A stretch of DNA of 43,627 nt from Duncaniella sp. GTDB taxonomy: Bacteria > Bacteroidota > Bacteroidia > Bacteroidales > Muribaculaceae. The position numbers were made by a program, and so were the translations under genes. The notes below the pieces were generated by a model, which had not been told where the DNA came from, ran no database searches, and saw nothing but the letters and a program-made list of their open reading frames with translations. Below, in pieces: positions 1 through 43,627 of this stretch. The stretch spans positions 475,827 through 519,453 of the forward strand of contig JAMPEV010000001.1 of the NCBI GenBank assembly GCA_023664955.1. Direction: 5' to 3'. Each line of letters opens with the position of its first letter. The stretch's first letter is position 1.

Positions 1-44
1 TTAAAATTACCCTCCAAAATATATTAGAGATAAAAAACTTTTGT

Positions 45-52
45 TAAATTTG
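45..52 (+). promoter_or_regulatory. Promoter -7 box for the aquaporin gene
   Basis: TAAATTTG matches the Bacteroidota sigma-factor -7 consensus TAnnTTTG. No TTG is seen at the expected -33 distance, so only half of the promoter is supported. Transcription from here would give a leader of about 125 nt before the start codon at 181. Confidence 0.55.
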
Positions 53-81
53 CACAAAATGCCTCTTTTGTTTGTTCTTAT

Positions 82-124
82 AATGTTGAACTGCGTTTCA
101 ACGACTATATTACGTTTCAACATT
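82..124 (+). promoter_or_regulatory. Aquaporin leader with two competing hairpins
   Basis: The segment 85-90 (GTTGAA) can pair with 97-102 (TTCAAC). The overlapping segment 82-90 (AATGTTGAA) can instead pair perfectly over 9 bp with 116-124 (TTCAACATT). Both folds use the same 5' arm, so they exclude each other. The element lies between the -7 box and the start codon. A regulatory role is inference. Confidence 0.4.
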
Positions 125-180
125 CTCTCCGCTTTCTCTAAAATAATTTAACTATTTATTTCTTAACATTAAAACCATTT

Positions 181-894
181 ATGAAGAAGTACATCGCAGA
201 GATGATCGGAACTTTCGTTCTGGTTCTCATGGGTTGCGGTAGCGCAATTTTCGCAGGTATTGGTATCGGAACCACCGGTTATGGAATCAGCACATTGGGC
301 GTCGCATTTGCTTTCGGGCTATCAGTTGTCGCTATGGCCTATACAATCGGCAACATTTCCGGCTGCCACATTAACCCCGCTATCACACTCGGTGTTTGGG
401 CCAACGGTCGTATGAGCGGCAAAGAGGCCATAAATTACATGGTGTTCCAGGTGATCGGCGCCATTATTGCATCTGCCGTCCTTTATGTCCTTGTCCACAC
501 TGGCAATGAAGCCGGATTGAATGCTATTTTCAACAGCACGACTACCAACGGATCCAACTCGTTCCTCGAAGGCAACCTTGTTCCGGCATTCCTCGCCGAG
601 CTTATTTTCACTTTCATATTTGTACTTGTGGCGCTCGGCTCCACCGATGAGAAGAAGGGTGCAGGCAATTTCGCCGGATTAGCTATCGGATTGACCCTCG
701 TGCTTGTTCATATCGCTTGTATTCCCATCACCGGTACATCGGTTAACCCGGCCCGCTCAATCGGTCCGGCGATTTTTGCAGCTATCGAAGGCAACTGTAT
801 TCCACTTGCGCAGCTCTGGCTATTCATTGTCGCTCCATTCATCGGCGCACTTCTTAGTTCCGTATGCTGGAATACTATCAAAGGAGATAGGTAA
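181..894 (+). CDS. aqpZ: Aquaporin Z-type water channel (MIP family)
   Basis: A 237-residue inner-membrane channel of normal MIP length with six hydrophobic helices and two half-helices. Both signature loops are present: HINPAITLG with Asn65 and TSVNPARS with Asn189, followed by Arg192 of the selectivity filter. LVHIACIP supplies the filter His typical of water-selective AqpZ rather than the glycerol facilitators, so passive water flux is the likely role. The start at 181 gives the canonical MKKYIAEMIGTFVLV beginning. It is followed 55 nt later by the metallopeptidase gene on the same strand, with no clear terminator between. Confidence 0.93.
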   Translation: MKKYIAEMIGTFVLVLMGCGSAIFAGIGIGTTGYGISTLGVAFAFGLSVVAMAYTIGNISGCHINPAITLGVWANGRMSGKEAINYMVFQVIGAIIASAVLYVLVHTGNEAGLNAIFNSTTTNGSNSFLEGNLVPAFLAELIFTFIFVLVALGSTDEKKGAGNFAGLAIGLTLVLVHIACIPITGTSVNPARSIGPAIFAAIEGNCIPLAQLWLFIVAPFIGALLSSVCWNTIKGDR

Positions 895-949
895 TACACC
901 TGATTGTCACCATATAACTCACCTTATAAAAATGTAACAACAATACTTT

Positions 950-1819
950 ATGAGACTCAACGGACGAAGGGAAAGCTCGAATGTCAGCGACCGACGCGGC
1001 GGTGGAGGTTCGGGATTGAAAATTGGCGGTGGAATAGGCGCTGTAGTCATTGCCGCGATAATAGCCTGGATTAGTGGCGGCAACCCCTTGGATGTCGTCA
1101 TGTCGGGAGCCGGGCAGATGCTTGGAGGTGGAACTCAGACTTCCGGTGAATATACCCCCACAGCTGAGGAAGAGGAACTCGCCCAATTTTCACGCCAGAT
1201 CCTTGCCGGCACTGAGGATGTGTGGACAAAGCTCTTCGCCGAAATGGGCAGGGAATACGAACCTCCCACTCTCGTGCTGTTCACTGATGCCGTGCAAAGC
1301 GGCTGCGGCAACGCCTCAGCTTCGATGGGTCCTTTCTACTGTTCGGCCGACGAGTCCCTCTATATCGATTTGTCCTTCTTCCGCGACATGAAGAAGAATC
1401 TTGGTGCCGACGGTGACTTCGCATATGCTTACGTGATTGCACATGAGGTAGGACACCATGTCCAACACCTTTTGGGCACTCTCGACCAAGCGCATTCAGC
1501 AATGAACCGCATGGACAAAACCGAGGCCAACAACACCAGCGTGCGCATCGAACTGCAAGCCGACTTCCTTGCCGGAGTATGGGCTCATCATGATAATCAG
1601 ATGTTTAATTCTTTGGAGAATGGTGATATTGAGGAAGCCCTCACTGCCGCCCAAAAGATTGGGGATGACTACCTTCAACGCCAGGCACAAGGCTACTCCG
1701 TGCCTGATTCGTTCACCCATGGCACATCTGCGCAGCGTGAGCGTTGGTTGAAACGAGGGCTAGCCACAGGCGACATCACCAAAGGTGACACATTCTCAAT
1801 ACCTTACAGTTCCCTTTGA
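950..1819 (+). CDS. ypfJ: Neutral zinc metallopeptidase, YpfJ family
   Basis: A 289-residue protein that starts with the family hallmark MRLNGRRESSNVSDRRG, then a Gly-rich linker and one membrane helix (about residues 24-43). The C-terminal domain carries the zinc-protease motif HEVGHH at 165-170 and a downstream ELQADFLAGVWAHH segment that completes the metal site in PF04228 proteins. This suggests a membrane-anchored protein with its protease-like domain outside the cytoplasm. Substrates are unknown for the family. The N-terminal match to other members fixes the start. It ends 112 nt before the next gene, which has its own promoter. Confidence 0.88.
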   Translation: MRLNGRRESSNVSDRRGGGGSGLKIGGGIGAVVIAAIIAWISGGNPLDVVMSGAGQMLGGGTQTSGEYTPTAEEEELAQFSRQILAGTEDVWTKLFAEMGREYEPPTLVLFTDAVQSGCGNASASMGPFYCSADESLYIDLSFFRDMKKNLGADGDFAYAYVIAHEVGHHVQHLLGTLDQAHSAMNRMDKTEANNTSVRIELQADFLAGVWAHHDNQMFNSLENGDIEEALTAAQKIGDDYLQRQAQGYSVPDSFTHGTSAQRERWLKRGLATGDITKGDTFSIPYSSL

Positions 1820-1860
1820 CATATTGAAAATGATTACTTATATTTCATCTCACGTGACAT

Positions 1861-1927
1861 ATAATTGACGTTTTCGCACTTTATCAAAACTTTCCCATAG
1901 TTATTTTTGCACTAAAAAGTCAATTAT
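1861..1927 (+). promoter_or_regulatory. Promoter with flanking 9-bp inverted repeat
   Basis: A -7 box TATTTTTG lies at 1902-1909. The arms ATAATTGAC (1861-1869) and GTCAATTAT (1919-1927) form a perfect 9-bp inverted repeat around it. The right arm ends five bases before the start codon at 1932. The placement would suit an operator or a hairpin at the mRNA 5' end; function is inference. Confidence 0.4.
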
Positions 1928-1931
1928 AACT

Positions 1932-2435
1932 ATGAGAAAGTTTTTTATCACCATTATTCTTCTATCTATCGGGTACATCTTCGGTCTTTTATCCTCGAAA
2001 TTCACAAATAGGACACCCCAACCCATATCCTCAATCCACGATTTCGTGACCGACACCGTGGTAATTCATGACACATGCCATATCATCGTAAAAGAGCCTG
2101 TTGAAACTGTCCATGTCAAGTACATCACCCGTTATCTTCCGGCCGATTCCTTCTATTTAAGTCATGATTCAATTGCTGTGAAACTGCCAATCACCAGGAA
2201 AATATATGCTGATTCAATGTACCGTGCGGTAGTTAGCGGATATGAGCCTCGCCTTGACTCAATCACTATTTTCCCGGTTAGGGAGTCCATAACCAATACT
2301 GTTACCCAAACGATCTACAACCACCGGAAATCTCCACGCTGGGGCATAGGCATAACCGCCGGTGCATCTATTAGCCCAGGCCACATTTCTCCTGCCGTTT
2401 CAATAGGCATCACCTACAATCTAATCACTTTCTGA
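1932..2435 (+). CDS. Small membrane-anchored protein, DUF6808-like
   Basis: A 167-residue protein with an N-terminal hydrophobic helix (residues 5-22), a Val/Thr-rich central region, and a C-terminal segment RWGIGITAGASISPG ending in a beta-like ITYNLITF. From memory this arrangement, including YRAVVSGYEPRLDSI, resembles the Bacteroidota family DUF6808, whose role is unknown. That match is recall and was not searched. The last 11 nt overlap the 3' end of lpxB on the opposite strand, so the two messages are convergent with no terminator between them. Confidence 0.6.
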   Translation: MRKFFITIILLSIGYIFGLLSSKFTNRTPQPISSIHDFVTDTVVIHDTCHIIVKEPVETVHVKYITRYLPADSFYLSHDSIAVKLPITRKIYADSMYRAVVSGYEPRLDSITIFPVRESITNTVTQTIYNHRKSPRWGIGITAGASISPGHISPAVSIGITYNLITF

Positions 2436-3624
2436 CCGTCTTTCCAGATGTCATCCCATATAGCAACCTCGCAACATTCTCCGCCGCGGGCATTTCAGTG
2501 TGAAGAAGTTGTTTTACACGCTCATATCCTTTTATCTGAGCATCCCTTGATTCCCCATCCGGGATGAGTTTTGACAATTGCGAGTCGACGTTATCCGGTG
2601 TGCAATTATGGACAAGCATTTCGGGGACAATACATCCTCTCACGCCGGCACGAATCGCCTCTCGGTTCACCTCGTCACGAGTCTTCCGGTCGATTTTTCC
2701 TCCCACTAAATTTGGCAATGAACAGTAGGGGATTTTCAAAATATGCAGAAATATGTCATGAGCCCATTTCCATCCTACCGCCCGGTAGCACACCACCTGC
2801 GGACATTCTGCAAGAGCACATTCAAGTGAGGCTGTCCCCGATGTAACGAGTGCCACTCTTGACTGTGCCATAAGCTCGAGTGTAGCCGCTGATATCACGG
2901 GGTAATCTGTCATCGACGCATAAAGTGAGGGTTCTATAGCTGGTGCACCTGCTATAACCGTCTGCAACTCAGGATGCCGGCGTGCCACAGCGGCCATCAC
3001 GGGTAGATTCGCTTTAATCTCCCCTACCCTACTTCCCGGCACGAGTGCTAAAATAGGTCGGTTAGCCAATTTATATTGCTTAAGAAATTCCTCCCTCGAC
3101 GGCAACCTCTTAATAGCAGCTTCAACCTCCTCAACCGACGGATTACCCACATATTCTACTCTCACACCTCGCTCGCCAAACCATTCAGGCTCAAACGGGA
3201 GGATTGAAAAGATACCGTCTACATACTTGCGTAATTGCTTTATCCTGTACTCTTTCCACGCCCAAAGTTTCGGAGCTATGTAATAGTACACCTTGCATCC
3301 GAGCCTTTTTGCAAATTTGGCAATTTTTAGATTAAACCCGGGATAGTCGACAAGTACCACCGCATCCGGTCGCATCTCCCGTATGGCGTTTTCTGCTATC
3401 CGAAAATTCTCAAGCACCTGCGGCAAATGGCGCGCCACGTCGATGAAACCCATGAATGCCATACGACGATAATGAATCAGCGGGTCATGACCGATTGCTT
3501 TCGCCATTTCGTCACCACCTAAGAATTCTATCTCGGCTTGGGGGGCAATTGCGAGCAAATTATTTATCACCTGGGCTGCATGGAGGTCACCGGATGCTTC
3601 TCCTGCTGAAAAAAAATACTTCAT
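2425..3624 (-). CDS. lpxB: Lipid-A-disaccharide synthase
   Basis: A 399-residue glycosyltransferase (GT19) of normal length. It joins UDP-2,3-diacylglucosamine to lipid X to make the lipid A disaccharide at the inner face of the inner membrane. The start MKYFFSAGEASGDLHA is the family's canonical N-terminus. Other recognisable segments are the VDYPGFNLKIAKFAK loop, YYIAPKLWAWKEYRIK, FEPEWF, the nucleotide-sugar region LALVPGSRVGEI, and TSGTASLE. The gene stands alone on the minus strand. A -7 box sits almost directly against the start codon, suggesting a leaderless message. Confidence 0.95.
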   Translation of the reverse strand: MKYFFSAGEASGDLHAAQVINNLLAIAPQAEIEFLGGDEMAKAIGHDPLIHYRRMAFMGFIDVARHLPQVLENFRIAENAIREMRPDAVVLVDYPGFNLKIAKFAKRLGCKVYYYIAPKLWAWKEYRIKQLRKYVDGIFSILPFEPEWFGERGVRVEYVGNPSVEEVEAAIKRLPSREEFLKQYKLANRPILALVPGSRVGEIKANLPVMAAVARRHPELQTVIAGAPAIEPSLYASMTDYPVISAATLELMAQSRVALVTSGTASLECALAECPQVVCYRAVGWKWAHDIFLHILKIPYCSLPNLVGGKIDRKTRDEVNREAIRAGVRGCIVPEMLVHNCTPDNVDSQLSKLIPDGESRDAQIKGYERVKQLLHTEMPAAENVARLLYGMTSGKTVRK

Positions 3625-3629
3625 GAAGG

Positions 3630-3637
3630 CAAATTTA
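3630..3637 (-). promoter_or_regulatory. lpxB promoter -7 box abutting the start codon
   Basis: Read on the minus strand this is TAAATTTG, a perfect TAnnTTTG box, followed by only five bases before the lpxB ATG at 3624-3622. Initiation a few bases downstream of this box would fall on or next to the start codon. No clear -33 TTG is seen. Confidence 0.5.
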
Positions 3638-3774
3638 CACTTTTTTTTGATAAATACGAAGAATTTTTACTAACTTGCGTGTTATATTCACAATTAGTGA
3701 CCCGTCATGATATTTCCACCCCGCATTGAGGTCGGAATATCTTCGTTTCAATATTAGACACACTCTAAATTCAA

Positions 3775-4425
3775 ATGAAGCACGTTCTCAACTTGTTACT
3801 CCTCCTTTCCATCAGTCTCTCCGGCTGGTGCAAGACCCCCATCTTCGGATCGCAGAAGGTTGACATCGAGACTATGTATCAGTTTGTGGCTGCCCGTAAT
3901 CCTGACTTTGACCGTCAAGTTGCCGAGGCCTTCCATAACATTGGTGAGCAGTATGGCATTCGCGGCGATATTGCTCTCTGCCAAGCTATTATCGAGACTG
4001 GATGGTTTCGGTTTGACAATGGCACAGCCGTTAAGCCCGATTCGCACAACTATTGCGGTCTTGGTGTAAGCAAGCGTGGCGACAAGGGGTGCTCGTTCAA
4101 AACTATTGAAGATGGAGTGACCGCGATGATCCAGCATTTATTTGCCTACGCCTCACACGACGCACTACCCTCAGGAGAAAAAGTGATTGACCCTCGATTT
4201 GATTTCGTGCGGCGAGGTTCGGCCAAGTCTTGGGAAGCACTTGCCGGAAAGTGGGCTATGAATCCTAAATATGGCAAAAACATTCTTAATATTTATGACA
4301 GTATGCTCAGCCACACTCCGGTTGACAAAACCATCGAACTGATTGAAGTCGTCATTCCTGATGAAATACTTTCTGCAACGGACGACGATGACGACCTGTC
4401 AGATAACACTCAATTCCTTAAATAA
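3775..4425 (+). CDS. Secreted glucosaminidase-domain protein (peptidoglycan hydrolase type)
   Basis: A 216-residue protein with a signal peptide (hydrophobic LLLLLSISLSGW, about residues 7-18). Next comes a GH73-type glucosaminidase domain: FHNIGEQYGIRGDIALCQAI followed by the catalytic-region IIETGWFRF, and the SHNYCGLGV and LAGKWAMNPKYGKNI motifs. The likely role is cleavage of glycan strands in peptidoglycan in the periplasm. The C-terminus is an acidic tail with a run of five Asp. The gene is five bases ahead of the RNA helicase gene, which implies co-transcription. The pairing of wall hydrolase and helicase has no obvious functional logic. Confidence 0.85.
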   Translation: MKHVLNLLLLLSISLSGWCKTPIFGSQKVDIETMYQFVAARNPDFDRQVAEAFHNIGEQYGIRGDIALCQAIIETGWFRFDNGTAVKPDSHNYCGLGVSKRGDKGCSFKTIEDGVTAMIQHLFAYASHDALPSGEKVIDPRFDFVRRGSAKSWEALAGKWAMNPKYGKNILNIYDSMLSHTPVDKTIELIEVVIPDEILSATDDDDDLSDNTQFLK

Positions 4426-4430
4426 TCATC

Positions 4431-5747
4431 ATGAAAGAGAAAGAAATAATTTCCAACATATCATCAAAACTTGGCATCGAGTCTCTTAACGAAATGCAGC
4501 AGCGAATGGCAGGTGTGGCAGGTAGTGGAGTGGTGACTCTTCTTGCACCCACCGGCTCCGGAAAAACTATAGCTTTCGCAATTCCCTTACTTAAAAAACT
4601 TAAGCCATCGGCCGGCTTTGTCCAGGCTGTCATAATGGCACCCTCCCGCGAATTGGTGTTACAAATTGCAGAGGTTATTCGTCCTATCGCTACCGGGCTT
4701 AAAACAGTGGCTTACTACGGGGGACACTCTATGCAGGAGGAGGTTAACTCGCTAAGTGTCATCCCTGACATCATCGTAGCCACACCAGGGCGTCTGCTCG
4801 ACCATATCAACCGCGGTCACCTGGACCTTGGCACGGTGTCAACTCTCGTCCTTGATGAGTATGACAAATCTCTCGAACTCGGTTTCGAGGATGAAATGAA
4901 GAAAGTGTGTCGCCGTCTCACCGGTGTCAAATTAGTGATTCTCACTTCTGCCACACCCCTCATGGCCATTCCGTCATATCTGCCCTCCGGAACCCCGACA
5001 GTGATAGATTTCTCCGGCGATGGAACCCCTCGCCGACGTATGCAAATAGTGCATATCGTATCTCCCGCTCGCGACAAACTCGATACCCTCGTAGAGCTTC
5101 TCCGAGCCCTTAACGACGGGAAGGTAATCGTATTTGCCAATCACCGCGAAAGTGTTGAAAGAATTCACAACGCCCTGAAAAAAGCAGGCCTTCCTGCCGG
5201 GCTATACCATGGGGGCTTGGACCAAAACGATCGCGAAAACGCAGTTGAATTACTTAATAATGGCACCACCCCCATCCTAGTATCAACTGACCTCGGCTCT
5301 CGCGGACTCGATATAGACCAACTCTCAGCCGTGATTCACTATCATTTGCCACCATCTCCCGAAGCTTGGACACACCGTAACGGGCGCACAGCTCGTCAGG
5401 ATGCCTCAGGCGAGATTTTCGTAATCACTGCCGAAGGTGAGGATATTCCGGATCATGTGGAATGGGATCGCGAATATTATCCTAAGGGCAAAAGTGCCAA
5501 TCCTGTACGCAGCCATTCTGCCACACTTTATTTTAATGTGGGAAAGAAGGAGAAAATATCTCGTGGGGATATCGTAGGATTTCTAATCGCCAAAGGTGGC
5601 CTCGAGGCCAAAGAAATTGGGAAAATTGCTCTTCGTGACCATGCCGCCCTCGTCGCCGTGCCTCGTGATAAGGCCAAGAAAATCCTTCAAGCCCTTGAGC
5701 CACACAAAATCAAAAATACACGGGCAAAAATCTCTCTCCTAGCGTAA
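4431..5747 (+). CDS. DEAD-box RNA helicase with DbpA-like RNA-binding domain
   Basis: A 438-residue ATP-dependent RNA helicase. Motif I is APTGSGKT (39-46), then PSRELV, TPGRLLD, and motif II reads DEYD (142-145) instead of DEAD. SAT, GSRGLDI and HRNGRTAR follow. The last 70 residues look like the DbpA RNA-binding domain (VGFLIAKGGLEAKEIGKI, then LVAVPRDKA), which in DbpA directs the enzyme to 23S rRNA. A role in large-subunit assembly is inferred from that domain. The changed motif II and the Ala in HRNGRTAR are noted; acidic residues needed for Mg-ATP are kept. It shares an operon with the upstream glucosaminidase, and its stop codon lies within a terminator stem. Confidence 0.87.
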   Translation: MKEKEIISNISSKLGIESLNEMQQRMAGVAGSGVVTLLAPTGSGKTIAFAIPLLKKLKPSAGFVQAVIMAPSRELVLQIAEVIRPIATGLKTVAYYGGHSMQEEVNSLSVIPDIIVATPGRLLDHINRGHLDLGTVSTLVLDEYDKSLELGFEDEMKKVCRRLTGVKLVILTSATPLMAIPSYLPSGTPTVIDFSGDGTPRRRMQIVHIVSPARDKLDTLVELLRALNDGKVIVFANHRESVERIHNALKKAGLPAGLYHGGLDQNDRENAVELLNNGTTPILVSTDLGSRGLDIDQLSAVIHYHLPPSPEAWTHRNGRTARQDASGEIFVITAEGEDIPDHVEWDREYYPKGKSANPVRSHSATLYFNVGKKEKISRGDIVGFLIAKGGLEAKEIGKIALRDHAALVAVPRDKAKKILQALEPHKIKNTRAKISLLA

Positions 5748-5798
5748 AAAGACAGTTGGTGAAGATCTTATGATAAAATCCTCACCAACTGTCTTTTT
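5746..5798. terminator. Bidirectional intrinsic terminator
   Basis: A 17-bp perfect stem (5746-5762 with 5782-5798) begins in A5 and ends in T5, so it can end transcription from both sides. It lies between the converging helicase (+) and nitroreductase (-) genes and includes two bases of the helicase stop codon. Confidence 0.85.
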
Positions 5799-5826
5799 GA
5801 AATTACCTGAGTGACGTTTCAATCCA

Positions 5827-6585
5827 TTATCGCTGTATATCAAACCCTCTTCGGCGCAATGCCCGGAGCATGTGGTAGCTCATTGCTTCCTCATAATAGC
5901 TGATGATATGGGCTACCCAGTCGTTGATTGACTTTTCACCCGTACGTGTGCGGTTATATCCTATCACCTCGTTGTTATAATCGTTAAGCTCCTTAATCAT
6001 CTCGCTTTCATCCTCTCTGTAAAATTCCTTATGCACCACCAGACTGAGAGGCTGTTTTGGCTTAAGGTCAGGATGCTCACGAGGCACTCCGATAGCAAGT
6101 CCGCACACCACCAATGTCTTCTTAGGCAATTTCAACAGATGTGATATTGCTTCGGGTGCAGCCGTGCGAGCATAACCTATCGGGCATGTCCCATATCCAA
6201 GCGATTCTGCCATGGTCAACGCGCTCATCATGGCAAGAGTTGCATCCACAACTCCAACTATCAGTCCATCCACAGTGTCGGTGAAGGCCGGCATCTGAAT
6301 GTTCTGATCATCCGCAAGCAACGTGATTTTATTATAATCGGCAAGAAACAACAGGAATCGGTTGCAAGTCTTAATCTGCTTCGCATTCGTGAGATCATAT
6401 AGTTTCTCCTTTATCTCCTGGTCCGAAATATCAATAACTGAAAATTGCTGTCCGTTATAGCTTGTGGGTGTATTACGGATAGCCTCATGTATCAAATGCA
6501 TATCATCCTCTGATATCTGCTCCCTCTCATATCGACGAACACTTCTACGGTCCAATAGAGTCTCTTTTACATCTTTCATAGCCAA
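5827..6585 (-). CDS. NfsA-like nitroreductase family flavoprotein
   Basis: A 252-residue FMN-dependent oxidoreductase. The N-terminal DRRSVRRYEREQISEDD is the classical nitroreductase opening that binds FMN phosphate. TPTSYNGQQF and the GTCPIGYART segment complete the cofactor pocket. The C-terminal 60 residues, Arg/Tyr-rich and helical, are the extension seen in the NfsA/FRP branch that uses NADPH. The physiological substrate is unknown; reduction of nitroaromatics or quinones would be typical. Starts at 6585 (MAMKDV) and 6579 (MKDV) are both possible. It is a single gene facing away from the barrel protein at 6743. Confidence 0.88.
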   Translation of the reverse strand: MAMKDVKETLLDRRSVRRYEREQISEDDMHLIHEAIRNTPTSYNGQQFSVIDISDQEIKEKLYDLTNAKQIKTCNRFLLFLADYNKITLLADDQNIQMPAFTDTVDGLIVGVVDATLAMMSALTMAESLGYGTCPIGYARTAAPEAISHLLKLPKKTLVVCGLAIGVPREHPDLKPKQPLSLVVHKEFYREDESEMIKELNDYNNEVIGYNRTRTGEKSINDWVAHIISYYEEAMSYHMLRALRRRGFDIQR

Positions 6586-6705
6586 AACGTTTTAAGAGTG
6601 TGCGTAAGTAAAGAATAGTTGCTAATATATATTAATGTATATCCACTAAAGTGAAATTTTATATACTTTAACAACCGACCATACAATTTTGTTCGAAAAA
6701 TTTCA

Positions 6706-6713
6706 TAATTTTG
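6706..6713 (+). promoter_or_regulatory. Promoter -7 box for outer-membrane barrel gene
   Basis: TAATTTTG fits TAnnTTTG and lies 30 nt before the start at 6743. No well-spaced -33 TTG is present, so support is partial. Confidence 0.4.
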
Positions 6714-6742
6714 TATAACTAATTGATTACGAAAAAAATAAC

Positions 6743-7279
6743 ATGATAAAACAATTAATCATAGCCTTAGCTTTAACATTAGCGTCAGTTCCCGCAATAG
6801 TTGCAAACACAGCCTCCGACAACACTCCTTCCACCGTAACAGAGTCGAAACTTGACATAAAATACATGGGCAACATCGAAGCCGGACACATTTTCCTTTG
6901 GGATCATTTCCTTCGCAACACTTCTGGCATCGTAACTCTGACAACTACCCAGGGCGTCAGGATCACACCTTACCTTTATGCCGGAGCCGGATTGGGAACT
7001 TGGTTGGCATACTACAGCGGAGGTTGCAGCCTCTGGATTCCAATTTTCGCCAATGCGCGCGCCACCCTGCCCACCGGAAAGTTCAGCCCGTTCTTTGATC
7101 TTAAAATAGGACATCTGCTATCAGCCGGTTCCACAAGCTTCATCTCCCCCTCCATTGGATACAAATTTTCTTGGGGTGAAAAAGGAGGCGTATACCTCGC
7201 ATTCGGCTCCAACTTCCTCTTTAACAAATACGGCTCACAATTCGACGGCTTAAACATCAAACTCGGCTTCGATTTCTAA
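6743..7279 (+). CDS. Small outer-membrane beta-barrel protein
   Basis: A 178-residue protein with a signal peptide (MIKQLIIALALTLASVPAIVA). The body consists of alternating beta-strand-like stretches with glycines and aromatics (YLYAGAGLGTW, FFDLKIGH, ISPSIGYKFSW, GVYLAFGSNF) and ends in LNIKLGFDF, with the C-terminal Phe typical of barrels inserted by the BAM machinery. It fits the small OmpA/OmpX-like barrels common in Bacteroidota. Function is unknown. It is monocistronic, with a weak hairpin-plus-T-run behind it. Confidence 0.75.
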   Translation: MIKQLIIALALTLASVPAIVANTASDNTPSTVTESKLDIKYMGNIEAGHIFLWDHFLRNTSGIVTLTTTQGVRITPYLYAGAGLGTWLAYYSGGCSLWIPIFANARATLPTGKFSPFFDLKIGHLLSAGSTSFISPSIGYKFSWGEKGGVYLAFGSNFLFNKYGSQFDGLNIKLGFDF

Positions 7280-7282
7280 ACT

Positions 7283-7328
7283 AACCGGAAGTAATGACAC
7301 GTCTTTTCAAAATTTTTGCCGGTTTTTT
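7283..7328 (+). terminator. Possible weak terminator
   Basis: AACCGG (7283-7288) can pair with CCGGTT (7319-7324), and T residues follow. The loop is 30 nt and the stem only 6 bp, so this is weak. Confidence 0.3.
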
Positions 7329-7372
7329 ATTAAAAGTGAGGTCATTTTACCATTCAATTGACGATTTTTTCG

Positions 7373-7380
7373 TAACTTTG
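7373..7380 (+). promoter_or_regulatory. Promoter -7 box for carAB
   Basis: TAACTTTG matches TAnnTTTG and is followed by a typical GCAC. It lies 83 nt before the carA start. No TTG is found 20 nt upstream (one at 7358-7360 is too close). Confidence 0.55.
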
Positions 7381-7462
7381 CACGGTTTTCCAAAAGGCAC
7401 ACAATAACCTTAACGAAGCCAATCGTGAACTGAATATACTCCATTTCAACAATCTCTATCGC

Positions 7463-8536
7463 ATGCGACAGTCAAAGCGCGCCACTCTTATACTCGAAGA
7501 CGGCACCAAATTTGAAGGGAAATCATTTGGCTATGAAGCCTCAACCGCCGGCGAAGTTGTGTTCAACACCGCTATGACCGGTTACCCTGAAAGTCTTACC
7601 GACCCATCCTACGAAGGGCAAATTTTAGTCTCCACCTATCCTATCCTCGGAAATTACGGCGTCCCGCCTCGGCGTGAAAAAGACGACGTCAGCGAATATT
7701 ACGAAAGTGACCACATCCACTGTAAAGCGATTATAGCTCAGGACTACTCCTTCGACCATTCCCACTGGCAAGCTGACCGTTCACTCGCCCAGTGGCTTCA
7801 GGAAGAAAAAATCCCCGGTATTTACGGCATCGACACTCGCGAACTCACAAAGCACCTAAGAGAGCATGGCTCTATGCTCGGCAAGATTGTGATTGACGGT
7901 TGTGACGATGTCGATTTTTATGACCCCAATAAGGAAAACCTTGTGGGAAAGGTTAGCTGTAAAGAGGTGGAATACCATGGCGAAGGCGATAAGACAGTGG
8001 TGCTTGTTGACTGCGGAGTGAAGCACAACATTATCCGATGCCTTACCCGTCGCAACGTGAAGGTGGTGCTTGTGCCTTGGAATTATGACTTTACAACAAT
8101 CCCCTACGACGGACTTTTCATTTCCAACGGTCCCGGTAATCCCGATATGGCAACTGAAACTGTCGATAACATCAAAAAGGCGATGAAACTCGGCAAACCG
8201 ATTTGCGGCATCTGCATGGGCAACCAACTACTCGCCAAGGCAGCAGGCGCCAAAACATATAAACTTAAATACGGACACCGAAGCCACAACCAACCCGTGC
8301 GACTCGTTGGCACTGACAAATGTTTCATCACTTCACAAAATCACGGTTTCGCCGTTGATAGTTCTACCCTTCCCGATGATTGGGAACCACTTTTCGTCAA
8401 CATGAACGACGGTACTAACGAAGGCATCCGACATAAGACACTCCCCTATTTCTCTGCTCAGTTCCACCCCGAAGCAAGCTCAGGCCCAAAGGATACTGAA
8501 TTTTTGTTTGACGAATTCATCAAGAAACTCAACTAA
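7463..8536 (+). CDS. carA: Carbamoyl-phosphate synthase, small (glutaminase) subunit
   Basis: A 357-residue amidotransferase subunit that releases ammonia from glutamine and channels it to CarB to make carbamoyl phosphate for pyrimidines and arginine. The N-terminal CarA domain begins ATLILEDGTKFEG and carries GEVVFNTAMTGYPE. The class I glutaminase domain has the nucleophile Cys251 in GICMGNQLLAKAAGA, and the His/Glu pair in AQFHPEASSGP. Length is normal. It is followed after 2 nt by carB, so the two subunits are co-translated from one message starting near 7385. Confidence 0.97.
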   Translation: MRQSKRATLILEDGTKFEGKSFGYEASTAGEVVFNTAMTGYPESLTDPSYEGQILVSTYPILGNYGVPPRREKDDVSEYYESDHIHCKAIIAQDYSFDHSHWQADRSLAQWLQEEKIPGIYGIDTRELTKHLREHGSMLGKIVIDGCDDVDFYDPNKENLVGKVSCKEVEYHGEGDKTVVLVDCGVKHNIIRCLTRRNVKVVLVPWNYDFTTIPYDGLFISNGPGNPDMATETVDNIKKAMKLGKPICGICMGNQLLAKAAGAKTYKLKYGHRSHNQPVRLVGTDKCFITSQNHGFAVDSSTLPDDWEPLFVNMNDGTNEGIRHKTLPYFSAQFHPEASSGPKDTEFLFDEFIKKLN

Positions 8537-8538
8537 CC

Positions 8539-11500
8539 ATGCGTAACGAAAATATTAAAAAGGTACTCCTGCTTGGCAGCGGAGCGTTGAAAATCGGTGA
8601 GGCTGGCGAATTTGACTATTCTGGCTCCCAAGCGCTTAAAGCGATGAAAGAGGAGGGTATCACTACCGTCCTTATCAACCCAAACATCGCCACAGTGCAA
8701 ACCTCCGAAGGATTTGCCGACAAAATATACTTCCTGCCGGTGACACCTTACTTCGTAGAGAAAGTTATAAAAAAAGAAAATCCCGACGGAATCCTATTAG
8801 CATTTGGCGGTCAGACTGCACTAAACTGCGGAGTGGAGCTTCATCGTTCAGGAGTGCTTGAGAAATACAATGTGGAAGTACTCGGCACCCCCGTCCAAGC
8901 CATCATGGACACTGAGGACCGCGAGCTCTTCGTAAAGAAACTTGATGAAATCAACGTCCGCACCATCAAGAGCGAAGCGGTTAACTCTGTAGAAGATGCC
9001 AAGCAAGCCGCAGCCAGCCTCGGATACCCCGTCATAGTCCGTGCAGCCTACGCTCTCGGCGGTCTCGGCAGCGGTTTTTGCGACAATGAGACAGAACTCG
9101 TTTCCCTCGTAGAAAAAGCCCTCGCCTTCTCTCCACAAGTCCTCGTGGAGAAGTCGCTTAAAGGCTGGAAAGAAGTGGAATACGAAGTGGTACGCGACCG
9201 TTACGACAATTGTATCACCGTCTGCAACATGGAGAACTTCGACCCCCTAGGCATCCATACCGGCGAGTCAATCGTCGTTGCCCCATCGCAGACACTCTCT
9301 AATGAGGATTATCACTGGCTGAGGAAGCTCGCCATCAAAATCATACGCCACATTGGCATCGTGGGCGAATGTAATGTGCAATACGCCTTCGATCCGGCTT
9401 CGATGGACTATCGCGTAATCGAAGTGAACGCTCGTCTCAGCCGTTCTTCAGCTCTCGCTTCCAAAGCCACCGGCTACCCATTGGCATTCGTGGCAGCAAA
9501 GCTCGGACTCGGCTACGGTCTCTTCGACCTCAAAAATTCTGTCACTAAGGAAACATCAGCTTTCTTTGAGCCGGCCCTTGACTATATCGTTTGCAAAATC
9601 CCCCGCTGGGACCTCGGCAAATTCCACGGCGTGCGCCGAGAAATCGGCTCATCGATGAAGTCGGTAGGTGAAGTTATGGCAATCGGACGTACTTTCGAGG
9701 AGGTAATACAGAAAGGCTTACGCATGATTGGCCAAGGCATGCACGGTTTCGTCGGCAATCGTGAAATCAAAGTTGATGACATCGACCATGCCCTCAAAGA
9801 GCCCACCGATAAGCGTATATTCGTCATATCGCAGGCCATGCAGAAAGGTTACACCGTGGAACGCATACACGAACTCACAAAGATTGACCGCTGGTTCCTC
9901 TATAAGCTCCAAAATATAATCAACACCGCCAACGAACTCCGCGACTTTGATGAAATCGAGGCTGTTCCGGCTCCTCTCATCCGCCAAGCCAAGGAGCAGG
10001 GTTTCAGCGACTTCCAAATGGCTCGCGAAATTCTAAAGGATAAGATGACCGACAATGACGAGGCAATCCTATCGCTTCGCAATTTCCGCAAGCACCTCGG
10101 AATTGTGCCTGTGGTTAAGCAGATTGACACACTCGCCGCTGAATATCCCGCACAGACCAACTATCTATACCTCACCTACAATGGACGGGAGAATGACGTC
10201 AAATACCTCCACGACCACCGCTCCATAGTGGTGCTTGGTTCAGGAGCTTACCGAATCGGCTCATCGGTGGAGTTTGACTGGTGTTCGGTAAATGCACTTC
10301 TGACTGTTAAAAAACAGGGGTGGCGCTCGGTTATGATTAATTACAATCCTGAAACCGTGTCAACTGACTATGACATTTGTGACCGCCTTTACTTCGACGA
10401 GCTCACTTTCGAGCGTGTGATGGACATCCTCGAACTCGAACAGCCCCACGGCATCATCCTCTCCGTGGGTGGTCAGATACCTAACAACCTTGCCACACGT
10501 CTCGATGACCAGCATGTCAACATTCTTGGCACATCAGCACAGTGTATCGACAACGCTGAGGACCGTAACAAGTTCTCCGCCATGCTCGACCGTCTCGGCA
10601 TAGACCAACCCCGCTGGCGTGAGCTTACCAGCATGGAAGATATCAATGAGTTTATCGACGAGGTTGGCTTCCCGGTACTCGTGCGTCCCAGCTATGTCCT
10701 CTCAGGCGCGGCAATGAATGTGTGTCACAACCAGGAACAGCTCACCCGCTTCCTCCGCCTCGCAGCCAACGTATCGAAGCAGCATCCAGTCGTGGTGTCA
10801 CAGTTCATTTCCTCGGCCAAGGAGATTGAAATGGATGCCGTGGCGCAGAATGGCGAGATAGTTTGCTATGCAATTTCCGAACATATTGAATATGCCGGTG
10901 TGCACTCAGGTGATGCCACTATCCAATTCCCGCCGCAGAAACTATATGTTGAGACCATGCGACGTATCCGCAAGATTTCTCGCCAAATTGCCGCCGCTCT
11001 CGACATTTCCGGCCCCTTCAACATCCAGTTCCTTGCTAAGAACAATGAAATAAAGGTAATCGAATGTAACCTCCGTGCCTCCCGCAGCTTCCCGTTCGTG
11101 TCAAAGGTATTGAAAATCAATTTTATCGACCTTGCCACTCGGGTTATGCTCGGTCTCCCTGTCGAAAAGCCTCACAAGAATGCGTTCGACCTTGATTATG
11201 TTGGCATTAAGGCTTCTCAGTTCAGTTTCTCACGACTCCAGGGCGCCGACCCTGTGCTGGGTGTCGACATGGCATCTACCGGTGAGGTTGGTTGTATCGG
11301 AAATGATTCTTCCGAAGCTCTCATCAAGGCGATGATCTCCGTAGGCAACCGTGTACCCAAGAAAGCTGTCCTCATGTCTACCGGAACAGCCAAGCAGAAG
11401 GCCGAATTGCTCGATGCCGCCCATGAACTTTCCAACCGCGGCTACACAATTTACGCCACCGGAGGAACCCACAGCTACCTCAACGACAACGGTATACCGG

Positions 11501-11763
11501 CCATCCGTGTGTATTGGCCATCGCAGCCCGACCAGCAGCCGCAAGCCATCGAATTGCTTCATGACCACCTCGTTGACATGGTGGTAAACATTCCAAAAAA
11601 CTTTACCACAACCGAGCTTACCAATGGATACAAGATTCGTCGTGCCGCCATCGATCTCAACATCCCCTTGCTCACTAACGCACGCCTGGCCTCTGCCTAC
11701 ATCGATGCATTCACAACCCATCCCCTTGATGACATCGAAATAAAAAGCTGGGACGAATACTAA
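8539..11763 (+). CDS. carB: Carbamoyl-phosphate synthase, large subunit
   Basis: A 1074-residue synthetase with two homologous halves, each an ATP-grasp unit. The first opens KKVLLLGSGALKIGEAGEFD and the second SIVVLGSGAYRIGSSVEFDW, the duplicated PreATP-grasp signature. The first phosphorylates bicarbonate and the second carbamate. The family-typical oligomerisation region lies between them, and the C-terminal MGS-like domain (STGTAKQKAELLDAAHEL, YATGGTHSYL) is the allosteric part that binds UMP or ornithine in enterics. Full length, no disruption. It overlaps nothing and ends 138 nt before eno, which has its own promoter. Confidence 0.97.
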   Translation: MRNENIKKVLLLGSGALKIGEAGEFDYSGSQALKAMKEEGITTVLINPNIATVQTSEGFADKIYFLPVTPYFVEKVIKKENPDGILLAFGGQTALNCGVELHRSGVLEKYNVEVLGTPVQAIMDTEDRELFVKKLDEINVRTIKSEAVNSVEDAKQAAASLGYPVIVRAAYALGGLGSGFCDNETELVSLVEKALAFSPQVLVEKSLKGWKEVEYEVVRDRYDNCITVCNMENFDPLGIHTGESIVVAPSQTLSNEDYHWLRKLAIKIIRHIGIVGECNVQYAFDPASMDYRVIEVNARLSRSSALASKATGYPLAFVAAKLGLGYGLFDLKNSVTKETSAFFEPALDYIVCKIPRWDLGKFHGVRREIGSSMKSVGEVMAIGRTFEEVIQKGLRMIGQGMHGFVGNREIKVDDIDHALKEPTDKRIFVISQAMQKGYTVERIHELTKIDRWFLYKLQNIINTANELRDFDEIEAVPAPLIRQAKEQGFSDFQMAREILKDKMTDNDEAILSLRNFRKHLGIVPVVKQIDTLAAEYPAQTNYLYLTYNGRENDVKYLHDHRSIVVLGSGAYRIGSSVEFDWCSVNALLTVKKQGWRSVMINYNPETVSTDYDICDRLYFDELTFERVMDILELEQPHGIILSVGGQIPNNLATRLDDQHVNILGTSAQCIDNAEDRNKFSAMLDRLGIDQPRWRELTSMEDINEFIDEVGFPVLVRPSYVLSGAAMNVCHNQEQLTRFLRLAANVSKQHPVVVSQFISSAKEIEMDAVAQNGEIVCYAISEHIEYAGVHSGDATIQFPPQKLYVETMRRIRKISRQIAAALDISGPFNIQFLAKNNEIKVIECNLRASRSFPFVSKVLKINFIDLATRVMLGLPVEKPHKNAFDLDYVGIKASQFSFSRLQGADPVLGVDMASTGEVGCIGNDSSEALIKAMISVGNRVPKKAVLMSTGTAKQKAELLDAAHELSNRGYTIYATGGTHSYLNDNGIPAIRVYWPSQPDQQPQAIELLHDHLVDMVVNIPKNFTTTELTNGYKIRRAAIDLNIPLLTNARLASAYIDAFTTHPLDDIEIKSWDEY

Positions 11764-11804
11764 TCCATCTTAAGTAATTTTCACTTAATATTTTGAAAAT
11801 CTTA

Positions 11805-11835
11805 TTGCAAACTGCCCGAAGATTTTGTAAATTTG
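11805..11835 (+). promoter_or_regulatory. Enolase promoter (TTG, 20 nt, TAAATTTG)
   Basis: TTG at 11805-11807 is followed by exactly 20 nt and then TAAATTTG at 11828-11835, a full Bacteroidota housekeeping promoter. The expected leader is about 60 nt. Confidence 0.8.
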
Positions 11836-11871
11836 TCGGCGATTTCCAATAACTATTATAATCATTAATAA

Positions 11872-13197
<1,326 letters not shown>

Positions 13198-13209
13198 TCT
13201 CGTGAAAAA

Positions 13210-13260
13210 TAGGGACGTACCAAGTCGCGTCCTCTCCAGCCGGGGTCGTCGAATCAAAAT
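13210..13260 (+). repeat. Dispersed intergenic repeat, copy A
   Basis: Begins TAGGGACGTACC and ends GTCGTCGAATCAAAAT. It shares the layout of the other copies: a dyad (here degenerate, ACGTACCAAGTCGCGT), then CTCTCCAGCCGGGGTCG, then an A-rich end. It lies 13 nt behind the eno stop codon, in the same orientation as eno, and ahead of the eno terminator. Confidence 0.75.
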
Positions 13261-13303
13261 AGAGCCCAGTATGGGCGATATTGTGGTATGACTCCCGACC
13301 ATA

Positions 13304-13354
13304 AAATAAGGCACTCAATCAGGCAGACAGCCCGAATGAGTGCCTTATTTTTTT
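13304..13354 (+). terminator. Intrinsic terminator after eno
   Basis: A 14-bp perfect stem (13304-13317 with 13337-13350, core GGCACTCA/TGAGTGCC) is followed by a T-run. It lies about 110 nt behind the eno stop, so the copy A repeat is part of the eno 3' UTR. Confidence 0.85.
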
Positions 13355-13391
13355 CCTAAATTTCCTCTAAATTTTACCCCCCCCCTAAATT

Positions 13392-13422
13392 TTGTAGAAT
13401 CCAACTAATTTTTATAGCTTTG
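13392..13422 (+). promoter_or_regulatory. Promoter (TTG, 20 nt, TAGCTTTG)
   Basis: TTG at 13392-13394, a 20-nt spacer, and TAGCTTTG at 13415-13422 form a full promoter. It rules out the ATG at 13420 as a start codon, because that ATG lies inside the -7 box, and supports the start at 13474. Confidence 0.8.
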
Positions 13423-13473
13423 CAACATATTTTTAAATCAATCATTTACACTAGTCACAACAGATCTCACGCC

Positions 13474-14163
13474 ATGAAACGACTTTCACTAATTTTCACC
13501 GCCGCTTTGTTCCTACAGTCATTCAGCGCCTCAGCTCAGAATGACGACACACGTTTGCAAACTCCCATTTCCATGTCCGTAACAATAGGAGCTAACCTTA
13601 ATACCGGCTCCTGTGGTGACCGGTCACTTTTCCCGACACGACCCGACGCTTGCACACAGTTTGACTGGCGTGTAAACGTGGCTTTCGCCAAGCATTGGTC
13701 AGCATTTATGGACTTCGGAATGTCTTTTTACAAAATTCAACCCTCCGACGAGCTCGGTGAAATAATATCTGATGCCATTGTTGAAATGTTCTTCCCCGGA
13801 GTCAGCCATATCCACCCGTCAATAGCTTTCGGAGCAGCATACGTGGCTCAAATAAGCCGATGGCAATTCTCACCACGCCTCGGTTTCGGATGGATGCACG
13901 TGCAGTCCAGAGACAAAAAGAAAAATGAGGTCCATTATCAATATAAAATCAAACCTCCATACATCAACCCGGCCATTTCCATTGGCTATCGTCTCTCAAA
14001 TGTATGCAGCCTGCTACTCGACGTAAGCTACCGTTGTCCATTAGCTGCGAGCAAGGGTTCAATAACCTATGGCACAGGTATCAGCGATACTAAAAATTTC
14101 AAATCCCACGGTTGGGGCAACGACCTCTCAATCTCCATCGGCACCCAACTCAACCTATTCTAA
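13474..14163 (+). CDS. Outer-membrane beta-barrel protein
   Basis: A 229-residue protein starting MKRLSLIFTAALFL with a signal peptide cleaved after SASAQ (about residue 22). The rest alternates amphipathic beta strands and short turns (ISMSVTIGANLN, WRVNVAFAKHWSAFMDFGMSF, INPAISIGYRL, SLLLDVSYRC), ending LSISIGTQLNLF with a terminal Phe. This is the usual form of a single-domain outer-membrane barrel in Bacteroidota; function unknown. Two cysteines (in VCSLLLDVSYRC) are 10 residues apart. The frame is open back to 13420, but the promoter covers that region. A repeat copy lies directly behind it. Confidence 0.78.
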   Translation: MKRLSLIFTAALFLQSFSASAQNDDTRLQTPISMSVTIGANLNTGSCGDRSLFPTRPDACTQFDWRVNVAFAKHWSAFMDFGMSFYKIQPSDELGEIISDAIVEMFFPGVSHIHPSIAFGAAYVAQISRWQFSPRLGFGWMHVQSRDKKKNEVHYQYKIKPPYINPAISIGYRLSNVCSLLLDVSYRCPLAASKGSITYGTGISDTKNFKSHGWGNDLSISIGTQLNLF

Positions 14164-14174
14164 CCCCTACAAAA

Positions 14175-14227
14175 GTAGGGACACACCATGGTGCGTCCTC
14201 CCAAATCGGGGTAGCCGCAACAAAATA
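14175..14227 (+). repeat. Dispersed intergenic repeat, copy B
   Basis: GTAGGGACACACCATGGTGC, then GTCCTCCCAAATCGGGGTAG and CCGCAACAAAATA. The palindromic core ACCATGGT is intact. It starts 12 nt behind the stop codon of the barrel gene, in the same orientation. Confidence 0.8.
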
Positions 14228-14228
14228 A

Positions 14229-14267
14229 AATCCTCCCTACTGTGGACATTACACCGCAGGGAGGATT
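14229..14267 (+). terminator. Hairpin behind copy B, possible terminator
   Basis: AATCCTCCCT (14229-14238) pairs with AGGGAGGATT (14258-14267), a perfect 10-bp stem. There is no T-run behind it, so termination is uncertain. The right arm contains GGGAGG, which could act as a ribosome-binding site for an ATG at 14271. Confidence 0.45.
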
Positions 14268-14298
14268 CTTATGTTCTATCTATACCGACTCTTATTTA

Positions 14299-14421
14299 AT
14301 GAACTTCAAAAAAATACTCTGTGACATTCTGCTTGTTCTCATATCTATGTCGTTCTTCATTCCGTTTGCCTTCATTCATAAGACATATCTGCTTTATGAT
14401 AACTGCGCATCCTGTCCCTAA
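14299..14421 (+). CDS. Possible 40-residue membrane protein with C-terminal CxxC
   Basis: A 40-codon frame starts MNFKKILCDILLVLISMSFF: a positively charged start, then one long hydrophobic segment through FIPFAFI (about residues 10-26). It ends in NCASCP, placing Cys36 and Cys39 in a CxxC pair two residues from the end. That is a plausible small membrane protein with the tail outside, but it has no recognised promoter and no homologue that I know. It is convergent with rhaB, 13 nt away. It could be chance: Lys-Lys plus a hydrophobic run is also what a noncoding T-rich stretch may give. Confidence 0.35.
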   Translation: MNFKKILCDILLVLISMSFFIPFAFIHKTYLLYDNCASCP

Positions 14422-14434
14422 TTATTTTTTACGT

Positions 14435-15913
14435 TCACTTAACAATCTTCACGAAGCGGCTATACGGCTCATCCCAAGCCTCTGGTGATTCAGGTTGGTA
14501 ATTTTCAGTCTTCACATTTTTGCGCACCACCTCACGCATAGCATCAAGCGAGCCAACATAGCCGGCAGCCTTAGCCTGCATGAGAATGTTGCCAAGAGCG
14601 GTACACTCCGCAGGACCTGCCACCACCGGCAGATTTATTGATGATGCTGTGAACTGATTGAGCAACGCATTGCGCGAACCTCCGCCAATTACATTCAAAC
14701 GAGAAATCGGTGCGTGTGCTACCTCTTTGAAGAGGTTGAGCACATGGCGATACTTAAGTGCAAGGCTTTCAAAGATGCAACGCACAAACTCTCCATGATT
14801 CTTAGGAGCTTCCTGATCTGTCGCTGCGCAATATTCCTCAATAGCCTTTGGCATATTGGCAGGAGCCACAAAGCAAGTGGCGTCTGTGTCGATGAAACAC
14901 TTGAATGCCGGCGCCTCAGCTGCCATTGCCACGAGCTGTGGATAAGTGTATGTAACACCCTCGGCCTTCCAACACTTCAGGCATTCTTCAAGCACCCACA
15001 TGCCTGTGATATTTTTTAGAAGTCGGATGGTATTCTCCACGCCGCCCTCGTTGGTCATATTGTACTCAAACGACGCATCGTTCACTACCGGAGCCGCGGT
15101 CTCAACACCCATCAACGACCATGTTCCACTACTGAGATATGCCCAGTCATTCCCCTCTGCAGGGATAGCCGCCACCGCCGATGCTGTGTCATGTCCGCCC
15201 ACGGCAATCACGGGGATAGCCGGTAGGCCTGTCTCAGCACAAAGTTGTGGTGTCAACACTCCCACTTTTGTACCCGGTTCTACTATCGGCCCGAATTTTG
15301 CGGCATCAAGCCCTACCGAGGCTAGTATCACGGGATCCAAGTCACGCTTTTTAGCATCAAGGATAGCACCGGTTGATGCGATGGTATATTCTGTAATAAG
15401 ATTGCCCGTAAGAAGATAAGAAATGATATCAGGAACAAAACCGATTTTCTCAGCCGACTTCATTGCGAATGTGTCGCGAAGTGCATAGAGCTGGAACACG
15501 GTGTTGAAGTCAAGTGTCTGAATTCCGGTGTGACCGTATAGCTCACGCTTGCTCATCACGTTTTCGAAGAAATCAGCGGTATTAGTCGGACAGAATCGGC
15601 TATCGCGATAAGCTACCGGCAGACCGATTAACGTACCGTCGGAAGCCACACATGCTATATCGACACCCCAAGTGTCAACAGCTACAGATATGGGGAGAAT
15701 GCCGCGACGTGCCACACCTTTCAGTCCATCCTTGATACTCTCATAAAGAGAATAGATGTTCCAATGTGACACTCCGTTAATCTTCATGATAGCATTAGGG
15801 AAACGGTTGATTTCTTCTGTTTCAAGACGTCCGTCTTCATGGAGAGTCGCAAGTATTGTGCGACCACTTGTTGCGCCTAAGTCAAAGGCCACAAAATGTG
15901 CAGGATAATTCAT
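14435..15913 (-). CDS. rhaB: Rhamnulokinase (FGGY carbohydrate kinase)
   Basis: A 492-residue kinase of the FGGY family that phosphorylates L-rhamnulose, the second step of L-rhamnose breakdown. The N-terminal AFDLGATSGRTILATLHEDG is the phosphate-1 ATP motif with the rhamnulokinase-typical ATSGR. VAVDTWGVDIACVASDGTL, the hinge region VGGHDTASAVAAIPA, YLSSGTWSLMGVE, and the C-terminal NVIGGGSRNALLNQFTAS also fit RhaB. No isomerase or aldolase gene is adjacent. It faces away from the GH28 pectinase over a shared 190-nt control region, which links rhamnose use to rhamnogalacturonan-type pectin breakdown. Confidence 0.92.
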   Translation of the reverse strand: MNYPAHFVAFDLGATSGRTILATLHEDGRLETEEINRFPNAIMKINGVSHWNIYSLYESIKDGLKGVARRGILPISVAVDTWGVDIACVASDGTLIGLPVAYRDSRFCPTNTADFFENVMSKRELYGHTGIQTLDFNTVFQLYALRDTFAMKSAEKIGFVPDIISYLLTGNLITEYTIASTGAILDAKKRDLDPVILASVGLDAAKFGPIVEPGTKVGVLTPQLCAETGLPAIPVIAVGGHDTASAVAAIPAEGNDWAYLSSGTWSLMGVETAAPVVNDASFEYNMTNEGGVENTIRLLKNITGMWVLEECLKCWKAEGVTYTYPQLVAMAAEAPAFKCFIDTDATCFVAPANMPKAIEEYCAATDQEAPKNHGEFVRCIFESLALKYRHVLNLFKEVAHAPISRLNVIGGGSRNALLNQFTASSINLPVVAGPAECTALGNILMQAKAAGYVGSLDAMREVVRKNVKTENYQPESPEAWDEPYSRFVKIVK

Positions 15914-16006
15914 ATTAATTTAAGGTGTTAATAATTTTCGTTGAAACTACCAAGTTGGTATTAGCATAAATCCATACATAATGTTGTCAGAATCCACTTA
16001 CCGACA

Positions 16007-16038
16007 CAAAAATAGCACAATTAAATTAAACTCACAAA
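16007..16038 (-). promoter_or_regulatory. rhaB promoter (TTTG, 20 nt, TATTTTTG)
   Basis: On the minus strand TTTG (16038-16035) is followed by 20 nt and TATTTTTG (16014-16007). The predicted leader to the start at 15913 is about 85 nt. The promoter lies within about 30 bp of the oppositely directed GH28 promoter. Confidence 0.7.
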
Positions 16039-16060
16039 CAGATTTTAATAATTTTTTCAT

Positions 16061-16068
16061 TACCTTTG
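16061..16068 (+). promoter_or_regulatory. GH28 gene promoter -7 box
   Basis: TACCTTTG, followed by CACTAC, fits TAnnTTTG. It lies 35 nt before the start at 16104. The -33 position has no clear TTG, which is compatible with activator dependence (inference). Confidence 0.6.
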
Positions 16069-16103
16069 CACTACATATTAATTAACAACAAGATTACATA
16101 ACC

Positions 16104-17513
16104 ATGAAAACTATGCTTATCGCTGTGGCCGCTTTGCTATGTGCTTCATTGCATATCAACGCCGCAAATACTGCCGAAAAGGCCTGGGCTGAGACATATC
16201 CTGCCATCGAAAAGCAGATTAAAGCCCCCGAATTCCGCGACAAGGAGTATAAACTTCTAGACTACGGCAAGAAATCTAACACCGAGGGATATCTCTACAC
16301 CGAACTTATTAATAAGGTGATTGACAAATGTTCCGCTGAAGGTGGAGGCAAGGTAGTGATTCCCGCCGGAACATGGCTCACCGGTCCCATCACCCTCAAA
16401 AACAATGTGAACCTCCATCTCGAGGAGGGTGCCACGCTGCTTTTCACCACTGACCTCAAGGAATATCCTCTGGTTTATACCCGTTGGGAGGGAATGGACT
16501 GCTACAATTACCAGCCCATGATTTATGCTTACGAGCAAGAAAACATCGCCATTACCGGCAAAGGGACCATCGACGGTGGCGCAAGTCGTCCCAACTGGTG
16601 GAGAATGTGCGGCGCGGTTAAGTATGGCTGGGAGGAAGGCATTACTTCTCAGCGTATCGGCCGACCTATTCTCATGGAGTGGAACGAAAATGGTGTCCCC
16701 GTGGAGCAACGCAAAATGGGCGACGGATACGGTATGCGTGTGCAGCTCGTTAACCCCGTGAAGTGTAAAAACGTTCTTATCGAGGATGTCACACTTCTCC
16801 GCGCTCCCTTCTGGGTCATACATCCCCTTCTCTGCGAGAATCTAACCGTGCGCGGCGTGCACGTGCAGAACGACGGTCCTAACGGCGATGGATGCGACCC
16901 GGAGTCATGCAAAAATGTGCTCATTGAAGGTTGCTATTTTGACACGGGCGATGACTGCATCGCTATTAAGAGCGGACGCAACCGCGACGGACGTATCGCT
17001 AATATCCCCACCGAAAATGTCATCGTGCGCAATTGCCACATGAAGAACGGACATGGCGGCGTGGTAGTCGGCAGCGAAATCTCCGGCGGCTTCAAGTACC
17101 TCTTCGTCGAGAATTGTGTGATGGACAGCCCCAACCTCGACCGTGTGATTCGCATCAAAACCAACAATTGCCGCGGTGGTGTGATTGAGAATATTTTTGT
17201 ACGCAATGTCACTGTGGGACAGTGCAATGAGGCTGTATTGAAAATCAACCTCGTGTATGAGCAACGCGAGAAATGCCAGCGAGCATTCCCACCGGTGGTA
17301 CAGAATGTTTACCTCGACAAGGTAACGTGTCAGGAAAGCAAGTTCGGCGTTAAAATCGAAGGCTTCGATGACATTTGCAACATTCGCAACATCGAGGTCA
17401 AGGACTGCACCTTCAACAATGTGGCCACCGGGGGTAATTCTATCACCGGTATGACCGAAGGTGTCCGCTTCATCAACCTCAAAATCAACGGTAAACTCTG
17501 TCCGGAAATGTAA
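16104..17513 (+). CDS. GH28 family polygalacturonase-type glycoside hydrolase
   Basis: A 469-residue secreted enzyme with a signal peptide (MKTMLIAVAALLCASLHINA). The right-handed beta-helix carries the GH28 active-site motifs in order: NGDGCDPES (about residue 259), TGDDCIAIKSGRN (about 281), NGHGGVVVGSE (about 314), and VIRIKTN (about 348). These give the catalytic Asp residues, the His and the Arg-x-Lys. The enzyme hydrolyses galacturonan or rhamnogalacturonan linkages; which of these cannot be decided from the sequence. Pairing with rhaB favours rhamnogalacturonan. Its stop codon overlaps the first bases of repeat copy C. Confidence 0.92.
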   Translation: MKTMLIAVAALLCASLHINAANTAEKAWAETYPAIEKQIKAPEFRDKEYKLLDYGKKSNTEGYLYTELINKVIDKCSAEGGGKVVIPAGTWLTGPITLKNNVNLHLEEGATLLFTTDLKEYPLVYTRWEGMDCYNYQPMIYAYEQENIAITGKGTIDGGASRPNWWRMCGAVKYGWEEGITSQRIGRPILMEWNENGVPVEQRKMGDGYGMRVQLVNPVKCKNVLIEDVTLLRAPFWVIHPLLCENLTVRGVHVQNDGPNGDGCDPESCKNVLIEGCYFDTGDDCIAIKSGRNRDGRIANIPTENVIVRNCHMKNGHGGVVVGSEISGGFKYLFVENCVMDSPNLDRVIRIKTNNCRGGVIENIFVRNVTVGQCNEAVLKINLVYEQREKCQRAFPPVVQNVYLDKVTCQESKFGVKIEGFDDICNIRNIEVKDCTFNNVATGGNSITGMTEGVRFINLKINGKLCPEM

Positions 17514-17528
17514 GGACGCACCATGGTA
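17511..17528 (+). repeat. Dispersed intergenic repeat, truncated copy C
   Basis: TAAGGACGCACCATGGTA retains the left half of the family dyad and then diverges. The TAA of the GH28 gene is its first three bases, so the repeat begins at the stop codon, in gene orientation. Confidence 0.6.
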
Positions 17529-17600
17529 TATCAAATTCGTCAAAAATTTTTTTAGTGAGAGACTGAACTGAATCGATTATCAGACTTATAGACGATAGAA

Positions 17601-17665
17601 TGTCAAAAATAAATGTGGAAACCATATCCCATTCTCATGGATGGTTTCCACATTTATTTTTGACA
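17601..17665. terminator. Long bidirectional terminator hairpin
   Basis: A perfect 25-bp stem (17601-17625 with 17641-17665) has a 15-nt loop and A/T-rich flanks on both sides of the core GTGGAAACCAT. It lies between the converging GH28 gene (+) and the lipoprotein gene (-). Confidence 0.85.
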
Positions 17666-17690
17666 ATCTTGATATTTAATCTTCCAACAC

Positions 17691-18419
17691 TCATTCAGGG
17701 TCGTGTTCAACCCTTACCCTGCGAACGGTGAAGCAACCATTATGATGAATTGCTAAATCCATGAAACCCTCAACCGGACCATACATGTAAGCATTGAGGA
17801 AATTATTTATTTGTTGAGTATAAATATGACTACCAGTAGTTTCTCTACCTGAACTACGTATATATACGGAGTCGGGTACAGGGATTTTAACAATTCTATA
17901 GTCCTCATCTTTAGATTTGGGTGAATAAATCGTTAGATTCTGAAAACAGGTGTCCAAATATTTGTCTTTGGCAACACATTCCACATACGTTACTTTTGCA
18001 CCTATTATCTTCCCGTTTTCATACAACCATGTATCAACATGCATGTTCATGTATTTTGATCCAATTCTTACTGCTGTTGCATACCTGGAAAAATCCTCTT
18101 TTCGAAAAATTTGATAGAAATACCCTGGCATTACAGAGTCGCCCATAGCAAAATGTTCACCTCGTTTCATCTTCGGCTCCATTAATAGAGTGGTACGGTC
18201 ATTTCCAACCTCATAAATTACACTCTGCCCTGAAACCGTTTTAAATTTATTTTCATAATCGATGTATACATCAGACCACCCAAGTAGAGTACGCCCATAA
18301 TAGTATTTTCGTAAATCCAACTTTACTGATCCTTCGGGAGCATCTATTGGGTATATCGGATTATACACCTCTTCCTCATCTCGGCATGCTCCGATAAAGC
18401 AGCACAAGGTGAGAATCAC
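17691..18419 (-). CDS. Secreted lipoprotein, DUF5036-like
   Basis: A 242-residue product from a GTG start, with a lipobox (CCFIGAC, Cys12) that predicts a lipid-anchored surface or periplasmic protein. The region KLDLRKYYYGRTLLGWSDVYIDYENKF, followed by PGYFYQIF and AVRIGSKYMN, recalls the Bacteroidales family DUF5036 (from memory, unsearched; function unknown). The start is odd: the GTG leaves no basic n-region. An ATG at 18439 gives an ideal signal peptide (MRNIF...) but is one base out of frame, so one extra T in the run at 18424-18427 would restore it. It is the last gene of a minus-strand set and is A+T-richer than its surroundings. Confidence 0.6.
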   Translation of the reverse strand: MILTLCCFIGACRDEEEVYNPIYPIDAPEGSVKLDLRKYYYGRTLLGWSDVYIDYENKFKTVSGQSVIYEVGNDRTTLLMEPKMKRGEHFAMGDSVMPGYFYQIFRKEDFSRYATAVRIGSKYMNMHVDTWLYENGKIIGAKVTYVECVAKDKYLDTCFQNLTIYSPKSKDEDYRIVKIPVPDSVYIRSSGRETTGSHIYTQQINNFLNAYMYGPVEGFMDLAIHHNGCFTVRRVRVEHDPE

Positions 18420-18499
18420 AAATAAAATATATTTCTCATTATTAATTGAATTAATTAATGTATAATAATAGATAGGTTAAACCCGGTAGAAAATCTTAT

Positions 18500-19312
18500 T
18501 CAAGGAATCCTTGATGGATCTCCACCGTATAATTTCTCCAAATCAGATCTCAGTGGACTATAAAAATTAATAACTACATCTTGGGGAGGATTATGATAGT
18601 ATGTTGCAGGGAATCCCGGATCGTACCCATATGTCACCGGATATGCCCTTGTCTCATAGACATCAAACTCCTTACCATGATAATTGAATTTCATATCCAC
18701 AGATACGAATGCAATCAGGCGACCACAAAGAATAGTACCCCAGTCGAAGTAGAAATTTTTTGTGTCATCGATATTCAACATCTCAGGTGGAAATACTGTC
18801 GTGTAAGGAAAGAATCCTGTCGGAGGGATAGAATCTAAGGTCATATCTGTGTCCTTATATAAGGGTTTTAACCAATGAGACCAATACACATCATCAAAAT
18901 TTGAGCCATATTGTTCCCCATTCAATTTCGAGCAATTGAAGAAACTCACATGTGTCTTATATGACTTCAAATACGGCTCAACTGCAGGATTAAAGATGAC
19001 TTCTACTCCCTTATGCCCAAAATGAGGCATCTCTAATTCAGCTTCCAGATACACTCCACTACCTGCTTTGGTTGATGCTTCTTTTAACGGTTCAATTATA
19101 TCATCAATCAATTGGCTTCTATGAACGGTAATAGAATCCATATTAATCATTTTGTTGGGTAAAGGTCTTGTTGAAATCATGTATGGTATTAAATGAGAGA
19201 TTCGAGTATAATAAACCTTTGGTCTACTTTTAATAGTCCATACGCCCAAATTCTTATAACCATAGCCCTCACTTAGGGTTACTAAAGAACTTTTATCAGT
19301 ACTTATTTTCAT
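18500..19312 (-). CDS. C-terminal part of a secreted protein, probably a gene fragment
   Basis: A 270-residue frame starting MKISTDKSSL without any signal peptide. The segments NLGVWTIKSRPKVYYTR, FYFDWGTILCGRLIAFVSVD, and YETRAYPVTYG with NPPQDVVINFYSP look like the C-terminal domain of large Bacteroidales lipoproteins that I recall as having a signal peptide and an N-terminal domain like that of the neighbouring gene. It overlaps that gene by 17 nt in another frame. The likely history is an internal deletion plus a frameshift that split one gene in two. An alternative is a genuine cytoplasmic protein, which is less plausible given the content. Function unknown. Confidence 0.5.
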   Translation of the reverse strand: MKISTDKSSLVTLSEGYGYKNLGVWTIKSRPKVYYTRISHLIPYMISTRPLPNKMINMDSITVHRSQLIDDIIEPLKEASTKAGSGVYLEAELEMPHFGHKGVEVIFNPAVEPYLKSYKTHVSFFNCSKLNGEQYGSNFDDVYWSHWLKPLYKDTDMTLDSIPPTGFFPYTTVFPPEMLNIDDTKNFYFDWGTILCGRLIAFVSVDMKFNYHGKEFDVYETRAYPVTYGYDPGFPATYYHNPPQDVVINFYSPLRSDLEKLYGGDPSRIP

Positions 19313-19661
19313 CAAGTCCTTTCTTTTTAAACGTATGAAACAACATGTCCCAACCGTCCGATTTACGAATGTCGTGGGTAAAATCAGATGTTAAGGCCGT
19401 AGATGCACCGTCACACCATGGCGCTGTTACAGAATGAGTACCACTTCGATTAAGCTCGATTTCAGTAACATTCTCCCAATCTGATATCAATTTAGGATTC
19501 GTTAGCGATACATTGTCATCGTCGGCAGAAATTGAACGAGACAATGTAGAAGCTGTAGGCTGTGGCTCATCAATCGCACCATCCTTACAAGCATTCAACG
19601 CACATAGCAAAAACAAGATTGAAGTCATTGTCCACAAGCGGTTCTTTAACCTTTTTTCCAT
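19296..19661 (-). CDS. N-terminal part of a lipoprotein, probably truncated
   Basis: A 121-residue frame with a clear lipoprotein signal peptide: MEKRLKNRLWTMTSILFLLC, then ALNACKDG with the lipid-accepting Cys25. The mature part has ISDWENVTEIELNRSG, TAPWCDGAST and DGWDMLFHTFKKKGLDENKY and then stops abruptly. Longer Bacteroidales relatives, as I recall them, continue from this point for several hundred residues. The next frame downstream (18500-19312) resembles their far C-terminus. The gene has a full promoter at 19768-19799 and probably heads a three-gene transcript ending near 17690. Confidence 0.55.
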   Translation of the reverse strand: MEKRLKNRLWTMTSILFLLCALNACKDGAIDEPQPTASTLSRSISADDDNVSLTNPKLISDWENVTEIELNRSGTHSVTAPWCDGASTALTSDFTHDIRKSDGWDMLFHTFKKKGLDENKY

Positions 19662-19767
19662 TGTAATTTTTCATAATAAACTTTGTTACTGTTGTTTTGA
19701 TTGGTTCAAGACCATGTCATCAACGCGAGAGGCAAATCAGTTAAATCCCTTTGGCAATTTTCAGTCG

Positions 19768-19799
19768 CAAATATAGAACCTGAGGATGAATTTTCCAAA
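19768..19799 (-). promoter_or_regulatory. Promoter for the lipoprotein cluster (TTTG, 20 nt, TATATTTG)
   Basis: On the minus strand TTTG (19799-19796), a 20-nt spacer, and TATATTTG (19775-19768). The leader to the start at 19661 is about 100 nt. Confidence 0.7.
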
Positions 19800-19875
19800 T
19801 ATTTAAGCATGTTTTTTGGCTATGTTTTTCGTGAAGATGTATTCGATTGATGTCGACATTTTGTCCTGTTATTGC

Positions 19876-19911
19876 GAAATTTACGAAATTTATGAAAATT
19901 ATGAAAATCCA
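19876..19911. repeat. Four 9-bp A-tract tandem units
   Basis: Four units starting with G at 19876, 19885, 19894 and 19903: GAAATTTAC, GAAATTTAT, GAAAATTAT, GAAAATCCA. Regularly spaced A-tracts can bend DNA. The array sits about 50 bp upstream of the pnp -7 box and about 75 bp from the lipoprotein promoter. The rest of the 478-nt gap between these genes holds only the two promoters and the pnp leader. Confidence 0.55.
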
Positions 19912-19957
19912 CCAAATTATTTCTCGCAAATACAATTATTTATTGGATAAAAATGAC

Positions 19958-19965
19958 TATCTTTG
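19958..19965 (+). promoter_or_regulatory. pnp promoter -7 box
   Basis: TATCTTTG followed by CAAAA fits TAnnTTTG. It gives an unusually long leader of about 165 nt. The -33 region lacks a well-spaced TTG. Confidence 0.55.
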
Positions 19966-20032
19966 CAAAATGAAATAAACCGAACGATTTCAAGCGTTAA
20001 AAACTTTTGACTAACCATTGAATCTACAACAA

Positions 20033-20126
20033 AGTAATTTACTGAATCGCAAATTACTAACATAGAAAAAGTGGCTAATCATTTATAAGCTATAGGTCGT
20101 TCATCGCTGCAAAAATTTTATAAGCT
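20033..20126 (+). promoter_or_regulatory. Structured leader of pnp
   Basis: AGTAATTT (20033-20040) pairs with AAATTACT (20051-20058), an 8-bp stem with a 10-nt loop. A perfect 10-bp direct repeat TTTATAAGCT occurs at 20082-20091 and 20117-20126; the second copy ends 13 nt before the start codon. In enterobacteria the pnp leader is a site of autoregulation. Whether this one is too is inference. Confidence 0.4.
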
Positions 20127-20139
20127 GAAAGAATAATTT

Positions 20140-22428
20140 ATGAATGTAATTAAAAAAACCATCGCGCTGCCCGACGGTCGCACCATCACCCTGGAGACCG
20201 GCAAATTAGCCAAGCAAGCCGATGGAGCGGTAGAACTGCGAATGGGCAACACAATGCTGCTTGCCACAGTCGTTACAGCTAAGGAAGCAGGAGAGGGCGT
20301 CGACTTTATGCCTCTCCAAGTTGAGTACAAAGAGAAATTTTCCTCTAACGGACGCTTCCCCGGCGGTTTTCTCAAACGTGAAGGTCGTGCGAGCGACTAT
20401 GAAATTCTGACCGCACGTCTTGTTGACCGCGTGCTCCGTCCACTTTTCCCTGACAATTACCATGCTGACACTTTCGTGCAGGTGACCATGTATTCATCTG
20501 ACGGTGTCGACATGCCCGATGCTCTCGCAGGGCTCGCTGCTTCTGCAGCCCTCGCCGTGAGCGACATACCCTTCAACGGTCCCATCTCTGAAGTGCGTGT
20601 GGCTCGTGTGGATGGTGAATTTGTCATCGACCCTACTTTCGAGCAACTCGAAAAAGCCGACATGGAACTTATGGTAGGTGCGACCTACGACAACATCATG
20701 ATGGTAGAAGGCGAAATGAACGAAGTTTCTGAAGCCGACCTACTCGCTGCCCTCCGTGCTGCTCATGATGCTATCAAAGTTCAATGCAAGGCACAGATGG
20801 AGCTTGCCGAAGAAGTTGGTTCAACCGTTAAGCGCGAATACTGCCACGAAACCAACGACGAAGACCTCCGCAAGGATGTGCATGACAAGTGCTACGACAA
20901 AGCCTACGCTATCGCAAAGGCCGGATGCGCTGACAAGCACTGGCGTCAGGACAGCTTCGACAAAATTTGTGAAGAATATATCGAATCACTTCCCGAAGAA
21001 GAACGTGAGGAGAAAACCCCGCTCGTCAAGCGCTATTACCACGATGTTGAGAAAGAGGCTATGCGCCGCTGCGTTCTCGACGAAGGTATCCGTCTTGACG
21101 GTCGTAAGACTACTGAAATCCGCCCCATCTGGTGTGAGGTTGATTACCTACCGGGTCCTCACGGATCAGCAGTATTCACCCGTGGTGAAACTCAGTCACT
21201 CGCCACTGTTACACTCGGCACCAAGCTCGACGAGAAGATCCTTGACGATGTTCTAAATCAAGGCCGCGAGCGTTTCCTTCTCCACTACAACTTCCCTCCC
21301 TTCTCAACCGGCGAGGCTAAGCCCGTGCGTGGCGTAGGTCGCCGTGAAGTTGGACATGGTAACCTTGCCCACCGCGCCCTCAAGCGCATGTTCCCCGATG
21401 ATTTCCCCTACGTATGCCGCATCGTCAGCGACATTCTCGAATCTAACGGTTCATCATCAATGGCCACCGTATGCGCCGGCACTCTTTCACTCCTCGACGC
21501 AGGTGTGAAGATGAAACGCCCCGTCAGCGGTATCGCTATGGGTCTTATCTCTGACGGCGAAAAGTACGCTATCCTTTCCGACATCCTCGGAGATGAGGAC
21601 CACCTCGGCGACATGGACTTCAAGGTTACAGGTACTCGAGAAGGCATCACAGCAACACAGATGGACATCAAGTGTGACGGCCTAAGCTACGAAATTCTCG
21701 AACGCGCCCTCAACCAGGCTCGTGAAGGTCGTCTCCACATCCTCGATAAAATCCAGGAAACAATCCCCGCACCGCGTGAGGACTACAAACCTCACGTGCC
21801 TCGCATCGTCACCATGATTATCCCGAAGGATCTTATCGGCGCCGTGATTGGCCCTGGCGGAAAGATTATTCAGGGTATCCAGGAAGCAAGTGGTGCAACT
21901 GTTTCTATCGACGAAATTCCCGAAGGCGGTTATATCGAAGTTGCTGCTGCCAACAAGGATTCTATCGATAAGGCCCTTGAGATGATTAACGCCATCGTAG
22001 AACTACCTGAAGAAGGTAAGGTATACCAGGGTACTGTACGTTCAATTCTCGACTTCGGTGCATTCGTTGAATTCATGCCCAACCGCGACGGTCTGCTCCA
22101 CATATCTGAAATCTCGTGGGATCGTCTCGAAAACATGGAAGCTTCTGGCTTGAAGGAAGGTGACAACGTAGAGGTCAAACTCATCGAAATCGACAAAAAG
22201 ACCGGCAAGTACCGCTTGTCAATGCGAGCTCTTCAGCCCAAACCCGAAGGCTATGTTGAACGTGAACGTGCACCCCGCGGCGACCGTAACGACCGTGGTC
22301 CTCGTCGCGACCGTAACGACCGCAACGACCGTGGTCCTCGCCGCGATAATGGCGACCGTCCCCGCCGTGATGACCGTCCCCGCCGCGACAACAACGGCCC
22401 TCGCCGCGATAATAACGACCGTGACTAA
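20140..22428 (+). CDS. pnp: Polyribonucleotide nucleotidyltransferase (PNPase)
   Basis: A 762-residue exoribonuclease that degrades RNA 3' to 5' with phosphate. The two RNase PH domains are clear: the first with [22 protein letters not shown], the second with [19 protein letters not shown] and [25 protein letters not shown] domain ([20 protein letters not shown]) and an S1 domain ([15 protein letters not shown]) follow. After residue 709 comes a tail of about 50 residues made almost only of Arg, Asp, Asn, Gly and Pro in GPRRD-like units, which probably adds nonspecific RNA or protein contacts. The start [16 protein letters not shown] fits the family. It is monocistronic, ending at the terminator at 22514. 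Confidence 0.96.
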
Positions 22429-22513
22429 AGGCACAGAAATCGGCTAATCCGATTCACCTTACAAACTACAATCATTGCCTTAGTTAACCGTTAATTAACC
22501 ATTGAAAAAACGC

Positions 22514-22550
22514 ACCCGGTAGATGAAACACATCTGCCGGGTTTGTTTTT
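22514..22550 (+). terminator. Intrinsic terminator after pnp
   Basis: ACCCGGTAGATG (22514-22525) pairs with CATCTGCCGGGT (22531-22542), a 12-bp stem with one mismatch and a 5-nt loop, followed by TTGTTTTT. Confidence 0.8.
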
Positions 22551-22573
22551 ATAGGCAATTTTGAGTATTTTTG
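22542..22573 (+). promoter_or_regulatory. ispD-recG promoter (TTTG, 20 nt, TATTTTTG)
   Basis: TTTG at 22542-22545, a 20-nt spacer, and TATTTTTG at 22566-22573. The -33 element is embedded in the T-tract of the pnp terminator, so the two signals share bases. The leader is about 25 nt. Confidence 0.75.
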
Positions 22574-22602
22574 TATGAAATTAACGACACTATTGACTTT
22601 TC

Positions 22603-23292
22603 ATGGATTATCAAATAATTGTGGCAGCCGGAAGTGGCAGCCGATATGGCGGAAATCTCCCCAAGCAATTCTGCTTGTTAGCAGGGAGACCTCTACTTAT
22701 GACCACCCTCGAGCGACTCCATGCCTGTGACCATGCCAGCGGCCTAATAGTTGTACTGAGCAAGGATATGATTGATGGATGGAACGAAATGTGTAGCGTG
22801 CATCATTTCACACTACCCCACACAGTGGTGACGGGAGGCGCATATCGCGCCGAAAGCGTGAAAAATGCCGTGACATATATCAAGCGACTTTCCGATTCCT
22901 GCCATGGTTGGATAAGCATCCACGATGCGGCCCGCCCCATTATCACTCCGTCACTCTTCAAGGCTATAGTGGATGGCATCAGCGGCCACGACGGAGCCCT
23001 ACCTGCTTGCCGTCTATCTGATTCCATTCGACACGTAGAGTCGGATGGGTCATCAGTGGCGGTGAACCGTAGCGAGTACCGCTCAGTGCAGACCCCGCAG
23101 ATTTTCCATGCCGACAAACTTTTTGCGGCCTACCACCAACCGCTGCAGCCAAACTTTACCGATGACGCTTCAGTGATGGAAGCAGCCGGCTTCACCGATA
23201 TCAACCTCGTGGACGGGGATGCTCACAATATCAAAGTAACTAATCCCGGCGACATGGAGATTGTCGAACTTTACCTTTCCAAAATCAATTAG
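22603..23292 (+). CDS. ispD: 2-C-methyl-D-erythritol 4-phosphate cytidylyltransferase
   Basis: A 229-residue enzyme of the non-mevalonate isoprenoid pathway that couples CTP to MEP. The N-terminal AAGSGSRYGGNLPKQFCLLAG is the nucleotide-binding loop with the Arg and Lys needed for catalysis. ISIHDAARPIIT binds metal, and SVQTPQIFHADKL is the IspD signature; FTDDASVMEAAG and IKVTNPGDMEI close the fold. Normal length. recG follows with 4 nt between, so the two are co-transcribed, an order that is common in Bacteroidales as far as I recall. Confidence 0.94.
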   Translation: MDYQIIVAAGSGSRYGGNLPKQFCLLAGRPLLMTTLERLHACDHASGLIVVLSKDMIDGWNEMCSVHHFTLPHTVVTGGAYRAESVKNAVTYIKRLSDSCHGWISIHDAARPIITPSLFKAIVDGISGHDGALPACRLSDSIRHVESDGSSVAVNRSEYRSVQTPQIFHADKLFAAYHQPLQPNFTDDASVMEAAGFTDINLVDGDAHNIKVTNPGDMEIVELYLSKIN

Positions 23293-23296
23293 GCAG

Positions 23297-25390
23297 ATGG
23301 AGCGACTAAGGAGAATGGACATAAAATTCCTGCGTGGAATAGGACCGAAACGTGCCGAGCTTCTTGACAAGAACTTTGGCATTAAGAGCTATTATGACCT
23401 TCTCTACCATTTCCCTACTCACTACATCGACCGCAGATCAATTTACCGCATAGTTGACTTCGCCGGTGAAGAAATGCCATCGGTGCAAGTGCGCGGAAAA
23501 TTCGTATCATTCTCTGTGCAAGGTGAAGGAGCAAAGACAAGGCTCGTAGGACTTTTTTCCGATGGATCGGCTGTGATGGAGGTAGTATGGTTCCAGAGCA
23601 TCAAAAGTATTCAACAAGCCTACCACACTGCCACGGAGTATATCGTGTTCGGTAAGCCAAACTTCTTCAATGGACATTGGAGCATGGTGCACCCGGAAGT
23701 TGACCCTCCAGGTTCATCGCTTGCCGAATCCGGCTTCCGAGGCGTGTATCCTCTTACCGAGCAGCTTCGCAACCGCGGCTTCTCTTCCCGCACATTTTCA
23801 GCCGCCGTCGCAGATATTCTCAGGGGCATCTCACATCTCACTGAGACTCTGCCACAAGAAATCACAGCTAAATACCGCCTATTGGGGATTCACGAGGCTC
23901 TCAGTGCGATACACAATCCTCAAAGCAACGAACAGCTGCTTGCGGCACGCCTGAGACTGAAATTCGAGGAGCTTTTTTACCTCCAACTTAACATCCAGCG
24001 ATACGCACGCCGCCGAAATAGTTCTACCCAGGGATTCTTATTCCCGAAAATTGGTCACATCTTCAACACATTTTACTCTCAATTCCTACCCTTCCCCCTC
24101 ACAGGTGCCCAAAAGCGCGTGATTAAGGAAATACGTGCTGACATGGCCACCGGACGGCAGATGAACCGGTTATTGCAGGGCGATGTCGGTTCAGGAAAAA
24201 CTTTGGTGGCTCTGCTTTGCATGCTCATAGCCCTTGACAATTCCACCCAGGCTTGCCTGATGGCTCCGACAGAGATTCTTGCTACTCAACATTTTGAGAC
24301 TATATCGCAATTGGTAGCTCCGATGGGCATAAATGTCAAGCTTCTCACCGGCTCTACCCGGAAGAAAGCCCGCGAAGAGATTCATTCCCAACTTGTTGAC
24401 GGTTCTCTCCACATTCTTATCGGTACCCATGCCGTGATTGAGGACAATGTCAAATTCAAGAATTTAGGTTTTATAGTTATCGATGAGCAGCACCGTTTCG
24501 GAGTGGCCCAGCGCGCCCGACTATGGACCAAAAATTATATTCCACCTCACGTGCTCGTGATGACCGCCACACCCATTCCAAGGACTCTTGCCATGACCGT
24601 ATACGGTGATCTCGACGTGTCGGTAATCGACGAGCTGCCACCGGGACGCAAGCCGGTGCAGACTCTGCTGCGCTATGACGAGGACCGATTTAAAACATAT
24701 CAAGGGATTGGCCGCCAACTTCGCATGGGCCGTCAGGTCTATATCGTCTATCCGCTAATTAAGGAAAATGAAAAGCTCGACTTGAAATCACTTGAAGAGG
24801 GATATGAGAATATTTGTGAGACATTCCGTGACTATAAAGTGGCATTTGTCCACGGGCAGATGAAGCCGGTGGAAAAGGATTACCAGATGGGGCTGTTTGC
24901 CTCTGGTGAAGCTCACATCCTCGTAGCCACTACCGTGATTGAGGTCGGCGTAAATGTCCCCAATGCAACCACCATGCTCATAGAGAACGCTGAACGTTTC
25001 GGACTGTCGCAACTTCACCAGCTACGCGGACGTGTGGGCCGCGGCGAGGGACAAAGCTACTGTATACTCATGTCCAAACGCAAAATTGCCAAAGACACCC
25101 GTAAGCGTCTCGAACTTATGACCTCAACCACCGACGGATTTGCAATAGCCGAGGCCGATATGCAAATGCGAGGTCCCGGAGATATAGAGGGCACAATGCA
25201 GAGCGGCATACCATTCGACCTACATATTGCAAATCTCGCCACCGACGGGCAAATCGTACAACTTGCCCGCGATTCAGCCTGCGAAATTCTGGATGCCGAC
25301 CCCGATTTAATCCGTCCTGAGCATCAAATATTAGTGGCGCAACTGCGGCTACTCACCTCGCGACTCCGGGATTGGTCGCGCATCTCTTAA
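23297..25390 (+). CDS. recG: ATP-dependent DNA helicase RecG
   Basis: A 697-residue superfamily 2 helicase that remodels stalled replication forks and branched DNA. It opens with the wedge domain (FLRGIGPKRAELLDKNFGI, then an OB-like region). The motor motifs are QGDVGSGKT, APTEILATQHF, DEQHRFGVAQRA, MTATPIPRTLAMT, FVHGQMKP, ATTVIEVGVNVP and QLRGRVGRG, and the RecG-specific FAIAEADMQMRGPGDIEGTMQSG follows. The frame is open to 23261, which would overlap ispD. ATG 23297, or 23315 with AAGGAG just upstream, fits relatives better, and 23297 is chosen here. Confidence 0.94.
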   Translation: MERLRRMDIKFLRGIGPKRAELLDKNFGIKSYYDLLYHFPTHYIDRRSIYRIVDFAGEEMPSVQVRGKFVSFSVQGEGAKTRLVGLFSDGSAVMEVVWFQSIKSIQQAYHTATEYIVFGKPNFFNGHWSMVHPEVDPPGSSLAESGFRGVYPLTEQLRNRGFSSRTFSAAVADILRGISHLTETLPQEITAKYRLLGIHEALSAIHNPQSNEQLLAARLRLKFEELFYLQLNIQRYARRRNSSTQGFLFPKIGHIFNTFYSQFLPFPLTGAQKRVIKEIRADMATGRQMNRLLQGDVGSGKTLVALLCMLIALDNSTQACLMAPTEILATQHFETISQLVAPMGINVKLLTGSTRKKAREEIHSQLVDGSLHILIGTHAVIEDNVKFKNLGFIVIDEQHRFGVAQRARLWTKNYIPPHVLVMTATPIPRTLAMTVYGDLDVSVIDELPPGRKPVQTLLRYDEDRFKTYQGIGRQLRMGRQVYIVYPLIKENEKLDLKSLEEGYENICETFRDYKVAFVHGQMKPVEKDYQMGLFASGEAHILVATTVIEVGVNVPNATTMLIENAERFGLSQLHQLRGRVGRGEGQSYCILMSKRKIAKDTRKRLELMTSTTDGFAIAEADMQMRGPGDIEGTMQSGIPFDLHIANLATDGQIVQLARDSACEILDADPDLIRPEHQILVAQLRLLTSRLRDWSRIS

Positions 25391-25499
25391 TCGTCTATTA
25401 CCTCCTCCCACGTTCAATTTCAAACGAATTTGTCAAAATTTTAACACAAAACTCATTTTTAACCATATAGTTGACGTTTTTTAATCTCTTTTAGCGTTA

Positions 25500-25694
25500 T
25501 GCAGAGATGAAAAATGCCCCTACGATTGTTTTATTAGTGTAAGTAAAGATAAAGAAGCTAATAAGCATAGAATCTAAATTTACATCCCTCGTCCTCTTTA
25601 TCGAGTTGTGAAACTGGGTACGGAGGCTCTCATAAATAAATAGTTGAAACGTGAGGGGAGGAGTTAGGACTTTCCGTTCTGACTCCTCCTTTTT
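25500..25694 (+). ncRNA. Candidate structured RNA between recG and the cyd operon
   Basis: This non-coding stretch can fold with a long-range closing stem: CCCCTACG (25517-25524) pairs with 25650-25658 with one bulged G. Inside it TTTATT (25530-25535) pairs with AATAAA (25635-25640), and CCTCGT (25587-25592) pairs with 25620-25626. A strong terminator follows at once (stem 25657-25664/25682-25689, extended by inner pairs, then T5). A TTG at 25471-25473 is the only promoter hint; there is no good -7 box. It may be a free-standing RNA or only the recG 3' UTR, whose stop is 267 nt earlier. The pattern recalls 6S-like RNAs, but no family match is claimed. Confidence 0.35.
25657..25694 (+). terminator. 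Strong intrinsic terminator
   Basis: GGAGGAGT pairs with ACTCCTCC, and the helix continues inward over six further pairs (two of them G-T) to a 5-nt loop at 25671-25675; T5 follows. It works in the plus direction only, since no T-run lies on the other side. Confidence 0.85.
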
Positions 25695-25736
25695 CGTGTA
25701 ATTTAGCGGACGTAAGTAAGTGAGTGGATTATTTTG

Positions 25737-25744
25737 TATATTTG
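25737..25744 (+). promoter_or_regulatory. cyd operon promoter -7 box
   Basis: TATATTTG followed by CAAC fits TAnnTTTG, with a predicted leader of about 105 nt before 25854. No TTG lies 20 nt upstream. Confidence 0.55.
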
Positions 25745-25853
25745 CAACTGACTTCTGAATGCTACAATCCTGTGAAATTTTCACATCTTTGATGAACTTT
25801 CCCGGCATAATATAAGTTATAAGATAGATAAAATACATCATTCACTCTACATT

Positions 25854-26114
25854 ATGGCTCCTTTCGACTCATCAATGCAGCAACGCGGCTTCATACGAAA
25901 ACTGTCGGGAATTCCGGTAAATGTTTTCCGGTTCTATTTCGATGGTTTCCGTTCTATGACCATAGGTAAAAAGCTGTGGATATTACTGCTAATCAAACTG
26001 TTCATCATATTCTTCGTGTTCAAGCTATTCTTCTTCCCTGACATACTTCAGCGCGACTACGACACTGACGCAGAACGTGCAAATGCTGTCAGGTCTACCC
26101 TGCTTGACCGATAG
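25854..26114 (+). CDS. DUF4492 protein linked to cytochrome bd oxidase
   Basis: An 86-residue protein with one membrane helix (about residues 42-62, LWILLLIKLFIIFFVFKLFFF) after a basic, aromatic N-terminal part (FRFYFDGFRSMTIGKKLW). This is the DUF4492 family as I know it, found just before cydAB in Bacteroidota. It lies 57 nt ahead of cydA in the same operon. By position and form it may be an accessory or assembly subunit of the bd oxidase, as CydX is in enterobacteria, though the sequences are not alike. Role is inferred. Confidence 0.8.
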   Translation: MAPFDSSMQQRGFIRKLSGIPVNVFRFYFDGFRSMTIGKKLWILLLIKLFIIFFVFKLFFFPDILQRDYDTDAERANAVRSTLLDR

Positions 26115-26171
26115 TAATTCCTCATATACATACCTTAATATATAAAATCACAAAACTATATTTATGAGATT

Positions 26172-27728
26172 ATGGATGATCTAATGACCGTTGTCGACTG
26201 GTCGAGATGGCAATTTGCCCTCACAGCGATGTATCACTGGCTCTTCGTCCCACTCACACTCGGACTAAGCGTGATAGTGGGAATTATGGAGACAATCTAC
26301 TACCGTACCCGTAATGAAAAATGGCTTGCCACAACCAAATTCTGGATGACTCTATTCGGAATTAATTTTGCGATGGGTGTGGCCACAGGAATTATCCTGG
26401 AATTTGAATTTGGCACCAACTGGTCGAATTATAGTTGGTTTGTAGGCGACATTTTCGGCGCCCCTCTCGCCATCGAAGGTCTGTTTGCATTCTTCATGGA
26501 GGCTACATTCATCGCCATTATGTTCTTTGGTTGGAAGAAAGTCAGCCCCGGCTTTCACCTGACAGCAACATGGCTCACTGCACTTGGGGCTTCTATTTCA
26601 GCACTTTGGATTCTCGTAGCAAATGCTTGGATGCAATATCCTGTGGGCATGGAGTTTGACCCGTCGCAGATGCGTAACGTAATGGACGATTTCTGGGCTG
26701 TGGCTCTCTCTCCTGTAGCAATCCATAAATTCTTCCATGCCGTATTCAACGGATGGGTTCTCGCATCTGTATTCGTATGTGGTGTCAGTGCATGGTATCT
26801 CATGAAAAATCGACGCAAAGAGTTCGCCATGGATTCCATAAAGATTGCCGGATGGGTCGGTTCTATTGGCATTCTTCTTACTCTATGGACCGGCGACCAG
26901 TCGGCCGTTGACGTGGCACGTGTACAACCGATGAAACTTGCTGCCATGGAAGGTCTCTATGACGGTTCATGCGGCCAGGAAATCGTGGCTTTCGGTATTC
27001 TTGACCCCTCCAAGGAGCGCACTGACCCAAGCGACCCATACCATTTTAAAATCGCAATTCCCAAGGGTTTGTCATTCCTTGCCACACATGATTTTAACGC
27101 TTTCGTACCCGGTATTAATGATTTGATTGAAGGGAGGGAGATTACGCAAAGTGGGGATACCACCAACACCGTGTCATATTCCGAACGCATTGCGATGGGC
27201 AAGGAAGCACACGAAGCCTTGCGCGCCTTTGATATTGCTCTGTCAAAGGGTGACAATGCCGGAATGGAAGCAGCTAAAGCCGGCATCAAGGATAATTATA
27301 AGTACTTCGGTTATGGTTATCTTGACTCACCTGAGGAAGCCGTGCCACCGGTTGGCGTTACTTTCTATGCCTTTCATATTATGGTGCTTTCAGGAGGATA
27401 CCTACTTTTATTCTTGTTAATAACCTTGCTAAGTGTATACCGCTATCCCGACTTGTGGAAACGCCGTTGGTGGCAATGGCTCGCTATCCTCTCAATCGCT
27501 ATTGTGTGGATATGCTCGGAAGCAGGTTGGGTAACAGCCGAAGTTGGACGCCAGCCATGGATTATAGAAGGTCTTATGCCCACAAGGGCTGCAATTTCAG
27601 CAATTTCATCGGCTACCGTCAAACTGACATTCTGGATGTTTGCAGCTGTGTTTACCGCCTTGTTAGTGGCTGAAATCACCATCATGCTCAAGCAGATCAA
27701 GAGTGGTAATGATGTGGATAAATATTAG
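26172..27728 (+). CDS. cydA: Cytochrome bd ubiquinol oxidase subunit I
   Basis: A 518-residue membrane subunit that oxidises quinol and carries hemes b558, b595 and d, reducing oxygen at very low tension. DWSRWQFALTAMYHWLFVPL holds the first heme ligand His22. FGINFAMGVATGIILEFEFGTNW and AIEGLFAFFMEATFIAIMFFGW are conserved helices. SPVAIHKFFHAVFNGWV supplies further His residues, and AEVGRQPWIIEGLMPT is the CydA signature after the extracytoplasmic Q-loop. In this phylum it allows growth in nanomolar oxygen. The start MDDLMTVVDWSRW is the natural one. cydB follows 17 nt later. Confidence 0.96.
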   Translation: MDDLMTVVDWSRWQFALTAMYHWLFVPLTLGLSVIVGIMETIYYRTRNEKWLATTKFWMTLFGINFAMGVATGIILEFEFGTNWSNYSWFVGDIFGAPLAIEGLFAFFMEATFIAIMFFGWKKVSPGFHLTATWLTALGASISALWILVANAWMQYPVGMEFDPSQMRNVMDDFWAVALSPVAIHKFFHAVFNGWVLASVFVCGVSAWYLMKNRRKEFAMDSIKIAGWVGSIGILLTLWTGDQSAVDVARVQPMKLAAMEGLYDGSCGQEIVAFGILDPSKERTDPSDPYHFKIAIPKGLSFLATHDFNAFVPGINDLIEGREITQSGDTTNTVSYSERIAMGKEAHEALRAFDIALSKGDNAGMEAAKAGIKDNYKYFGYGYLDSPEEAVPPVGVTFYAFHIMVLSGGYLLLFLLITLLSVYRYPDLWKRRWWQWLAILSIAIVWICSEAGWVTAEVGRQPWIIEGLMPTRAAISAISSATVKLTFWMFAAVFTALLVAEITIMLKQIKSGNDVDKY

Positions 27729-27745
27729 CTAAAATCTTTGGAACT

Positions 27746-28873
27746 ATGGAACTTGAATTATTACAAATATATTGGTGGTTGCTGATATCAGTACTCGGCG
27801 CCATATTAGTCTTCATGCTTTTCGTGCAGGGGGGACAGACCTATCTACTCTCAGTCGCAGATGGATCGGAGGCATCACGGCTCATGGTTAGATCGCTTGG
27901 CCATAAGTGGGAATTGACATTCACCACACTTGTGGTGTTTGGCGGCGCGTTTTTTGCTTCATTCCCTCTTTTCTACTCCACAAGTTTCGGAGGCGCATAT
28001 TGGCTTTGGATGCTCATCTTGATTAGCTTTGTACTCCAAGCAGTTAGCTATGAATTCAGAGCAAAACCGGGGAATATTTTCGGGACGCGTACTTATGATA
28101 CTTTCCTCTTTATCAATGGATGCGTGGGATGTATACTACTCGGTGTAGCGGTATCGATGTTCTTCTTCGGAGCTGAATTTACCGTAGCAAAAGGGAACAT
28201 TCTTAATGCCGGTTCTCCGGTAATTTCTCGATGGGAGTCCTCACACGGGTTTGAAGCTATCTTTAACTGGCGCAACTTAGTGCTGGGCTTTGCAGTGCTT
28301 TTCCTTGCACGAACTCAAGCAGCACTGTATTTTCTAAACAATAACATAGGGTCGGAATCATTCTTCTCTACCAATAAAAAGCGGGTGCTTTTCAATGGCA
28401 TAGTGTTTGTGCTATTCTTCCTCCTGTTTGTAGGTCTTCTATTAACTGCATCCGGACTGCAGACCGTGGTAGACGGCGGTCTTGGAGATGGTAAGAACGT
28501 ATTTGAGGTTAAGGAGTACAAGTATTTCCACAACTACATCGTAATGTGGTGGTGCCTTATACTCTTCCTTATAGGGACACTGATGGTGCTCTACGGAGTG
28601 CTTAAATCAGCTTTTGCAGCCCACTATACCAAAGGTATCTGGTGGAGCGGAATTGGCACTATATTAGTTGTGCTGACACTCTTTTGGGTTGCCGGGTATA
28701 ATGATACACCCTACTATCCGTCACTACTCGATGCTTCGTCCTCACTTACCATCCACAACAGCAGTTCAAGCTATTTCACCCTCAAGACCATGAGCATCGT
28801 TTCATTGGTGATACCGTTCGTGTTGGCTTATATCGCCTACGCATGGTACTCAATGGACCGCCACCAGAAATAG
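27746..28873 (+). CDS. cydB: Cytochrome bd ubiquinol oxidase subunit II
   Basis: A 375-residue membrane protein with eight or nine hydrophobic helices, the structural partner of CydA. LQIYWWLLISVLGAILVFMLFVQGGQT is the family's first helix with the characteristic Trp pair. Conserved features include FGGAYWLWMLILISFVLQAVSYEFR and an Arg/Thr-rich FLARTQAALYFLNNN segment. Length and ending (YSMDRHQK) are normal. It closes the DUF4492-cydA-cydB operon, with a hairpin 15 nt behind the stop. Confidence 0.95.
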   Translation: MELELLQIYWWLLISVLGAILVFMLFVQGGQTYLLSVADGSEASRLMVRSLGHKWELTFTTLVVFGGAFFASFPLFYSTSFGGAYWLWMLILISFVLQAVSYEFRAKPGNIFGTRTYDTFLFINGCVGCILLGVAVSMFFFGAEFTVAKGNILNAGSPVISRWESSHGFEAIFNWRNLVLGFAVLFLARTQAALYFLNNNIGSESFFSTNKKRVLFNGIVFVLFFLLFVGLLLTASGLQTVVDGGLGDGKNVFEVKEYKYFHNYIVMWWCLILFLIGTLMVLYGVLKSAFAAHYTKGIWWSGIGTILVVLTLFWVAGYNDTPYYPSLLDASSSLTIHNSSSSYFTLKTMSIVSLVIPFVLAYIAYAWYSMDRHQK

Positions 28874-28888
28874 AATCATTACTCCAAC

Positions 28889-28923
28889 ATCGCCTCTCCC
28901 ATGCGCCCCATGGAAGAGGCGAT
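28889..28923 (+). terminator. Hairpin after the cyd operon
   Basis: ATCGCCTCT (28889-28897) pairs with AGAGGCGAT (28915-28923), extended by CCAT/ATGG after one mismatch. The tail is A/T-rich but lacks a clean T-run. Confidence 0.6.
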
Positions 28924-28940
28924 AATTGTATCTATACCCA

Positions 28941-28986
28941 CCGTTTCGGCGACCCCAATCGGGGCAGACGTACCATGGAACGTCCA
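28941..28986 (-). repeat. Dispersed intergenic repeat, copy D (reverse)
   Basis: Read on the minus strand: GGACGTTCCATGGTACGTC, then TGCCCCGATTGGGGTCGCCG and AAACGG. The layout matches copies A and B, with compensating changes in the dyad (GT..AC in place of GC..GC). It is the only copy oriented against the gene it follows (cydB) and against the next gene. Confidence 0.75.
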
Positions 28987-29046
28987 CACCTCTCGCACGC
29001 GATTGCTAAATCGGATGATGTTTGCCAAAATCTGTTAAACTGAAAA

Positions 29047-29084
29047 TGCGTGAGGTTTGTTTATAGAGTATGAATCCTCACGTG
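29047..29084 (+). promoter_or_regulatory. Hairpin enclosing the clc start codon
   Basis: CGTGAGG (29049-29055) pairs with CCTCACG (29076-29082), and two G-T pairs extend the stem outward. The 20-nt loop contains the ATG at 29070, and the right arm encodes residues 3-5. It could influence translation start; this is inference. Confidence 0.35.
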
Positions 29085-30512
29085 AATCAACTTCAGCATC
29101 AGCTTCACCGGATTGGGCGTGATACACGCGGGTGGAGCAGGCGGCACATTCCTGAGAAAGCCTTTGTGTTTATCCTCGGGAGTGTGATAGGTTTTATTGT
29201 GGGATTCGGTGCGTTTTTGCTTAAGAAGATGATTGCTTTTGTGTCGCATCTTCTCACTGACCATCTACATGCCGATTCCGGCAATCTAATACTGATTCTC
29301 ATACCGTTAGCCGGCATTATACTGACTGGAATAATATGCCGATATCTGTTCCGGGATAACCTTACCGATGGAGTGACAATGCTTATGGGCGAGTTGAAGA
29401 AAAAGATGTTCAAGATACGTGCTTCCCGAACAGTCACTTTCCTTCTGGCCAGCACAGTCACCTTGGGATTCGGTGGGTCAGCCGGATCGGAGGGTCCGAT
29501 TGCCAACACCGGGGCGGCCATCGGCAGCAACCTTGCACAGAGATTTCGGCTTCCCCCAGACCTTCTCCGAGTGATGATAGGATGTGGAGCAGCGGCCGGT
29601 ATTGCGGGAATCTTCAAGTCGCCGCTTGGAGGTGCGCTGTTTACATTGGAAGTACTCCGAATGGAGCTTACCACGCTGTCAGTGCTCGTGCTATTGGTCA
29701 CCACAATCACAGCAGCGATGACCGCCTACCTCTTTTCCGGTGGGACTCTCGACCTCAACTTCACGCCCGACTATGGATTTGACCTCGGACTTATACCTTG
29801 GGTGATACTTTTGGGCATATTTTGCGGACTCTATTCTCTATATTACACATATTTTGCCAAGAAAATAGCTCAGGGCCTGCATTTAATCACCAACCCTTGG
29901 GTTAAAAACGTGACAGCCGGTGTGCTGCTTGGTTGCCTTGTAATGATATTCCCACCGCTTTACGGAGAGGGATATAACATAATCGGTGAAATATTAAACG
30001 GTAGTGCAACCGCCATATTCAACGACAGCATATTCTTCCACGACAATGGCGACACATTAAGCCTGCTATTAGTGGCAGGAGGAGTGCTTTTGGCAAAGAG
30101 TTTCTCAATGTCGGCCACCAATCATGGCGGCGGTGTGAGCGGAGACTTCGCGCCCACCCTGTTTGCAGGAAGCTTTGCCGGGTTATTCTTCGCACTGGGA
30201 CTCAACGAATTGTTCGGGGTGCACCTCCCAGTGGCACTATTTGCTTATTTAGGGATGGCGGGAGTGATGGCGGGTGCAATTCGCGCTCCTCTCATGGCGA
30301 TATTCCTCACATGTGAAATGTGCGGTTTATACACATTCTTCTTTCCCCTGATGGTGACAAGTGCACTGGGATTCGGAGTGGTGCGACTTTTCACATCCGA
30401 TAGCTATTTCACACGCAAAATTGACCGACACAATGGTCTCATCGCCCATATCAAAAAGCATATTAAAAAAAATCAAGCACAACAAGGACAGCAGAATCAG
30501 ACAGGGAATTAA
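29070..30512 (+). CDS. ClC-type chloride channel/transporter
   Basis: A 480-residue membrane protein of the ClC family with about 10 hydrophobic stretches. The anion-pathway motifs are GGSAGSEGPIANTGAAIGS, with the gating Glu in GSEGP, and GGGVSGDFAPTLFAGSFAG. GCGAAAGIAGIFKSPLGGALFTLEVL is another strong family match. The gating Glu suggests a Cl-/H+ exchanger rather than a pure channel, but a prokaryotic role such as acid resistance cannot be read from sequence. There is no CBS domain: the C-terminus is a short Lys/Gln-rich tail. It appears to be monocistronic. Confidence 0.93.
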   Translation: MNPHVNQLQHQLHRIGRDTRGWSRRHIPEKAFVFILGSVIGFIVGFGAFLLKKMIAFVSHLLTDHLHADSGNLILILIPLAGIILTGIICRYLFRDNLTDGVTMLMGELKKKMFKIRASRTVTFLLASTVTLGFGGSAGSEGPIANTGAAIGSNLAQRFRLPPDLLRVMIGCGAAAGIAGIFKSPLGGALFTLEVLRMELTTLSVLVLLVTTITAAMTAYLFSGGTLDLNFTPDYGFDLGLIPWVILLGIFCGLYSLYYTYFAKKIAQGLHLITNPWVKNVTAGVLLGCLVMIFPPLYGEGYNIIGEILNGSATAIFNDSIFFHDNGDTLSLLLVAGGVLLAKSFSMSATNHGGGVSGDFAPTLFAGSFAGLFFALGLNELFGVHLPVALFAYLGMAGVMAGAIRAPLMAIFLTCEMCGLYTFFFPLMVTSALGFGVVRLFTSDSYFTRKIDRHNGLIAHIKKHIKKNQAQQGQQNQTGN

Positions 30513-30563
30513 CTTAAAAGTTCAATTATCCCATAGTTAATTTATGTAAAATTATCATGTACG

Positions 30564-30595
30564 TTTGAATTAGAGGGTAATTCTCTGTAAATTTG
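30564..30595 (+). promoter_or_regulatory. lgt promoter (TTTG, 20 nt, TAAATTTG)
   Basis: TTTG at 30564-30567, a 20-nt spacer, and TAAATTTG at 30588-30595. The spacer holds a small dyad, AGAG (30572-30575) and CTCT (30583-30586), that could be an operator. The leader to 30715 is about 113 nt. Confidence 0.8.
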
Positions 30596-30611
30596 CATTA
30601 AAATTATGGCT

Positions 30612-30694
30612 TGTGGAGCCTGTCCACAGGGCATAAGGCTATAAACCAATCATCGGCGATCGTGGTAAAATACTTTTGGTTAGACGATTGCCGA
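30612..30694 (+). promoter_or_regulatory. Structured leader of lgt, riboswitch-like
   Basis: TGTGG (30612-30616) pairs with CCACA (30624-30628). TCGGCGATCGT (30653-30663) pairs with ACGATTGCCGA (30684-30694) over 11 bp with one G-T. The loop of the second stem contains TTGGTT (30676-30681), complementary to AACCAA (30644-30649) just upstream, which would make a pseudoknot. I recognise no known riboswitch class. The last stem ends 20 nt before the start codon. Confidence 0.4.
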
Positions 30695-30714
30695 GCTAAT
30701 TAATTACGAATCAA

Positions 30715-31578
30715 ATGTTAGATTTTATAGTTTGGAATGCTGATCCAATATGGTTTCATATCGGTCCTATTGCTATCAGATGGTATAGCTTAGCATTCAT
30801 GGTAGGCTTCCTTGTGGGCTACGAAATAGAGTCACGAATGTACAAGCATGAGGGTGCGCCGGAAAGTTGGCTCGGCATACTGCTGCTATGGACAGTGGCC
30901 GGCACAATTATCGGGGCTCGTCTCGGACATGTGTTTTTCTACGAATGGGACAAATATTCCCAAGACCCTATAACCATACTTTATGTGTGGGAAGGTGGAC
31001 TTGCAAGTCACGGGGGCACCATCGGTGTGGTGTTAGGCGTCCTTTTCTATTCCCTCTTCACCACTAAAAGGAACCCGCTTTGGGCATTTGACCGCCTCGT
31101 TATCCCAATCGCCCTCGTCGGAGGATTAATACGTCTTGGAAACCTCATGAACTCAGAAATTTATGGACATGCCACCGACCTTCCATGGGGTTTCATGTTC
31201 GTTCGCTCACGTGAATGGCATGAACTATATCTCGGCCAGGCCTGTCACCCTACGCAAATCTATGAGGCCTTGTGCTATTTCGCACTTTTCGCCCTGTTGA
31301 TGTGGATGTACTGGAGGAAAAACGCCGAGGAACGTCCCGGACTGATATTCGGAGTGTTCTTCATCATCCTCTTCGGCACGCGTTTCTTGATCGAATTCAT
31401 CAAGAACGACCAAGTGGCATTTGAAGCCAACATGACGCTCAACATGGGGCAATGGCTCAGTGTACCATTCATCATAATCGGGATTTTGTTAGTGGTATAT
31501 GCCATGATACGCCCACGCCGGCATTTGACTTTCCCCAATAAATTTGCCGATGAAGCTTCTGCCGCCAAAAAACGCTGA
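30715..31578 (+). CDS. lgt: Prolipoprotein diacylglyceryl transferase
   Basis: A 287-residue inner-membrane enzyme that moves diacylglycerol from phosphatidylglycerol to the lipobox Cys of pre-lipoproteins, the first step of lipoprotein maturation. IRWYSLAFMVGFLVGYEI is the first conserved segment. ASHGGTIGVVLGVLFYS holds the conserved His-Gly-Gly, and GGLIRLGNLMNSEIYGHATDLPWGFMF is the Lgt signature. HPTQIYEALCYF and the Arg of FGTRFLIEFIKNDQ are also in place. Seven hydrophobic helices. Several lipoproteins in this window (serpin, C10-like protein, S9 peptidase) would be substrates. pheS follows with its own -7 box. Confidence 0.95.
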   Translation: MLDFIVWNADPIWFHIGPIAIRWYSLAFMVGFLVGYEIESRMYKHEGAPESWLGILLLWTVAGTIIGARLGHVFFYEWDKYSQDPITILYVWEGGLASHGGTIGVVLGVLFYSLFTTKRNPLWAFDRLVIPIALVGGLIRLGNLMNSEIYGHATDLPWGFMFVRSREWHELYLGQACHPTQIYEALCYFALFALLMWMYWRKNAEERPGLIFGVFFIILFGTRFLIEFIKNDQVAFEANMTLNMGQWLSVPFIIIGILLVVYAMIRPRRHLTFPNKFADEASAAKKR

Positions 31579-31597
31579 TATATTGAAAAAATATTCG

Positions 31598-31605
31598 TAA
31601 ATTTG
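31598..31605 (+). promoter_or_regulatory. pheS promoter -7 box
   Basis: TAAATTTG followed by CATCC. The -33 position shows CTG in place of TTG. The leader to 31673 is about 60 nt. Confidence 0.55.
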
Positions 31606-31672
31606 CATCCTGAAAACAATTAATGGGTAACTTCTCCATATCACTACCCTTTAAAATAGAAAAATACCAATC

Positions 31673-32692
31673 ATGATTGAGAAAATAAATCAGCTTAAAG
31701 CAGAGATAGAGGGACTCAACGCAGCCACTCCGCAGGAAGTTGAGGCTCTACGCATAAAATACCTTAGCAAAAAGGGCGAAATTTCAGCCCTCATGACCGA
31801 CTTTCGCTCCGTACCCGCAGATCAGAAAAGAGAAATCGGGCAGAAGCTCAATGAACTGAAGAACCTTGCCACCGATAAGCTCAACGCTCTCCGCGAGTCT
31901 CTTGAGTCAACCGATAATATCGACGCCGGCCTCGACCTGAGCCGCACAGCTTCTCCCCTTCCACTCGGCACACGCCATCCCCTTTCACTCGTGAGGGACG
32001 AGATTATTTCCATCTTCTCACGCCTTGGATTCACCATCGCCGAAGGTCCGGAAATCGAAGATGACTGGCATCTTTTCTCATCACTTAACTTTGCCCCTGA
32101 CCATCCTGCCCGCGATATGCAGGACACATTCTTTATCAACAAGACACCCGACGTTCTTCTGCGCTCTCACACTTCATCAGTACAGACCCGCGTGATGGAG
32201 AAGAACCAACCGCCTATTCGCATTATCTGCCCCGGACGTGTATACCGAAACGAAGCGATCTCAGCCCGTGCCCACTGTTTCTTCCACCAGGTAGAGGCTC
32301 TATATGTCGACAAAAAAGTTTCGTTTGCCGACCTACGCCAGACCCTCCTCTACTTCGCTCGTGAGATGTTTGGCCCGGAAACCAAAATCCGTCTCCGTCC
32401 AAGCTACTTCCCCTTCACCGAACCGTCGGCCGAAATGGATATCTCATGCAACCTATGTGGAGGAAAAGGCTGTTCATTCTGCAAGCACACCGGATGGGTT
32501 GAAATTCTCGGCTGCGGCATGGTTGACCCCAATGTCCTTGAAGCTTGCGGCATTGACTCTAAAGTTTATAGCGGATTTGCACTTGGTATGGGTGTGGAGC
32601 GTATCACCAACTTGAAATATCAAGTTAAGGATCTCCGAATGTTCTCTGAAAATGATGTGCGCTTCCTCGAGCAATTTGAAGCCGCACATTAA
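31673..32692 (+). CDS. pheS: Phenylalanine-tRNA ligase alpha subunit
   Basis: A 339-residue class II aminoacyl-tRNA synthetase subunit. The N-terminal coiled-coil (residues 1-80) binds the tRNA. LGTRHPLSLVRDEIISIFSRLGFTIAEGPEIEDDW is the PheS core, motif 2 is PGRVYRNEAISARAHCFFHQVE, and motif 3 is ALGMGVERITNLKY. A four-Cys cluster, CNLCGGKGCSFC, looks like a metal site and is usual in this phylum as far as I recall. pheT is not adjacent, also common in Bacteroidota. nth follows 39 nt later on the same strand. Confidence 0.96.
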   Translation: MIEKINQLKAEIEGLNAATPQEVEALRIKYLSKKGEISALMTDFRSVPADQKREIGQKLNELKNLATDKLNALRESLESTDNIDAGLDLSRTASPLPLGTRHPLSLVRDEIISIFSRLGFTIAEGPEIEDDWHLFSSLNFAPDHPARDMQDTFFINKTPDVLLRSHTSSVQTRVMEKNQPPIRIICPGRVYRNEAISARAHCFFHQVEALYVDKKVSFADLRQTLLYFAREMFGPETKIRLRPSYFPFTEPSAEMDISCNLCGGKGCSFCKHTGWVEILGCGMVDPNVLEACGIDSKVYSGFALGMGVERITNLKYQVKDLRMFSENDVRFLEQFEAAH

Positions 32693-32731
32693 ACAGGGAA
32701 TTTACTCATAAATCCTGATTACAAATCACGT

Positions 32732-33385
32732 ATGACCGTTAAGGAACGATATTCAAAAGTGCTTGATTGGTTTGAGCACGCTATGCCTGTGGCGGAAACT
32801 GAGTTGCATTTCGAGAACCCCTACCAGCTTCTCGTTGCCGTGATCCTCTCGGCTCAATGCACCGACAAACGTGTCAATCAGATTACCCCTCCGCTTTTTG
32901 AGGCCTACCCTACCCCACAGGCTCTTGCCGAAGCTACTACCGATGATATTTTCCAATATATCAAGTCCTGCTCCTACCCCAACAATAAGAGCAAATCGCT
33001 TAGCGGTATGGCCAAGAAACTCGTTGAGGATTTCGCCGGTGAAGTCCCTTCCGACATGGATTCACTACTCTCCCTGCCCGGCGTGGGACGAAAGACTGCA
33101 AATGTCATTCTTGCCGTGGTCTACAATCAATCGACCATGGCGGTTGACACGCATGTGTTTCGAGTGAGCGAGCGTATCGGATTGACCACCAATAGCAAAA
33201 CACCCCTCACCACCGAGAAAACACTTGTTAAGAATATCCCTTCCGAGATTATCCCTAAAGCTCATCATTGGCTCATTCTCCACGGTCGATACGTGTGCAA
33301 AGCACGCCGCCCCGACTGCCTTAATTGCGGCCTGACATCCGTATGCCGATATTATCAGAAAGCCACGGATAAGAATGATCTATAA
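32732..33385 (+). CDS. nth: Endonuclease III
   Basis: A 217-residue DNA glycosylase/AP lyase that removes oxidised pyrimidines in base excision repair. The helix-hairpin-helix reads LPGVGRKTANVILAV with the catalytic Lys, and the catalytic Asp is in AVDTHVFRVSERIGL. The C-terminal 4Fe-4S cluster motif C-x6-C-x2-C-x5-C is complete (CKARRPDCLNCGLTSVC). Early residues FENPYQLLVAVILSAQCTDKRVN fit the family. It may be transcribed with pheS. Confidence 0.95.
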   Translation: MTVKERYSKVLDWFEHAMPVAETELHFENPYQLLVAVILSAQCTDKRVNQITPPLFEAYPTPQALAEATTDDIFQYIKSCSYPNNKSKSLSGMAKKLVEDFAGEVPSDMDSLLSLPGVGRKTANVILAVVYNQSTMAVDTHVFRVSERIGLTTNSKTPLTTEKTLVKNIPSEIIPKAHHWLILHGRYVCKARRPDCLNCGLTSVCRYYQKATDKNDL

Positions 33386-33386
33386 C

Positions 33387-33436
33387 TAACCCATCTTTCT
33401 GCATTAACCCATCTTTCTGCATTAACCCATCTTTCC
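33387..33436. repeat. 18-bp tandem repeat, nearly three units
   Basis: The unit TAACCCATCTTTCTGCAT occurs at 33387-33404 and 33405-33422, and its first 13 bases recur from 33423. It starts two bases behind the nth stop codon and fills half of the gap before the TRIC-type gene. There are no spacers, so it is not CRISPR. Confidence 0.75.
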
Positions 33437-33494
33437 ACCAGCTGAAAGAATCCTATCCAATCATCTTTCCTCCATATATCTACTAAAAAAAGGA

Positions 33495-34127
33495 ATGGAA
33501 GCTACGTTTCTGTTTATAATAGAGGTGCTTGGCACTCTGGCGTTTGGTGTCAGTGGTATCCGTCTTGCTGCAAAAAAGCATTTTGACTGGTTTGGAGCCT
33601 ACACAATTGGAATAGTTACAGCTATCGGCGGTGGTACAATCCGTGACCTGCTGCTCGACATACCGGTGTTTTGGATGCAGACATGGCTCTATCTTGCCGT
33701 TACCGGATTGTCATTCATCTCCGTAATAATGTTCAAAAGGGTTCTGACATCCGACTCAAAATCACTTTTCATGTTTGATGCCGTGGGGTTAACACTCTTC
33801 GTCATAACCGGTATACAGAAAAGCCTCGTATCCGGCTATCCCATGTGGGTCGCCATAATCATGGGTATGATAACAGGCTCTTTCGGTGGAGTACTACGTG
33901 ATGTCCTAATCAACGAGGAGCCCCTCTTCTTCCGCAAAGATATTTACGCCACTGCTTGCATAGCAGGCGGTATTGTCTACTGGATTGTAATGGTGGTCGG
34001 AGGTTCACCGATACTCCAGCAATCTCTTTGCGCCATCACAATCCTATTTCTCCGCTGGGGTGCCCTCCATTACGGCTGGCATCTCCCCGAAATGCGTGAA
34101 CGAGAATCTAAAGAAACCGCCGACTAA
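33495..34127 (+). CDS. TRIC-type cation channel family protein (UPF0126/YadS-like)
   Basis: A 210-residue membrane protein with seven predicted helices formed by an internal duplication. The first repeat has FGVSGIRLAAKKHFDWFGAY and AIGGGTIRDLLLD; the second has FDAVGLTLFVITGIQKSL and GSFGGVLRDVLINEE. The paired GGG/GGV-x-RD motifs define PF03458, prokaryotic relatives of the trimeric intracellular cation channels. The transported ion is not known here. The start at 33495 gives MEATFLFIIEVLGTLAFG. No close operon partner is seen. Confidence 0.9.
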   Translation: MEATFLFIIEVLGTLAFGVSGIRLAAKKHFDWFGAYTIGIVTAIGGGTIRDLLLDIPVFWMQTWLYLAVTGLSFISVIMFKRVLTSDSKSLFMFDAVGLTLFVITGIQKSLVSGYPMWVAIIMGMITGSFGGVLRDVLINEEPLFFRKDIYATACIAGGIVYWIVMVVGGSPILQQSLCAITILFLRWGALHYGWHLPEMRERESKETAD

Positions 34128-34185
34128 TCACAAATCGTCACTTACTAACAGAACAACGTAATAGGATTGCGTTTTACAAAAAGGA

Positions 34186-34446
34186 GTGCCATGATCACTC
34201 ATGATGAAGGCACTGAAAAAGTAGGTGTTTTCTATTGTGAATTCTATTGGAATCCTATTATAAAGATTTTTATATATTTTATATAAAATTGGTGAAAATG
34301 TCGTACCTTTGCACCTCGTAAGTAACCAGAATGACCCTGAACAAGCGTGACTATTAACGTAATTAAATTGTTATTAGTTATTTTCGCACTGAGTATCATT
34401 AATAAACGACTTGGTAAGTATGTTTTTTATGACAACGGGTGTCATA
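34186..34446 (+). promoter_or_regulatory. Promoter and long leader of the AspT-like transporter
   Basis: The 357-nt gap before the transporter holds a -7 box TACCTTTG at 34304-34311, giving a leader of about 165 nt. Within the leader TATGACA (34428-34434) pairs with TGTCATA (34440-34446) around a 5-nt loop, some 40 nt before the start. Further up, GTGCC (34186-34190) pairs with GGCAC (34209-34213), a possible weak terminator for the upstream gene. No frame in the gap looks coding. Confidence 0.45.
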
Positions 34447-34484
34447 TAACCGCCCACTGGTAAGAAGATTGTTATACTAATTAT

Positions 34485-36134
34485 ATGGAATGGTTAATTG
34501 ATTTGATCGGACCCGGTCACATGGAGCTGGCGAGCACGCTGGTGCTTTACTCTTTCGTGATAGCATCGGGCATCTTCCTCGGTAAGTTAAAAATCGGTGG
34601 CATCTCGCTTGGTGTCACTTTTGTGCTTTTCGTGGGAATTTTGATGGGTCACTTTGGCTATGTGGTGAACCCGGAAGTGCTAAAATTTGTAAGAGAATTC
34701 GGACTAATCCTCTTCATCTTCGCTATAGGTATGCAGGTGGGTCCCGGTTTCTTCTCGTCATTTAAAAAAGGTGGAGTGCTGCTCAACTTGTTGGCAGTGG
34801 CCATAATCCTGCTTAACGTCGGGATAGTGCTTGCGATATTTTTTATCGATGGTAACACGAGCATTTCAGCCCTTGTCGGAGTAATGTCAGGAGCTGTAAC
34901 CAATACGCCCGGTCTCGCGGCAGCTCAGCAGACAGTAGGCACCACAGATGCTATTAATACAATGGCCATGGGATATGCGGCAGCTTATCCACTTGGTGTG
35001 ATAGGCATCATCCTCTCAATGCTAATAGTCAAAGCGGTGTTTAAAATCAACACCGATGATGAAATTAAAGCCATCGAAGATGAAATTGAGGGTAGCCAAC
35101 AGAAGCCACTCATTCTATCCTTCGAGGTTACGAATAAGCTGATTGACGGTAAGTCACTTTATGAACTCCATCAGATACTTGATTGCGACTTCGTGGTATC
35201 GCGTCTAATGGGTGCTGACCAAAAGGTGGTGATTCCAACTTCTAAAACCATTCTTCACGAAGGAGATAAAATATATGTGGTGCTTGCACCCAACGACGAG
35301 ATGAAGTTCCAGGGAGTAATTGGCCACGAAATCGAAATGGACTGGGAAGAGGTGCAGAGCCAAGTATTCTCACGCCGCATTGTGGTAACCCAAAGCAAGT
35401 ACAATGGTATGCCGCTCGGAGCATTGCGTCTGCACACTGCATATTCTCTTAACTGCACACGCGTTAACCGTGCCGGAGTCGACCTCCTTGCATCGCCGTC
35501 ACTCCGCCTTCAGGTAGGCGACCGTCTCGTAGTTGTGGGTGACCTCAATGACATAGAGCGACTTAGTACACGTCTTGGTAACTCGATGAAACGTCTCAAT
35601 CAGCCTAATTTGATCACCATTTTCGTCGGAATCCTCTTCGGCATCATCGTGGGTTCAATCAATGTGGGTTTCGGCATGAAACTCGGTCTTGCTGGCGGTC
35701 CGCTCGTAGTTGCAATACTTCTGAGCCGTTTCGGCTATAAGTTCAAACTTGTCACATATACGTCATCGTCCGCATCGTTGCTTATGCGAGAACTGGGTAT
35801 ATGTCTGTTCCTTGCTTCTGTAGGAATCTCATCGGGAGCCGGATTTGCCGAGACAGTGTTCAATACTACCGGTATGTGGTGGGTAATCTGGGGTTTCATC
35901 ATCACATTCCTTCCTCTGCTCATCATCGGATGTGTGGCCCGCGGAGTTTATAAGATTAATTATCTGACCATCATGGGTCTTGTGTCAGGAGGTTGCACCG
36001 ATCCACCGGCACTTGCCTACGCTAACAACTCCACCGGCAGCGATGCTCCGGCGGTAGCTTATTCGACAGTCTACCCACTCACAATGTTCTTGCGAGTAGT
36101 AGCAGCCCAGGCATTAGTGCTATGTTTCATGTAA
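34485..36134 (+). CDS. AspT/YidE-like putative transporter with two TrkA-C (RCK) domains
   Basis: A 549-residue membrane protein in three parts: about five N-terminal helices (FAIGMQVGPGFFSSFKKGG, GAVTNTPGLAAAQQTVGTTDA), a central cytoplasmic region (about residues 200-370) with two RCK_C-like units (LYELHQILDCDFVVSRLM, then GALRLHTAYSLNCTRVNRAG and LQVGDRLVVVGD), and about five C-terminal helices repeating the first motif (LFLASVGISSGAGF, GCTDPPALAYANN). This is the aspartate:alanine exchanger family arrangement (PF06826 twice). The substrate is unknown; amino acid or dicarboxylate exchange would be typical. A strong terminator follows. Confidence 0.88.
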   Translation: MEWLIDLIGPGHMELASTLVLYSFVIASGIFLGKLKIGGISLGVTFVLFVGILMGHFGYVVNPEVLKFVREFGLILFIFAIGMQVGPGFFSSFKKGGVLLNLLAVAIILLNVGIVLAIFFIDGNTSISALVGVMSGAVTNTPGLAAAQQTVGTTDAINTMAMGYAAAYPLGVIGIILSMLIVKAVFKINTDDEIKAIEDEIEGSQQKPLILSFEVTNKLIDGKSLYELHQILDCDFVVSRLMGADQKVVIPTSKTILHEGDKIYVVLAPNDEMKFQGVIGHEIEMDWEEVQSQVFSRRIVVTQSKYNGMPLGALRLHTAYSLNCTRVNRAGVDLLASPSLRLQVGDRLVVVGDLNDIERLSTRLGNSMKRLNQPNLITIFVGILFGIIVGSINVGFGMKLGLAGGPLVVAILLSRFGYKFKLVTYTSSSASLLMRELGICLFLASVGISSGAGFAETVFNTTGMWWVIWGFIITFLPLLIIGCVARGVYKINYLTIMGLVSGGCTDPPALAYANNSTGSDAPAVAYSTVYPLTMFLRVVAAQALVLCFM

Positions 36135-36158
36135 TGTAATTAAGCAAAAAATACGAAA

Positions 36159-36199
36159 AGAGTGTGTCCAAAGCTTTAATTTGGGCACACTCTTAATTT
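36159..36199 (+). terminator. Intrinsic terminator
   Basis: A 15-bp stem with a single G-T pair (36159-36173 with 36181-36195, core GAGTGTG/CACACTC) and a 7-nt loop, followed by a short A/T-rich tail. Confidence 0.85.
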
Positions 36200-36238
36200 T
36201 ATTCACGTATTTAACAAATAGTAATCGGGATTTTTAGT

Positions 36239-36246
36239 ACCTTTGC
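36239..36246 (+). promoter_or_regulatory. prs promoter -7 box
   Basis: TACCTTTG followed by CACC; the leader is about 20 nt. There is no clear -33 TTG. Confidence 0.55.
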
Positions 36247-36273
36247 ACCAAAATTTTATCATTATCACAAATT

Positions 36274-37218
36274 ATGATTGATACCCTGCCACCAATCAAA
36301 GTTTTCTCCGGGACAAAGTCTCACTACATGGCCGAGGAAATATGCCGTGAATTAGGCTGTAACCTTGGTAAAATGAATATCCAATACTTTGCCGACGGCG
36401 AATTTGAAGTATCCTTCGAGGAATCGATTCGCGGTTGTGAAGTATATCTTGTCCAGTCAACCTTCCCTAACTCCGACAATCTTATGGAGCTATTGCTGAT
36501 GATTGACGCGGCAAAGCGCGCCTCAGCTGCCTCTATCATTGCCGTGATGCCCTACTTTGGGTGGGCACGCCAGGATCGCAAGGACAAGCCCCGCGTGTCA
36601 ATAGCCGCTAAGCTCGTAGCTGACCTGCTCACTACAGCCGGTGTGGACCGTGTAATCACCATGGATCTACATGCTGATCAGATTCAAGGCTTCTTCGACA
36701 TACCGGTTGACCACCTCTACGCATCATCGGTATTCATCCCATATATCCAGTCATTGAAGCTTGAAAACCTTGTGATAGCATCTCCTGACGTGGGTGGCGC
36801 TAAGAGAGCCAACAGTTACTCAAAATATCTCAACGTGCCACTGGTGCTTTGCCATAAGCAGCGTGCAAAAGCTAATGTGGTAGCTCAGATGACCGTGATC
36901 GGTGACGTTAAGGATAAAGATGTGATACTTATCGACGACATGGTGGACACCGCCGGTACCATCACCAAGGCCGCAGACCTGATGATGGCCAACGGGGCAC
37001 GTTCGGTCCGCGCACTCTGCTCACATGCTATAATGTCCGACCCCGCTTCCGAGCGCGTTGACAATTGCGCACTGACCGAGATGATGTTCACTAACTCAAT
37101 TCCATTTAACAAGAATTGTAAGAAGGCCACAATCCTCTCAGTAGCTCGTCTGTTTGCCGACACCATCCGTCGTGTACACACTCACGAATCAATCTCTTCT
37201 CAGTATCTCATTAAGTAA
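36274..37218 (+). CDS. prs: Ribose-phosphate pyrophosphokinase
   Basis: A 314-residue enzyme that makes PRPP from ribose 5-phosphate and ATP for nucleotide, His and Trp synthesis. IKVFSGTKSHYMAEEICRELG opens the fold, ADGEFEVSFEESIRG binds ribose, and ARQDRKDKPRVSIAAKLVADLL is the ATP loop. VITMDLHADQIQGFFDIPVDHLYA is the Prs signature, and the PRPP-binding motif is DVILIDDMVDTAGTITKAA. Length is normal. The S9 peptidase gene starts 13 nt after its stop, so the two may share a transcript. Confidence 0.97.
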   Translation: MIDTLPPIKVFSGTKSHYMAEEICRELGCNLGKMNIQYFADGEFEVSFEESIRGCEVYLVQSTFPNSDNLMELLLMIDAAKRASAASIIAVMPYFGWARQDRKDKPRVSIAAKLVADLLTTAGVDRVITMDLHADQIQGFFDIPVDHLYASSVFIPYIQSLKLENLVIASPDVGGAKRANSYSKYLNVPLVLCHKQRAKANVVAQMTVIGDVKDKDVILIDDMVDTAGTITKAADLMMANGARSVRALCSHAIMSDPASERVDNCALTEMMFTNSIPFNKNCKKATILSVARLFADTIRRVHTHESISSQYLIK

Positions 37219-37231
37219 ACTTGCATAGAAT

Positions 37232-39388
37232 ATGAAATTCAAAGCTATCATGGCCTCAGCAGCAGTTGCCGGTACGCTTGCCGCCTGTCAATCAGCAGGT
37301 CAGAAGGATGCCGACATAATCGATAAGCCCGAGTATACGACCACTGACGGAGTGTTTAATATCGATGCACTTGAGGCATTGGGCCGCGTATCCTCAATCC
37401 AGGTATCGCCGGAGGCTCAGAAGGTGCTTTTCGGTATCTCCTACGAAAGTGTGGCGAAGAACAAGAGCAACAATGACCTCTACACCATGGACTTCAATGG
37501 CGAGAACCTCCAGCGTATCACAAAAACGGCATCCTCAGAAGGCAACTTCGTGTGGATCAACAATGGCGAGAAAATTGCCTTCATATATCCAGCCAACGGA
37601 GTACCGCAAGTATGGGTGATGAATGCTGACGGTTCAGGTCGCAAACAGATTACTGATGTCGAGGCTGGTGTTCAAGGATTTGTTTTCTCACCCGATGAGA
37701 AGCGGATAGTGCTGATTTCCACGCTCAAATATTCACGCAATGCCAAGGATTTGTATCCCGATCTCCCCGATGCGACAGGTCGTGTGATAGACGACATTAT
37801 GTATAAACATTGGGACGAGTGGGTAACTGAAATACCTCATCCTTTCATCGGCGAATTCGATGGCTCAAAGGTTACAAATGTTGTTGACATCATGGCCGAT
37901 GAACCACGATACGAATCCCCGATGAAACCATTCGGCGGTATCGAGTCATTTGCATGGTCGCCTGACAGCAGGTCACTTATATACGTGTCGCGCAAAAAGG
38001 ATGGAATGGACTATGCTATCTCCACCAATTCCGACCTCTATCAATATAACCTCGAGGATAAGAGTACTAAGAACCTCACCGAAGGCATGATGGGTTACGA
38101 TACCAATCCGGCATATTCACCCGACGGTAAGTATGTGGCATGGCTCTCGATGGAGCATGACGGATATGAAAGTGACAAGAACCGTATTTTCATTCTCGAT
38201 ACTTCTACCGGTGAAAAGACTGATCTCACTGCCAATTGGGACTACACAGTTGATGCAATTTCATGGGCACCAGACAGCCGTTCAATCTACTTCCTTGCCT
38301 ATCGCGATGGTGTGAAGCCGATTTTCAATATGGCACTTGACGGAACCGTAAGCGTAATTGCCCAGGGTGAATGTGATTATGATGCAGTTGCTCCGCTTGC
38401 TGATGGGACAGTTATTGCTACCCGCCACTCCATGCTCTATCCTAATGAAATATTCAAGGTGGAAAATGGCGGTGAAGTTAAGCAGATTTCTAATGTCAAC
38501 ACAGAGCTTCTCGCATCGCTCAAGATGCCAAAGGTGGAAAGAAATATGGTACCGACCACTGATGGTAAGCAGATGCTTGTATGGGCTGTTTATCCACAAG
38601 ATTTTGATAGTACAAAGACATATCCCGCAATACTTTATTGTCAGGGGGGTCCGCAGTCGGCCGTAAGCCAGTTCTGGAGCTATCGTTGGAATCTCGCGCT
38701 GATGGCTGCTAACGGATACATTGTAATCGCGCCTAACCGACGAGGCCTGCCTGGTTTTGGTACTGAATGGAACGCACAGATTTCGGGTGATTATGGAGGC
38801 CAGAACATGCGAGATTACTTGAGTGCAGTTGATTATATGAAGCAGTTCCCGTTTATTGATGGTAGCCGCATCGGTGCCACAGGTGCAAGTTATGGCGGTT
38901 TTTCAATTTACTGGCTTGCCGGTAATCATGAAAAACGTTTTGCTGCTCTCCTTGCTCATGCCGGAATCTTTAACATGGAGGCCCAATATCTTGAAACAGA
39001 AGAGATGTGGTTTGCCAACTGGGATATGGGGGGCGGAGCTGTCAATGCGCCGGCCAACAGTGCGGATGACCCGACCTACGGTGCATTCTGGCGCAAGGAT
39101 AACCCCATAGCACAGCGTACATTTGCACTTTCACCACACCGCTTTGTGGACAAATGGGATACCCCGATTATGATTTCACATGGCGAATATGACTATCGCA
39201 TTCTTTCCTCACAGGGTCAGATGGCATTTAATGCCGCAAAACTTCGGGGCATACCTGCGGAAATGGTAATCTTCCCCGATGAGAATCACTGGATACTCAA
39301 GCCTCAGAACGCTATAATGTGGCAGCGTCTATTCTTCCGGTGGTTCGACCGCTGGTTGAAACCGCAAGCAGCAGAGGAAACAAAGTAA
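37232..39388 (+). CDS. S9 family (prolyl oligopeptidase-type) peptidase lipoprotein
   Basis: A 718-residue serine peptidase. The N-terminus is a lipoprotein signal peptide (MKFKAIMASAAVAGTLAACQ, Cys19). A WD-like beta-propeller follows (ISYESVAKNKSNNDLYTMDF, FAWSPDSRSLIYVSRK, PAYSPDGKYVAWL). The catalytic alpha/beta hydrolase domain has Ser553 in GATGASYGGFSIYW, Asp in HGEYDYRILSSQG and His in PDENHWIL. It probably trims peptides in the periplasm or at the cell surface, like other DPP-type enzymes of the phylum. It has moderate codon bias and sits just behind prs. Confidence 0.92.
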   Translation: MKFKAIMASAAVAGTLAACQSAGQKDADIIDKPEYTTTDGVFNIDALEALGRVSSIQVSPEAQKVLFGISYESVAKNKSNNDLYTMDFNGENLQRITKTASSEGNFVWINNGEKIAFIYPANGVPQVWVMNADGSGRKQITDVEAGVQGFVFSPDEKRIVLISTLKYSRNAKDLYPDLPDATGRVIDDIMYKHWDEWVTEIPHPFIGEFDGSKVTNVVDIMADEPRYESPMKPFGGIESFAWSPDSRSLIYVSRKKDGMDYAISTNSDLYQYNLEDKSTKNLTEGMMGYDTNPAYSPDGKYVAWLSMEHDGYESDKNRIFILDTSTGEKTDLTANWDYTVDAISWAPDSRSIYFLAYRDGVKPIFNMALDGTVSVIAQGECDYDAVAPLADGTVIATRHSMLYPNEIFKVENGGEVKQISNVNTELLASLKMPKVERNMVPTTDGKQMLVWAVYPQDFDSTKTYPAILYCQGGPQSAVSQFWSYRWNLALMAANGYIVIAPNRRGLPGFGTEWNAQISGDYGGQNMRDYLSAVDYMKQFPFIDGSRIGATGASYGGFSIYWLAGNHEKRFAALLAHAGIFNMEAQYLETEEMWFANWDMGGGAVNAPANSADDPTYGAFWRKDNPIAQRTFALSPHRFVDKWDTPIMISHGEYDYRILSSQGQMAFNAAKLRGIPAEMVIFPDENHWILKPQNAIMWQRLFFRWFDRWLKPQAAEETK

Positions 39389-39414
39389 AATAATACGTTT
39401 TATAGATAATTGTT

Positions 39415-39449
39415 GCGACGCACCATGGTGCGTCCTCTCCAATCCGGGC
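39415..39449 (+). repeat. Dispersed intergenic repeat, copy E
   Basis: GCGACGCACCATGGTGCGTC, then CTCTCCAATCCGGGC. The palindromic core is perfect over 18 bases. The right end of the family is missing; a 20-bp hairpin begins immediately in its place. It lies 26 nt behind the S9 peptidase, in gene orientation. Confidence 0.8.
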
Positions 39450-39492
39450 ACCCATTTCCTCATCACCGCTCCGCGGTGATGAGGAAATGGGT
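39450..39492. terminator. Perfect 20-bp hairpin between converging genes
   Basis: A 20-bp perfect stem (39450-39469 with 39473-39492) closes on a 3-nt loop, with CACCGC/GCGGTG nearest the loop. It abuts repeat copy E and lies between the S9 peptidase (+) and DUF695 (-) genes. There is no T-run, so termination by this hairpin is likely but not certain. Confidence 0.65.
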
Positions 39493-39497
39493 TATCA

Positions 39498-39971
39498 TTA
39501 TTTAATTTCCGCTTCCGACATTTCGGCATATTCCTCCCAACCGGGGTCATTTTCAGTATAAATAGTGAGTGGCAATAGAGGAAAATCCGCGAGAGTTTCA
39601 TTGAGTTTACGCCCGAAGATATGAGTGCTAAGGGTATAGAATATCCAATCCCTTTGATTATCCCCGGTGAAAATACCAGTCAACACAGCAACGGGATCCC
39701 TGTGAAACTCTTTCTGGAGAGCGTCCTGAACCTTCTCCATCAGTTCGGCGGTCTGTAAATCGGGCATCCCAGTGGAATCACCCTCATATTTCCATGTCAC
39801 CTCTACCCTGACACTGAAGCGAGGGTTACTGCGAAACGATTCCACATCTTTCCTCCCGGTCACCATAATAAGTCGTCCCGACTCGCTTTCGGTTGGTGAA
39901 GTCCACCAACTACCCCTTTCTACGGATACTTCACTACTGTTTGGGTTATTATTCTTCTTCATCATCTTCAA
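39498..39971 (-). CDS. DUF695-like protein
   Basis: A 157-residue soluble protein without signal peptide. SWWTSPTESESGRLIMVTGR, the RFSVRVEVTWKY strand, LQTAELMEKVQDALQKEF, and VLTGIFTGDNQRDWIFYT match my memory of DUF695 (PF05117), whose function is unknown. The first 23 nt overlap the end of the upstream DUF6155-like gene in another frame, so the two are translationally coupled. A start at 39965 (the second Met pair) is also possible. Confidence 0.65.
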   Translation of the reverse strand: MKMMKKNNNPNSSEVSVERGSWWTSPTESESGRLIMVTGRKDVESFRSNPRFSVRVEVTWKYEGDSTGMPDLQTAELMEKVQDALQKEFHRDPVAVLTGIFTGDNQRDWIFYTLSTHIFGRKLNETLADFPLLPLTIYTENDPGWEEYAEMSEAEIK

Positions 39972-40482
39972 AATGATTTAGTGTATAAAGTAGATATTTC
40001 TTTAGCTGATTCTTAAAAAAGATGCGATCTCTCATCGATTCAATCGACTTCCTAAACTGCCGTTCATAGTCATCAAGCAGCCCCCGCTTTTTCATAAACA
40101 TCAAAGTCTCCCTGAAAAACTTGTCAACCGCCTCTTCCACACTCGCTTGGAGAGATGTTTCAGAACCCAGTTTACAGAACTCTAATACTATATAAGCCCT
40201 CAGTTCAGCTATCGCCTCATCCCCCGGCTCGAGAATAGAAAACTTTTTAAGCATTGCCCTAATTTTAGGCATACGAGGATGATGATTATGGCGAGTATAT
40301 CGGTGTATTTCCTTGAGTATAGGCTTCTTATACTCATCAATTTTAGCTGATATATCGGGATTAGCGAAAAAATCAAGCAACTCCTTCGCCTCCTTACTCT
40401 TGGAATACACGTCAATGATAAGCTCCTTGAGCTCCGATGCCTCAAATCCCGCAATCGCCTTCCGTACAGTAGCTTTGCTCAT
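39949..40482 (-). CDS. DUF6155-like protein
   Basis: A 177-residue, helix-rich, charged cytoplasmic protein. MSKATVRKAIAGFEASELKELIIDVYSKSKEAKELLDFF followed by YKKPILKEIHRY and a long C-terminal helix-rich part resembles DUF6155 (recall, unsearched), a Bacteroidota family without known role. It ends in an acidic tail HFEDDEEE. It heads a two-gene transcript with DUF695 from a -7 box at 40609-40616. Confidence 0.65.
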   Translation of the reverse strand: MSKATVRKAIAGFEASELKELIIDVYSKSKEAKELLDFFANPDISAKIDEYKKPILKEIHRYTRHNHHPRMPKIRAMLKKFSILEPGDEAIAELRAYIVLEFCKLGSETSLQASVEEAVDKFFRETLMFMKKRGLLDDYERQFRKSIESMRDRIFFKNQLKKYLLYTLNHFEDDEEE

Positions 40483-40608
40483 TTAGATGAATATGACTAA
40501 ATACTAACTTGTTAACAACTCATGGCGCAAATGGTTGGAGGGAGCGTGACCCTGTTGCAAAAGACCGCATATCCCAACAATCACAAGAAATGGCACCAAT
40601 CCTCCATA

Positions 40609-40616
40609 CAAAGGTA
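40609..40616 (-). promoter_or_regulatory. Promoter -7 box for DUF6155-DUF695
   Basis: Minus strand TACCTTTG, with a leader of about 120 nt to 40482. It is directly downstream of the serpin terminator, so the two transcripts are separate. Confidence 0.5.
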
Positions 40617-40620
40617 TACA

Positions 40621-40680
40621 AAAATCACCTAATCCATGCCACTTACCCGAACAAAATTCCGAAAGTGGTGGGGTTAGGTG
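40621..40680 (-). terminator. Terminator of the C10-like/serpin operon
   Basis: On the minus strand two helices, 10 bp (40671-40680 with 40626-40635, one G-T) and 6 bp (40663-40668 with 40639-40644), are separated by a small internal loop. TTTTT follows (40625-40621). Confidence 0.75.
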
Positions 40681-40716
40681 TTAATCCGTTGGAAGTAATC
40701 TCGATTACATAACCAA

Positions 40717-41970
40717 TCAGAGTTCCTCAACTTTTCCTGCACATATAATCGCTCCTGTACTGAACTCTTCTATTAAAAATATAAATGGGCGATTAATATG
40801 AATGTATTCTATATGTGAGGGAATAAAACTCGAAAGATCATTAACAATGCTTGTCGTTGATGCGAAAATAGCCCCTGACTCATCAACCTCAATCGAACTG
40901 CTTTGCCCAATCTTCAAACTCTCAATCTTACTGTCAGTCATATTGTTCAGATTAGGTGCTGCACAACTCAATCCCAGACCTTGTAATGCATCATTAAGGT
41001 CCGGTTCATACTTTATGTTAAATTTGGGCAACGAAAATTTCACTTCTAATTCACGAGACGTGTTTTTAAGGGCACACCATCTATTAAAATCGAATTCTCG
41101 AATTATATCATTGATGTCGTAGCCTTCATCTGCCATGATTACAAACATTGAAAAGGCCCTATTCCCATATTTCAGCTCAAGCATTGTGGTGTTGTCATCA
41201 CCCCCAACTCTTGTTATCATATAATCCATACGATTCATTGTCGGCACTTTAACCTCTCTCACACCCTTATTAAAAAAGGTCATCGCTTTTGTATCCTTTT
41301 CGTCCAAAGAAAATCTCCACGTTCCTTTAAAATAAGTTGCATCAAGAAGAACGAAATTAGTCCACCCGGAAATATCATTTGAATTGAAATAATTCACTAT
41401 TTTACCCTTTGTCGATTCTTTAATCCAATTGTTAATTTCGTCAACCGTTTTGACAGATGACATATCCACTTGCTTTGAACGGGCATTATAATTCGACCCT
41501 ATCAAATCCAAATAGTGTTGCTTAACCGGGAAGTTCTTGTCATACCATAAGGAATTTGAAATCTTGAGCTCCGTTTTCTTATCAGCGACCCTCAAAGCGT
41601 CATAAAGATAACGGTTCAAATTGGTAAGTTCCTCAATCGATGATTCGTTGTCGAGGTGAAGAATTTTAAGAATAGATTCAAGTGTACCATCTGTGGCGCC
41701 ACATGCGAGCATGGAAAGATTTCTTGCCATACTCAGTGGTGAAATCACAAAATTAGATTTTCCTTCCAATGCAGCCTGCTCATTCACGACCTTAAGGATG
41801 TCAAAAGAAAATTTCATCTCATTATCAATGAGATCCTTTTGGGCACGTGACAAAGGGATTTCCTCACGTCCTATCTCATCGATTTCAGGTTCATTGTCTG
41901 ACGATGTGCAACTACACATTGTAATAGCAAAGACAACAGCACATTTGATTAAGCACTGTGTTGTTTTCAT
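40717..41970 (-). CDS. Serpin-family lipoprotein
   Basis: A 417-residue serine/cysteine-protease inhibitor fold. The start MKTTQCLIKCAVVFAITMCSC gives a lipoprotein signal with Cys21; the longer open frame to 42051 would overlap the upstream gene and lack a signal. The serpin core is clear: SNFVISPLSMARNLSMLACGATDGTLE, NSLWYDKNF, INNWIKESTKGKIVNYF, ATYFKGTW, and NRPFIFLIEEFSTGAIICAGKV. The hinge is IEVDESGAIFASTTSI: the P12 position is Phe where inhibitory serpins have Ala or another small residue. P1 cannot be assigned. It lies 25 nt behind the C10-protease-like gene. Inhibition is therefore uncertain. Confidence 0.88.
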   Translation of the reverse strand: MKTTQCLIKCAVVFAITMCSCTSSDNEPEIDEIGREEIPLSRAQKDLIDNEMKFSFDILKVVNEQAALEGKSNFVISPLSMARNLSMLACGATDGTLESILKILHLDNESSIEELTNLNRYLYDALRVADKKTELKISNSLWYDKNFPVKQHYLDLIGSNYNARSKQVDMSSVKTVDEINNWIKESTKGKIVNYFNSNDISGWTNFVLLDATYFKGTWRFSLDEKDTKAMTFFNKGVREVKVPTMNRMDYMITRVGGDDNTTMLELKYGNRAFSMFVIMADEGYDINDIIREFDFNRWCALKNTSRELEVKFSLPKFNIKYEPDLNDALQGLGLSCAAPNLNNMTDSKIESLKIGQSSSIEVDESGAIFASTTSIVNDLSSFIPSHIEYIHINRPFIFLIEEFSTGAIICAGKVEEL

Positions 41971-41995
41971 AACTGATTTATTAATTTTAGATTGG

Positions 41996-42709
41996 TTATA
42001 ATATATTATACATCTTAGCAGTTGACCTGTCATAAACAGTATCAAGCACATTCCATTCCATACACCACGGATCTATTTTGTAATTGTCACAGTAGCCGCT
42101 TTGCCCCCAATTCATTTGGTAAAATGTTTTTGTAGAAACGACCTCTTCAACGATAATTTCGCCAAATAAGTTTTTTAGCTCATCAATTGATATATCTGCT
42201 GGTATATCAGGCCACTCCGCATCTTCCGGATAAATCGTTGTGGTGTAATAGTTGTAGAATTTTGTCCGTTCTGATTCAAAATAATCTATGAGGAAAGTAT
42301 GACCACTTTTATCACCAGGATAATGATATATCCATGAAACCACAGGATGTCCTTTCCTTAAAACGCTTTTTACATCCTCTGAATTGAGATTTTTAATCTC
42401 TATGTCAAGTTGTGTTTGACTATTAAAGAATTCCATGCTGTTTTTGGATATTGTGTTAGAACTAGAGCCATCACTTTTACCATCATTGCCATAATAGATT
42501 TTCCCATATTTCATTTTTAATGATACTCCGATATATCCCAAAAAGATAGCAGTAGGTCTCATATAGTCCGGTTGTCCACATCTATCAGGATAAGAATTAA
42601 ATGTCATAGATTCAAATTCATTATAAGGCTCGTCCAAAATCGCATTCTGTGAACATGAAGCGAATATGAAAGCAAACAAGAAGAATAAAGGATGAATTTT
42701 GTAAATCAT
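41996..42709 (-). CDS. C10 (streptopain)-like lipoprotein lacking the catalytic-Cys segment
   Basis: A 237-residue protein with a lipoprotein signal peptide (FLFAFIFASCS, Cys19). It then passes almost directly into the second half of a C10 peptidase: TAIFLGYIGVSLKMKYG, a Ser-rich loop, HPVVSWIYHY, SGHTFLIDYF with the catalytic-type His137, and FYQMNWGQSGYCDNY with Asn200-Trp201. The nucleophile block of the family (GC-x-ATA-x-x-Q) and the propeptide are absent. Cys44 is in another context, and the usual GWG reads GQS. It is most likely a pseudo-protease or an internally deleted remnant. It is first in an operon with the serpin. Confidence 0.75.
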   Translation of the reverse strand: MIYKIHPLFFLFAFIFASCSQNAILDEPYNEFESMTFNSYPDRCGQPDYMRPTAIFLGYIGVSLKMKYGKIYYGNDGKSDGSSSNTISKNSMEFFNSQTQLDIEIKNLNSEDVKSVLRKGHPVVSWIYHYPGDKSGHTFLIDYFESERTKFYNYYTTTIYPEDAEWPDIPADISIDELKNLFGEIIVEEVVSTKTFYQMNWGQSGYCDNYKIDPWCMEWNVLDTVYDRSTAKMYNIL

Positions 42710-42731
42710 AAGAATTTATTTGTAAATTATG

Positions 42732-42763
42732 CAAATTTAATACACAATAACAACCATATCAAA
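42732..42763 (-). promoter_or_regulatory. Promoter of the C10-like/serpin operon (TTTG, 20 nt, TAAATTTG)
   Basis: On the minus strand TTTG (42763-42760), a 20-nt spacer, and TAAATTTG (42739-42732). The leader to 42709 is short, about 16-20 nt. Confidence 0.8.
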
Positions 42764-42876
42764 TTAATTTAGTTAAAAAACACAAACACACTATAAGTCT
42801 CACTTCATTCTCACTTCATAATCTTCTATTTCTGATATATTTGACTTTTTCGCTCTCTTTCGCTCTAATCCCCCCT

Positions 42877-42884
42877 TATCTTTG
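42877..42884 (+). promoter_or_regulatory. Promoter -7 box for the right-edge gene
   Basis: TATCTTTG followed by CATC fits TAnnTTTG, with a leader of about 20 nt. A short direct repeat TTTCGCTCT (42849-42857 region, twice) lies in the -33 area, and no correctly spaced TTG is seen. Confidence 0.55.
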
Positions 42885-42912
42885 CATCAAAAATCCAATC
42901 CCCCTCGAAGCT

Positions 42913-43627
42913 ATGAAAAAAATCCTCATCACAACCAACACCCCCACACGCCGGCCAGCGCCGGCCGTTTGGGTATATAGCTTCGAGAAATACCTCCGAC
43001 GTAAGCTCTCCGAACGCGAACGTTTAATCATCACTATCCTCGAACGCCAGCACCACCGCCAACTGAAAGGCCGACTTCCACAGCCCCAACTCGTCATCGA
43101 CCCTCCCGACTTCGACTCCTCAGCACTCCTGAAGAACTACCTCAACTACCGGCTCGACAAACTCAACAACCCCGACATCCGGACCGTCGTGTTCGCTCCC
43201 GGGACAGAATACAAAGCCCCGAACCTCAACCCCCAACCAAAGAAAAAGGAACTCATCCGCTACTGCAACTACCGTGCCATCAACCGTTTCCGTGGAAGTA
43301 CCCTCGGCTTCATGCTCCTCCTCAACATCCAGGACGCCGAAGACAGCTCACCTTTCTACTCACATCCCGTCAGGTTCCAGCAGCTCTGCCGAGTCCTCTT
43401 CCCGATGCAAAGCCCATTCGGCTTCCTCATCATGCATCTCCGGCTCCCCGACAATGTGGCAAGCGTAGCAAAATTCATCCAGCACCTACCCCCGGCCATC
43501 AAACGCCACATCGCCACCAAACCCAAAGCCCCCGACCCGCCCCCACCCGTCACAGTCGTAACCATAGCCTATGTCCTCCAAACCATCGGACAGGCCATAA
43601 CCACCTACCACCCAGTAGGGACGCTCC
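42913..43627 (+). CDS. Unrecognised partial protein, C-rich coding strand
   Basis: An open frame of at least 238 codons that starts MKKILITTNTPTRRPAPAVW and continues past the window end without a stop. I do not recognise the family. It is basic and Pro-rich, with a helical stretch YLRRKLSERERLIITILERQ, a middle part NYRAINRFRGSTLGFMLLLN, and a Pro-rich linker KAPDPPPPVTVV near residue 212. There is no signal peptide or membrane helix. Third positions are mostly C and the coding strand is strikingly poor in G. A -7 box lies 29 nt upstream. The final bases match the left end of the dispersed repeat, so the frame may end within a repeat copy. Confidence 0.6.
   Translation, partial: MKKILITTNTPTRRPAPAVWVYSFEKYLRRKLSERERLIITILERQHHRQLKGRLPQPQLVIDPPDFDSSALLKNYLNYRLDKLNNPDIRTVVFAPGTEYKAPNLNPQPKKKELIRYCNYRAINRFRGSTLGFMLLLNIQDAEDSSPFYSHPVRFQQLCRVLFPMQSPFGFLIMHLRLPDNVASVAKFIQHLPPAIKRHIATKPKAPDPPPPVTVVTIAYVLQTIGQAITTYHPVGTL
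43615..43627 (+). repeat. Left end of a further dispersed repeat copy (F), cut by the window
   Basis: GTAGGGACGCTCC equals the first ten bases of the family consensus (GTAGGGACGC) and then continues out of the window. It lies in the frame of the right-edge gene. Confidence 0.4.

Follow-up and report, generated by a model that had tools for sequence, protein, structure and literature searches.

GTAG-tagged REP elements in a Duncaniella genome, most likely spread by a RAYT of the kind that survives there as a truncated remnant

Repeats that combine a GTAG foot with a short-looped hairpin and are associated with RAYT genes make up the GTAG REP superfamily (Di Nocera et al. 2013, PMC3733652). In the sections of that source available to us, stems are 5-13 bp long with complementary variants, head-to-head dimers mostly lie 20-100 bp apart, gaps between genes are occupied with a convergent and a unidirectional bias, feet can give TAG stop codons, and the GTAG repeat lists name phyla other than Bacteroidetes. 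The REPtrons of TnpA-REP subclass 2.4 (RAYT group 4) are characterized, in the available portion of PMC6006769, by the protein motifs NH[IFV]H, WQ and YIxNNP, a GTAG foot on a stem with three basal G-C pairs, in-frame REP pairs within the gene between the HuH and Tyr motifs, and double-foot GTAG...CTAC copies. A biochemical study (PMC8266576, also available in part) covers RAYT groups 2 and 3; in it the E. coli REP/BIME elements with TnpA-REP group 2 have a GTAG foot and inverted pairs, and need a bulged stem.

The repeats described here, from a genome of Duncaniella sp. (Muribaculaceae), belong to this already known kind, GTAG-tagged REPs, and were most likely spread by a RAYT. As far as those sections of PMC3733652 go, they share with the superfamily the foot, the short loop, the RAYT association, complementary variants of a stem that is here 8 bp long, the inverted pairs, both gap biases and the stop-codon feet, but have an extra tail of ~25 nt in which a second dyad is weak (62% of cells paired). 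The likeness to subclass 2.4, within the portion of PMC6006769 available, extends to the NHxH and WQ motifs, the GTAG foot, the G-C stem base, the in-frame REP pairs and a double-foot copy; the differences are a Tyr motif of YIxxN followed by P, A, V or I, two rather than three invariant basal G-C pairs, and the truncation of the RAYT in the source genome. Foot and inverted pairs also recall the E. coli elements of PMC8266576, although the stem in this family is perfectly palindromic, and the CGTC REP superfamily has a different foot. No description of a REP/RAYT system in Muribaculaceae or Bacteroides was found in the open-licence papers searched.

The source genome (G000) has 2,176,073 bases in 21 contigs and is 82.69% complete, with ~17% missing. 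The window, that is the whole 43,627-nucleotide stretch of DNA analysed, is C11:475827-519453; one of its proteins has its best relative, among the best 80 of 595, at 92% identity in a Muribaculaceae MAG. Window copies were scored at E <= 0.5 with a covariance model of 51 positions (R1), whose coordinates were converted to window numbering for copies A, B, D and E. The copies are:

REP copy A, 13208-13258, + strand: R1 50.3 bits; with a decayed foot (ATAG) and a broken upper stem.
REP copy B, 14174-14224, + strand: R1 68.9 bits; single stem mismatch.
REP copy C, 17510-17529, + strand: truncated head, below the R1 listing at E <= 0.5.
REP copy D, 28941-28988, - strand: R1 32.1 bits; antisense to both neighbouring genes.
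REP copy E, 39411-39461, + strand: R1 51 bits; tail enters a perfect inverted repeat at 39450-39492.
REP copy F, 43615-43627, + strand: 13 bases of its start, lying in frame in the terminal part of a multi-copy orphan gene; the contig beyond it is a run of N.

All six places named in the first-pass annotation are present in the sequence, and copy F does lie in an open frame. The annotation had five of the six closely following a gene in that gene's direction, which is true of four: copies A, B and E lie 10, 10 and 22 bp past a stop codon, and copy C overlaps the stop of the ORF at 16104-17513, whose TAA is supplied by the copy's own foot, GTAA; copy D is on the opposite strand and copy F in its open frame. 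The core palindrome, at three or fewer mismatches, has five matches in the window at three places (two of these on both strands), whereas 100 shuffles average 0.11 and never exceed 2. Most of the window dyads are decaying, with two broken pairs and one wobble in copy A, one mismatch each in B and E and several in C. Copy D had been said to keep its dyad through paired changes; one pair is indeed compensated (C-G to T-A), but another is broken (T-T) and a third is G-T, so the argument is weak when taken alone. Two further features of the window may be recorded: long inverted repeats at 13303-13351 and 39450-39492, just downstream of copies A and E, resemble transcription terminators, and the ORF at 20140-22428 has 27- and 36-nt direct repeats near its 3' end (22264-22415).

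Across the genome the unit consists of the GTAG foot, an 8-bp stem that pairs perfectly, a 4-nt loop and the tail, present singly or as inverted pairs. The stem reads GGACGCAC/GTGCGTCC or, as a paired variant, GGACGCTC/GAGCGTCC. An alignment of 34 of 44 extracted copies, omitting one near-duplicate and nine with a different tail or lacking the usual one, reads GTAG, GGACGCACCATGGTGCGTCC, then TCCCCAATCGGGGTCGCCGAATCA, and its foot columns are at least 90% conserved. The palindrome occurs at 52 sites with three or fewer mismatches, while a reversed control pattern has none. R1 places at least 61 full-length copies at E <= 0.0044, which with an exact head at C11:140979 makes at least 62 entries; they include the double-foot copy (GTAG...CTAC, C14:25334-25399), counted on both strands, and the fragment C14:23497-23530. 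This is a lower bound, because 150 of 840 candidates were scored. Exact 24-nt heads account for 26 entries, 17 of A type (two being the double-foot copy) and nine of T type, the two subtypes differing by a paired change at one stem pair (A-T in 19 of the 34 aligned copies, T-A in 11).

The first-pass annotation noted no transposase nearby, which is right for the window but not for the genome, where a RAYT remnant lies among the repeats:

RAYT remnant, C14:23464-23733: 73-aa fragment found with the A3 profile.

It is the sole match in G000 of A3, a profile of five short RAYTs (one of which, from G006, seems frameshifted at its N-terminus), and covers only model positions 1-86 of 181 (E 7.4e-23). 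The A2 profile, built from long RAYT-like proteins, also reached short diverged RAYTs and gave one weak match there (C14:23515-23712, E 4.6e-4). The remnant frame ends ...VEVPLSVVMPN and runs into REP tail sequence, cut just before the HUH histidine; exact REP heads flank it on both sides, and the surrounding copies are inverted. In the five aligned short RAYTs the motifs PNH[IVF]H and WQ are present and the Tyr motif is variable; the remnant ends ahead of all three. No intact RAYT was found in the 82.69% complete G000. Relatives in G019, G023, G010, G008 and others are open, several others have an internal stop, and the genes of G019 and G023 each contain two inverted GTAG hairpins, in frame and placed between the HuH and Tyr motifs. 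Against REP_Tyr_transpos (NF047646), four intact relatives score 47-58 bits (E 1e-12 to 1e-15), under the NCBI cut-off of 80, and the 73-aa fragment has no match.

Three other leads on the enzyme were set aside. PF01797, as a transposase test, has no match in G000 or in G019, which is the genus's other genome with many copies of this stem, and would have implied 'REPs without a transposase'. A Y1 transposase at L172, beside a GTAGGGACGCAC pair, was rejected as the cognate enzyme because it has the motif YIASQKEHH, in agreement with subclass 1.2, described in the portion of the literature available as lacking REPs, and because it has inverted flanks of its own. The long RAYT-like genes of G009, G020, G021 and G023 lack any GTAGGG head bearing the hairpin of this family in their fetched surroundings.

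The tie between hairpins and RAYTs is clearest in comparison. In the genus, where 17 short-RAYT loci were taken from 14 genomes (long RAYT type matches excluded), GTAG hairpins lie inside the gene or within 400 bp at 14 loci and are missing from that range at three (G010, G026 and G016). The wider family has a RAYT in 28 further genomes; loci were obtained for 26, none of them used in any model, and by the same rule 22 have hairpins and four (G087, G104, G048 and G119) do not. The rule finds a hairpin in 1.8% of random 1340-bp windows from the loci of 80 named relatives and at 1 of 20 other Y1-transposase loci. With a generic hairpin model, for which at most 150 candidates were scored per genome, the median is 44 matches in the 14 short-RAYT genomes versus 2 in the 13 without (p = 1.3e-4), ten of the 14 having contributed a hairpin to the model; the four outside it have 71, 4, 14 and 114 (p = 0.009). 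Two genomes free of short RAYTs are exceptions, with 23 (G018) and 27 (G024).

Stems differ between species by paired changes, and the distance between the N-terminal parts of the RAYTs correlates with that between stems (Mantel r 0.39, p = 2e-4) over 30 loci, some near-identical, drawn from 33 picked rows that all have hairpins. The eight RAYTs closest to the G000 remnant, at 53-62% identity, include those of G069, G093 and G098, all with the GGACGCAC stem. Short RAYTs are found in 32 of 99 family genomes and 14 of 30 genera, and the hairpin pattern with its middle pair left free in 16 of 198 family genomes and nine of 30 genera. In G033, 13 REP matches all point the same way and all lie on the RAYT-bearing contig (C30, L268).

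That a RAYT moved the REPs is what we infer as most likely. The enzyme would be a single-strand transposase of HUH type, similar to subclass 2.4 (group 4), that binds foot and hairpin in single-stranded DNA, cuts next to the hairpin and joins the REP elsewhere, a chemistry suggested by measurements on other RAYT groups (in the available part of PMC8266576). Copies would then be retained mainly where they do little harm, just past stop codons, sometimes supplying the stop. Because the sole RAYT found in G000 is cut off ahead of its catalytic motifs, the family has probably lost its mobility there, barring an intact gene in the ~17% that is missing.

Compensation in the stem is clear only at the scale of genome and family. 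Among 12 gap-free aligned hairpin types, chosen by hand with 24-nt forms kept (nine beside RAYTs, three dispersed), 96 of 96 stem cells are paired; both sides have changed in six of the eight stem pairs, and GTAG and the two basal G-C pairs are invariant. In 500 shuffles, four of the five measures are never matched and the fifth is matched 24 times. Such compensation cannot separate RNA from single-stranded DNA.

Position was analysed for the 54 of 62 entries well inside fetched stretches, with genes called by hexamer scoring. Fifty are intergenic (10 in convergent, 34 in tandem and six in divergent gaps) and four are within called ORFs, while REP-free gaps in the same stretches amount to 1111 bp convergent, 15,673 bp tandem and 7496 bp divergent. 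Convergent gaps are favoured over divergent ones (p = 5e-6), and in 25 of the 34 tandem entries, counted by eye, the repeat has its GTAG end directed towards the 3' end of the upstream gene (p = 0.009); both p values are optimistic because clustered entries were counted singly. Fifteen of the 54 have a gene 3' end no more than 25 bp away, and the foot overlaps a stop codon in three copies (C11:131403, C14:23855 and C15:16922) as it does in window copy C. There was one readable empty site, where the L016 orthologue of the gene at 11902-13197 ends alike with no GTAGGG hairpin behind it; no insertion boundary was seen. The first-pass proposal of a REP-like mobile element at gene 3' ends is supported by the 62 model entries, the GTAG foot, the inverted pairs, this excess in convergent gaps and downstream of genes, the compensatory stems and the RAYT remnant among the repeats.

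The same convergent and same-strand bias, with the 15 entries so close to gene 3' ends, is also what one would look for if the copies were selected 3'-end RNA elements, serving mRNA stability or transcription ends and maintained as RNA hairpins rather than by transposition. We consider this very unlikely: this stem is present in just five of 27 genus genomes, stems vary between genomes in a way that tracks the RAYT, four entries fall in ORFs and six in divergent gaps, and the repeat has no Rfam match. Individual REP copies may have taken on an RNA role later.

Inverted pairs with GTAG outward, spaced 73-78 bp, occur at three sites in G000, where most copies are single; G019 has ten at 76-77 bp among the places listed. 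So nearly constant a length would suit non-autonomous MITEs of a DDE transposon, the pairs being ~100-bp elements with palindromic terminal repeats and the single copies their decayed ends. Yet singles are the majority, the three G000 pairs, read by themselves without empty sites, share no target duplication, and HUH RAYTs have linked hairpins at 14 of 17 genus loci and 22 of 26 family loci, which together leave this origin scarcely credible. At four G019 loci (L133, L141, L147 and L155) the ends beyond the foot are also inverted (TGATTWGCAG...), and the G019 pairs therefore lie within a longer palindrome. Spread by a RAYT, the reading we prefer, does not account for this outer inverted sequence, nor for the variable tail.

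Some REP copies have multiplied by another route, with the gene that carries copy F:

Multi-copy orphan gene, 42913-43627 (open at the window end), + strand: carries copy F.

This gene has seven loci in G000 including that of the window, each with a REP at its 3' end, of which the window holds the first 13 bases. Elsewhere in the 27 genus genomes it has 16 matches in G017, eight in G012, three in G003 and two in G002, and the copies viewed have no REP at the matching place; inside the genomes with the gene, units of ~750-960 bp are repeated. From the REP at all seven G000 loci, its absence in relatives and the repeated units it follows that some REP copies multiplied together with the orphan gene. 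The flank after its stop is conserved and contains a GCCGTGC/GCACGGC inverted repeat; a REP precedes each of the eight such flanks compared, though the stretches were selected for holding one. Searches of Pfam, PHROGs, PDB sequences, viral contigs and plasmids returned nothing useful that would make the gene one of phage or plasmid origin or of known fold, and it is possibly an undescribed mobile cassette. A fuller scenario is improbable: the repeat would have disrupted its own RAYT, and the REPs left orphaned would have been adopted by this gene as another undescribed mobile cassette, a unit of one gene and ~800-900 bp starting at window position 42913. At L245, L249 and L247 the frame past the gene's TAG stop encodes a conserved peptide, RYAVLRxPKxNRTA, which in G002 is read with no intervening stop, making readthrough or a moved stop possible; at L247, in G002, another GTAG hairpin, GTAGGGCGGGGGCGTGCCCCCGCC, lies ~50 bp downstream of the gene.

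That all copies multiplied solely as passengers of longer duplications such as this unit has next to no probability, despite the REP or REP start at the 3' end of seven of seven orphan gene loci and ~180-215 bp common to L098, L111 and L115, since matches of at least 120 bp between different loci of the fetched stretches involve only nine loci, and passenger duplication is therefore limited to a minority of copies.

An abundant REP/RAYT system is now placed in the Muribaculaceae, common gut bacteria. The 36 RAYT loci from a single genus and the family around it, whose own hairpins differ in sequence, form a natural series on how the RAYT of this group reads its hairpin.
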